Below are positions 1-47,731 of a stretch of 47,731 bases of DNA, in pieces. The notes below the pieces were generated by a model that did no database searches, was not told the DNA's origin, and worked only from the letters and a program-made list of their open reading frames with translations. How positions within the stretch are numbered: the first letter of the stretch is position 1; the number at the start of each line of letters is the position of its first letter. A program made the translations under genes and the position numbers. Origin of the DNA: Buttiauxella izardii (GTDB lineage Bacteria > Pseudomonadota > Gammaproteobacteria > Enterobacterales > Enterobacteriaceae). The DNA lies in contig NZ_QZWH01000059.1 in NCBI RefSeq assembly GCF_003601925.1, forward strand, positions 1 to 47,731, given 5' to 3'.

Positions 1-106
1 CCTTGCTTACTACGACAGACGTAAGCAAAGTATCATCCGGATAGATTAGGCAGAATGTGTTACCTGTGTGACCGGTCTGATCTGTAACCTATGTGGCCGG
101 TCGTAC
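1..106 (+). mobile_element. Right-hand end of an IS481-family-like insertion sequence (partial)
   Basis: The end carries two direct copies of a motif like GTTACCTGTGTGACCGGTC (59-77 and 84-102), 25 bp apart, followed by GTAC at 103-106. The mirror image of this arrangement, also with a 25-bp period, occurs at 47257-47305 next to a recognisable transposase gene, so this is read as the outer end of a related but not identical element whose body lies left of the window. Bases 2-49 are open in one frame and stop with TAG, ending in YYDRRKQSIIRID; this could be the transposase C-terminus, but the piece is too short to prove it. Confidence 0.65.
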
Positions 107-135
107 ACTGCGCTTATCCGACCACCATAAGCGCA
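107..135. repeat. REP-like palindrome truncated by the IS end
   Basis: TGCGCTTAT (109-117) and ATAAGCGCA (127-135) form a perfect 9-bp stem with a 9-nt loop. The first arm plus loop, CTGCGCTTATCCGACC, looks like the second half of the enteric REP consensus. It lies between the IS end and the trhO stop codon and may stabilise the 3' end of the trhO transcript. No uridine tract follows on the trhO strand, so it is not a canonical terminator. Confidence 0.5.
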
Positions 136-154
136 AGCGACATCCATTTTTTTG

Positions 155-1204
155 TTACTCGGGGTCAGGGATCCCCAACGTCGTATTCAACACGCCGCGT
201 GATTTATTAAAAATCTTATTCCCGTTTTCACGGCCTGCACGGCGGCGGCGCTGCTCTTCGGGTGTAAGCGCCAGCTCATCACGGCAAATGTCACTACAGC
301 ATCCAGCAAACTTCTCAGCACAGCTCGGGCACTGAATAAACAGCAGATGGCAGCCGTCATTTTTGCAGTTGGTGTGGCTGTCGCAAGACGTGCCGCACTG
401 GTGGCAATGGGCGATCACATCTTCGGAAATACGTTCGCCCATACGCTCGTCAAAGACAAAGTTTTTACCGACGAAGCGCACCGGGATCCCTTGCTCACGC
501 GCACGACGGGCGTATTCAATAATCCCGCCTTCAATGTGGTAGACGTTCTTGAATCCGTTATGCATCATCCAGGCGCTGGCTTTTTCACAGCGAATCCCGC
601 CGGTGCAATACATGACGATTTTTTTGTCTTTATCGTCCTGCAACATATCAACGGCTTTCGGTAACTGTTCGCGGAAAGTATCTGCGGGAATTTCCATCGC
701 GTCCTGGAAATGGCCCACTTCGTATTCGTAATGGTTACGCATGTCGATAAACACAGCATCCGGGTCATCGAGCATCGCGTTAACGTCTGCGGCTTTCAGA
801 TAAGCGCCGACATTGCTGGCGTCGAATGACGGGTCATCAATCCCATCGGCCACGATACGGTCACGCACTTTCATGCGCAGAACCCAGAACGACTTTCCGT
901 CATCTTCAAGAGCGATATTCAGGCGCACGCCGTTAAGCGCGGCATGGAAACCGTAAAGCGTTTCGCGGAAGGCATCGACACGGCTTTGCGGCACGCTAAT
1001 TTGCGCGTTGATCCCTTCATGGGCGAGATACACGCGACCAAAAACATTCAGCGCGGTAAACGCCAGATACAGCGCATCACGCGTGGTCTGAGGTTCTTCA
1101 ATATGGAAATATTTATAGAATGAGATTGTGGTGCGTGGCTCGGTTTCAGCCAACATGCGCACGCGCAATTCATCATTCGATATGCGGTTGTGTAACACTG
1201 GCAT
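155..1204 (-). CDS. trhO: tRNA uridine(34) hydroxylase TrhO (YceA), rhodanese-domain protein
   Basis: TrhO performs oxygen-dependent hydroxylation of wobble uridine 34, the first step toward 5-(carboxy)methoxyuridine in tRNAs. The protein has an N-terminal acylphosphatase-like part (about residues 1-115), a rhodanese domain (about 130-230) with the cysteine loop [10 protein letters not shown] (Cys near residue 200), and a Cys-rich C-terminal tail ([28 protein letters not shown]). An in-frame start 17 codons upstream exists, but the family begins at MPVLHNRIS, so the start at 1204 is preferred, giving 349 residues. It is divergent from lpxL, as in E. coli. Its downstream side is cut by an IS481-type end about 50 bp past the stop. 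Confidence 0.96.
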
Positions 1205-1433
1205 GGTGTTCGCTCGGCAATCGTTGAGAAAAAAGTGGGCTGCATCATAAAGCAATTAACGTTAATTTACATCCCTGCATTTTGCGCTACATTTCACTTA
1301 TTACTTCGCATTTAATTCAACAAACGCTGAAATATCAAACACTCTACACCTGTTAATTTTGGAAGATTCTTAATTAATGTCACAATAGTCTGACTCAAGA
1401 AGATCCGGCATTTGCCGTCACTATAGGTTTTAC

Positions 1434-2354
1434 ATGACGAACTTACCGCAATTCTCGCGCGCATTACTCCATCCCCGCTATTGGGGAACCTGGTTTGGCA
1501 TTGGATTGCTGTATGCAATTACCCTGCTCCCCTACCCAGTGATTTATCGGATTGGCTGCGGCCTTGGCCATTTAGCTATGCGGTTTATGAAACGCCGCGT
1601 CAGAATCACCCGCCGTAATATCGAACTCGCTTTTCCGCACGTCACGCCTGAAAAGCGTGAATATTATCTGGTTAAAAATTTCGAGTCCGTCGGCATGGGC
1701 CTGATGGAAACCGGCATGGCCTGGTTCTGGCCGACCTGGCGAATTCAGCGCTGGTGTGATGTCAGCGGCGTGGATCAAATCCATGCGGTGCAGGAAGCCA
1801 AACGCGGCGTGCTGTTAATCGGCATCCACTTCCTGACGCTGGAGTTAGGCGCACGCATGTTTGGGATGAACACCCCCGGCATCGGCGTTTATCGCCCCAA
1901 CGACAACCCTCTTCTCGACTGGCTGCAAACCTGGGGCCGGATGCGCTCGAATAAAAGCATGATTGATCGCAAAGATCTCAAAGGGATGATTCGTGCGCTC
2001 AAACAGGGTGAAATTATTTGGTACGCGCCGGATCACGACTACGGCCCGCGCGGCAGCGTTTTCGTGCCATTCTTTGGCGTTGACGAAGCGGCCACCACAA
2101 CCGGGACATACACACTTGCACGTATGTCAGGGGCGGCGATTGTGCCCATGGTTCCGCGCCGCAAGCCTGACGGCAAAGGCTACGAGCTGATTATTCTGCC
2201 CGCTGAATTTTCCCCTCCGCTGGAAACCCCGGAAGGCACCGCCATCTGGATGAATAAAATCATCGAGCAGTGCATCATGATGGCGCCTGAACAATATATG
2301 TGGCTGCATCGCCGCTTTAAGACACGCCCGGAGGGTGTGCCGTCGCGCTACTGA
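1434..2354 (+). CDS. lpxL: Kdo2-lipid IVA lauroyltransferase LpxL (HtrB)
   Basis: Inner-membrane acyltransferase that moves laurate from acyl-ACP onto Kdo2-lipid IVA, a late step of lipid A synthesis. The 306 residues match the usual family length. One N-terminal membrane helix (about residues 17-37) is followed by the catalytic HX4E motif HFLTLE at His132/Glu137, and by [17 protein letters not shown]. The C-terminus [13 protein letters not shown] is typical of LpxL/LpxM/LpxP. LpxL is chosen over its paralogues because of the location between trhO and mdtG, exactly as in E. coli. Confidence 0.96.
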
Positions 2355-2508
2355 TTCGCTATTCGATTAAGTCATAGGGCGGCGTAAAGTCGCCTTTAAT
2401 CGTTCTAAAACTGCATTTCATAAACATTGCCACTCTCCATTCAACAGGCGCATAATTAGCAAGGTAATAATTCCCCCGCATATCTTCTCTGCACTAAACT
2501 GGAGCGTT

Positions 2509-3735
2509 ATGACTCTCCCCGAGAGCAACATCAACTGGAAACGAAATCTCACCGTCGCCTGGCTTGGGTGTTTTCTGACCGGCGTCGCCTTTAGCCTGGT
2601 CATGCCTTTCCTGCCCTTGTACGTCGAAAGTCTTGGCGTGACAGGCCACAGCGCACTGAATATGTGGTCGGGTATCGTTTTCAGTATTACGTTCCTTTTC
2701 TCCGCGATAGCATCGCCTTTCTGGGGCGGCCTTGCCGACCGTAAAGGCCGCAAAATCATGCTGCTGCGTTCAGCGCTTGGCATGTCTATCGTGATGGTGT
2801 TGATGGGTTTTGCGAGCAATATCTGGCAATTCTTAGCACTGCGCGCCCTGCTCGGTTTGCTGGGTGGTTTTGTCCCCAATGCCAACGCGCTGATTGCGAC
2901 CCAGGTTCCGCGCCATAAAAGCGGCTGGGCGCTCGGTACGTTATCTACCGGTGGCGTGAGCGGTGCGCTGCTCGGCCCGATGATCGGTGGTTTTCTGGCG
3001 GATACATACGGCTTACGCCCGGTGTTTTTCATCACCGCCGCCGTGTTGTTTACCTGTTTCGTTTTCACTCTTTTCTGCATCCGCGAGCAATTCACGCCGG
3101 TTAACAAGAAAGACATGCTGCACGCGCGCCAGGTTCTCTCCTCCCTGAAAAACCCCAAACTGGTGCTGAGCTTGTTCGTCACCACAATGATTATTCAGGT
3201 GGCGACGGGGTCGATTGCGCCGATTCTGACGCTCTATGTGCGCGAGCTGGCGGGGAATGTCAGCAATCTGGCATTTATCAGCGGCATGATTGCATCCGTT
3301 CCCGGCGTGGCTGCGTTGATTAGCGCACCGCGTCTTGGAAAGCTGGGTGACAGAATCGGGCCGGAGAGAATTTTAATCTGCGCGCTGGTGGTTTCAGTGC
3401 TGCTGTTAATCCCAATGTCGATGGTGCAAACGCCATGGCAGCTCGGCGTATTACGTTTTCTGCTCGGTGCCGCCGACGGTGCGCTGCTGCCAGCGGTGCA
3501 AACGTTGCTTATCTACAATTCCAGCAATCAAATTGCCGGGCGTATCTTTAGTTACAACCAGTCTTTCCGCGATATTGGTAACGTCACCGGCCCGCTGGTC
3601 GGTGCCGCCGTTTCGGCTAACTATGGCTTCCGCACGGTATTTTTAGTCACCGCCTGCGTCGTGCTTTTCAACGCACTTTACTCGTGGATTAGTTTGCGAA
3701 GCCCTACTGAACGCCCCCGTATTTTGGAAGAGTAA
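2509..3735 (+). CDS. mdtG: Multidrug efflux MFS transporter MdtG
   Basis: Twelve-helix major facilitator superfamily drug:proton antiporter in the inner membrane; in E. coli overexpression gives fosfomycin and deoxycholate tolerance. The 408-residue protein has the MFS motif A signature [10 protein letters not shown] between helices 2 and 3, and the drug-antiporter motif C region [14 protein letters not shown] in helix 5. The start follows a GGAG-type ribosome site (ctggagcgttATG). It sits between lpxL and msyB as in E. coli, where mdtG belongs to the SoxS/MarA regulon; I did not find a convincing marbox here. Confidence 0.94.
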
Positions 3736-3740
3736 CGCCG

Positions 3741-3869
3741 TAATCCTCTAAATAATTCTAGTTGTATCGCGGCGGCAAGTGAACGAATCCCCTGGAGCTT
3801 ACTAAAGTAAGTGACAGAGGTGAGTGAACGCAGCCAACAAAGAGACAACTCGAAGTATGACGAGGATTA
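3741..3869. repeat. ERIC element (enterobacterial repetitive intergenic consensus)
   Basis: A 129-bp element between mdtG and msyB has exact 8-bp terminal inverted repeats, TAATCCTC (3741-3748) and GAGGATTA (3862-3869). The core contains GAATCCCCTGGAGCTTACT and AAGTAAGTGACAGAGGTGAG, which correspond to the ERIC1R and ERIC2 primer regions of the published consensus with a few changes. The inner part can fold into a long imperfect cruciform. Length and content fit a full ERIC copy, a non-autonomous mobile palindrome found only in intergenic DNA. Confidence 0.9.
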
Positions 3870-3964
3870 AATTTCATACTTGCAACTTTGCACACAGCGT
3901 CAACAATTAACTTGAAATTGCACCGGAGCGCGTGCTCCCTGACCTGTAACAAAAGGAGATGAGT

Positions 3965-4339
3965 ATGAGTCTGTACGCAACGCTGGAAGAGGCCATTGAT
4001 GCCGCACGCGAGCTTTTCCTTGTAGACAACCCTGAACTTGATGAAGAGAGTGCCAGTGTTCAGCAACTGAACATTCAGAAGTACATTCTTCAGGATGGCG
4101 ACATCATGTGGCAGGCTGAATTCTTTGCCGATGACAGTGAAGATGGCGAATGTTTCCCGATGCTGAGCGGTGAAGCGGCACAAAGCGTGTTTGATGGTGA
4201 CTTTGATGAAATCGAGTTACGTCAGGAATGGATTGAAGAAAACACGCTGCATGAATGGGACGAAGGTGAATTTCAACTTGAGCCGCCGTTAGATACCGAA
4301 GAAGGGCAAACTGCGGCTGATGAATGGGATGAGCGGTAA
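3965..4339 (+). CDS. msyB: Acidic secretion-related protein MsyB
   Basis: Small, strongly acidic cytosolic protein; in E. coli it was found as a multicopy suppressor of secY/secA defects, and its biochemical role is unclear. The sequence is rich in Asp/Glu and ends EPPLDTEEGQTAADEWDER, near identical to the E. coli tail. Two in-frame ATGs lie six bases apart. The Shine-Dalgarno AAAAGGAG (3951-3958) directly abuts the first, but sits six bases before the second, so the second (3965) is chosen. This gives 124 residues, the E. coli length. Preceded by the ERIC element. Confidence 0.93.
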   Translation: MSLYATLEEAIDAARELFLVDNPELDEESASVQQLNIQKYILQDGDIMWQAEFFADDSEDGECFPMLSGEAAQSVFDGDFDEIELRQEWIEENTLHEWDEGEFQLEPPLDTEEGQTAADEWDER

Positions 4340-4342
4340 CGC

Positions 4343-4573
4343 TTATTCGTACGGGCCGTGGCTGGCATCTATCGGCAGCAACAGAGTGTCGAAGACCAGC
4401 GAAAACGGTAAGTCTAAGACCGTGATATAGCGCCATGCACTATCACGCACGTCCCACTGCACACCGGGGTAATACTGATTACCATGTCCCTGCCCCGGTA
4501 CAGCGCGGCTGATAATACTGCCGCAGCCGCTGAGCAAGCACGCAACCATTATCACAGCCATCATTCTTAACAT
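4343..4573 (-). CDS. yceK: Small lipoprotein YceK
   Basis: Predicted lipoprotein of 76 residues with unknown function (DUF1375 family). The N-terminus MLRMMAVIMVACLLSGC has a hydrophobic signal and the lipobox LSGC with the lipidated Cys at residue 17. The mature part holds GQGHGNQYYPGVQWDVRDSA and ends in GPYE, as in E. coli YceK. A longer reading frame runs upstream, but the start at 4573 has a good GGAG ribosome site and matches the family. Convergent with msyB with only 3 bp between the stops. The opgH terminator hairpin lies just upstream. Confidence 0.92.
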   Translation of the reverse strand: MLRMMAVIMVACLLSGCGSIISRAVPGQGHGNQYYPGVQWDVRDSAWRYITVLDLPFSLVFDTLLLPIDASHGPYE

Positions 4574-4584
4574 TCTTTGACTCC

Positions 4585-4610
4585 AAAAAAATACCGGCCC
4601 GAAGGCCGGC
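4585..4610 (-). terminator. Rho-independent terminator of opgGH
   Basis: Read on the minus strand, GCCGGCC-TTCG-GGCCGGT forms a 7-bp GC-rich stem with a stable UUCG tetraloop, followed by ATTTTTTT. It begins about 22 bases after the opgH stop codon and ends before yceK, so it should close the opgGH transcript. Confidence 0.92.
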
Positions 4611-4631
4611 ATGGTGAGCGCGTTTGCCGGA

Positions 4632-7163
4632 TTACTTAGTCGGCAACGCCTCAGGGTTCAGCTCAACCGTTTTGTAGCTATCAACCCACGAAGAGTAACG
4701 CTGCGGGTTGGACCACACACGGTAATGCAGACGAGACATGGTGACCGGGTCGCTTAACAACACCAGGCGACGATCGCGATTCAGCTTATCAGGCGTTTCG
4801 TTCAGTGCCTGTTCAACGTGACGATCGCGAGCGATTTCCAGCACCTGGCTTGCACGGTGACGCGCCGTCGCCATTGCTGTTGCCAGTGCGTTATACGACG
4901 GGTTAAACACCGCGTGCATAAAGCCATCGTCCAGCGTACGGCTGCGGTTCAGCTTCAGGTAATTGTCGGTATCCACCAGCACCTGCGGAGGAGAATACTC
5001 TTCCGGGATCAGGAACAGCTTCCAGCGCTTGGTACGCAAACCGAGTGTCGCGCGGCTCGACAGCACCGAAACAAACGGCGACAGGATCAGCGAGAATACG
5101 ATTGGCGCAAGCCAGAACAGGAAGCGTAAATCCAGCCATGCCATACCCACTGCCCACACCAGCCCTAACAGAAGCTGGGAACCGTGGCGCATAAACGCTT
5201 CGCCCCAAGGGGTGGAATCGTCATCACGCTGCGGCGAATTCCAGACCACTTCCCAACCGAGGAACGCGCTGACCACAAATACGGTGTGGAACAGCATACG
5301 CACCGGAGCCAGCAGCACTGAGAACAGCACTTCGAGCAGCAGGGACGCGGTGACACGCAAGAAGCCACCAAACTCTTTCGAGCCTTTGCACCAAATCAAA
5401 ATGATGCTCAGAAGCTTCGGCAGGAACAGCAACACCATGGTGGAAGCAAACAGTGCGATTGCCAACTCTGGACGCCACTGCGGCCACACCGGGAACAACT
5501 GGCGTGGTTGCAGGAAGTATTGCGGTTCCGTCAGCGCGTGTACCACCTGCAAAGCAGTCGATAACGCGAGGAACATAAACCACAACGGCGCGGATAAGTA
5601 AGACATTACGCCTGTCAGGAATACCGCACGGTGAACCGGGTGCATGCCTTTGACCAGGAACAGACGGAAGTTCATCAAGTTACCGTGGCACCAACGGCGG
5701 TCACGCTTGAGTTCATCCAGCAAGTTCGGCGGCAGTTCTTCATAAGAACCCGGCAAGTCATAGGCAATCCACACGCCCCAACCTGCACGGCGCATCAATG
5801 CCGCTTCCACGAAGTCGTGGGACAGGATTGAACCGGCGAATGAACCTTCACCCGGCAGCGGCGCAAGCGCACAGTGCTCGATGAATGGCTTCACGCGAAT
5901 AATCGCATTGTGGCCCCAGTAGTGGGATTCACCCAACTGCCAGAAGTGCAGACCCGCGGTAAACAGCGGCCCGTAAACACGCGTCGCAAACTGCTGGCAA
6001 CGTGCATACAGGGTGTCCATACCAGACGCTTTTGGTGAAGACTGAATGATGCCCGCATTCGGGTTAGCATTCATCAGGCGAACCAGGTTGGTCAGGCAGT
6101 CGCCGCTCATGACGGAGTCAGCATCCAACACCACCATGTAGCTGTACTGGTTGCCCCAACGACGGCAGAAGTCATCGATGTTGCCGCTTTTACGCTTCAC
6201 ACGACGACGACGACGACGGTAGAAAATCTGCCCTTCGCCCTGCACTTCGTTGATCAACTCCATCCACGCTTTTTGCTCGGCAACACAGATATCCGGGTTG
6301 TAGCTGTCGCTCAGGATGTAAACGTCGAAGTGCTGCTGTTGGCCCGTCGCTTTTACCGATTCCCACGTCGCACGCAGACCCGCAAAAACACGGTCAACGT
6401 CTTCGTTACAGATAGGCATAATCAACGCGGTGCGGTTCGCCGGGTCAATAGGTTCATCGCCCACCGTTGAAGCAGAGATACTGTATTTATCTTTGCCCAT
6501 CAGCAGTTGCAGGAAGCCCATCAGCGCAGTCCAGAAACCGGCTGAAACCCAACAGAACAAGATAGCGAACAGAATCAGGATCCCGGTTTGCAGCACGTAC
6601 GGTAGCAGTTGCATAAAGGAAACCCATAAATCCTGGCCGATCATGTCGGAAGGATTAATCAGCGCCCACCCCTGGTAAGGAAGAATGGTCTTCATATACC
6701 AGGTCGCTACGACAGTCTGAGCAATGGTCAACACCAGCAGAATGTAACGGCGGATAGTCCCGACGGTACGCCATTTCTGCTCGGCTTCGGCCTCTTCTTT
6801 CGACATGTAGCGAGGGTTAACTTCACGCCCGCGTAAACGATCCCAGAAACGACCAATCGGGTTGGTGCGCCACGGATCGGGGAACATCGAAGCGCGCGTT
6901 GCTTTTGGCATCGCCTGCAACTGAGTGCGCCCTTCTTCGTCCTCGATCAGTTGTTCACCGCCCAATGATCCAGGCCAACTCGCTTCGAGCCGGGCCTTTA
7001 CCGAGGCTAAAGGAGAATCATCGGCTCTGTCATAATGGTGCCCTTTCGCGTCAAGCGCCTCATGCACCGCTTGTAGATCCGATGCAGGAAGAGCCGCCTT
7101 CTGCTCAGCAGAAAGCGGAAGAGCATCAATATAATCAGACGCAGTATCAGTAATCTTATTCAT
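4632..7163 (-). CDS. opgH: Osmoregulated periplasmic glucan glucosyltransferase OpgH (MdoH)
   Basis: Inner-membrane family-2 glycosyltransferase that makes the linear beta-1,2-glucan backbone of osmoregulated periplasmic glucans from UDP-glucose; in E. coli it also moonlights as a nutrient-dependent FtsZ inhibitor. The protein has 843 residues (847 in E. coli). Two N-terminal helices (about 138-160 and 190-215) precede the catalytic domain with [20 protein letters not shown] and the RDRRWCHGN acceptor motif. Several helices follow from about residue 510. It overlaps opgG by 8 bp, implying translational coupling. Confidence 0.97.
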
Positions 7164-8709
7164 TGGCAGGTAGCTGGTAGCTCCAGGTTTCGCTCAACGT
7201 TTGGTCACCATTGACCAGCGCTGCACGCATTTCAGTCGGTTTCTTATCGTCTTTGACTTTCACACGTACCGTCAAACGCCAGCCTTTAGTGACCGGGTTG
7301 TAACGTACCTGGCTGTCTACGATTTCACCGTTGTCACCAATGCTGGTTTGCGCGGTAACTGGCGTATCCTGCGGCAGTTTTTTCATATCTGCGCCGACAT
7401 AATCCAGCACAAACGCGATGGTGCCATCAGGCTGACGAATCAGATTAGACTGCTTCACATCACCGGTTGAACGGCGAGTCTGCGCGACGTATGCGTTATC
7501 AGGCGCATGCATTTTGTCTTCATCACGACTGAAGGTAATGGTGTACTTGAAGTTCATTTCTTTGCCTGGTTCCGGCAATTGATCCGGTGTCCAGTAAGCA
7601 ACAATGTTGTCGTTAGTTTCGTCATTGGTTGGAATTTCAACCAACTCGACGCGACCTTTACCCCAATCACCTTGTGGTGCAACCCAGGCGCTTGGACGCT
7701 GATCGTAACGATCGTCTAAATCTTCAAAGCGAGAGAACTGACGGCCACGTTGCAGCAAGCCAAAACCAACTGGGTTTTCTGTCGCAAACGAGCTGACAGC
7801 CAGGTGTTTCGGGTTGTTCAGCGGACGCCAAATCCACTCACCGTTCCCCGCATGAATAGACAGACCGTTAGAGTCATGCAATTCAGGACGGAAATTGGTC
7901 GAAGGAGACGGCTGGTTTGGCCCAAACAAGAACATACTTGTCAGCGGTGCCACGCCCAGTTTGCCCACTTTATCGCGCAGATAAACCTTCGACTGCACGT
8001 TAACCACGGTGTCACGCCCAGGGGTAATCACAAAGCGATACGCACCCGTTGCACGTGGGGAATCGAGCAACGCATAAAGAGTCAGCGTTTTATCGCCAGC
8101 TTTAGGACGTTCAATCCAGTATTCACGGAAACGTGGGAACTCTTCGCCAGATGGCAAAGCGGTGTCGATTGCCAAACCACGAGCAGACAGGCCATAAACC
8201 TGACCTGAGCCAATCACACGGAAATAACTCGCCCCGAGCATGCTGACAATTTCGTCGTTCTTATCTTTGCTGTTGATCGGATAGAGCACTTTGAACCCGG
8301 CAAAGCCGAGATCTTTCACGGTGTCTTTATCGTGTTTAACATCACCGAAATTAAAGTAATCCGGGTTGTACTTGATCTTATGAACCGCAGTGGCTGTCAC
8401 TTCGTTGATAGCAACCGGGGTGTCGAAGTACATACCCTGATGATAAAATTCAAGCTTAAATGGGGTCTTTAACTTGCTCCAGTAGGCTTTATCATGATTG
8501 AACTGGATCTGCTGGTAGTCCGCATATTTCATGTCGCGGAACTGCGATGGCAGATTAGTTTTAGGTGCTTCGTAGCTTTTGCCCGCTAATGTTTTCGCTT
8601 GTTTTGCGACATCATCGATGTTGAAAGCCCAAACCGAAGTGGTATAAAGCGACAGCATCACAGCAGCACCAAGCCCACACATTTTCATCATTTTTAGTTT
8701 ATGTTTCAT
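7156..8709 (-). CDS. opgG: Periplasmic glucan biosynthesis protein OpgG (MdoG)
   Basis: Periplasmic protein needed for glucan backbone release or beta-1,6 branching. A signal peptide ([19 protein letters not shown], then VWA-F) leads into a long beta-sandwich protein with family hallmarks [19 protein letters not shown] and [19 protein letters not shown]. Start choice is uncertain: 8709 gives [10 protein letters not shown]; 8691 gives the E. coli-type start MMKM; a GTG at 8721 also exists. The clear AGGGGGA ribosome site lies only about 2 bases before the GTG and about 14 before 8709. First gene of the opgGH operon; divergent from opgC. Confidence 0.96.
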
Positions 8710-8985
8710 ATTAACCAGCACATCCCCCTTTGTGTGCTTAAATCAATCCAATCCATTTTAATGGAAACTTCTGCTTTCCGACAACCAATTACCCGCATTG
8801 TTCAGCGCGCCGGCTCAGGCTTTAAGCAAAAAAAGACAACTGCTTACGCTTTCGGAGTGCATCCTGGAGACAGGATGTCACGGTTAGTGTAGGGTTGCCA
8901 CGGAATTGATACCGTTCGGGACTTCAAGCCTATTGGGATATGTTCTTAAGGATAAGGCGATTCGTCCGATAATGTCTGGAGTATT

Positions 8986-10137
8986 ATGAGTAAAGCACCA
9001 CAGCAACGCGAGTTTTTCCTGGATTCTATCCGGGCCTGGTTAATGCTTTTAGGCATCCCGTTCCATATCTCGCTCATCTATTCAAGCCATACCTGGCATG
9101 TCAACAGCGTTGAATCTTCCTGGGGATTAACTCTCTTCAATGACTTCATTCACGCCTTCCGCATGCAGGTATTCTTTGTTATTTCAGGATATTTTTCCTA
9201 CATGCTGTTTCTGCGTTACCCGCTAAAACGCTGGTGGAAAGTGCGTGTGGAGCGTGTCGGCATCCCTATGTTGACGGCCATTCCCCTGCTCACTTTGCCG
9301 CAATTTTTAATGTTGCAACACGTTAATGACAAAGCCAAAAATTGGCCGGGTCTGACGCCATACGAAAAATACAACACTCTGGTGTGGGAGCTGGTTTCTC
9401 ACCTGTGGTTTTTATTAGTGATGGTGGTGCTGACGACCGTTGGTTTATTTTTGTTTCAACAAATGAAAAGCCGCCTTGCTGAGCCGTCAGAAAATAGCCA
9501 AACCAGTCTCACTTTAGGAAAGCTCTCAATCGCATTCCTGGGTTTCGGTATTTTATACGGCGCGATTCGCCGGACGATTTTTATTATTTATTCGCCAATT
9601 TTAAGCGATGGCTTATTTAATTTCGTGGTGATGCAAACGCTGTTCTACCTGCCATTCTTTATGCTCGGCGCGTTAGTGTTTGTGCGCCCCCAGTTGAAAG
9701 CGTTATTCACCACGCCGTCGCCAGGGTGCGCAGTGGGCGCGGCACTGGCGTTTTGCGCTTATCTCGCCAACCAGCGTTACGGCAGCGGCGATGCGTGGAT
9801 GTATGAAACGGAAAGTGTGATCACCATGGTGATGGGCTTGTGGATGGTCAACGTCGTGTTCTCGCTGGGCCATAAGCTGCTGAACTTCCAGTCAAAACGC
9901 GTGACCTATTTCGTCAATGCGTCGCTGTTTATTTATCTGGTGCACCACCCGCTGACGCTGTTCTTTGGCGCTTATATCACTCCACATATTGCGTCTAACA
10001 CGTTGGGCTTTATTACCGGACTGGTGTTTGTGGTGGGCATTGCGGTGATTCTTTATGAAATCCACCTGCGAATCCCGTTACTGCGCTTCCTGTTCTCCGG
10101 CAAGCCGCAGAATGTGGCAGTTAAAGTGACGCTATAA
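8986..10137 (+). CDS. opgC: Glucan succinyltransferase OpgC (MdoC)
   Basis: Multi-pass inner-membrane acyltransferase-3 family protein that adds succinyl groups to periplasmic glucans, making them anionic. The 383 residues (385 in E. coli) begin with the acyltransferase-3 motif [19 protein letters not shown], containing the conserved R and H, and include [13 protein letters not shown] and several further hydrophobic segments. The start follows a TCTGGAG ribosome site. Divergent from opgG across about 276 bp that must hold both promoters. Its last 6 bases overlap the 3' end of the convergent clsC. Confidence 0.95.
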
Positions 10138-11616
10138 GAGCCATTCAATCGGCAAACGATAAACTAACCGCACCAACACCCGTTGCCAAAAACGGGTGTG
10201 CGGTTCTTTCTTCCAGACAATCTCTTTACCGTTATTATTCTCAACCCAATTCACTCGCCCCCAACGATCCAGACGCAGCGACCACGCCGCCTCTTTCTGG
10301 CTTTGGGTAAAACGCTGGTGAATATTTTGCGCCAGCGCTTCGCTCTCAATGACAAATCCCATCTCGGTATTCAGCATCGCCGAGCGCGGATCAAAATTGA
10401 ATGAGCCGATAAACACCTTCTGCTTATCCACGCTAAATGTTTTGGCGTGCAGGCTGGAACCTGAATTACCGGTTAATCCGCGGTCATGCGGCCTGCGAAC
10501 GCCCTCGTGCTCGGGCTTAAGTTCAAACAACTCCACACCATGACGCAGCAACTTTTTACGCCAGCGCGCATAACCCGCATGCACCACCGCCACATCATTA
10601 GCCGCCAGTGAATTAGTCAGAATGGCGATTTTCACCCCTTTGCGCACCAGCCCCAGAATCTGGGCAATTCCGGCACGCGTCGGTACGAAATAGGCGGAGA
10701 TGATGTCAATTTCCTGTTTCGGCATGCCAATGACGTTGATCAGGCGCTGCGGCAATAGCGTGTGATTGCGCGCCCTGCCCTGCCCTTTGCGCGGGTCATC
10801 GCTCAACAGGCGCGTCTTCGCCCAATACATTTCCAGAGTGCGTGAAACCAGGTGCGTGGCGAACTGGCTGGTCGTCAGCCGATCAAGGTAACGCCGAGCC
10901 GTCGGATCATCGCGCCAGTCATCGGGAAGTTGCACACGGTTATGCAAAACATCCGGGTCAACATCCAACACCTTTTCCAGCGTCGATACGCACTGACTGT
11001 TCCAGTAGCGCTCAAAATCCTGGCTTACATCACTGACCACCGGGCCGATTGCCAACACGTCTAAATCTGAAAACAGCGGTTGTTTCCCGACGCCAAAATA
11101 GGCATCCCCCACATTGCGCCCACCAATAATCGTCGTTTCGCCATCCACGGTGAACGATTTGTTATGCATGCGACGGTTCAGGCGCGCAAAGTCGGTCAGA
11201 TAGCCGATGGCGCGAAACAGTCGAAATGAAAAGGGATTAAACAGGCGAACTTCAATCTGCGGATGAGAATTGAGCAGTTGTAAAATATCATCAAGCCCAT
11301 TGGTGTTGTTATCGTCCAGCAACAGGCGAACTTTCACCCCACGTTCAGCCGCCGCCAGCAGCGCACTGAACATCAAGCGTCCGGACATATCGTCCTGCCA
11401 GATGTAATACTGCACATCGAGGGTTTTCTCGGCCATACCGCACAGCAAATAACGCGCCGCAAAGGCGTCGAGGCTATCCGACAGTGGGTGGATCCCGCTA
11501 AAACCTGGATGCTCGGCAAGCGACGGAGTAATCGCCCTTCCCAGGCGTGTGGCGTGATGATTTTTCAAATTAGAGTTGAGCAACAAGTTGTTGATAGATT
11601 TGGGTATTTTCGTCAT
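10132..11616 (-). CDS. clsC: Cardiolipin synthase C (ClsC/YmdC)
   Basis: Phospholipase D superfamily enzyme; in E. coli ClsC with YmdB makes cardiolipin from phosphatidylglycerol and phosphatidylethanolamine. Two HKD motifs are visible: [18 protein letters not shown] and [20 protein letters not shown]. The C-terminus, [10 protein letters not shown], matches the family. The start is unclear: the ATG at 11616 lies 47 bp inside the end of ymdB with no good ribosome site; a TTG at 11628 extends it, and a TTG at 11568, just past the ymdB stop, would be closest to the E. coli protein length. Either way clsC is coupled to ymdB. Confidence 0.93.
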
Positions 11617-12094
11617 CAAAGCAGACAAAAACCACCTCTTCAGGTAACGGGCGTATGCCTATATAGCGGTAAACAGTATCAACGGCGATTTTCGCGGCCT
11701 CCTCTTTAGGATAACCATAAGCACCGGTGCTTATCGCCGGGAAAGCAATGGTGCGATAACCATTGGCAGCGGCTAAATCCAGGCAGTTGCGATAAGTTTG
11801 TTCGAGCAATTCGGCCTCGTGTTTTTCGCCACCATGCCACACCGGACCAACGGCGTGAATCACCGCTTTAACCGGAATATTCCCAGCTTCAGTAATCACC
11901 GCGTGTCCCGGTGCACATTCGCCTTGCTGGCGCACGATCACTTTACAGGCTTCCAGTAATGCAGGGCCCGCCGCACGATGAATCGCGCCATCAACACCGC
12001 CGCCTCCCATCAGGGATGAATTCGCCGCGTTGACAATAACGTCAACCTCGACGCGGGTGATATCACCTTGTATCACCGACATTCTTTCGCTCAT
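11570..12094 (-). CDS. ymdB: O-acetyl-ADP-ribose deacetylase YmdB (macrodomain)
   Basis: Macrodomain enzyme that hydrolyses O-acetyl-ADP-ribose; in E. coli it also inhibits RNase III and aids ClsC. The domain fills the protein: [20 protein letters not shown], then [18 protein letters not shown] (ADP-ribose-binding loop with catalytic Asp), and [12 protein letters not shown]. The start at 12094 has a GGAGA ribosome site and matches the E. coli start region; an in-frame upstream extension has no homologous sequence. In E. coli the next gene is ymdA, but here the adiCA-APE block intervenes. Confidence 0.95.
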
Positions 12095-12239
12095 TGGGAA
12101 ATCTCCAGTTAGTCTTTGATAGTAGTCTAAACTTACCGAACAGCAGACGTATATCACTTCCTAAGGATTTATCACCACCACACCCCCAGCTTTTTTCTCG
12201 TTAACTCCAACAAAGTTTCTTCGTTTCAGGAGAGGTTCT

Positions 12240-13571
12240 ATGGCTAGTGAAGCGCAAAAAGTCGGGCTGGTCCCGGTGATGTTAATGGTGGCTGGCAATA
12301 TCATGGGTTCCGGGGTTTTCCTGCTCCCGGCAAACCTCGCCGCCACTGGCGGGATTGCCATCTTTGGCTGGATGGTGACGATTATCGGCGCGTTGTCGTT
12401 ATCAATGGTTTACGCCAAAATGTCCTCGCTCGATGACAGCCCCGGCGGCTCTTACGCCTACGCCCGGCGGGCATTTGGCCCGTTCCTCGGTTATCAAACC
12501 AACCTGCTTTACTGGCTAGCCTGCTGGATTGGTAACGTCGCGATGGTGGTGATTGGCGTCGGGTATCTCAGCTACTTCTTCCCGATGTTAAACCAGCCGT
12601 GGCCGCTCACCGTCACCTGTATCGCGATTCTGTGGCTGTTTGTCGGGCTGAATATTGTTGGCCCGAAAATGATCACTCGCGTGCAGGCGGTCGCCACTAT
12701 TCTGGCGCTCATTCCGATTGTTGCCGTGGCGGTTTTAGGCTGGTTCTGGTTTAAAAGCGACACTTACATGGAAGCGTGGAACGTCAGCGGCAAAGGCACT
12801 TTTGGCGCGATTCAGAGCACATTGAGCGTCACGCTGTGGTCGTTTATCGGCGTTGAAAGTGCGTCGGTGGCCGCAGCGGTGGTGAAAAACCCCAAACGTA
12901 ACGTGCCGATTGCCACTATCGGCGGCGTATTAATCGCTGCGGTTTGTTACGTGCTTTCCAGCACCGCGATTATGGGCATGATCCCCAACGCCGACCTCAA
13001 AGTTTCCGCCTCACCATTCGGCGATGCCGCGCTCATGGCGATGGGGCCGACGGCGGGGGCGATTGTTTCATTCTGTGCCGCAGCCGGGTGTTTAGGTAGC
13101 CTCGGCGGCTGGACGTTACTCGCCGGGCAAACGGCGAAAGCCGCCGCCGACGACGGCCTGTTCCCGCCAATATTTGCCAAAGTGAACAAAGACCAAACTC
13201 CGGTCGCGGGCCTGATTATCGTCGGTGTGTTGATGACACTTTTCCAGCTCGCCAGTATTTCCCCGGACGCCACTTCGCAATTCGCCGTGGTTTCCTCGGT
13301 GTCGGTCATCTTCACGCTGGTGCCTTACATTTATACCTGTGCGGCGTTGATGCTGCTCGGCCAGGGGCATTTGGGCAACCAACGCCTGCCGTTCTTGTTT
13401 ATCACGCTGATTGCCTTTGTTTACTGCATTTGGGCGGTGGTGGGAACGGGTGCGACAGAAGTGATGTGGTCGTTCGTCGCCATCATGGTGATTACCGCGA
13501 TGTACACCGTTAACTATAACCGTCGCCATAAAAACCCCTACCCGCTGGATAAACCCGTGGTTAACGATTAA
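12240..13571 (+). CDS. adiC: Arginine/agmatine antiporter AdiC
   Basis: APC-superfamily inner-membrane exchanger of extracellular arginine for intracellular agmatine, the transport half of arginine-dependent acid resistance. The 443 residues (445 in E. coli) include the substrate-binding stretch [16 protein letters not shown] in helix 1, a Trp in [16 protein letters not shown] corresponding to the gate Trp202, and [20 protein letters not shown] around Trp293. Similarity to AdiC is clearly higher than to CadB or PotE. The start has an AGGAGAGG ribosome site. adiA follows 14 bp downstream, so the two form an operon, unlike E. coli where adiY separates them. Confidence 0.96.
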
Positions 13572-13585
13572 GACAGGAGTGGCTC

Positions 13586-15889
13586 ATGCTTGATCTCGGC
13601 ACGCATCAAAAGCGCAAAATTCTGGTGGTCGACAGCAGCATTCAGGACGTTAACACCGCCAACGGACGCGCAGTGGCGGAACTGATTGAAGCTCTGGAAG
13701 AAAACAACTTTGCGGTGATTTCCGCCGCTACCTTTGAAGATGGTATCGCCACGGTCACGTCCGATGCTTCGTTGTGCTGTATTTTCGTGGACTGGACTTC
13801 CGGCGGCAACGACGACGCCTCACACAGCCAGGCGTTCACGCTGCTGCAAACTATTCGTCGGCGCAATAAAAGCGTGCCGGTGCTGTTGATGGCAGAACAC
13901 TCCTGCGTCGATACGCTAACGCTGGATTCGATGCGGCTGGTGAATGAGTTTGTCTGGATGCACGAGGACACCGCCGAATTTATTGCCGCGCGCGCCCGTT
14001 CGTTGATTCAGCGTTATTACCAACAATTGCTGCCGCCGTTTACCCGGGCGCTATTTAATTACACCCTCGAAAACCCGGAATACTCATGGGCGGCACCGGG
14101 CCATCAGGGCGGCGTAGCGTTTACCAAATCGGCAGTCGGGCGTGAGTTTCTGGATTTCTTCGGTGAGAATTTATTCCGCACCGATACCGGTATTGAACGC
14201 GCCGCAATGGGTTCTTTGCTTGATCACAGCGGGCCGATTAAAGCCTCGGAAACTTACGCCGCCGAAGTGTTTGGCGCACACAAAAGTTACTCGGTTTTAA
14301 ACGGCACCTCCGGCTCCAACCGCGCGATTATGCAGGCGGTGGTCGGCGAGCTTGAAATCGCGCTTTGCGACCGCAACTGCCATAAATCCATTGAACAGGG
14401 CTTAGTGATGACCGGGGCGCTGCCGGTTTATTTTGTGCCGACGCGCAACCGTTTTGGCATCATCGGGCCAATCCCCAAACGCCAGTTCACCCCGGAAAGC
14501 ATTCGTGCGGCCATTGACGCCAACCCGCTCAAGCATGAAGTGGTGAGCGATAAACCGGTGTACGCGGTAGTCACCAACTGTACTTATGACGGCATGTGTT
14601 ATCACGCCGAAGCGGCGCAAGAATTGCTGGCGCAAAGTGTTGACCAGATTCATTTCGATGAAGCCTGGTACGCATATGCCCGCTTTAACCCGATGTACAA
14701 AGGCCGCTTTGCGATGCGCGGCGACCCGAAGGATTTCGACAGTAACGGGCCGACGATTTTTGCCACGCACTCCACGCACAAACTGCTGGCCGCCCTTTCG
14801 CAATCGTCTTACATCCATATTCGTAACGGTAAAAAGCCCGTCGAGCATTCACGTTTTAACGAGTCGTATATGCTGCAAGCCACCACTTCGCCGCTGTATG
14901 CGATTATCGCTTCCAACGAAATTGGTGCGGCAATGATGGACGGCGGCCAGGGCGAAGCGTTGACCCAGGAAGTGATTGTCGAAGCGGTGGATTTCCGTCT
15001 GGCGCTGGCAAAAGTGCATGCGGCGTTTGCTAAAAAAGGCGAGTGGTTCTTCTCGCCGTGGAACGCGCCGACGATTACCGACGCATCCGGCGCGGAGGTG
15101 CCATTTGCCAAAGCGTCGCGGGAACAGCTCACCACCGATCCTTCCTGCTGGACGCTAAAACCCGGCGACAAATGGCATGGATTTGAACAACTTGAGGACG
15201 AATGGTGTCTGCTCGACCCGATCAAAGCGGGGATTTTAGCCCCCGGCATGGGCGATGACGGCAACCTGCTGGAGGCCGGTATTCCGGCGGCGATGGTCAC
15301 GGCGTATCTTGGCGAGCGCGGCATTGTGCCGTCGCGCACCACCGATTTTATGGTGTTATGCCTGTTCTCCATTGGCGTCACCAAAGGCAAATGGGGCACA
15401 CTGATTAACGTGTTGCTGGAGTTCAAAACCGATTACGACAACAACACGCCGCTTAAACGTTGCCTGCCGGATTTGATCAGCGCCGACGCGGCACGTTATG
15501 CGGGAATGGGGCTGAAGGATCTGTGCGATGAAATGTTTAACTACATGAAAACCAGCCAGATGGACAAACTCCAGGCCGAGGCTTTTGGCAATATTCCCGT
15601 TCCGGTGACGCGCCCGCGCATTGCCTTCCAGCAGCATATGGCGGGTAAAGCCGACCATTTGCCTATCGACCAGTTACCGAACCGGATTTCCGCCGTCGGC
15701 GTGATCCCTTATCCGCCGGGGATTCCGATTGTGATGCCGGGCGAAAGTTTTGGTGACGCTGATGGGCCGTGGCTGAAATACATTCGCAGCATCGCGCAAT
15801 GGGGCGAGAAATTCCCCGGTTTTGAGAAAGAACTGGAAGGCGCGGAGTTAATTGATGGGGTTTATCACATTTGGGCGTTGAATCAGTAA
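13586..15889 (+). CDS. adiA: Biodegradative arginine decarboxylase AdiA (PLP-dependent)
   Basis: Converts arginine to agmatine plus CO2, consuming a cytoplasmic proton at low pH. The protein has 767 residues (about 755 in E. coli). It has an N-terminal response-regulator-like wing domain (KILVVDSSIQDV, about residues 10-130), the PLP core with ATHSTHKLLAALSQSS where Lys399 should carry PLP, WAAPGHQGGVAF, HFDEAWYAYARF, and a C-terminal domain with SVIPYPPGIP-like text (GVIPYPPGIPIVMPGE). Substrate assignment rests on the adjacent adiC; the sequence is fairly diverged from E. coli AdiA. RBS is ACAGGAG. No AdiY-type regulator is present nearby. Confidence 0.92.
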   Translation: MLDLGTHQKRKILVVDSSIQDVNTANGRAVAELIEALEENNFAVISAATFEDGIATVTSDASLCCIFVDWTSGGNDDASHSQAFTLLQTIRRRNKSVPVLLMAEHSCVDTLTLDSMRLVNEFVWMHEDTAEFIAARARSLIQRYYQQLLPPFTRALFNYTLENPEYSWAAPGHQGGVAFTKSAVGREFLDFFGENLFRTDTGIERAAMGSLLDHSGPIKASETYAAEVFGAHKSYSVLNGTSGSNRAIMQAVVGELEIALCDRNCHKSIEQGLVMTGALPVYFVPTRNRFGIIGPIPKRQFTPESIRAAIDANPLKHEVVSDKPVYAVVTNCTYDGMCYHAEAAQELLAQSVDQIHFDEAWYAYARFNPMYKGRFAMRGDPKDFDSNGPTIFATHSTHKLLAALSQSSYIHIRNGKKPVEHSRFNESYMLQATTSPLYAIIASNEIGAAMMDGGQGEALTQEVIVEAVDFRLALAKVHAAFAKKGEWFFSPWNAPTITDASGAEVPFAKASREQLTTDPSCWTLKPGDKWHGFEQLEDEWCLLDPIKAGILAPGMGDDGNLLEAGIPAAMVTAYLGERGIVPSRTTDFMVLCLFSIGVTKGKWGTLINVLLEFKTDYDNNTPLKRCLPDLISADAARYAGMGLKDLCDEMFNYMKTSQMDKLQAEAFGNIPVPVTRPRIAFQQHMAGKADHLPIDQLPNRISAVGVIPYPPGIPIVMPGESFGDADGPWLKYIRSIAQWGEKFPGFEKELEGAELIDGVYHIWALNQ

Positions 15890-15905
15890 ACGGGCTTCGC
15901 AAACC

Positions 15906-15933
15906 GTCGGATAAGCCGCAGGCATCATCCGAC
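15906..15933. repeat. REP-like palindrome
   Basis: GTCGGAT (15906-15912) and ATCCGAC (15927-15933) enclose GCC-GCA-GGC, giving the two-part stem with bulge typical of enteric REP elements. It fills the 48-bp gap between the convergent stop codons of adiA and the phosphopantetheinyl transferase gene, so it probably protects both 3' ends. Confidence 0.8.
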
Positions 15934-15937
15934 AAAA

Positions 15938-16552
15938 TTACAAAATCACCCATTCCGCTGCAAAATCATCGGGAAATGGCTGTTCGCCGCAACAGGCGAT
16001 CAGCCGGTCTTCAACGGTCACGTGATGCAAAAAACGGTCTGGCGGGCACAACGTCTGGAGCGGCAAATGCAGCTGATCCATTTGCCAGACCGTTCCTGCG
16101 CGCTGTTTCAGCACCGCTTCGTGGGCCGTCCACAATCGCCAGAACTGCGGGATGTGTTCCACTTCGGGCAATGATTCCAGCCAGTCGCACAAATCCGCAG
16201 CAAAGCTGTGGCGGGCAATAGCCATAAACCTCGCGCGCGGGCGAACTTGCTCAATATCGCAGCCGACTTCACCCACCCCAATCAACACCGCAACGCTGGA
16301 TCCACTGTTGCTGATATTAAATTCAGGCAGCGCCGGATGATACGGTTTACCCTGTGCGGTGCGTTCGAGTTTAGGCAACGCGCCGTTATTAAGCAGCATC
16401 GCCAACAAGACTCGTGCGGCAATCCAGTCCAGGCGGCGATGCCCGGCTGGCGCGTCTTGCAGTAATTGCGCCGACAGCCAGCGATTGGCGAGCGCGTCAT
16501 CAGACAAACGCGCCACTTCGCCCACCGCCAGCCGATAACCGTTTACTGCCAA
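15938..16552 (-). CDS. 4'-phosphopantetheinyl transferase (Sfp/AcpT type) of the APE cluster
   Basis: Expected to transfer phosphopantetheine from CoA to the serine of the carrier proteins ApeE and ApeF. The 204-residue protein carries the Mg-binding motif VGCDIEQVRPR and the second motif FWRLWTAHEAVLKQRAG. The usual Lys of WxxKEAxxK is His here, but the Glu and last Lys are kept. It is the last gene of the cluster and overlaps apeR by 10 bp, so it is translated with the ketosynthase genes. Converges with adiA across a REP-like element. Confidence 0.88.
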   Translation of the reverse strand: MAVNGYRLAVGEVARLSDDALANRWLSAQLLQDAPAGHRRLDWIAARVLLAMLLNNGALPKLERTAQGKPYHPALPEFNISNSGSSVAVLIGVGEVGCDIEQVRPRARFMAIARHSFAADLCDWLESLPEVEHIPQFWRLWTAHEAVLKQRAGTVWQMDQLHLPLQTLCPPDRFLHHVTVEDRLIACCGEQPFPDDFAAEWVIL

Positions 16553-17772
16553 CGGCGCAGCACCAGCGACGTGTTAATGCCACCGAAAGCGAAGTTATTG
16601 CTTTGCACAAATTCGGTGTCGATTTTGCGCGCCGTACCCATGATGTAATCCAACTCGCCGCAGGCTTCGTCCGGGGAGGTTAAATTCAGCGTTTCGGCAA
16701 ACCAGCCTTCGCGCATCATTTCGATACTCATCCACGCTTCCAGCGCACCGCAAGCCCCGAGCGTATGGCCAAAATAACTTTTCAGCGAAGAGATTGGCGT
16801 ATTCGCCCCGAAAACTGCCGCCGTGGCGTGGCTTTCGGCAATATCGCCGCGATCGGTGGCGGTGCCGTGAGCATTGATATAGCCAATGTCGCTGGCTGCC
16901 AGCCCCGCCGATTGCAGGCCGCGCTCAATACAAATCTGCATGGTTTCTTTCTGCGGCTGGGTAATATGTGCCGCATCGCAGTTGGTGTGGAAGCCGACGA
17001 TTTCAGCATAGATCGTCGCACCACGCGCCAGAGCGTGATCCAGATCTTCGAGGATCAACGTCCCCGCCCCTTCGCCGATCACCAGGCCGTCACGCTGTTT
17101 ATCAAAAGGCGATGGCGTGGTTTTTGGCTGGTCATTGCGCTGGCTGGTGGCAAACAGTGTGTCAAACACCGCCGCTTCTGATGGACATAATTCTTCCGCA
17201 CCGCCCGCCACCATTACGGTCTGGTAGCCATGGCGAATTGCTTCCCAGGCATAACCAATCGCCTGGCTGCCCGATGTACAGGCGCTTGAGGTTGGAATCA
17301 CACGCCCGCGCAAACCAAAGAACAACCCGGCGTTCACCGCCGCAGTGTGCGGCATCATCTGCACATAAGTGGTGCCGGTGATATTACGGGTGTGTTTTTC
17401 GGTAAGCATGGTGGCAAATTCACTCACCGGCCCGGTGCTCCCGGTGGAAGACCCGTAGGCAATGCCGGTTTCACCGCTTGTGAGAATCGGGTCGCCGAGC
17501 AAACCGGATTTTATTAACGCCAGTTCAGTGGCGCGAGTGGCGAGTAGCGAAACGCGCCCCATCGCCCGAATGCGTTTGCGGGTGTAATGTTCAGGCAAAG
17601 TGAAATTATCCACCGGTGCGCCGAGCATAGTGTTGAGGCCGTCGTAAATTTGCCATTCCGGCATATTCCGCACCGCGTTTTGGCCAGACTTCAAACCCGC
17701 CGCCACAGCCTGCCAGTTTTCACCCAGTGCCGTTACGCCGCCCATTCCAGTGACTACTACGCGCTTAATCAC
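16543..17772 (-). CDS. apeR: Beta-ketoacyl-ACP synthase ApeR (FabF-like)
   Basis: Thiolase-fold condensing enzyme of aryl polyene synthesis, proposed to act in an early or alternative chain-extension round. The 409 residues show all three catalytic positions: Cys165 in TSSACTSGSQ, His in NAHGTATDRGD, and His in YFGHTLGACGALEA. The end is FVQSNNFAFGGINTSLVLRR, typical of KAS II. Overlaps apeQ by 4 bp (ATGA) and the transferase gene by 10 bp. Because it has the complete triad it should be catalytic, in contrast to ApeC. Confidence 0.92.
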   Translation of the reverse strand: MIKRVVVTGMGGVTALGENWQAVAAGLKSGQNAVRNMPEWQIYDGLNTMLGAPVDNFTLPEHYTRKRIRAMGRVSLLATRATELALIKSGLLGDPILTSGETGIAYGSSTGSTGPVSEFATMLTEKHTRNITGTTYVQMMPHTAAVNAGLFFGLRGRVIPTSSACTSGSQAIGYAWEAIRHGYQTVMVAGGAEELCPSEAAVFDTLFATSQRNDQPKTTPSPFDKQRDGLVIGEGAGTLILEDLDHALARGATIYAEIVGFHTNCDAAHITQPQKETMQICIERGLQSAGLAASDIGYINAHGTATDRGDIAESHATAAVFGANTPISSLKSYFGHTLGACGALEAWMSIEMMREGWFAETLNLTSPDEACGELDYIMGTARKIDTEFVQSNNFAFGGINTSLVLRRWQ

Positions 17773-18500
17773 AGCATGCCTCCATTGATGGAGATCACCT
17801 GGCGTGTGACATAACCCGCCACGGGCGACATCAAATAACGCGCAAGCCCAGCCACTTCTTCCGGCTGGCCCATTCGTTGCAACGGAATCAGGCGCATCGC
17901 TTCATTTAATGCGGCTTCTTCCATTTCAATCATGCCGGTATCGATTAAACCGGGTGCGATGCAGTTGACGGTGATTTTGCGTTTCGCCAGTTCAATAGCC
18001 AGTGCTTTAGTTGCACCGATAATTCCGGCTTTTGCGGCGCTGTAATTCACCTGCCCACGGTTGCCCATCAGGCCTGAAACCGAGGAAAGCGTGATAATTC
18101 GCCCGCCTTTGCGCAGGCCAATCATCGGCATCACACACGGCTGGATAACATTATAAAAACTGTCGAGATTGGTACGGATGACGCCGTCCCAGTCCTCGTC
18201 GGTAAGCGCCGGAAATGCGCCGTCGCGGGTCATTCCCGCATTGTTGACCACGCCCCAGTATGCGCCGTGCGTTTCAATATCGGCTTCAATCACGCTGCGG
18301 CATTGCTCGCGGTTGGCGCTATCAAATTGCATCACGCGCCCGGTTCCGCCCTGAGCTTTAATATCCTCAAGCGTTTGCTGTGCGCCTGCTTCGTCACGAT
18401 GGTAATGCACCACCACGGCAAATCCGTCGGCGGCGAGGCCCAGAGCTATCGCCTTGCCAATTCCTTTGCTGGCTCCGGTTATGAGTACCGTTTGTTTCAT
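17769..18500 (-). CDS. apeQ: 3-ketoacyl-ACP reductase ApeQ (FabG-like SDR)
   Basis: NADPH-dependent reduction of the beta-keto group after each elongation. The 243-residue short-chain dehydrogenase has the cofactor motif LITGASKGIGKA at the N-terminus, VNNAGMTRDG, the catalytic Ser in ITLSSVSGLMG and the YSAAKAG active-site YxxxK, ending in the FabG-like tail VISINGGML. A 76-bp AT-rich gap separates it from apeP upstream, the largest gap in the cluster, so a separate promoter or processing site is possible there. Confidence 0.93.
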   Translation of the reverse strand: MKQTVLITGASKGIGKAIALGLAADGFAVVVHYHRDEAGAQQTLEDIKAQGGTGRVMQFDSANREQCRSVIEADIETHGAYWGVVNNAGMTRDGAFPALTDEDWDGVIRTNLDSFYNVIQPCVMPMIGLRKGGRIITLSSVSGLMGNRGQVNYSAAKAGIIGATKALAIELAKRKITVNCIAPGLIDTGMIEMEEAALNEAMRLIPLQRMGQPEEVAGLARYLMSPVAGYVTRQVISINGGML

Positions 18501-18576
18501 CTTGCTGCTATCCCATTAAAATAATTATTCTAGTTTTTAATTATCAACGTCGTCGGGGGCGCTGCGCTTGCCCGAG

Positions 18577-19035
18577 CTAAAAAAGCTGTGCTAATTCATT
18601 ATTATCGGGCTGATAGGTATTCACTCGCCCGCTCGCCAGTACGTTGCCGTCTGCGAGAATTTGTCCTTCAAAACTACCGATTTTGTCATCACGCATCAGC
18701 AGCGTGACGTAACAATCCAACACCAAACCGTTTGGCAGATTTCCCGCTGGGCAGCGCAAACCGCGCCCACCGAGCAACATCCCCACGCGGCTGGCTTCTT
18801 CGCCGTTATTCATCGAATGCCAGCCAGACCAGACACCGACAGTCTGCGCAATCAGCTCAACGGCAAACCACCCCGGCAGATTGCCATCCGCATCTAAAAA
18901 CGGGGCCAGCACGCCATTTTGGCTCACCGTCACTCGGCAATGCGCATTTTCTTGTCCAACCGCCACCACCGTTTCGAGCAAGCACATCGGCGCTTCGTGC
19001 GGCAAATAGTGGTGAGGGGCAAGAAAATCAGTCAT
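18577..19035 (-). CDS. apeP: Beta-hydroxyacyl-ACP dehydratase ApeP (hotdog fold)
   Basis: One of the two dehydratases of aryl polyene synthesis, thought to remove water to give the conjugated double bonds. The 152-residue single hotdog domain starts LPHEAPMCLLETVVAV and contains GWFAVELIAQTVGVWSGWH, the long central hotdog helix with the acidic catalytic residue, typical of ApeP/ 3-hydroxydecanoyl-like dehydratases. It overlaps apeO by 8 bp. The second dehydratase, ApeI, is encoded 7 kb upstream in the same cluster. Confidence 0.88.
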   Translation of the reverse strand: MTDFLAPHHYLPHEAPMCLLETVVAVGQENAHCRVTVSQNGVLAPFLDADGNLPGWFAVELIAQTVGVWSGWHSMNNGEEASRVGMLLGGRGLRCPAGNLPNGLVLDCYVTLLMRDDKIGSFEGQILADGNVLASGRVNTYQPDNNELAQLF

Positions 19036-20200
19036 GAGAAACTCCTAAAATCAGGCAGGCATTATTGCCGCCAAAAGCGAACGAGCTCGACAGCATTGCA
19101 GGTTTAATGAGTGGTTTTGGCGCGGTGAGTAAACCACAAACCGCCAGGCTCGCGTCTTGATGCGCGTCAGTGAAATCCTGTGCGGGCAACGGCAAATTTT
19201 GCGACAACAATAAATAGCAAAGCGCGGCTTCACAGGCTCCAGCGGCCCCTAAAGTGTGGCCCGTCAGATGCTTAGTCGAGCTGGAAGGAATGCTGTCGCC
19301 AAAAAGTTGATTCACCACTTTGGCTTCGATTTCGTCATTCAGCCGCGTGGCGGTGCCGTGCATATTAATATAGCCAATATCATGCGGCTCAAGCTGAGCT
19401 TCCCGCAGCGCCATTTCTATTGCACGAATCGCCCCCGCGCCTTCAGGGTGTGGAGCCGACATATGCCACGCATCCGATGATTCGCCCACTCCTAACAAAC
19501 GCACTTTCCCCGGCTCTTTGGTGAGCAAAATCAACACGCCCGCTTCGCCGATGGTGATCCCGTCGCGCTCGGCGCTGAATGGCTTGCAGCGCACGTCGCT
19601 TAAGGATTCCAGGCTGGCGAAGCCGTTAACCGGCATGCGACTTAAAGTATCCGCACCGCCAACAATCGCCGCATCCACCATGCCGGATTCAATCAGCCGT
19701 TTGCCGGTAATAATCGCCCGTGCGCTCGACGAGCAGGCGGTAGAAAGAGTTAATGCCGGGCCAAACAGTTGCAGATAATCGCTGAGAAAACGCGACGGAT
19801 CGCCCAGTTCTTGCTGCCCGTAACGATAAGCGTCTGGCGGGTTTCCGGCGTGGCTGCCGCTGACCATGCGGTCGCCTTCATCCAGCCCGGAGGTGCTGGT
19901 GCCGAGGATCACCGCCACGCGAGAATCGCCGTATGTCGCTATCGCTTGATTAACCTGCGGGCGAATTTGTGCCAGCGCGGCCAGCAATAAACGGTTGTTG
20001 CGGCTGTTGTATCGCGCCATTTCCGGGGCAATCTCAGGCAACTCTGCGGTCACGCGTCCAACCCAACATTCACCTTGCTGCCGCCAGCCGTCAGTATCCG
20101 GCCCCATGCCTGGCGCAACGCCTGTCTGCAAATTTGCCGCGATCTCATCCAGGTTGTTGCCCAGCGCATTGACCATGCCCACGGCTGAAAATGTAATCAT
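19028..20200 (-). CDS. apeO: Beta-ketoacyl-ACP synthase ApeO
   Basis: Main chain-elongating ketosynthase; in characterised systems it works as a heterodimer with the chain-length factor ApeC. The 390 residues show Cys156 in LSTACSSSARA, His in NMHGTATRLNDE, and His in KHLTGHTLGAAGACEA, so the catalytic triad is complete. The C-terminal SSSFAFGGNNACLIL fits the family. The start lies 2 bp after the apeN stop and the end overlaps apeP by 8 bp. Confidence 0.92.
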   Translation of the reverse strand: MITFSAVGMVNALGNNLDEIAANLQTGVAPGMGPDTDGWRQQGECWVGRVTAELPEIAPEMARYNSRNNRLLLAALAQIRPQVNQAIATYGDSRVAVILGTSTSGLDEGDRMVSGSHAGNPPDAYRYGQQELGDPSRFLSDYLQLFGPALTLSTACSSSARAIITGKRLIESGMVDAAIVGGADTLSRMPVNGFASLESLSDVRCKPFSAERDGITIGEAGVLILLTKEPGKVRLLGVGESSDAWHMSAPHPEGAGAIRAIEMALREAQLEPHDIGYINMHGTATRLNDEIEAKVVNQLFGDSIPSSSTKHLTGHTLGAAGACEAALCYLLLSQNLPLPAQDFTDAHQDASLAVCGLLTAPKPLIKPAMLSSSFAFGGNNACLILGVSHD

Positions 20201-20202
20201 GA

Positions 20203-20778
20203 TTAGCTGTCCAGATGCTGAATACGGATGACATAACCAAAACGAAGATGATGCACGATCACCGGCTGGCGGATTCCGTCGCGCATCAGATATTGAATGG
20301 TTTCAATCAACTCGCCCTGGTCGTCACGCAGCTCGCGCCGCGAATCGATATCTTTTAGCGTCCAGCCCTTTGGCAATTGCGGCTGCCAGGCGCTTATCGG
20401 CCAGTAGCTCAACATAATATCGGCAAGAACCTGGCTGGCTGGAGGCAATTCTGGCAGCGTGATGGATTGTTCGGTTTTAATCCCCGAGGGATCGTACGTC
20501 AAACGGAATAAACGAATCCCCAACGGCGACAAACCTGCCAGCATGATTTTCTGCTGGTCGGCATTCAGCAGCACCATCAGCGATTGTGTTTTGCCCTTCA
20601 CTTCGGCGCTTAAAAGCTGTTGCTCGGTGATAGACGGCGAAATCCCCGGCGCGGGTAACGTCACTAAGGTGCCTGGTTTTAACCATGCTTGTGGGCGCGT
20701 GTCGTCTGGTTTTTTGCTACTGCACGCACTGAGTAATAAGGCGCTAAACAGTAAGGCGAGGGTCGGTAGTTTTTTCAT
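20203..20778 (-). CDS. apeN: APE-cluster lipoprotein ApeN (DUF3261-like)
   Basis: Small predicted lipoprotein of unknown biochemical role, regularly found next to the MMPL exporter in APE clusters. The N-terminus MKKLPTLALLFSALLLSACSS has a charged start, hydrophobic core and lipobox LSAC (Cys19). With Ser-Ser after the Cys, outer-membrane sorting is likely. The start overlaps the apeM stop by one base (TAATG). Likely part of the pigment export route with ApeL and ApeM. Confidence 0.82.
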   Translation of the reverse strand: MKKLPTLALLFSALLLSACSSKKPDDTRPQAWLKPGTLVTLPAPGISPSITEQQLLSAEVKGKTQSLMVLLNADQQKIMLAGLSPLGIRLFRLTYDPSGIKTEQSITLPELPPASQVLADIMLSYWPISAWQPQLPKGWTLKDIDSRRELRDDQGELIETIQYLMRDGIRQPVIVHHLRFGYVIRIQHLDS

Positions 20779-23096
20779 TATTCTCTCTTTCCGTGAGGCG
20801 GTAAGGCTAAGGGAGCGGTTAAGAAGGCGCAGAAGATCCCGCAGCTCAACACAATGCCAAAACTGGCGATGGCTTGTGTCTGGCTAAAGACCAGCATTCC
20901 CAGCGTAAAAAGCGTGGTCAGTAAGGCAATGCAAATTGCCAGTAGCGAAGTCAACGGCGTGCCGCGAGGGTTACTAAAGAATAAGGTGTAGTTGATGCCG
21001 ATGCCGAGCACCAGCACCAGGGCCAGCAAAGAAAACAGGTTCAACGCATGGCCGCTAAAGGCCAGTGCCGCAAGGCCGCCGCCGAGCGATAACAACGACG
21101 GCACCACACTCAGCAAGCCACGTTTCACGCCCAGACGCAGCACATAACTGGCGGCAATCGCCACCACTGCCGCCGCCAGCAGCGTTGCCAGCAAGCTGCG
21201 GAAATGGCTGAACAATTCGTTGAACATCACTTTGCGATCCACCCAACTGACACCCGGAATTTTTGCCGCAATCTGGCCGAGTTGTTGGCTGTCGTGAACG
21301 CCGCTAACGGGAACCAGCGCGCCGCTTTTGCCATCCGGCAACGTCAGCCACAGCAAACGCCAGCCGCTACTGATAACGCTTTTTTGCCAGAGATCCGGTG
21401 TCACCGCCATTTGTTGCAGGTTTGGCGCGCTAATCGTGATGCCACTTTCCGCGAGGCGTTTTTGCAAAATGGGAGCCGCTTCGCGCAGCAATTGCAAATC
21501 TGCCTGTTGCTGTTCAAGGGAGGCGAGCGGGATCAGGCGGTAGCTGTCGAGGAGTTTGTTGGCTTTCGCTTGCGACAAAACCGGTGCCAGTTTCTCAAGC
21601 CGTTGCAGGGTTTGCTCGGCGCTATCGCCGTAAACCACGAACCATTTTTGGTCCATGCCCTGCCCGGTTAATGCGGTTATCGCCTGCTCTTCACGCACTA
21701 AATCCTGCGGCAAGGCCTGGAAACTGGCGATATCGTCATTGATTTTTAGCGTAGAGATTCCAGCAACGCTAATCGCCAGCAGCGCCAGCGGCACGCCAAA
21801 CCGCACCGCTTTGTTGTGTTGCCAGGCGTTCAGCCAGCCATTCAGAAAACCCCGCAAAGGCACGGGTCTGACGGGCAAACCGCGCACCGCAAAGGGATAC
21901 CAGCACACCACCGTCAGGCAGGAGGCAATCAACCCGCTGGCGGCGAAAACCGCGAGCTGGCGAATACCGGGGAATGGCGCGAGGATCATAATCAAATAAG
22001 CGATGGCGGTGGTCGCCAGCGCCAGCAGCAAAGCGGGAAGCACTTTGCGCAAACTGGCGATTGGCGAATTTTCTGCGCCATGCACCATACGTTCGGTGAG
22101 GTAATAAAGAGTGTAATCCGCCGAAACGCCGACGATGCTCATGCTCATCACCAATGTCATCAGATGCAATTCGCCAAAACAGAGCAGCGTGATGGCGGTG
22201 CCCGCTAACGCCCCGATGGCAACGGAAGTGGCGCATAAAAATAACGGGCGAACCGAGCGGAAGACCAATAACACTAACAACAACACGCCAATCACCGTGG
22301 CGAGGCCGAGTGTTGAAACATCGTGTTTCGCCTGCTGGCTGGCGTAATCGCTATAAAACAGCGTACCGCGCGACATCACTTGCGCCTGCGGGAATTTTTG
22401 TTGCAGATTTTGCTGCAAGGCTCGCAACTGTTCGACCGCTGCGCGTCCTTGTTTCATATCAAATGAGGAACCTTTCAGCTCACCGTGCAGCAAATACCAG
22501 TAACGCCCCTGCTTATCGCGCGCCACCAGCCAGCCGTTGATAAGCCGCATCTGGCTGGCAGTTTGTTGCAACGCCAGTTGCGAACCGCGCACCAGCATCA
22601 ACGGATCGTTAGTTAACTCTTTGCCGCTGACGCCGGAAAACGCCGAGTAGAGCTGCGCCAAAACCCACTGTGCCTGCGCTTCACCGCCATTTTGCAGGCG
22701 GCTACGGGTCTGGTTGTCCACCAGGCCATTGCGGTGTTCGAAGTAGAATTTCCCCCACTCCTGCTGGCCTTTGACATCCATCGGCCCTTGCACGTCTTGC
22801 AGGAACGGCTGCTGTTGTAGCTGCGCCTGCCACCATTTAGCCGCGTCGTCATTTGGCTTATCGCCGGGGCTGACCATCCACATCATTTGCCGGTCAAGAC
22901 GTTGCAGAAAACCGTTCTCGATTTGCGGGGGAATATTCCCCAGGCTGCTGGCAGGCAGTAGCGAAAGCACGCTGCTGTCGAGCTTTGCCTTTGGCAGCAA
23001 TGTGGCCAGCAACGCCACCAGCAACATGACGATCACCAGCCAACCCCATGCGAGGCGACGATGCACGTCAGAAAGCGAAGCGCTGTTGCTCTTCAT
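20778..23096 (-). CDS. apeM: MMPL/RND-superfamily exporter ApeM
   Basis: Predicted inner-membrane lipid exporter of 772 residues. One N-terminal helix (about 16-35) leads to a large periplasmic domain, then a block of helices (about 260-400), a helix near 435, a second periplasmic domain and a final helix block (about 630-765): the two-fold MMPL layout. The helix 4-type segment MSMSIVGVSADYTLYYLTER carries the conserved Asp. It probably moves the aryl polyene-lipid toward the outer membrane. Overlaps apeL by 29 bp with no clear ribosome site, so it depends on coupling. Confidence 0.88.
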   Translation of the reverse strand: MKSNSASLSDVHRRLAWGWLVIVMLLVALLATLLPKAKLDSSVLSLLPASSLGNIPPQIENGFLQRLDRQMMWMVSPGDKPNDDAAKWWQAQLQQQPFLQDVQGPMDVKGQQEWGKFYFEHRNGLVDNQTRSRLQNGGEAQAQWVLAQLYSAFSGVSGKELTNDPLMLVRGSQLALQQTASQMRLINGWLVARDKQGRYWYLLHGELKGSSFDMKQGRAAVEQLRALQQNLQQKFPQAQVMSRGTLFYSDYASQQAKHDVSTLGLATVIGVLLLVLLVFRSVRPLFLCATSVAIGALAGTAITLLCFGELHLMTLVMSMSIVGVSADYTLYYLTERMVHGAENSPIASLRKVLPALLLALATTAIAYLIMILAPFPGIRQLAVFAASGLIASCLTVVCWYPFAVRGLPVRPVPLRGFLNGWLNAWQHNKAVRFGVPLALLAISVAGISTLKINDDIASFQALPQDLVREEQAITALTGQGMDQKWFVVYGDSAEQTLQRLEKLAPVLSQAKANKLLDSYRLIPLASLEQQQADLQLLREAAPILQKRLAESGITISAPNLQQMAVTPDLWQKSVISSGWRLLWLTLPDGKSGALVPVSGVHDSQQLGQIAAKIPGVSWVDRKVMFNELFSHFRSLLATLLAAAVVAIAASYVLRLGVKRGLLSVVPSLLSLGGGLAALAFSGHALNLFSLLALVLVLGIGINYTLFFSNPRGTPLTSLLAICIALLTTLFTLGMLVFSQTQAIASFGIVLSCGIFCAFLTAPLALPPHGKRE

Positions 23097-23673
23097 GTGT
23101 CAGTTTTCGCGGTTCCAGTCGGTGGTCACTAAAGGTGATTTCGGTGAAATCGCCCTGCAAATCATTGAGCGCAATACGATTCAGATATTTATCGCCCTGC
23201 AACGTAATGGTGCTGAACAGCTTATCGAGCGGCGTGGTAATCGGCGTTAACACCAGTTGCCACTGGCCATTGCCCTGGTCGGTAAACTCGCTGGAAAAGT
23301 TTTCATCCAGCACTTTGCGGTCGGCCTGGAATAACGCTCGCAATAAATGATTGAACTGGAACATTTGCGGGTTGCTGTCGGCGGTGATGATTTGCGGAGC
23401 CTGATTGCCCATGATTTGCGCCATGTGGCTGTCATCGAGCACCAGCGTCATCGGGAATGGATGCTGCTGTTGCCACCATAAACCTTTGCTTTTGGCGATC
23501 AGCACTTCGCCGCTGGAGTGCAGCGGTTGCGCCATGCCGCTGATTTGGCGGTCTTGCTGGAATTTCGCCCGCACCACCGGTTGCGACGCAAAGCTGCGTT
23601 GCACGTCATCAAGCGTCACGGCACTCGCCGCACAGCTGATCAACAGCAAGGCCAAAAAAATGATTCTATTCAT
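23068..23673 (-). CDS. apeL: LolA-like outer-membrane lipoprotein carrier ApeL
   Basis: Periplasmic LolA-fold protein of 201 residues. The signal peptide MNRIIFLALLLISCAASA is followed by VTLDDVQRSFASQPVVRAKF, the typical start of LolA-related proteins, and SGEVLIAKSKGLWWQQQHPF. Expected to carry a hydrophobic cargo, here presumably the APE-lipid, across the periplasm, passing it on from ApeM. An apparent lipobox-like Cys occurs in the signal (LISCAAS) but the A-S-A cleavage site is more likely. Overlaps apeK by 8 bp. Confidence 0.86.
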   Translation of the reverse strand: MNRIIFLALLLISCAASAVTLDDVQRSFASQPVVRAKFQQDRQISGMAQPLHSSGEVLIAKSKGLWWQQQHPFPMTLVLDDSHMAQIMGNQAPQIITADSNPQMFQFNHLLRALFQADRKVLDENFSSEFTDQGNGQWQLVLTPITTPLDKLFSTITLQGDKYLNRIALNDLQGDFTEITFSDHRLEPRKLTHEEQQRFAF

Positions 23674-24091
23674 AACTCAAGCCCATGCGTTCAAAAAGGA
23701 TCTGTGGGGAAACAAAGCACATTTCCCCCGTTGTTGCCTCAACGGCAACCTGAATGGTGTAACCCGTGGTGGTGCGTTTTCCGCTTTCGGCATCGACAAT
23801 TTCATAGCCAATTTTCAGGCGGTTTTCATATTCCATCACCGTGGCGCGCACCAGAATTTGCTGTTCAAACTTCACCACATCGCGGTATTTAACCCGCGTA
23901 TCGACCACCGGCCAGACGTAACCTGACTCCTGCATGGCGCGATAACCGTAATCAAACTGCCCGAGCAGCGCTTCACGCGCCACTTCAAAGTAGCGAAAAT
24001 AGTTTCCGTGCCACACCACGCCCATCGCATCAACATCATGGAATGGGACTTTGATACTGATTTCCACGGAAAAACGCGGATCGCTTAACAT
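23666..24091 (-). CDS. apeK: Acyl thioesterase ApeK (4-hydroxybenzoyl-CoA thioesterase fold)
   Basis: Single hotdog-domain thioesterase of 141 residues with the signature VPFHDVDAMGVVWHGNYFRY, which holds the catalytic Asp of the 4HBT family, and FEVAREALL. It may release a polyene chain from the carrier protein or edit wrongly loaded carriers. Overlaps apeJ by 7 bp and apeL by 8 bp. Similar to YbgC-type enzymes, but the location assigns it to the pigment pathway. Confidence 0.88.
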   Translation of the reverse strand: MLSDPRFSVEISIKVPFHDVDAMGVVWHGNYFRYFEVAREALLGQFDYGYRAMQESGYVWPVVDTRVKYRDVVKFEQQILVRATVMEYENRLKIGYEIVDAESGKRTTTGYTIQVAVEATTGEMCFVSPQILFERMGLSYE

Positions 24092-25785
24092 CCGAACTCC
24101 TTTCCTGGTTCTGGCGGCAACTGCCAGAAATCATAAAAATTAAACCAATCGAGTGGCGAACGCAGCGCATAAAACTCAAGGCGCTGCGCGTAAAGATCGA
24201 TATTTTCTTGCAACGCCTGCTGGCGCGTGGAGCGTGGCAGCAATAACGGGTCAGCAAAATGTTCCGCATGAATGCGCAGTTTGCCCTGTTCACGCAACAC
24301 CATCATCAGAATGACCGGGCATCGTAATGCGGCGGCGAGAATAAACGGCCCTTGCGGGAATGGCGCCGGGCTGCCCATAAACTGGCTCCAGCATACACGC
24401 CGTTCGCCACCGCGCTGCGGGTTAACCGCAATGCGGTCACCAACAATCGCCACCCATTCGCCGGCTTCAAGTTTTTCTTGCAGCATCATGGCGGTTTCCG
24501 GGCCAATGTGACTCACCGGTAATAAATTCACGCCCGCTTGTGGGGCGATCTCTTCAATGATCTGGCGAAAACGCTGGGCGTTGTCGGTAAAGACTAGCGC
24601 ATTAATGATTAACCCGGCCTCAACCTGCGCCAGTGCGCGGCTGGCTTCGATGTCACCCAAGTGTGCGGCAAGAATGAGTTTCCCCTGCCCCGCCTGCGGC
24701 TGTAAAACCTCACGGCTGCCTGGCGCAAATTCAATGTCACGGCCCCACAGAATATCACCACGCCAGGCGGCGATTTTGTTGAGCATTGCATCACCAAAAC
24801 GTAAGAAATGGCGATAGCTGTTCAACCCTTTTGGCAACGAGATTTGCTGGATTTCCGCCTGCTGACGAACCCGCGCCAGCCAGTGTTGCGACGCTTTTCG
24901 CTGGGTGCTTCCCGTCAGCCACATCCACGCCACCACCGGGTAGAGCAGCGCGTTAAAGGCGCGACGCCCCAGGCGCTGATAAATGTTAAGCATCAGGCGC
25001 ATTCCCGCCAGCCCTTTGCGTTCAGGCACTTGCGCCCAGTGGGCGGTTTTACGACGCCGGGCCAGCAGCGCCGGAATACGCGGCAACATGCTGAAAAACA
25101 GTCGCGTATGCATCCAGGAAATGCGCACGTTGTCGCGCAGCGCATCAAAATGCGAAATTCCATCCGGCGGGTAAATCACGCGGGTGCGCAAAAAACGGCT
25201 GTCGGTGCCTGCCCAGTACAAACGCACCATGATTTCCGTGTCGAAATCCATGCGTTTACCGGGGCGGTGCTCGGCAACCACCGCCAGCGTCGCCGCCAGC
25301 GGATAGACGCGAAAACCGCACATGCTGTCTTTTAATGACAGCGATAACGTTTCAATCCACACCCAAAAGTGCGTGATGTAGCGCCCGTAAAGGCGCGATT
25401 TCGGCACCGATTCGTCGTATTCTGGCATGCCGGAAACCAGGCTTTCAGGATGGGCGCGGGCTTCATCTAAAAAGCGCGGCACATCTTCGATGCAATGTTG
25501 CCCGTCCGCATCAAGCTGAATGGCGTGAGTAAACCCCGCCTGCGCAGCCGCTTTCAGCCCGGTTATCACCGCCTCGCCTTTGCCCTGATTGGTTTCAAGT
25601 TCAATCACGGTGACGCCGGTTAATTGCGCCAGATGCTGTTTGGTCGCCGATTCGCTGCCATCGTCAACAATAATGCAAGGCAGTTCATAGGGTTGCAGCC
25701 GCGCCAGCACTGCGGCCATCGTCGCGCCGTGGTTGTAACAAGGGATCACCACGCAGGGGTGAAAAGCCGAAGGCGCTACGGACAT
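24085..25785 (-). CDS. apeJ: Two-domain glycosyltransferase 2 / lysophospholipid acyltransferase ApeJ
   Basis: A fusion of 566 residues. The N-terminal half is a family-2 glycosyltransferase: PCVVIPCYNHGATM, CIIVDDGS, and IQLDADGQHCIEDVP with the DXD-like site. The C-terminal half is an LpxL-like acyltransferase with an HX4E motif in LILAAHLGDIEASRA and MGSPAPFPQGPFILAAALR. It likely builds the lipid or sugar-lipid anchor that holds the aryl polyene in the outer membrane; the exact acceptor is not known to me. Overlaps apeI by 10 bp and apeK by 7 bp. Confidence 0.86.
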   Translation of the reverse strand: MSVAPSAFHPCVVIPCYNHGATMAAVLARLQPYELPCIIVDDGSESATKQHLAQLTGVTVIELETNQGKGEAVITGLKAAAQAGFTHAIQLDADGQHCIEDVPRFLDEARAHPESLVSGMPEYDESVPKSRLYGRYITHFWVWIETLSLSLKDSMCGFRVYPLAATLAVVAEHRPGKRMDFDTEIMVRLYWAGTDSRFLRTRVIYPPDGISHFDALRDNVRISWMHTRLFFSMLPRIPALLARRRKTAHWAQVPERKGLAGMRLMLNIYQRLGRRAFNALLYPVVAWMWLTGSTQRKASQHWLARVRQQAEIQQISLPKGLNSYRHFLRFGDAMLNKIAAWRGDILWGRDIEFAPGSREVLQPQAGQGKLILAAHLGDIEASRALAQVEAGLIINALVFTDNAQRFRQIIEEIAPQAGVNLLPVSHIGPETAMMLQEKLEAGEWVAIVGDRIAVNPQRGGERRVCWSQFMGSPAPFPQGPFILAAALRCPVILMMVLREQGKLRIHAEHFADPLLLPRSTRQQALQENIDLYAQRLEFYALRSPLDWFNFYDFWQLPPEPGKEFGC

Positions 25786-26126
25786 AGTTTAATCTTTCCG
25801 CTACTCGCTGGAATCTCGCCCTGGTCAGTCAGCAAGGTGTAAGAAAAACTCAATACGCTGCGCTGTGCGTCCCAGTTTAAAGTCAGATTCAGTGTGGTGT
25901 CAGGCACAATCGGGCGCTGGAATTTCACGCTGTCGATGGCGCTAAAACGCAGACCCGGTGCGAGTTGCGCGCCGTAAGCCATCACCCAATCCAGTTGCGC
26001 GACGCCGGGTAAAATCGGCTGCGTGGGGAAATGCCCCGCAAACCAGCCTAAAGTTGCCGGAATCGCCAGGCGCAAACAAAGTTTGTTTTCTTCGGGTTGT
26101 GAGCGCTGTAACTCAACGGGTTTCAT
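25776..26126 (-). CDS. apeI: Beta-hydroxyacyl-ACP dehydratase ApeI (FabZ-like)
   Basis: Second dehydratase of the aryl polyene pathway; 116 residues forming one hotdog domain. The FabZ-type active site is visible as FAGHFPTQPILPGVAQLDWV, with catalytic His near residue 32 and the acidic residue in the following helix. A longer in-frame extension upstream lies inside apeH and is a frame artefact; the ATG at 26126 gives MKPVELQRS, overlapping the apeH end by 14 bp. Confidence 0.9.
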   Translation of the reverse strand: MKPVELQRSQPEENKLCLRLAIPATLGWFAGHFPTQPILPGVAQLDWVMAYGAQLAPGLRFSAIDSVKFQRPIVPDTTLNLTLNWDAQRSVLSFSYTLLTDQGEIPASSGKIKLCP

Positions 26127-27432
26127 CAAATAATTCCTGTAATTGCGTCCATGCGCGTTTGCTTTGGCTATTGAGCGGAATGCGCTCGACGATGCGCCAG
26201 TAACGCGGAATGGCGACCGGTTCAAGCCAGGCGCGAAGCGCTTCTCGCCACAGTTGCTTGTTGCCGTCTTGCCCGCAAGGGACAACGACCGCGCCCAGCA
26301 CAATACGATTGCCGCGCAGTATTGGAACCACTGCCGCATCTTCAATGCCGGGTAACGCCTGCAAACGGCGTTCAATTTCAGTCAGTGAGATGCGCTTTTC
26401 TTCTATTTTTACGATGCGGTCACGACGCCCGGATAAACGAAAACTGCCCTGCGGCGTAAATTCGAGAATGTCATCCAGTTGCACAGGATTACTGCCAATT
26501 AATGGCGATTCAACCCACCAGCCATCTTCATGGGCAATAAAATTCACCAACGGGAATGGCAGCCATTTGGGCGCGGGTTGAACATGTTCTCGCCACGCTA
26601 GTACTCCGGTTTCGGTGGTGCCGTAGATTTCTGAAACCGGTGTGTTAAGCCAGGCGCGGGCGGTTTGCGCGGTGTCGTCATCGAGTTTTCCGGCAGCGGA
26701 AATGACTCTCTTAAAGTCAGGTGCCGCCAGATTTGCATCGAGACGCTTTAAAAATGCCGGGCTGCTGATAAACAGCAGCGGAGTGGATGTGTGGGCCGCG
26801 AGTTGTTCCGGGAAGTGAATCATCGCTGCATCGGTTGCTAAACCGAGCGCCATCGGCAGCATCACGCGGAAGGTGAAGCCATAAAGATGCTGATGGGAAA
26901 CGGAACCGACCACGCGGCAATCACCTAAACTTTCGCCCCACAATGCGGCAAGCCACGCAATTTCTTCATCCAGTGCGGATAACGATTTAACGATTTGTGC
27001 CGGTTCGCCGGTGGAACCCGAGGTAAACAGCGCCACGCCTGCATTGGCAGGAATCGACTCAAACGGTTGAATCGCCGTGCAGGCTAAACCCTTCGGGTTG
27101 ATGACCGGGCAAATGAGGTTCAGTGCCGCATCGCTCAACACGCCATAAAAATGGATTTGCTGCTCGCGCAGTTGTGCTTCACGGCTATGGCCGGGTATAA
27201 CTGGCGTTTTTCCGGCGTGGAGCGTGGCTAATAGCGCGGCAATAAAATCGTAGCTGTTGTCAAAACAAAGCGCCCAACGCTCGCCGGGCTGAGTTTTAAG
27301 CCAGCTGTAAATACGATGAACGTCGTTGATTAAATCGGCCTGCGTCCAACGCGTCTGCCCTTCAAACGCCACAACATGCAGCGGATGACGGTGGGAATTT
27401 AGCCAGTTTGCGAGAGGTAAAGGTTTATTCAT
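26113..27432 (-). CDS. apeH: Aryl/acyl-activating AMP ligase ApeH
   Basis: ANL-superfamily ligase of 439 residues that activates the aryl starter (4-hydroxybenzoate in studied systems) with ATP and loads it on an ApeE/F carrier. The phosphate-binding loop LFTSGSTGEPAQIVKS, the aromatic motif EIYGTTETGVLAW and the hinge FRLSGRRDRIVKIEEKRIS are all present. The C-terminal lid is shorter than in long acyl-CoA synthetases. Overlaps apeG by 8 bp and apeI by 14 bp. The starter identity is inferred from the family, not from residues I can read. Confidence 0.9.
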   Translation of the reverse strand: MNKPLPLANWLNSHRHPLHVVAFEGQTRWTQADLINDVHRIYSWLKTQPGERWALCFDNSYDFIAALLATLHAGKTPVIPGHSREAQLREQQIHFYGVLSDAALNLICPVINPKGLACTAIQPFESIPANAGVALFTSGSTGEPAQIVKSLSALDEEIAWLAALWGESLGDCRVVGSVSHQHLYGFTFRVMLPMALGLATDAAMIHFPEQLAAHTSTPLLFISSPAFLKRLDANLAAPDFKRVISAAGKLDDDTAQTARAWLNTPVSEIYGTTETGVLAWREHVQPAPKWLPFPLVNFIAHEDGWWVESPLIGSNPVQLDDILEFTPQGSFRLSGRRDRIVKIEEKRISLTEIERRLQALPGIEDAAVVPILRGNRIVLGAVVVPCGQDGNKQLWREALRAWLEPVAIPRYWRIVERIPLNSQSKRAWTQLQELFDETR

Positions 27433-27994
27433 AGCGACGTTTCACCCGTTGCCTGACCAGCCATTCGCCAGCAAATAATAGCCCCATCAACACATAGCTC
27501 ATCATGCCGTTCCACAGCGTCCACCAGTGAATATTGCCCGCAAGGCTTGTCCACAGCGCAATACTTCCGTTAACGATAAAGAACACGCACCAGACTTGCG
27601 TCACACGGCGGGTATAACGCACACCGGCGGGTGGGAGATCCCCTTCGCGCCAGCGGGCCAGCCGCTCCACTATCGACATGCGGCTAAACAGCGACGAACC
27701 AAATAACGCCAGCATCACGCCATTCACCACCACCGGATACCACAGCAAAAGTTGTGCTTCACGCATCCAGATGCTGGCAACGCATAATACCGCTCCTGCA
27801 ATTGCCAGCCCTTTAAAGGCGCGGCTTAAGGCTCCGGTTTTGCCCCGTAAGGTACACAAACGCAGCACAAAGCACAGCGCCAGAATCGGCAGCAAAATGT
27901 GTAAATGGGGATATGCGATGACGAGCCAGACGGCAAAGGGCCAACCGATGACGGCCAGCCCTCCAGCAATACTCAGCGCTCGTTTTGCCAGCAC
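27425..27994 (-). CDS. apeG: Conserved inner-membrane protein ApeG (COG4648)
   Basis: A membrane protein of 189 residues without an assigned reaction. Hydrophobic segments are visible at about residues 10-45, 65-105 and 130-180, giving five or six helices. The start is GTG at 27994, 4 bp after the apeF stop, and its end overlaps apeH by 8 bp. Proteins of this kind occur in nearly all APE clusters between the carrier proteins and the ligase, so a role in membrane assembly of the synthase or in lipid coupling is a reasonable guess. Confidence 0.82.
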   Translation of the reverse strand: MLAKRALSIAGGLAVIGWPFAVWLVIAYPHLHILLPILALCFVLRLCTLRGKTGALSRAFKGLAIAGAVLCVASIWMREAQLLLWYPVVVNGVMLALFGSSLFSRMSIVERLARWREGDLPPAGVRYTRRVTQVWCVFFIVNGSIALWTSLAGNIHWWTLWNGMMSYVLMGLLFAGEWLVRQRVKRRYE

Positions 27995-27998
27995 GCGA

Positions 27999-28247
27999 TT
28001 AAGACCCGCTATGCAGACGCTCTACCGCGTCCACGACATCCTGTACGGTGCGAACCGTTTTGAAATCTTCCGGTTTGATTTTTTTGCCGGTGCGTTTTTG
28101 CAGATGAACGACCATATCGACCGCATCAATGCTGTCGAGATCCAGGTCTTCGTATAAACGTGCCTGCGGGGTAATTTGTTCAGGAGACAGTTCAAATAAC
28201 TTCACCAGTAACCCGGTGACTTCCTGATAAATATCTTCTTTATTCAT
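27999..28247 (-). CDS. apeF: Acyl carrier protein ApeF
   Basis: Carrier protein of 82 residues. The phosphopantetheine attachment site is Ser39 in DLDLDSIDAVDMV, and the KTGKKIKPEDF-like stretch (KRTGKKIKPEDF) follows helix 2. Second of a tandem ACP pair with apeE, 19 bp apart. Expected to carry the starter or growing polyene during synthesis; the two carriers differ in sequence, so they are probably not interchangeable. Confidence 0.93.
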   Translation of the reverse strand: MNKEDIYQEVTGLLVKLFELSPEQITPQARLYEDLDLDSIDAVDMVVHLQKRTGKKIKPEDFKTVRTVQDVVDAVERLHSGS

Positions 28248-28266
28248 AACGTACTCGTGGTTTTAA

Positions 28267-28539
28267 TCAGGCGCTGTGCGCAGGGTTTTGGCTCGAAATA
28301 AATGCAGCGAGGTTGGCGACGGAATAAAAATGTTCGCGCATCGCTTCATTTTCAGCGGATAACACCACGCCGAAACGTTTTTTTACCGCAAGGCCTAATT
28401 CCAGTGCATCAATGGAATCAAGTCCGAGGCCATCGTTACCAAATAACGCGGCATCACTTTCAATCTCATCAACACCGATCTCTTCGAGATTCAAGGTGTC
28501 GATAATGAGTTGTTTAATATCAGTCTCTAAAGATTCCAT
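28267..28539 (-). CDS. apeE: Acyl carrier protein ApeE
   Basis: Carrier protein of 90 residues with attachment Ser42 in GLGLDSIDALELGLAV and a helix-3 region KRFGVVLSAENEAM. It starts 15 bp after apeD and sits directly before apeF. Clusters of this type nearly always encode two ACPs; the cognate transferase is encoded at the far end of the operon. Confidence 0.92.
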   Translation of the reverse strand: MESLETDIKQLIIDTLNLEEIGVDEIESDAALFGNDGLGLDSIDALELGLAVKKRFGVVLSAENEAMREHFYSVANLAAFISSQNPAHSA

Positions 28540-28554
28540 ATAACCATCCGAGTC

Positions 28555-29325
28555 TTAACGAGAATCAGGAACTAACTCCTGACACAAAAATTGGCTCAGA
28601 CGACGCGCCGCAAGTGCGGGGGCTTCATCGTGATTTGCCATAAATTCCTGGCTGTCGATCCGTTGTTTAACACTCACGGTGATCATCGGTTTACGCTTGG
28701 GTATCTGATACCAGCGGCTGTGTTTATCCAGATAACGTTGGTCACAATAAATATGGACTAAACGTAGAGGACAGCCACTGCGCACGGCAATATTGGCCGC
28801 GCCACGCTGAATAACCAGCGGTTCGCCAGGTTTGGTGCGCGTCCCTTCAGGGAAAATCAGTATCGCCTCCCCTTCCGCCAGGCGTTTTTGGCTCTCCGGG
28901 AGTAATGTTTCGCCCTGGCTGTTGACCAGATAATCCGCTGCCTTTATCACACCCCGGAAACAGGGATTGTGTTTCAGGCTCGCTTTCACCAGGCACCCTA
29001 TATGCGGCGCCTGGGAGGCGATAAATACGTAGTCCAGCAGCGTCGGATGGTTAGCCACAATCAAACATCCACGATCGTTTGTTAACTGTTCGCAACCTTC
29101 AAAACGGTAGTCGAACACGCCCAGCCCGCGCCCGATGCGTAAAAATAACCGGAAACTGGCGGCAATGCTACGGCGCGCAATCTCGCGGCGCTGGCGAGTA
29201 TTACGCACGATCAGTATCAGTAAATTAAACCACACCAGTGAAAGAATCAGTCCGCCGCTGCCAAATAGCACAAACAAAAAGCCGGTCATTAGCACTCGCC
29301 AGTACCATTTAATGCGCGACCACAT
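28555..29325 (-). CDS. apeD: 1-acylglycerol-3-phosphate acyltransferase-like protein ApeD
   Basis: Inner-membrane PlsC-type acyltransferase of 256 residues. An N-terminal hydrophobic hairpin (about 12-38) is followed by the catalytic HX4D motif in IVANHPTLLDYVF and the acceptor-binding motif LIFPEGTRTKPGEP. It may attach the polyene acyl chain to a glycerol-based lipid. Its start overlaps the apeC stop by one base (TAATG). Together with the C-terminal half of ApeJ it gives the cluster two distinct acyltransferases. Confidence 0.9.
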   Translation of the reverse strand: MWSRIKWYWRVLMTGFLFVLFGSGGLILSLVWFNLLILIVRNTRQRREIARRSIAASFRLFLRIGRGLGVFDYRFEGCEQLTNDRGCLIVANHPTLLDYVFIASQAPHIGCLVKASLKHNPCFRGVIKAADYLVNSQGETLLPESQKRLAEGEAILIFPEGTRTKPGEPLVIQRGAANIAVRSGCPLRLVHIYCDQRYLDKHSRWYQIPKRKPMITVSVKQRIDSQEFMANHDEAPALAARRLSQFLCQELVPDSR

Positions 29326-30059
29326 TAGTTGCGGCTCCAGCGCCAGGACATACGCTCGCCTGCCAGGGTAAACGCCGCTTGCTGGCCGAGCCAGCCGTGC
29401 AAAAACGTCAGACTTTGTGGTAAATCTTGCGATTCGCTGTTTTGACGAGGAGTCGTTTCACAACAAATTTGCGAGCCGGCTTCCAGTAATAACGCGACGG
29501 CGAACGGGATTTTGACGGCTTCACCAGCAAGATGCGAGTGGTAAAATTCTGGAATCAATCCATCGAAATCCACCAGCAAAACACGCTGATAACCCGCGTG
29601 ATGCAAGGAAGTCACTTCGACTAATGCCTGAGCAAAGCTGTCGTATCCGGCTGAAACGGACGAGGAAACAAGCGCTTGTTGCGCAGCGATTGTCGTGTTG
29701 CCCACCGCTGAGTTATGTACCGACATCGCAAAATCTGTTGGCGAAAGACTTTCGTTTTCGGCAAGTGCAGTCAAAATTCGGAAATTTCGCTCCAGTTCGC
29801 CATGACGGCTGGAAAAGACCAGGGCGTCAACTTTATGGCGCGACAGGATGGCTAACGCGCAATCAACAGCGAGACGACTCCCGGAAGCCAGGCGACGCGC
29901 GGTCATCATCGGCAAATGGCGGCATTTAGCTATAGGGGCGCTCAACGCGATTTCAGCCGGGACCTGGCTCCACGCCTGCCACTGGTCGCTTTCGCATAAA
30001 CCGGGTGCGCTCGCCTGCCAGTCGATAATGTTAAACGTTAACTTCATGCTCAGTACCAT
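29325..30059 (-). CDS. apeC: Chain-length-factor-like ketosynthase subunit ApeC
   Basis: Shortened ketosynthase-like protein of 244 residues (240 if started at the second Met, 30047, MKLTFNIIDW). The segment where a ketosynthase would have its nucleophile elbow reads MSVHNSAVGNTTIAAQ, with no Cys, so it should be non-catalytic and act as chain-length factor with ApeO. First gene of the 17-gene APE operon. The promoter must lie in the AT-rich 204 bp between it and ymdA; I could not fix a single -35/-10 pair. Confidence 0.87.
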   Translation of the reverse strand: MVLSMKLTFNIIDWQASAPGLCESDQWQAWSQVPAEIALSAPIAKCRHLPMMTARRLASGSRLAVDCALAILSRHKVDALVFSSRHGELERNFRILTALAENESLSPTDFAMSVHNSAVGNTTIAAQQALVSSSVSAGYDSFAQALVEVTSLHHAGYQRVLLVDFDGLIPEFYHSHLAGEAVKIPFAVALLLEAGSQICCETTPRQNSESQDLPQSLTFLHGWLGQQAAFTLAGERMSWRWSRN

Positions 30060-30233
30060 TTTCCATCTACGACGACCTGCCAGATTTATCTCGCGAGGGA
30101 CGTTCAGACAACGATATTAGTCTTAATTTATAGAGATTTTTCTCAATACGCTTATATTTCGCGCGCCATTAATTCACAGGCGGCGGGAATAGTAACAAAA
30201 TCGACGGTAAATTAAAAAATGATAAGATAATTC

Positions 30234-30260
30234 TAATGGCCCGCAATTCTCGGGCCATTA
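30234..30260 (-). terminator. Hairpin after ymdA (end of csgBAC-ymdA transcription)
   Basis: TAATGGCCCG (30234-30243) and CGGGCCATTA (30251-30260) form a perfect 10-bp stem with a 7-nt loop. It lies just past the ymdA stop. On the minus strand the following bases are AT-rich (gaattatctta) rather than a pure U tract, so termination may be incomplete or the hairpin may mainly protect the 3' end. Confidence 0.65.
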
Positions 30261-30263
30261 GAT

Positions 30264-30575
30264 CTAGCGGTAAGTGACTTCCAGAATAGCCAGTTGGCGT
30301 TTCGCATCAAGATAATGAATCTTTGTGGAAACTGGGGCATCGCCAGCAGAGGAGAATTGATTAATTTTGTTGAAAGCCACCGTTTGCACGACAGGCTTTC
30401 CGTTTTGCGAGCAGGTGAATTCAACGCCTTTCTGCTGAGGTGACATACGACATCCGTCTTCTACTATTGCACCTCGAAAGTGAATAACACCCCCATCCGC
30501 ATGGGCATTAAGTAAAGGGAAAGCGAGTATGACGAATGGCAACAGCATTGAACGTCTTAGGCTTGATGTTTTCAC
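30264..30575 (-). CDS. ymdA: YmdA-like small exported protein
   Basis: A 103-residue protein of unknown function, the same length as E. coli YmdA and in the same place after csgC. The start is GTG at 30575, supported by a GAGGAG ribosome site 8 bases upstream. The signal peptide ends LLNAHA and is followed by DGGVIHFRGAIVEDGCRM, which resembles the N-terminal strand of fimbrial subunits (FxGxIVxxxC), with a second Cys in VEFTCSQNG for a possible disulfide. The other signals of a pilin, such as a penultimate Tyr donor pattern, are weak. Confidence 0.75.
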   Translation of the reverse strand: MKTSSLRRSMLLPFVILAFPLLNAHADGGVIHFRGAIVEDGCRMSPQQKGVEFTCSQNGKPVVQTVAFNKINQFSSAGDAPVSTKIHYLDAKRQLAILEVTYR

Positions 30576-30707
30576 TCTTTGGACTCCTCAACTAATTGGT
30601 ATGAGGGTTATCGGCAAGGAACACTCGGAACTACAGTTAAAACCTGGTATTTTTAATTAATAAAATCCACATTTTAACAACATTTATTTAACGAATGTTT
30701 TGCACGA

Positions 30708-31037
30708 CTAAACACGTCCAGGCGGAGCCCATTGTTTTTCCAGATGAATATCTTTTCCATCCGTAACGGTGACGGTGATCGTCACATTGTCTCCGGGTGA
30801 AATATTGAGGCTTAAGCGCGATAATTTAGCGGGTTCATTGGCTTTGATAAAAACCTGGCTGCTTTGGCTACTGTTGCTTTGGCCATTCGAACCCGAACGT
30901 TTTGCGGTAAGTTTGTACTGGCACTGGCAGTCCTGAGTTAAAGTTGCCACCGGCACAATGGTGTAGATATCCCCCTGCTGCTGCGTATCAAAAGTGAGCT
31001 GATTACCGAGAGCCGCCAGCAATAATAAGGTGTGCAT
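30708..31037 (-). CDS. csgC: Curli assembly chaperone CsgC
   Basis: Periplasmic immunoglobulin-fold protein that blocks early amyloid formation by CsgA. It has 109 residues (110 in E. coli). MHTLLLLAALGNQLTFDTQQ forms the short signal region, and the CQC pair in LTQDCQCQYKL matches the conserved CxC. The C-terminus KQWAPPGRV matches QQWPP of E. coli. A longer in-frame frame upstream is ignored: the start at 31037 has a GGGAGG ribosome site. It follows csgA beyond a strong hairpin, so its level should be well below that of csgA. Confidence 0.92.
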   Translation of the reverse strand: MHTLLLLAALGNQLTFDTQQQGDIYTIVPVATLTQDCQCQYKLTAKRSGSNGQSNSSQSSQVFIKANEPAKLSRLSLNISPGDNVTITVTVTDGKDIHLEKQWAPPGRV

Positions 31038-31062
31038 TTTATTTACCCTCCCGAATAAAAAG

Positions 31063-31088
31063 AAAAACAGGGCATAAGCCCTGTTTTT
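31063..31088 (-). terminator. Intercistronic terminator between csgA and csgC
   Basis: AAAAACAGGGC (31063-31073), loop ATAA, GCCCTGTTTTT (31078-31088): an 11-bp stem followed on the minus strand by CTTTTTATT. It begins about 20 bases after the csgA stop and ends before csgC, so most csgBA transcripts should stop here and only read-through would reach csgC and ymdA. Confidence 0.9.
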
Positions 31089-31107
31089 ATAAAGTGCAGA
31101 ATCTTGA

Positions 31108-31557
31108 TTAATGCTGTTGAAGATTCGCACCGTTGCGGTAGCCAACCTGGGTCAACTCAATTGAAGAACCAGCCGCTGTTTGGTTAACAGTCGCACCGTT
31201 TCTTGAACCATATTGGCTAACATCAATGGTTGAGCCTTTCGCTTCCCATTGATCAATTGTTGCGTTGTTATTAGAACCTTTTTGCAGCAGGTCAATAGAG
31301 GCGTTATCAGCACCCTGGCCAACATCGGCACCGTTGCCAACACCATATTGTTTAATATCTACAGTAGATTTTTTCGCATCAGCTTGTAGTGCAGTGACGT
31401 TGTTATTTGCACCGTGTTGGTACACTTTCATTTCTGATTCTGGGCCGTTGTCATTACCGCCACCGTGACCTGGATTCCAAGGGAATTGAAGGCCTGATGC
31501 CATTGCACTGCTTGAAACCACCACTACTGCGATTGCTGCGATTTTGAAAAAGTTCAT
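31108..31557 (-). CDS. csgA: Major curli subunit CsgA
   Basis: Secreted amyloid subunit of curli fibres; 149 residues (151 in E. coli). The signal peptide ends SSSAMA-SG. An N-terminal secretion stretch, GLQFPWNPGHGGGNDN, precedes five imperfect repeats of the S-x5-QxGxxNxA type: VYQHGANNN, IKQYGVGNGA, LLQKGSNNNA, VSQYGSRNGA and LTQVGYRNGA. Gln and Asn positions needed for nucleation (first and last repeats) are kept. 47 bp downstream of csgB in one operon. Confidence 0.97.
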   Translation of the reverse strand: MNFFKIAAIAVVVVSSSAMASGLQFPWNPGHGGGNDNGPESEMKVYQHGANNNVTALQADAKKSTVDIKQYGVGNGADVGQGADNASIDLLQKGSNNNATIDQWEAKGSTIDVSQYGSRNGATVNQTAAGSSIELTQVGYRNGANLQQH

Positions 31558-31604
31558 GGTGAAACCCCCATTGTATTGAGAATGTTAGTCCAAATAGTCA
31601 TGTA

Positions 31605-32060
31605 TTAGCGTTGAATTACGCGTACTGCCATTTGCGACTGTTTCTGTACAACAACTGCTGATTTTTGCGTGCCCTGTTGAATAATGCTTGCCCTATTAGC
31701 AGTACCTTTCTGAATAATAAGTGCGGCATTACCCGACGATTGTTGCTGAATATCCGCGTCATTGCCGTAGCCTGTTTGCGCGATATATGCAACGTTGTAA
31801 CTCCCTGATTGATCGACGTTCGCGCGGTTTCCAGCACCTGTCTGATTGACCACCGCTAACTGCCGGGTTCCATTTTGATCAACATGTGAATTATTATTGT
31901 TCCCATATTGACCGACTATTGCTGCCTGATTGAATGAACTTTTGCTTAATTCATTTCTAGCAAAGTTATATTCTGATTTTGCGAGGTCAGGATTATTCGC
32001 AAATACATAACCAGGCGCACCCAGCAATGCTAACATCATAAATAACGATCTGTTTTTCAT
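31605..32060 (-). CDS. csgB: Curli nucleator CsgB
   Basis: Surface-anchored minor subunit that seeds CsgA polymerisation; 151 residues. The signal peptide ends GYVFA, followed by five CsgA-like repeats (VGQYGNNNNS, VNQTGAGNRA, IAQTGYGNDA, IIQKGTANRA, then a last repeat). The final repeat QKSAVVVQKQSQMAVRVIQR is basic and lacks the glycines, as in E. coli where it anchors CsgB to the cell. First gene of csgBAC, divergent from csgD. Confidence 0.97.
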   Translation of the reverse strand: MKNRSLFMMLALLGAPGYVFANNPDLAKSEYNFARNELSKSSFNQAAIVGQYGNNNNSHVDQNGTRQLAVVNQTGAGNRANVDQSGSYNVAYIAQTGYGNDADIQQQSSGNAALIIQKGTANRASIIQQGTQKSAVVVQKQSQMAVRVIQR

Positions 32061-32188
32061 GTTGTCACCCTGAGTCTGGATGCAGCCATTGAAATATTTC
32101 TTCCAATTTAAACTGCTGCTTGCTTGTTAACGCTAACGATGAAAAGTTATTGCTGCGTTACGGAAATGAGTATGTCCTTCGAAACATT

Positions 32189-32205
32189 TAAAATATCTCA
32201 CCCGC
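32189..32205 (-). promoter_or_regulatory. Putative CsgD binding site upstream of csgB
   Basis: On the minus strand the bases read GCGGGTGAGATATTTT, matching the CsgD consensus CGGGTGAGNTAAAA in its first eight positions plus an AT-rich tail. It lies about 130 bp upstream of the csgB start codon and on the same strand, suited for activation of csgBAC. Confidence 0.65.
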
Positions 32206-32760
32206 ACGTTGTATTTTGATATTTCCACTCATTACAAAGCATGAGTTAAATAAAAAAATCCAAACACAACAAAGGCTTCCCTAATGAAAATTTTAATTAG
32301 CCTGCAAGCATTCAAAATAACCTCGTTAATCAAGCCTGACTTTGCCGTCTGGCTGAGTTTTTAGAGTCATCTTTGGCAATTTTTAGCCGCCTCTGTCACG
32401 AAGATGAGTTTTCTTAAGAGAGTCTTGAAAGGAGAGTGTAACCTTCACTATTTACATGTGTTAAGTTCCAGTAAGCAGAAAAACAAAATCAAATATTACT
32501 TTAAAATCAAAAAGATAAAATCATTTGTATGATTTTTAAAACTGTGCAATTTATAATATGTGTACAACTTTAGTATTAAAACTAAATAGCAAAAACATTG
32601 AGTTGCAACATTTTAATATCTACAGTTACATTCTGTAACAGCTTTAACACTTGCTTTAAGATTAGTAACCGCTAGATTGAAATCAGCAGTAACATTTTGT
32701 TTAACACAATAAGTCAGGGCGCAACTTAGCGTTATTTGACAGTGTTATATTAATTTCAAA

Positions 32761-32848
32761 CACAGCAGTGCAGCACCAATCAGTACTTCTGGTGGATTAA
32801 CTTTCTGTTAATCCAGCTGATCGATGCGCAAACTCGGATGGAGTTTCA
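32761..32848 (+). promoter_or_regulatory. csgD 5' untranslated region with sRNA-target segment and stem-loop
   Basis: CACAGCAGTGCAGCACC (32761-32777) and CAGTACTTCTGGTG (32781-32794) match the E. coli csgD leader where OmrA/B, McaS, RprA and GcvB pair. TGGATTAAC (32793-32801) and GTTAATCCA (32807-32815) form a perfect 9-bp stem with a 5-nt loop, 22 bases before the GGATGGAG ribosome site. The E. coli leader also folds here, but I recall a different sequence. Confidence 0.7.
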
Positions 32849-32850
32849 TC

Positions 32851-33516
32851 ATGTTTAATGAAGTCCATACTATGAATAGTCAGGCGTTAAATGCTCAAAC
32901 TTTATTGTTGATCACGAAACCCTCGCTACAAGCAACTGCGTTATTACAGCATCTAAAGTCTTCACTCTCTATTAATGGGAAACTTCATAACATTCAACGC
33001 TCTCTTGAAGATGTCGTCGGTAATGTTGTGGTGCTTTTCGATATGGTTGAAGCCGATAAAAAGCTGATTAACTACTGGCAAGATAACCTGGGTCGCAAAC
33101 ATAACAGCATTAAACTGTTGTTGTTAAACACCCCTGAAGAGTATCAATTCCGTGACATAGAAAATTGGCCGCATATAAATGGTGTGTTTTATATGTCCGA
33201 GGAAGAACCCCGTGTAGTAGAAGGGATTCGTGGCGTAATGGATGGAGAATGTTACTTCTCGCAAAAATTAGCCAGCTACCTTATTAATCACTCAGGGAAC
33301 TATCGTTTCAATAATGTTGAGTCATCACTCCTGACTCACCGTGAAAAGGAAATACTTAATAAATTGCGTATTGGCGCTTCAAATATTGAAATTGCTCAGT
33401 CGTTATTTATAAGTGAAAACACGGTAAAAACGCATCTCTATAATCTTTTCAAGAAAATATCTGTAAAAAACCGCACTCAGGCGGTTTCCTGGGCAAACGA
33501 CAACCTCAGGCGATAA
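32851..33516 (+). CDS. csgD: Biofilm master regulator CsgD (LuxR/FixJ family)
   Basis: Transcription activator of curli (csgBAC) and of cellulose via dgcC. The protein has 221 residues (216 in E. coli): an N-terminal receiver-like domain (about 1-150) lacking a normal phosphorylation pocket, and a C-terminal LuxR-type HTH with [20 protein letters not shown] and [19 protein letters not shown]. The start MFNEVH at 32851 equals E. coli; an in-frame ATG nine codons earlier lies upstream of the GGAG ribosome site and is rejected. A short insert (MNSQALNAQ) after MFNEVHT explains the extra length. Confidence 0.97.
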
Positions 33517-33520
33517 AGCG

Positions 33521-33910
33521 ATGAAATTTCCTGCTGCTTTACTGCTGGCGTCAGCTTTACTCAGCGCCGCCGGGGGCGCTCGCGCCGTGGAAGTTGAAGT
33601 CCCCGGATTATTAACGGATCACACCGTTTCTTCCGTGGGGCATGACTTTTATCGCGCCTTCAGCGACAGGTGGGAAAGCAGTTTTACCGGCAATTTAACG
33701 ATAAATGAGCGACCCAGTGCCCGTTGGGGAAGCTGGATCACGATAACGGTCGATCAGGACGTTATTTTTCAGTCCTTTTTATTCCCCTCAAAACGTGATT
33801 TTGACCGTAACGTCAATATCGCACTGGTTCAAACCGAAGAAGCGATTAATCGCCGGCAAATTGACAAGACATTGTTGAGCACCGGCGATTTAACCACCGA
33901 CGAATTTTAG
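33521..33910 (+). CDS. csgE: Curli secretion specificity factor CsgE
   Basis: Periplasmic cap protein that binds CsgG and directs CsgA to the pore; 129 residues, as in E. coli. The signal peptide ends GGARA, followed by [20 protein letters not shown], and the [20 protein letters not shown] stretch is characteristic. Starts only 4 bp after csgD, so both are on one transcript. Confidence 0.96.
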
Positions 33911-33919
33911 GAGGCTGCC

Positions 33920-34336
33920 ATGCGTATCACTCATGCAGTTTTGTCTTTACTGCTAATATCGCCCCTGTCGTGGGCGGGCAATATGACATTTCAGTTTACG
34001 AACCCGAACTTTGGCGGAAACCCCAATAACGGGTCTTTTTTACTTAATTCTGCACAAGCACAAAACTCATATAAAGACCCGAGCTTCGATGACAACTTTG
34101 GTATTGAAACTCCGTCCGCACTGGATAACTTTACTCAGGCCATTCAGTCACAGTTATTAGGCGGTTTGCTCAGCAATATTAATACCGGCAAACCAGGGCG
34201 CATGGTAACCAATGATTTTATCGTTGATATCGCCAACTCTGATGGGCAGCTGCAATTAAATGTGACTGACCGTAAAACAGGGAAGACATCAACTATCCAG
34301 GTTGCCGGCTTACAGAACTCATCTACTGATTTCTAG
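33920..34336 (+). CDS. csgF: Curli assembly factor CsgF
   Basis: Exported protein that sits at the outer mouth of the CsgG pore and positions CsgB; 138 residues as in E. coli. After a signal ending SPLSWA, the mature N-terminus [20 protein letters not shown] is the part that inserts into CsgG. AGGAGG ribosome site 9 bp after csgE. Confidence 0.97.
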
Positions 34337-34376
34337 TGGCTCTTAAATAATCAAAAAGTATTTAAGGATAAACATC

Positions 34377-35210
34377 ATGCAGCGTTTACTTCTCATCGTA
34401 GCGGTGTGTTTATTAAGTGGTTGTTTGACAGCGCCACCAAAAGAAGCTGCGAAACCTACACTTATGCCTCGGGCACAAAGTTATCGTGATTTGACCCATT
34501 TGCCGGAATCCAAAGGGAAACTGTTTGTCTCGGTTTATAATATTCAGGATGAAACCGGGCAATTTAAACCTTATCCAGCAAGTAACTTCTCAACGGCGGT
34601 TCCACAAAGTGCGACTTCTATGCTGGTAACAGCATTAAAAGATTCACGCTGGTTTGTTCCGTTAGAACGTCAGGGTCTGCAAAACCTGTTAAACGAACGT
34701 AAGATCATTCGTGCAGCACAGGAAAATGGCACGGTTGCCGAGAATAACCGTAGGCCGCTGGATTCGCTAATCGCCGCAAACGTGATGGTTGAAGGTTCGA
34801 TTATCGGATATGAAAGCAATGTGAAATCAGGTGGTGTGGGAGCTCGCTACTTTGGCATCGGTGGCGAAACGCAATATCAGCTGGATCAAATTGCGGTGAA
34901 CTTACGTGTGGTTAACGTCAGCACTGGCGAAGTTTTATCTTCAGTGAATACCAGTAAAACCATTTTGTCTTATGAAGTTCAGGCCGGGGTATTCCGCTTC
35001 GTGGATTATCAACGATTGCTGGAAGGTGAAATCGGTTATACGACGAACGAACCCGTCATGATGTGTTTGATGTCGGCCATTGAAACCGGCGTTATTTATC
35101 TGGTTAATGATGGTATTAACCGCGGCTTGTGGGATCTGCAAAATCCGCAGGATATTAATAACCCGATACTGGCGAAATACAGAGAGATGTCCGTCCCTCC
35201 TGAATCCTGA
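34377..35210 (+). CDS. csgG: Curli secretion channel CsgG (outer-membrane lipoprotein)
   Basis: Nonameric outer-membrane channel for curli subunits; 277 residues. The lipobox LLSGC puts the lipidated Cys at residue 16. The constriction residues Tyr51, Asn55 and Phe56 of the mature protein are all present in KPYPASNFSTA. The C-terminal end LAKYREMSVPPES matches the family. Last gene of csgDEFG; a bidirectional terminator follows. Confidence 0.97.
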   Translation: MQRLLLIVAVCLLSGCLTAPPKEAAKPTLMPRAQSYRDLTHLPESKGKLFVSVYNIQDETGQFKPYPASNFSTAVPQSATSMLVTALKDSRWFVPLERQGLQNLLNERKIIRAAQENGTVAENNRRPLDSLIAANVMVEGSIIGYESNVKSGGVGARYFGIGGETQYQLDQIAVNLRVVNVSTGEVLSSVNTSKTILSYEVQAGVFRFVDYQRLLEGEIGYTTNEPVMMCLMSAIETGVIYLVNDGINRGLWDLQNPQDINNPILAKYREMSVPPES

Positions 35211-35225
35211 TAATCATCAGATAAT

Positions 35226-35253
35226 AAAAAACCTCGCGATGGCGAGGTTTTTT
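35226..35253. terminator. Bidirectional terminator between csgG and ycdZ
   Basis: AAAAAACCTCGC (35226-35237), loop GATG, GCGAGGTTTTTT (35242-35253). The 12-bp stem has A and T runs on each side, so it can stop csgDEFG from the left and ycdZ from the right. Confidence 0.95.
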
Positions 35254-35272
35254 CATTTATAGGTGGCTGACT

Positions 35273-35764
35273 TTATTCGGCAATAACCTGAGATTCAGGT
35301 TTTGCTTTTCGCGCTGCTAACCACAAACCACTGTTCTTCATGGCGAAGCCGAATACCAATCCAAGCAGCAACGAAGGCACCACAATTCGCCATTCGCCCT
35401 GGTTTGCAAAGGTCGCGCAAGCCCCGATAAATGTGCCCGGCACAAACGACAACAACATGTGTTTCGCCTGCACGCACATCAGAAACGCCACCACGCCCGT
35501 CACCATATAGCCGATGATTTCCAGGTGCGGAGCCAGTGCGCTGCCGTGAATGATCACCTGCGCCCACAATACACCGCTACATAGCGTGCATGCAGAAATG
35601 AAAAGCCCCTTGATACCGCCCTGCGGACACGCAAAATATGCGGTACAACCGAGGAAGCCAGCCCAACTAAGAAGGCCGAGACTCACCGCAACCCAGCCCC
35701 AAAGGCCAGAGAGAATACCGGTGGTCAATGCCAGAGAAATAAGTATGTTCATGCGGCGTATCAT
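35273..35764 (-). CDS. ycdZ: DUF1097 inner-membrane protein YcdZ
   Basis: Membrane protein of 163 residues with unknown role. Four to five hydrophobic segments are visible, with GLLSWAGFLGCTAYFACPQGG as the most conserved part. An alternative start at 35752 (MNILISLAL, the E. coli-like start) exists; the upstream one at 35764 has an AAGG ribosome site 8 bases away. A near-perfect CRP palindrome lies about 75-90 bp upstream. Confidence 0.9.
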   Translation of the reverse strand: MIRRMNILISLALTTGILSGLWGWVAVSLGLLSWAGFLGCTAYFACPQGGIKGLFISACTLCSGVLWAQVIIHGSALAPHLEIIGYMVTGVVAFLMCVQAKHMLLSFVPGTFIGACATFANQGEWRIVVPSLLLGLVFGFAMKNSGLWLAARKAKPESQVIAE

Positions 35765-35837
35765 AGCAGAGCCTTATAGCTCGACCACGATCTACCGCAC
35801 ATTTTTTGTAGATCTAAATTGATTGTTGCAGTTCAAA

Positions 35838-35853
35838 TGTGATTTAAATCACA
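35838..35853. promoter_or_regulatory. CRP (cAMP receptor protein) binding site for ycdZ
   Basis: TGTGATTTAAATCACA is a fully symmetric match to TGTGA-N6-TCACA. It sits in the gap between the ycdY stop and the ycdZ start on the minus strand, about 75 bp upstream of the ycdZ start. A carbon-source-controlled promoter for ycdZ is likely. Confidence 0.8.
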
Positions 35854-35858
35854 AAACA

Positions 35859-36413
35859 CTACTCTTCGTTTTCTTCTTCCAGCTCATCGCGCATCGCCTG
35901 AATGGCTTCGCGGCTTAACAGTGCCAGAGTGCGATAGAACGGGGTTGTCGAGTGAGCTTCGACTTTACCGAGGAACGTCCCCGCCCACGGCAGCAGGTAG
36001 TCATCAAACAAGCGAACCTGCGCTTCAAACTCATCTTCTTGTGACTGATCTTCCAACCACGAGGCGGCTAATAACAAGGTGCCAAAATGATCGGCTGGAG
36101 TTTCGGCCAGTGGCATACCGCGTTGTTTAAGGAATTCACGCACTTCACCTTCGTTACTGCCCTCTTCCCACGCGGAACGGTACGGCGGCACGCTGCACTC
36201 TTCGCCTACAAACAGCGCGTTGTAATCGGCAGCCAACAGTTGAGGGTCGCAGCTTTGTTGCAGGCGAGCCAACAACTCATCCTGCTCCAGCGGCCAGTGC
36301 TCAGCCAGTTTGCCATCGCGGATCATTGTCAGCAGCGGAACCAATAATGGATCCTGAGGCTGGCGGTAATATAACGATCCCAAAATGCGGCAAATAATTG
36401 AAAACTCATTCAT
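35859..36413 (-). CDS. ycdY: Redox-enzyme maturation chaperone YcdY (TorD family)
   Basis: All-helical TorD/DmsD-like chaperone of 184 residues, the E. coli length. In E. coli it activates the zinc protein YcdX and is tied to swarming. The TorD family signature segments RILGSLYYRQPQDPLL and EDEFEAQVRLFDDYLLPW are visible, and an acidic tail EELEEENEE closes the protein. Follows ycdX by 23 bp in the same direction. Confidence 0.94.
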   Translation of the reverse strand: MNEFSIICRILGSLYYRQPQDPLLVPLLTMIRDGKLAEHWPLEQDELLARLQQSCDPQLLAADYNALFVGEECSVPPYRSAWEEGSNEGEVREFLKQRGMPLAETPADHFGTLLLAASWLEDQSQEDEFEAQVRLFDDYLLPWAGTFLGKVEAHSTTPFYRTLALLSREAIQAMRDELEEENEE

Positions 36414-36436
36414 GTTAGCTATCCATATTATAGAAA

Positions 36437-37174
36437 TTAAAGTGTGGCGAATTCGTCGATAGGCGACATGCCGCGGGATTCAAGGAATCCGAGCATCCGA
36501 CGAACAGAAACATTCAGAATACGATCTTCCGGGAACTCAACTTCTGCCAGAATTTTGCGGCATTCATCGAAATCCCCGAGCGTAAAAGCGGTATGGGAGT
36601 CAGAACCTAACGATAACCAACCTCCGGCATCACGCACTGCGGCGGCAATCGCCCGGCAATTCGCCTCGCTGCCTTTACGTGAATGCGTAAATGAAGAGTT
36701 ATTCAGTTCCAGCGCGACGTTGTACTTCGCCGCTGCTTGCGCGATGGCCGGAATATCAACCGGGAATTTTGGGTTACCAGGGTGGCTGATAATGTGGACA
36801 TTGCCGCTCGCCATCGCCGCAATCATGGCTTCGGTGTGCGTAGCGCTGTCTTGTGGCGGGAAAACAGGCTCGTGGAAACCGGCGATAATCAGATCAAGCG
36901 AGTCCAGCATCGGGCCGGTGCAGTCGATTTCCCCGGCGGTATTTTTAATGTTGGCTTCGATGCCACGTAAAATACCGACGCCCTCCACCACTCGCGGCCA
37001 GATACGCATGTTCACGAAATGCCAATAATGCGGCGCATCGGCCATATCCGGGCCATGATCGGTAATCGCAAACAGTTTGATGCCTTTGCTTTTGGCAATC
37101 GCGATGTAGTCATGAAGGGTGCTGTAGGCGTGGGTGCTGGCGACGGTGTGCATATGCAGGTCAACGGGATACAT
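36437..37174 (-). CDS. ycdX: PHP-domain zinc phosphatase YcdX
   Basis: Zn-dependent phosphatase of the PHP family, 245 residues as in E. coli. Metal ligands are visible: [15 protein letters not shown] (HxH) at the N-terminus, [28 protein letters not shown] and LGSDSHTAF. YcdX is linked to swarming motility, with YcdY as its chaperone. First of the ycdX-ycdY pair. Confidence 0.94.
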
Positions 37175-37254
37175 GGCTCTCTCCTTTTATCTCTTTCCCG
37201 CAAGGATAGCAGTTATCGCCATTGTTTTTTAGCCCGGCCCAGCCGGGCATGATG

Positions 37255-38196
37255 TTAATAACCGTTATCTAAAGAAACCTGCCCGCCTGGTGATTCACCG
37301 TTTTCGATTTGGCGAATGGTTTTCGCAATGTAAACCATCGCTTCTTCGGGGCGTGTCACCGCTGCCAGATGTGGTGTTATCGCAACGCGAGGATGCTTCC
37401 ACAATGGGCTGTTTTCAGGCAGTGGTTCTTTAGCAAACACATCGAGCATCGCGCTTTTTACTTTGCCGGAATCGAGAGCGGCCAGCAGATCGTCTTCAAT
37501 CAAATGCACACCGCGCGCGAGGTTCATCACGTAAGCACCATCCGCAAGTTTGTTGAGCAACTGGCTATTAATGATACCCACCGTTTGCGGCGTGTTGGGC
37601 AGCAGGTTGATTAACACACGCGTGCCATTGAGGAATTCATCGAGCTGTTCAGCGCCCGCATAGCTGGTCACGCCATGGTAATCTTTTTTGCTGCGGCTCC
37701 AGCAGCGCACCGGGAAGCCCCATGCGGCAAGACTTTCTGCGACTTTCCCACCCAATACGCCTGCGCCTAACACACCGATGGTGAAGTTTTCATGATGATA
37801 GTCATCAAGTGGCTGCCACTTCGCCTGCTGTTTCAGCGCCTGATAATCATCGAAACGGCGGAACCAGTGCAGCACCTGGCTGACGGCATATTCCTGCATC
37901 TGGAGCGCCATACCGGTATCTTCAAGGCGAAACAGCGGCACACCTTTTGGCAGCATCTCAGGATGCGCCTGCAGTTTGCTCAGAATGGAGTCCACACCCG
38001 CACCCAATGCAAAGACCCCTTTCAGCTCCTGACGCCCACTGAGCATTTCCACCGGAGGATGCCAGACCAGCGCGTAATCCGCAGGCTGGTTATCACCGGG
38101 TTGCCACTGGCGAACCGATGCTTCTGGAAGTTTTTGTTGCATGCCTTCAATCCACTGTTGGGCATTAAAGGTCGGGTGATGAAAAATAATATCCAT
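37255..38196 (-). CDS. ghrA: Glyoxylate/hydroxypyruvate reductase A (GhrA/YcdW)
   Basis: NADPH-dependent 2-hydroxyacid dehydrogenase acting on glyoxylate and hydroxypyruvate. The 313-residue protein has the Rossmann motif [16 protein letters not shown], the catalytic Arg in [13 protein letters not shown], Glu in [11 protein letters not shown], and His in [13 protein letters not shown]. An upstream in-frame extension of 11 codons is rejected: the start at 38196 ([10 protein letters not shown]) has a GGAG ribosome site and matches E. coli. Confidence 0.96.
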
Positions 38197-38340
38197 GCTT
38201 TCTCCATTTTTTCTTAGGCTTATCAGCAAGTACTCAACAATACATAAGATGAATATAATAAAAAACCGCCATCTGTTGCTGCTTTAAGAAACAAGTTGTT
38301 TGAAGTTTGGCTAAACGCACCAGAATGACTAAAAAGTGGA

Positions 38341-38369
38341 TTGACGCAGACCAGCGTTTTCCCTACATT
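38341..38369 (+). promoter_or_regulatory. Promoter of the first tRNA-Ser gene
   Basis: TTGACG (38341-38346) and TACATT (38364-38369) are spaced by exactly 17 bp and followed by the GC-rich discriminator AGCGCCCG, the pattern of stable-RNA promoters under stringent control. The mature tRNA begins 34 bp after the -10. Confidence 0.85.
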
Positions 38370-38403
38370 AGCGCCCGTTCCAGCAGTCAAGGAACAACAA
38401 AAC

Positions 38404-38491
38404 GGTGAGGTGTCCGAGTGGCTGAAGGAGCACGCCTGGAAAGTGTGTATACGGCAACGTATCGAGGGTTCGAACCCCTCTCTCACCGCCA
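38404..38491 (+). tRNA. serX: tRNA-Ser(GGA), copy 1
   Basis: 88-nt tRNA with encoded CCA. The acceptor stem GGTGAGG pairs with TCTCACC (one G-T), discriminator G. Anticodon stem CACGC/GTGTG encloses the loop CTGGAAA, so the anticodon is GGA (38438-38440), reading UCC and UCU. A long variable arm, typical of serine tRNAs, follows. Corresponds to E. coli serX beside ghrA. Its sequence is identical to the second copy 259 bp away. Confidence 0.97.
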
Positions 38492-38503
38492 CATTCCAAG
38501 AGA

Positions 38504-38533
38504 AAGTCTGAATTCACGTTCAGACTTTTTTTT
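38504..38533 (+). terminator. Terminator of tRNA-Ser copy 1
   Basis: AAGTCTGAA (38504-38512), 6-nt loop, TTCAGACTT (38519-38527), then a run of T to 38533. It starts 12 bp after the tRNA end. Confidence 0.92.
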
Positions 38534-38592
38534 GCCTAAAATTCGGCATCGTTCACACCTTGACCGAACGGTACAGAAACAGAAGATTAAAC

Positions 38593-38621
38593 TTGACCGA
38601 ATGCGGTTCAATCCCTATAGT
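38593..38621 (+). promoter_or_regulatory. Promoter of the second tRNA-Ser gene
   Basis: TTGACC (38593-38598) and TATAGT (38616-38621) are again spaced by 17 bp, followed by AGCGCCCCG. The -10 is closer to consensus than in copy 1. The tRNA starts 41 bp after it. Confidence 0.88.
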
Positions 38622-38662
38622 AGCGCCCCGTTGCCCCCTGAAGTTGGCAACAAAAACAATAC

Positions 38663-38750
38663 GGTGAGGTGTCCGAGTGGCTGAAGGAGCACGCCTGGAA
38701 AGTGTGTATACGGCAACGTATCGAGGGTTCGAACCCCTCTCTCACCGCCA
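38663..38750 (+). tRNA. tRNA-Ser(GGA), copy 2
   Basis: An exact duplicate of the first 88-nt gene, with anticodon GGA at 38697-38699 and encoded CCA. Because it has its own promoter and terminator it is a separate transcription unit rather than part of a tandem transcript. E. coli K-12 has only one copy at this place (serX), the other (serW) being elsewhere. Confidence 0.97.
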
Positions 38751-38762
38751 CATTATAAGAAG

Positions 38763-38790
38763 AGCCCGCATGAAAATGCGGGCTTTTTTT
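38763..38790 (+). terminator. Terminator of tRNA-Ser copy 2
   Basis: AGCCCGCAT (38763-38771), GAAA tetraloop, ATGCGGGCT (38776-38784), then TTTTTT. A strong 9-bp hairpin right after the tRNA, different in sequence from the terminator of copy 1. Confidence 0.95.
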
Positions 38791-38813
38791 CGTCTGTAGT
38801 TTGTGTACTTCTT

Positions 38814-38840
38814 GTCGGATGACTCTATTGCTTTTCCGAC
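38814..38840. repeat. Degenerate REP-like palindrome
   Basis: GTCGGAT (38814-38820) and TTCCGAC (38834-38840), followed by CTAC, keep the outer arms of the REP consensus while the centre has decayed. Located between the tRNA terminator and the acrF terminator. Confidence 0.5.
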
Positions 38841-38871
38841 CTACTCGCTGGACGTTGTCATCTGAAACACC

Positions 38872-38900
38872 AAAAAAAAACCCGAACCTAAGTTCGGGCT
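38872..38900 (-). terminator. Terminator of the RND efflux operon
   Basis: On the minus strand AGCCCGAAC-TTAG-GTTCGGG is followed by nine T. It begins just after the acrF stop codon, closing the RND-acrE-acrF transcript. Confidence 0.94.
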
Positions 38901-38908
38901 TGTGAGTT

Positions 38909-41900
38909 TTACTCTGGTCTGGATTTGCTAAATCGCGCTCGTATCACCACGAAGAACACCGGCACGAAGAATATCGCCAGCAAGGTCGCCGAGAGCATTC
39001 CGCCCATCACACCGGTTCCCACCGCGTTCTGTGCGCCACTTCCCGCGCCACGGCTTAATACCAACGGCATAACCCCGAGAATAAATGCCAACGATGTCAT
39101 GAGGATCGGGCGCAAACGCATACGCACCGCGTCGAGCGTAGCTTCCATCAAGCCTTTGCCCTCTTTCTCCATCAAGTCTTTGGCAAATTCGACGATCAAT
39201 ATCGCGTTCTTTGCCGACAGGCCAATGGTGGTCAATAGCCCGACCTGGAAGTAAACGTCATTATTCATGCCGCGCATCGCCGCTGCTAATAGCGCACCGA
39301 CCACACCGAGCGGCACTACCAGCATCACCGAGAACGGTATCGACCAGCTTTCGTATAACGCCGCCAGGCACAGGAACACCACCACCAAAGAGATGGCATA
39401 AAGTGCGGGCGCCTGGTTGCCAGAAAGCCTTTCCTGATATGACATCCCCGTCCAGTCGTAGCCAATCCCGGATGGCAGTTTTGATGCAAGCTGCTCCATT
39501 AACACCATCGCCTCGCCGGTACTTTTACCCGGCGTCGCCTCGCCCAACACTTCCATCGACGGCAATCCGTTGTAACGCTCAAGGCGCGGAGAACCGTACA
39601 TCCAGTGTGACGAAGAAAATGCCGAAAGCGGTGCCATTTGCCCTTCACTGCCGCGCACGTACAGATTATCAATATCCTGTGGCAGCATGCGGAAACGCGC
39701 ATCCGCCTGAACGTACACTTTCTTCACACGGCCATGGTCGATAAAGTCGTTCACATAAGTGCCGCCCAATGCGCTGGCGATAGTCTGGTTAATATCCGCC
39801 AGGCTAATTCCCAGTGACTGCGCTTTTTCCTGGTCGATTTCCAGTTTGTACTGCGGGGTATCTTCAAGCCCATTCGGGCGCACACGCGTCAACATATCAG
39901 GATGTTTGGCGACCATTTCCATCAATTGATTACGCGCCAGCGTCAGTTGCTGATGCCCAAGGTTTGCCTGGTCAATCAATTCAAAGTCGAAACCGGTTGC
40001 TGTACCCAACTCCATAATCGCCGGTAAGTTAAACGGGAACACCAGGCCATCACGAATTTTGCTAAAGGCTTTAGTGGCGCGTTCGACGATGGCACCGACC
40101 CCGTTCTCTTTGCCGGATCGTTCATCCCAGGGTTTCAAACTGATAAAAGCAATCCCGGAGTTTTGCCCCTGTCCGCTATAACTAAACCCGTTGACGGTAA
40201 ACACCGATTCAACGTTGGATTTTTCAGTCTCGAGATAATAATGAGTTATCTCGTCGAGCACTTTTTGCGTTCGCTCCTGCGTGGCACCTGCGGGCAACTG
40301 CACCATCGTCATAAACACGCCCTGATCTTCTTCGGGCAGGAATGAGGTTGGCAAACGGAGGAATAACACCGCCATTCCGACCACAATAATCAGATACAGC
40401 AGCAGATAGCGCCCGGTGTTGCGTAAAATGTTGCTCACGCTATCGGTATAGTGATTCGCGCTTTGGTTGAATTTATGGTTAAACCAGCCAAAGAAACCGG
40501 TTTTTTCATGCGCCGCAGGATCAACCGGTTTTAGCAATGTCGCACACAATGCAGGTGTGAGGATCAACGCCACCAGCACCGAAAGTGCCATTGCCGACAC
40601 AATCGTAATGGAGAACTGGCGGTAGATGGCCCCGGTCGAGCCGCCAAAGAAGGCCATCGGAATAAACACCGCCGACAGCACCATCGCGATCCCAACCAAC
40701 GCACCCTGGATTTGCTCCATCGATTTTTTGGTGGCTTCTTTGGGTGAGAGATGATCTTCCACCATCACGCGCTCAACGTTTTCCACCACCACTATCGCAT
40801 CATCAACCAGCAAGCCAATCGCCAGCACCATGCCAAACATGGTGAGCGTATTTATCGAGTACCCAAATGCGGAAAGAACGGCAAACGTCCCGAGCAAAAC
40901 CACCGGGACTGCAATGGTGGGAATGAGTGTCGCACGGAAGTTTTGCAAGAAGAGGTACATCACCAGGAACACCAGGATGATGGCTTCAAACAGCGTTTTC
41001 ACGACTTCATGAATGGAGATTTTCACAAACGGCGTGGTGTCGTACGGGTAAACGACTTTCATCCCTTGCGGGAAGTAGGGTTGCAGCGAGGCCAGTTTCG
41101 CCTTAATACCCGCTGCGGTATCCAGCGCATTCGCCCCGGTCGCAAGTTTAATCCCTAAGCCAGCAGCGGCCTGACCATTAATTTTCGCTACGGTATTGTA
41201 GTTTTCACCGCCTAACTCAATGCGTGCCACATCGCTTAAATGCACCACCGAGCCATCGGGATTCACTTTCAACGTCACTTTGCCAAATTCAGCCGGATCT
41301 TTTAAGCGCGTCTGAGCAATGATCGAGGCGTTAAGCTGCTGATTTTTGACTGCAGGCGTGCCACCGAGTTGCCCTGCAGCCACCTGGTCGTTCTGCATTT
41401 TCAGCTGCGTGACGACATCGCCCGGATTAAGTTGGTATTTGTTCAACGCATCGGCATTGAGCCAGATACGCATCGCGTACTGGGCCCCAAAGAGTTGAAC
41501 ATCCCCGACGCCGTTAGAACGGCTGATGGCATCTTTTATATTTGATGCCACGTAATCGGAAATATCATCCTGCGTCAGGTTGGGGTTATCAGAGATAAAG
41601 CCTGCCACCAGTAAGAAACTGCTGGAAGATTTTTCAACGCTAATCCCCTGCTGCTGCACTTCTTGCGGTAACAGCGGCATCGCCAGTTGCAGTTTGTTTT
41701 GCACCTGAACCTGAGCAATATCCGGGCTGGTGCCTGATTTAAACGTCAAGGTTATGGTCACGCCACCGGCAGAATCACTGGTGGATGACATGTACATCAG
41801 GTTATCGATACCGTTCATGTTCTGTTCGATAACCTGCGTCACCGTGTCCTGCACCGTCTGCGCATCCGCACCCGGATACGTTGCAGTCACCGCAACAGCC

Positions 41901-42022
41901 GGAGGTGCGATAGTGGGATACTGCGCGACAGGAAGTTGCAGAATCGCCAGTGTACCCGCAATCATCAGGATGATTGCCAGCACCCAGGCAAAGATGGGTC
42001 TTTCAATAAAAAACTTAGCCAT
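38909..42022 (-). CDS. acrF: RND multidrug efflux pump subunit AcrF
   Basis: Inner-membrane RND transporter that, as a trimer with AcrE and TolC, exports drugs and bile salts by proton antiport. It has 1037 residues, the AcrB/AcrF length. The N-terminus [20 protein letters not shown] is typical; proton-relay residues are in [17 protein letters not shown] (Asp407/408) and [20 protein letters not shown] (Lys940). Drug-pocket residues [12 protein letters not shown] and VYPYDTTPF are kept; the switch loop reads [13 protein letters not shown]. It follows acrE by 13 bp. Sequence is closest to AcrF/AcrB rather than AcrD. Confidence 0.92.
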
Positions 42023-42035
42023 TATCCAGAATACC

Positions 42036-43190
42036 TTAGCGTGTTTGAGCGGCAGCGCTATCCGGCACTATCTGTACAGCGACGCCAGGGCGAACCCGCT
42101 GAAGGCCGCTGACAATCACTTTGTCCCCTGGTTTAACGCCTTTAGTCACCAACCATTGATCGCCAATAGCCTGCGGCGCGGTTACTTCACGGACTTCGGC
42201 TTTATTGTTTTGATCAACCACCATCACCGTGGCATCGCCACGCGGATTACGCGTCACGCCTTGCTGTGGCACCAGAATCGCTTCAGGCTGAATGCCCTCA
42301 TCAATTTTTGCGCGCACATACATGCCAGGCAATAACTGGTGTTGCGGGTTCGGGAACACGGCGCGTAAAGTGATCGATCCGGTGGTTTGATCAACCGTCA
42401 CATCGGAAAATTCCAGCTCGCCGTTGATGGCATAAGGCTTGCCATCTTCCATCACCAGTTGCACCGCCGTTTTGCCATTCGCTTTTTGCAGGCTGCCCTG
42501 TTCAACGGACTGCTTGAGTCGCATAAAGTCATTGCTGGATTGGGTGACATCGACATAAATCGGGTCGAGCTGTTGGACGGTTGCCAATGATGACGCCTGG
42601 CCGTTAGTGACTAACGCCCCTTCGGTGACATTCGATTTGCCGACGCGCCCGTCAATTGGCGAGCTAACTTTGGTGTAAGCGAGATTAATCCGTGCGTTTT
42701 CGACTTCAGCCTTCGCTGCGGTGACTTCTGCATCCGCTTGCTGCGCATCGGCCACAGCCTGATCGTATTCCTGCTTGCTGATGTAGTTTGTACCAAGCAG
42801 CGGCACATAACGTTTAACGGTTAAGTGCGCGATATTCGCGGCGGCTTTCGCCTTGGCAAGTGAGCCTTGTGCGCTGTTCCAGGCGGCTTGATACGGTGCC
42901 GGGTCAATTTGATAAAGCGAACTTCCCGCTTTAATATCACTGCCTTCAACAAAATTGCGCTTCAGAATGATACCGCTGACCTGTGGGCGAACCTCTGCCA
43001 CGCGAAAGGCGTCGGTACGCCCCGGAAGTTCAGTCGTCACCGCCAATGGCGCGGCTTTAACGGTATATACATTGACTTGCGGTGCGGGCAATTGCGCCTT
43101 TTCGTCGCTTTTATCATTACAACCCGTTAATACGCCAGCCGCTATCAACAGCACGGAAGGCAGCACCATGAACTCACCATATTTCTTCAT
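42036..43190 (-). CDS. acrE: Membrane fusion protein AcrE (periplasmic adaptor)
   Basis: Periplasmic adaptor joining the RND trimer to TolC; 384 residues. The N-terminal lipobox LTGC has its Cys at residue 24. Family features follow: [20 protein letters not shown] (lipoyl domain), a coiled-coil hairpin (about 95-170), [20 protein letters not shown], and [29 protein letters not shown] after the Cys resembles AcrE more than AcrA. 81 bp after the upstream RND gene and 13 bp before acrF. Confidence 0.92.
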
Positions 43191-43271
43191 TACTATTCCT
43201 TAAAGCTTGATTCTTAAAGTAAAGACTTGTCGACGATGGGCGATGACTGAGCCATCAGCGGCGTATTCCTG

Positions 43272-46200
43272 TTATTTCGACTTTCCAAAACGGCGGCTTA
43301 TCACTACGAAGAACACCGGGACAAAAAACACTGCCAGCAAGGTGGCAGAAACCATTCCGCCCATCACGCCCGTTCCCACGGCATTTTGCGCACCACTCCC
43401 CGCTCCGCTGCTGATCACCAGCGGCATCACGCCAAGAATAAAGGCCAGTGAAGTCATCAGAATCGGACGCAGGCGCATACGCACCGCATCGAGCGTGGCC
43501 TCAATTAATCCTTTGCCTTCTTTATCCATCAGGTCTTTGGCGAACTCGACAATCAGAATGGCGTTTTTGGCCGACAGGCCGATGGTTGTCAGTAGCCCGA
43601 CCTGGAAATAAACGTCGTTATTCAAGCCGCGCAATGTGGCGGCGAGTAGCGCGCCAATAACCCCAAGTGGCACCACCAGCATGACTGAGAAAGGAATGGA
43701 CCAGCTTTCATAAAGCGCCGCGAGACACAGGAAAACGACCAGCAGCGAAATGGCGTAAAGTGCAGGAGCCTGGTTGCCTGATAAACGTTCCTGATAGGAC
43801 ATTCCCGTCCAGTCAAAACCAATGCCACTCGGCAATTTCGACGCCAGGCTTTCCATCAGCAGCATGGCTTCACCGGTACTTTTACCCGGCGTGGCTTCTC
43901 CAAGAATTTCCATGGATGGCAGGCCGTTGTAGCGCTCCAGACGTGGAGAACCAAATATCCAGCGCGCGCTGGCAAAAGAGGAAAACGGCACCATTTGCCC
44001 GCTGCTTCCCCGCACAAACCAGCTATTAATGTCCTGCGGCAGCATGCGGCTTGATGCGCGCCCTTGCAGGTAGACTTTTTTCACACGCCCGTGGTCGATG
44101 AAGTCATTGACGTAGGTGCTACCGAGGCCGGTAGCAATGGTTTGGTTAATGTCTGAAATGCTTACGCCGAGCGATTGCGCCTTTTCCTGGTCAACTTCCA
44201 GCTTGAATTGCGGCGTGTCTTCAAGGCCATTTGGACGCACACGCACCAACATTTCCGGGTGTTTGGAAATCATGCCCAATAGCTGGTTTCGCGCCTGTGT
44301 CAGCGCATTGTGCCCAAGACTTGCCTGGTCGATTAATTCGAAGTCAAAGCCCGTTGCCGTACCCAATTCGGTGATGGCTGGCAAGTTAAACGCGAAAACC
44401 ATTCCGTCATGGATTTTGCTAAACGCACGAGTGGCGCGCCCGACAATCGCAGTTACTTCGTTTTCTTTACCTGGCCGTTTGTCCCAGTCTTTCAGCCGCA
44501 CAAACGCCAGGCCATTGTTCTGCCCTTTGCCGCTGAAGCTAAAGCCGTTAACGGTAAATACGGATTCGACGTTTGCCGATTCATGGGTCAGATAGTAATC
44601 GGTGATCTGATCCATAATTTTTTCCGTTCTGGCCTGGGTCGCTCCCGCAGGCAGCGTGACCATGGTAAGGAATACGCCCTGATCTTCTTCCGGTAAAAAT
44701 GAGGTAGGTAAATGAAGGAATAGCGCAACCATACCCGCCACAATCAACGTATAAAGCGCCATATAGCGGCCTGTGCGGCGCAAAATCTGCTTCACGCTGT
44801 CGGTGTAATGGTGAGTACTTTGCTCGAAACGGGCGTTAAACCAGCCGAACAGTCCGGTGGTTTTACCGTGGCTGCCTTTGGCGACCGGTTTGAGTAAAGT
44901 GGCGCACAGTGCAGGTGTCAGAATCAGCGCCACCAACACTGAAAGCGCCATGGCGGAAACGATAGTTATCGAGAATTGGCGATAGATAACGCCGGTGGAA
45001 CCGCCGAAAAATGCCATCGGAATAAATACCGCTGACAACACCATCGCAATCCCGACAAGTGCGCCCTGGATTTGCCCCATCGATTTTTGCGTGGCTTCTT
45101 TGGGCGGCAACCCCTCTTCCACCATCACGCGTTCGACGTTTTCCACCACCACAATGGCATCGTCCACTAGCAAACCTATCGCCAGCACCATGCCGAACAT
45201 CGTTAAGGTATTGATGGAATAGCCAAATGCGGCAAGTACAGCGAAAGTCCCGAGCAGTACCACTGGCACCGCAATAGTGGGAATCAGCGTGGCACGGAAG
45301 TTCTGTAAAAACAGATACATGACCAGAAACACCAGCACGATAGCTTCGAGCAGTGTTTTGAAGACTTCACGAATCGATATTTTGACAAACGGTGTGGTGT
45401 CGTAGGTGTAAACCACGGTTAAACCGTGTGGGAAATAGGGTTCGAGCTTCGCCATTTGTGCCTGCACCGCTTTCGCGGTATCCAACGCATTTGCCCCGGT
45501 GGCGAGTTTAATCCCCAATCCGGCGGCAGGTTTCCCGTTATAGCGTGCAATGACGTTGTAGTTTTCGCCACCCAACTCAATACGCCCCACATCGCGCAAT
45601 TCTACTTTTGCACCGTCGGGCTGCACTTTCAGCAGAATGTGACCGAATTGCTCGGGGTCGCGCAAACGCGTCTGGGCAATAATAGAAGCGTTAAGTTGTT
45701 GCCCCGCAATGGCTGGTGTTCCGCCAAGTTGCCCTGCGGCCACCTGCGCGTTCTGGGTTTTTATCTGGTTAATCACATCCAGCGTGGTTAACTGATATTT
45801 ATTGAGTTGGTTAGGATCAAGCCAGATACGCATCGCGTACTGTGCGCCGAACAACTGCACATCCCCGACACCTGCTGTGCGGCTGATAGGATCTTTGATG
45901 TTAGAGGAAATATAGTCAGCAATATCGTCCTGACTCATGCTGCCATCTTGCGAGATAAACCCGGCAACCATCAGGAAGCTGCTGGAAGATTTTTTAACGC
46001 TAATCCCCTGCTGCTGCACTTCCTGTGGCAACAAAGGCATGGCGAGCTGAAGTTTATTTTGTACCTGAACCTGAGCAATATCCGGATCGGTGCCGGACTT
46101 GAAGGTCAGCGTCACCGTCACGCTGCCCGACGCATCGCTCGTCGAAGACATATACATCAGATTATCCAGACCGTTCATATTCTGCTCGATAACCTGCGTC

Positions 46201-46382
46201 ACCGTATCCTGAACGGTACTGGCATCCGCACCGGGATAGGTTGCATTAATAGCGACCGCTGGCGGGGCAATTGTTGGGTACTGCGCCACTGGCAAGTTGA
46301 TGATGGACAGTACGCCTGCCAACATCAAAATGATGGCCAGCACCCAGGCAAATATGGGGCGCTCGATAAAAAACTTCGCCAT
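43272..46382 (-). CDS. Second RND efflux transporter of the AcrB/AcrF type
   Basis: An RND transporter of 1036 residues, a clear paralogue of the acrF product; whole helices are identical. Proton-relay residues are intact: [17 protein letters not shown] and [17 protein letters not shown], so it should be a working pump. Differences lie in the periplasmic pocket, for example [10 protein letters not shown] and switch loop [13 protein letters not shown], plus a [10 protein letters not shown] linker. It is the first gene of the operon, facing the TetR regulator, with no adaptor of its own upstream. It probably shares AcrE and TolC. Confidence 0.92.
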
Positions 46383-46620
46383 GGAGAAATTTCCCTGTTA
46401 AAGGTCTAACTCTGTAATGGATATAGAGAAGACGAGCTTAACAGAGGCTTTATCGATTAATGATTCATGCTTGTATGTATAATCTTCTACGCCTGGACTG
46501 GACATCGAAAAATTTAAAGCACAGAATAATTCACAATCTTCTTAATCTCACCCAAAATAGAAAAATAATATTTAAACCTGTTAATTCTTGTAACTAATAT
46601 CCACAAAGAGTTAATTATCT
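46383..46620. promoter_or_regulatory. Divergent promoter region with AcrR-box-like sequence
   Basis: This 238-bp AT-rich gap lies between the RND operon and the TetR gene. On the minus strand ATACATACAAGCATGAATCA (around 46463-46482) resembles the AcrR operator consensus TACATACA...TGAATGTATG, with one arm complete and the other degraded. Both promoters should be inside the gap, but I could not settle the -35/-10 pairs. Confidence 0.55.
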
Positions 46621-47238
46621 ATGGCGCGAAAAACAAAAGCCGATGCGTTAAAAACGCGTCAGCACCTTATTGATGTTGCTATCACACTATTTGCTAAAAA
46701 TGGCGTTTCCACCACAACCCTTGCCGACATTGCTGATGCTGCTGGCATGACCCGTGGTGCGATTTACTGGCACTTTGATAGCAAAACTTCGTTGTTTAAC
46801 GAAATCTGGAATATCCAGTCTTGTATCTCATTGGAAATAAGGCGAAAACTCAGTCCCAAAATTCTGGATAATGATTTAAAGCTATTACGTGAAATCATGA
46901 TTGAAACGTTGAGGTTCATTTCGTCTGATCGTCGGCAGTACGAATTATTGCAAATTCTTTACCATACCTGCGAATTCAACGGGGAAATGTATTCTGAGAG
47001 GGAAATAAGGGAGCGTTATTGGTTTAACCGGGAAAGAATGAAAAAAATATTGCGCAATTGTATTTCAAAAGGGCAAATTCCTGTTAATACCAATATCGAA
47101 TTGACGATAACCATCATTCACGGTTATTTCAGTGGGATTATCAAAAACTGGCTGATGCAGCCGGAGAATCTCAATCTTTATGAGCAAGCGCCAGATGTGG
47201 TCGATAGCCTTATTTTGATGCTCACCAAATCGGCCTAA
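46621..47238 (+). CDS. acrS: TetR-family efflux repressor (AcrS/AcrR type)
   Basis: Ligand-responsive repressor of 205 residues. The N-terminal HTH reads TTLADIADAAGMTRGAIYWHFDSKTSLF, characteristic of AcrR/AcrS/MtrR proteins; the C-terminal part binds inducers. The start MARKTKADALKTRQHL resembles both E. coli AcrR and AcrS. AcrS is preferred because the partner genes look like acrEF. Divergent from the RND-acrE-acrF operon, which it probably represses. An IS481-type element begins about 20 bp past its stop. Confidence 0.87.
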   Translation: MARKTKADALKTRQHLIDVAITLFAKNGVSTTTLADIADAAGMTRGAIYWHFDSKTSLFNEIWNIQSCISLEIRRKLSPKILDNDLKLLREIMIETLRFISSDRRQYELLQILYHTCEFNGEMYSEREIRERYWFNRERMKKILRNCISKGQIPVNTNIELTITIIHGYFSGIIKNWLMQPENLNLYEQAPDVVDSLILMLTKSA

Positions 47239-47239
47239 G

Positions 47240-47256
47240 TGTCGGATGACGCTGCG
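47240..47256. repeat. Half of a REP-like sequence interrupted by an IS
   Basis: GTCGGATGACGCTGCG is the first half of the REP-type consensus seen in enteric genomes; the second half is missing because GTAC and the IS481-type end follow directly. The complementary half is seen at the left edge of the window. Confidence 0.5.
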
Positions 47257-47731
47257 GTACAAACCGGACACATGGGTAACACTTTAGACCGGACACATGG
47301 GTAACAGTTATAAACGGCATAGCAGAGGAGACTCACTATGCCCTGGACTGAGACCCGCCCCATGCAACGTCTTGATTTCATCCGTGCCTGCCACGCAGGC
47401 ACGGCTCCTGTTTCCGAACTGTGCCGTCACTTCGGCATCAGCCGTAAAACCGGGTATAAATGGCTGCAGCGTTTTAACCCCGACGACCCGGCCTCTCTTT
47501 TTGACCAGCCCCGCGCCCGCCTCACGCATGATGAACGCCTGCCTGCCGGGATTGTTCAGCAGCTTATCGATATGCGCGTACGGCACCCCGACTGGGGGCC
47601 GAAAAAAATCCGCGCCTGGCTGATGAATCATCAGGCGCCGTTTGATGTGCCGGCCGCCAGCACCATCGGCGATATCCTGAAGCGTGAAGGGCTCGTTATT
47701 TCCCGCCCTCATCGCCGTCGCACGCCCGGAA
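47257..47731 (+). mobile_element. IS481-family insertion sequence, left end and partial body
   Basis: The element begins near GTAC (47257-47260), has two direct copies of CCGGACACATGGGTAAC (47264-47280 and 47289-47305) at 25-bp period, and then the transposase gene. It runs off the window. The same design, in opposite orientation, is present at positions 59-106. Confidence 0.83.
47338..47731 (+). CDS. IS481-family transposase (N-terminal part, truncated by window end)
   Basis: An open frame from ATG at 47338 to the window end, 131 codons, preceded by the ribosome site GAGGAG. The N-terminus has a helix-turn-helix, APVSELCRHFGISRKTGYKW, typical of IS481 and some IS3-related transposases; it continues with HPDWGPKKIRAWL, a common pre-catalytic motif. 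The DDE integrase core lies beyond the window, so activity cannot be judged. Confidence 0.87.
   Translation, partial: MPWTETRPMQRLDFIRACHAGTAPVSELCRHFGISRKTGYKWLQRFNPDDPASLFDQPRARLTHDERLPAGIVQQLIDMRVRHPDWGPKKIRAWLMNHQAPFDVPAASTIGDILKREGLVISRPHRRRTPG

What the first reader, a model, noticed from the sequence alone, without database searches (positions are those of the whole stretch)
12240..30059. An 18-kb acid-resistance plus aryl-polyene block splits the conserved ymdA-ymdB pair
ymdA and ymdB are neighbours in E. coli between csgC and clsC. Here they are 18 kb apart, with adiCA and 17 APE genes between them, while everything on each side keeps the E. coli order. No integrase, IS or tRNA marks the block's edges. 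Either the block was gained by homologous exchange, or it is ancestral here and was lost in E. coli. Placing a pigment cluster beside curli and serX is suggestive because, as I recall, the CFT073 APE cluster lies on the serX-linked island.
Basis: partly seen in the sequence, partly recalled or inferred. Interest (0 to 1): 0.72.

Follow-up and report, generated by a model that had tools for sequence, protein, structure and literature searches.

The report
Old pigment locus beside curli genes
In a Buttiauxella bacterium, 17 pigment genes and a two-gene acid-resistance operon sit between two genes that are neighbours in E. coli; comparison with relatives suggests that the pigment genes are old residents of this spot that E. 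coli no longer has there, and not a newly acquired island.

Summary
Observation confirmed: in a Buttiauxella genome, adiC-adiA and a 17-gene aryl-polyene (APE) module (16 ape genes plus a phosphopantetheinyl transferase) lie between ymdB and ymdA, which adjoin in E. coli K-12. The block is two modules with separate histories. APE occupies this spot in 12 of 12 Buttiauxella genomes examined and in Dryocola, Cedecea and a MAG. In the same order and orientation it lies beside clsC-opgC-opgGH in Erwinia, Pantoea, Mixta and Winslowiella. G154, sister to the Buttiauxella group, keeps only an orphan apeL between ymdA and ymdB, followed by fhuD-fhuB-TonB receptor in the order that follows apeR in Winslowiella. 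The APE site is best read as ancestral and lost in E. coli. adiCA (7 of 12 Buttiauxella; Dryocola; G013) is a separate, older-than-genus resident; one strain without it keeps a piece of the adiA end, so loss is shown there. The serX link is not supported: the CFT073 APE falls in another clade. The gene families are known; the locus history is the news. The root of the APE tree is unresolved, so separate insertions in Erwiniaceae and Enterobacteriaceae are not excluded.

The parts
11570..12157 (-). ymdB, left neighbour (ORF; the true start is probably about 21 codons further in)
   Evidence: NF001660 300 bits, cut-off 271; hits in other genera begin near residue 20
12240..13571 (+). adiC, arginine/agmatine antiporter
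   Evidence: NF007929 816 bits, cut-off 574; 82% identical to K-12 AdiC; best solved relatives are AdiC
13586..15889 (+). adiA-like arginine decarboxylase of the subtype that lies next to adiC
   Evidence: NF011603 1032 bits, under its cut-off 1167; OKR_DC domains; best solved relative 2vyc; 52% to K-12 AdiA
15938..16552 (-). AcpT-like phosphopantetheinyl transferase, last gene of the APE module
   Evidence: PF01648 37 bits; 35% to K-12 AcpT; found after apeR in 15 of 15 fetched loci of the Buttiauxella group
16543..17772 (-). apeR, ketosynthase
   Evidence: NF006587 765 bits, cut-off 470
17769..18500 (-). apeQ, ketoreductase (FabG2)
   Evidence: TIGR01831 433 bits, cut-off 338.85
18577..19035 (-). 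apeP, dehydratase
   Evidence: PF22817 ApeP-like
19028..20200 (-). apeO, ketosynthase
   Evidence: NF006618 521.5 bits, cut-off 407
20203..20778 (-). apeN, DUF3261
   Evidence: PF11659
20778..23096 (-). apeM, MMPL/RND-type exporter
   Evidence: PF03176
23068..23673 (-). apeL, LolA-like
   Evidence: PF03548
23666..24091 (-). apeK, thioesterase
   Evidence: PF13279
24085..25785 (-). apeJ, glycosyltransferase/acyltransferase
   Evidence: PF00535
25776..26375 (-). apeI, dehydratase (long ORF; the ApeI match begins at residue 84, so the true start is probably internal)
   Evidence: PF22818 ApeI-like
26113..27432 (-). apeH, AMP-forming ligase
   Evidence: PF00501
27425..27994 (-). apeG, membrane protein; named by position and by conservation in other ape loci
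   Evidence: no Pfam or NCBIfam match; tblastn matches in the ape loci mapped
27999..28247 (-). apeF, acyl carrier protein
   Evidence: NF003757 138 bits, cut-off 65
28267..28539 (-). apeE, acyl carrier protein
   Evidence: NF006617 82.3 bits, cut-off 70
28555..29325 (-). apeD, acyltransferase
   Evidence: PF01553
29325..30059 (-). apeC, chain-length factor
   Evidence: PF13723 219 bits; 80 named relatives kept
30060..30263 (-). apeC leader, with a terminator-like hairpin just after ymdA (30262-30232)
   Evidence: scan, alignment of 11 loci, paired changes on both sides at 5 of 9 pairs
30264..30575 (-). ymdA, right neighbour
   Evidence: 34% to K-12 YmdA and same position after csgC; no Pfam or NCBIfam match

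Best explanation
The interval between ymdA-csg and ymdB-clsC-opgC-opgGH is an old home of the APE pigment cluster. APE was there before Buttiauxella, Dryocola and Cedecea split and, most likely, before Enterobacteriaceae and Erwiniaceae (Erwinia, Pantoea and kin) split. The ancestral order was probably apeC...apeR-fhuD-fhuB-TonB receptor-(ymdB)-clsC-opgC-opgGH. Lineages lost different pieces: E. coli lost all of it, G154 kept one ape gene and the iron-uptake genes, Buttiauxella kept APE and lost the iron genes. An adiC-adiA operon settled between ymdB and the end of the APE module before Buttiauxella and Dryocola split and has since been lost in some Buttiauxella. The two modules act separately: the ape genes, with their own PPTase, make an aryl-polyene lipid and move it to the outer membrane; AdiC imports arginine, AdiA decarboxylates it with use of a proton, and AdiC exports agmatine. 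Shown: gene content, positions, trees within groups, one deletion scar. Inferred: the direction of change at the deepest node, and all functions (from family knowledge).
For: APE between ymdB and apeC's upstream neighbours in 12 of 12 Buttiauxella and in Dryocola, Cedecea, a MAG and G148. 16 of 49 named genomes have apeC and opgG on one contig in the window's order and orientation, 13 of them Erwinia, Pantoea, Mixta, Winslowiella type (contig lengths; genes mapped for all but E. oleae and P. latae). Collinear apeR-fhuD-fhuB-TonB receptor in Winslowiella (L127) and G202 (L117), and orphan apeL-fhuD-fhuB-TonB receptor-ymdB in G154 (L114), the sister of the Buttiauxella group. TonB receptor between apeR and ymdB/clsC in 14 of 19 opg-site loci mapped outside Buttiauxella. 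The APE tree and the OpgGH tree both hold the Buttiauxella group together at 100. adiCA: 7 of 12 Buttiauxella, Dryocola and G013 at the same place; deletion scar in strain B2.
Against: The three main APE groups are not joined with support (12), and opg-site copies form one clade only if Pectobacteriaceae copies, which lie elsewhere, are counted in (p-AU 0.45 with them, 0.0015 without). G110, an opg-site genome, is next to the Buttiauxella group in the APE tree (100) but not in the OpgGH tree. In the APE tree Winslowiella, G202 and G169 go with Erwinia and Pectobacteriaceae, in the OpgGH tree with Pantoea. No csg or ycd gene was found within up to 10 kb upstream of apeC in the Erwiniaceae-type loci, so only the opg side of the site is shared with them. 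Most genera of the sample lack APE at this site: 7 of 52 apeC-positive genomes have it there. Erwinia loci L118, L119 and also L101, L112, L123 lack the TonB receptor. No adiCA scar was found in five other adiCA-less loci.
Confidence: 0.75

Rival explanations
1. The opg-ymdB-csg interval is an insertion hot spot and APE entered it at least twice, once in Erwiniaceae and once in the Buttiauxella line (perhaps with G110).
For: The root of the APE tree is unresolved and the Erwiniaceae copies group with Pectobacteriaceae. Other genes (TonB receptor, fhuDB, a mechanosensitive channel, an EAL-GGDEF protein, adiCA) come and go in the same interval.
Against: Shared order apeR-fhuD-fhuB-TonB receptor in Winslowiella, G202 and (with orphan apeL) G154 would have to arise twice.
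Confidence: 0.18
2. The whole 18-kb block entered this genome or genus recently by homologous exchange.
For: Conserved flanks and no mobile-element mark at the edges; APE and adiCA GC mildly high.
Against: APE in 12 of 12 Buttiauxella and in the neighbouring genera; the APE tree keeps the Buttiauxella group together; adiCA varies independently of APE.
Confidence: 0.03
3. The APE here and the APE of the CFT073 serX-linked island are the same acquisition, moved a few kilobases.
For: Both lie near csg.
Against: CFT073 groups at 100 with 13 other enteric copies and not with the window; it carries apeA-apeB, which the window lacks, and has no PPTase of its own according to PMC8253772 (passage).
Confidence: 0.01
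4. Curli, APE and AdiCA are held together by selection as one biofilm and stress supercluster, perhaps with read-through from csgBAC.
For: csgBAC, ymdA and the ape genes lie in a row on one strand.
Against: A conserved hairpin that looks like a terminator follows ymdA; 5 of 12 Buttiauxella lack adiCA; Erwiniaceae-type loci have APE at the opg side with no csg gene found within up to 10 kb upstream.
Confidence: 0.03

Closest known systems
APE_Ec cluster of E. coli CFT073 (apeA-apeR)
   Same: apeC to apeR in the same order and on one strand
   Different: No apeA lipoprotein or apeB methyltransferase gene found; own PPTase after apeR; chromosomal site between ymdB and ymdA; other clade
APE clusters downstream of yhhT in Enterobacter, Lelliottia, Leclercia, Atlantibacter, Silvania (21 of the 69 loci L018-L086)
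   Same: Same core genes; resident between housekeeping genes; 8 of the 21 also lack apeA and apeB hits
   Different: Other site and other clade (6 of the 14 rows of that clade are yhhT-site copies)
APE clusters beside clsC-opgC-opgGH in Erwinia, Pantoea, Mixta, Winslowiella
   Same: Same site on the opg side, same order and orientation
   Different: apeA present where seen; no window-type PPTase found after apeR; no csg or ymdA beside them
adiA-adiY-adiC arginine-dependent acid resistance of E. coli K-12
   Same: AdiC 82% identical; AdiA of the same fold family
   Different: Order adiC-adiA without adiY; AdiA 52% identical and in a separate clade; other chromosomal site

Membership tests
APE biosynthetic gene cluster | KS/chain-length-factor pair (ApeO, ApeC), two ACPs, ApeI and ApeP dehydratases, ketoreductase ApeQ | tested here: met
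   PF13723, NF006618, PF00550 twice, PF22818, PF22817, TIGR01831
APE biosynthetic gene cluster | ligase ApeH and export genes apeL-apeM-apeN | tested here: met
   PF00501, PF03548, PF03176, PF11659
APE biosynthetic gene cluster | aryl-polyene product | not testable with these tools
   needs chemistry
APE_Ec type (CFT073) | apeA lipoprotein and apeB methyltransferase present | tested here: not met
   no tblastn hit in L007-L017, L090-L100 or L001 (window), while the same queries hit many other loci; apeB in 0 of 13 whole genomes, a call without a positive control of its own
adi arginine-dependent acid resistance | AdiC antiporter at equivalog level | tested here: met
   816 bits against cut-off 574
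adi arginine-dependent acid resistance | AdiA at equivalog level | tested here: inconclusive
   1032 bits against cut-off 1167, far above the lysine models (620 or less); best solved relative is E. coli arginine decarboxylase
adi arginine-dependent acid resistance | E. coli order adiA-adiY-adiC | tested here: not met
   adiC-adiA with no adiY hit in the window
adi arginine-dependent acid resistance | survival at low pH that depends on arginine | not testable with these tools
   needs an assay
Genomic island | integrase, IS or tRNA at the edges; direct repeats | tested here: not met
Genomic island | patchy presence among close relatives | tested here: not met
   for APE: 12 of 12 Buttiauxella; adiCA alone is patchy, 7 of 12

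The most novel reading that the evidence does not exclude
Enterobacteriaceae and their Erwinia-type relatives have two native chromosomal addresses for a single APE cluster: the opgGH-ymdB-(ymdA-csg) address in Erwiniaceae and the Buttiauxella group, and the yhhT-acpT-nik address in the Enterobacter-Escherichia group. The ymdA-ymdB junction and the orphan acpT of E. coli K-12 would then be the two places where the same pigment once stood. Of this, one apeC per genome was seen in 52 of 52 positive genomes and the yhhT side in 21 loci; acpT at the far end of the yhhT address was seen directly only in L039, because the other loci end about 10 kb after apeC.
Probability: 0.4. Interest if true: 0.55.

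Novelty: new member of a known kind. Interest (0 to 1): 0.4.

Why it matters
One paper on the E. coli cluster notes that APE clusters of Enterobacteriaceae lie on pathogenicity islands and could be mobile (PMC8253772, passage). Here the same pigment looks like a long-term resident of one chromosomal interval in several genera, lost piece by piece. That would give a reference site against which loss, relocation and re-gain of APE in the family can be counted, and would make ymdA-ymdB adjacency in E. coli a derived state. The in-cluster PPTase is a testable partner of ApeE and ApeF.

Tried and rejected
Recent import of the whole block: rejected on 12 of 12 presence of APE in the genus and on the trees. 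serX-island origin: rejected on the APE tree. Curli-APE read-through: lowered by the conserved hairpin after ymdA, although the scan found no more terminator-like sites in that region than in shuffled DNA (5 against a mean of 4.8). Composition as a test of origin: not decisive (one of the 12 own-genome stretches fetched, L203 of 8 kb, was left out). A sigma-70-like promoter for adiC: none found in the window or in L098, which says little. One clade of opg-site copies without Pectobacteriaceae: rejected. The count of adiCA changes on the Buttiauxella-group tree (4 changes; 67 of 500 shuffles as low) is not informative by itself. The trees and the second tree of 48 are quick trees without the mixture model.

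Literature (open-access library only): aryl polyene with gene cluster (304 papers, 25 listed), with Buttiauxella (1), with curli and Enterobacteriaceae (4), with acpT (1), with Erwinia, Pantoea and synteny (3), with opgG (0); ymdA with ymdB and csgC (2); Buttiauxella with arginine decarboxylase (6) and with curli (8). Passages were read in PMC8253772, PMC9125672, PMC10469690 and PMC12873547; of the others only listings were seen. No passage read and no title or abstract start listed describes this location, which does not show that it is unpublished.
Full report
What is there. The window lies in a Buttiauxella genome: the eight best named relatives of its ApeC are Buttiauxella contigs, 75-84% identical; its own genome is G000, contig C59. 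Between ymdB and ymdA lie adiC, adiA, an AcpT-like phosphopantetheinyl transferase and 16 ape genes in the CFT073 order apeC to apeR. K-12 has ymdA and ymdB side by side in an otherwise matching region. Gene letters follow the CFT073 table and text of PMC8253772 (passages) and the order.

Two modules, not one. In the 11 other Buttiauxella genomes, ymdB and apeC lie on one contig 13.4-17.3 kb apart in 11 of 11, and tblastn maps show all 16 ape genes between them in 11 of 11. AdiC at 97-98% identity is in the gap in 6 of 11 (7 of 12 with the window); the other 5 have only permeases of 40% identity or less. ymdA was not found in B. warmboldiae.

APE is old at this site. Among the 80 named loci kept, csg genes stand just upstream of apeC in 11 (L007-L017: eight Buttiauxella, one MAG, Dryocola, Cedecea) and in none of the 69 others; ymdA is found in 10 of the 11. 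Of 49 named genomes that could be searched, 16 have apeC and opgG on one contig in the order and orientation of the window (coordinates; contig identity by length): the MAG, Dryocola, Cedecea and 13 of Erwinia, Pantoea, Mixta or Winslowiella type. One of these, EnVs2, is labelled Enterobacter ludwigii but groups with Pantoea-type genomes in the OpgGH tree. In two (L047, L058) the contig ends inside or at the start of the ape genes, so nothing can be said; the other 31 do not show the arrangement, and contig breaks may hide some. In a sample of 159 genomes of the family, apeC was found in 52, once in each at E<=1e-40, and 7 of 52 (two of them Buttiauxella, own genome included) have it 18-24 kb from opgG on the same strand and contig. 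In the fetched DNA apeR is followed by ymdB and/or clsC, then opgC and, where the stretch reaches it, opgG; in Winslowiella L127 the stretch reaches only ymdB, and opgG lies about 18 kb beyond it.

Neighbours tell the same story. A TonB-dependent receptor lies between apeR and ymdB/clsC in 14 of 19 opg-site loci mapped outside Buttiauxella; L101, L112, L118, L119 and L123 lack it. In Winslowiella (L127) and G202 (L117) the order is apeR-fhuD-fhuB-TonB receptor. G154 (L114) is sister to the Buttiauxella-Dryocola-Cedecea group in the OpgGH tree (SH-aLRT 100) and has csg-ymdA, an orphan apeL (60% over 187 of 201 residues, E 5e-78), fhuD, fhuB, TonB receptor, ymdB: the same order, with the other ape genes gone. 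G022, in which no apeC was found, keeps a TonB receptor between ymdB and ycdZ. These look like intermediate states between the Winslowiella and the E. coli arrangements.

Trees. A tree of five APE proteins from 44 genomes has three supported groups: the Buttiauxella-Cedecea-Dryocola group with G110 (100); Erwinia-Pantoea-type copies with those of Pectobacteriaceae (100); and 14 enteric copies including CFT073 (100). How they join is unresolved (12). Inside the groups there is agreement with the OpgGH tree (window with B. agrestis, Cedecea with G148, the Pantoea-type pairs) and also disagreement: G110 is not next to the Buttiauxella group in the OpgGH trees, Winslowiella, G202 and G169 go with Erwinia and Pectobacteriaceae in one and with Pantoea in the other, and Pectobacteriaceae nest inside the Erwinia-type copies only in the APE tree. 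The AU test does not reject one clade of opg-site plus Pectobacteriaceae copies (p 0.45) nor of Buttiauxella-type plus enteric copies (p 0.25), and rejects opg-site copies without Pectobacteriaceae (p 0.0015). The label 'opg site' needs 4 changes on either tree, against about 15 in shuffles. So presence at this site is well supported for the ancestor of the Buttiauxella group and likely, not proven, back to the split from Erwiniaceae.

The other address. In 21 of the 69 loci L018-L086 the ape genes start just downstream of yhhT, which in K-12 precedes acpT and nikA. acpT beyond the ape genes was seen only in L039, where the cluster is cut short; the other loci end about 10 kb after apeC. PMC8253772 (passages) says that the CFT073 cluster has no PPTase of its own and cites work by De Lay and Cronan on an orphaned AcpT (only the reference entry was seen). 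The window's PPTase ORF follows apeR in 15 of 15 fetched loci of the Buttiauxella group, is the only strong match in its own genome (the second hit has 29 bits), and is 35% identical to K-12 AcpT.

adiCA. The window's AdiA belongs to a subtype encoded directly beside adiC: 76-98% identical to 14 other such copies and 52-53% to the nine copies of the other clade, K-12 included (positions). It sits at the ymdB site in 7 of 12 Buttiauxella, in Dryocola and in G013; in G013 the order is ycdZ-ymdA-adiA-adiC-broken ymdB-opgC, with no APE in the genome search and no csg at that place. G145, whose copy is next closest, has it elsewhere or at least with no ycd or opg hit in the 10 kb fetched. Of 19 family genomes with AdiC at E<=1e-180, 4 (own genome included) have it within 10 kb of opgG. 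Strain B2 (L094) lacks adiCA but keeps 153 bp that match the adiC leader of two other strains at 90-91%, followed about ten bases later by a piece that matches the end of adiA in the window and seven other loci (77-104 bp, 81-92%; 84 bp at 89% and E about 4e-28 for the window). That is a deletion scar. Five other adiCA-less loci (L090, L097, L099, L100, L112) gave only matches of 10-17 bases (best E 0.008) or none. The window and B. agrestis share an adiC leader about 100 bp shorter than in five other Buttiauxella.

Function. From PMC8253772 (passages): the E. coli cluster increased biofilm formation and is linked there to protection from oxidative stress; deletion of apeA kept pigment but changed the extract; apeB is the likely methyltransferase of the aryl head. 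The window has no hit to apeA or apeB, so an unmethylated head group is predicted (inference). Eight of the 21 yhhT-site loci also lack both hits, so this is not special to Buttiauxella. AdiC reaches the equivalog cut-off; AdiA does not, but its best solved relative is E. coli arginine decarboxylase (904 bits against at most 508 for lysine decarboxylases). That AdiC and AdiA work together in acid resistance is established for E. coli (recalled) and inferred here.

Regulation. csgBAC, ymdA and the ape genes lie on one strand. A hairpin follows ymdA in the 11 loci aligned, with changes on both sides at 5 of 9 pairs and two pairs broken in two sequences each; a conserved stretch precedes apeC. 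The terminator scan by itself was at chance level, so the case rests on conservation.

Composition. Against 11 stretches of the same genome: APE GC 0.548 (background 0.520, sd 0.017), adiCA 0.557 (0.522, sd 0.029), csg 0.424 (0.520, sd 0.025); the share of background stretches with an equal or larger tetranucleotide distance is 0.03, 0.10 and 0.01.

Verdict. A real and conserved arrangement of known gene families. The result of interest is historical: E. coli appears to have lost an old APE home, and adiCA is a separate tenant of the same interval.

Noticed in passing
38404-38491 and 38663-38750: Two tandem tRNA-Ser(GGA) genes where K-12 annotates a single serX in the fetched stretch.
   Followed up: no
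38909-46382: Two long RND-type ORFs with near-identical starts (38909-42022 and 43272-46382, both -) around a lipoprotein-like adaptor ORF (42036-43190) and next to a TetR-like ORF (46621-47238), just beyond the tRNA-Ser pair (named by eye from the N-termini, no family search).
   Followed up: no
30264-35210: The curli segment is the most deviant part of the window in composition (GC 0.424 against 0.520), more than the block that was flagged.
   Followed up: partly
12158-12239: The adiC leader of the window and B. agrestis lacks about 100 bp, including an inverted repeat, that five other Buttiauxella keep; adiCA expression may differ.
   Followed up: partly
L129 (G186) 1365-5055: A genome that groups with Hafnia in the OpgGH tree also has the adiC-adiA subtype, 9.3 kb from opgG and in the same relative orientation; the link of adiCA with this locus may be older than described here.
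   Followed up: no
L102 (G013), about 8028-8198, and G078: ymdB is a short remnant with stops in G013 and is split in the Leclercia genome G078.
   Followed up: no
L120-L128: Erwinia/Pantoea-type loci carry a conserved protein of about 385 residues between the TonB receptor or apeR and clsC (also L101, L117) with no Pfam match in the one copy scanned (L123:4215-5372).
   Followed up: no
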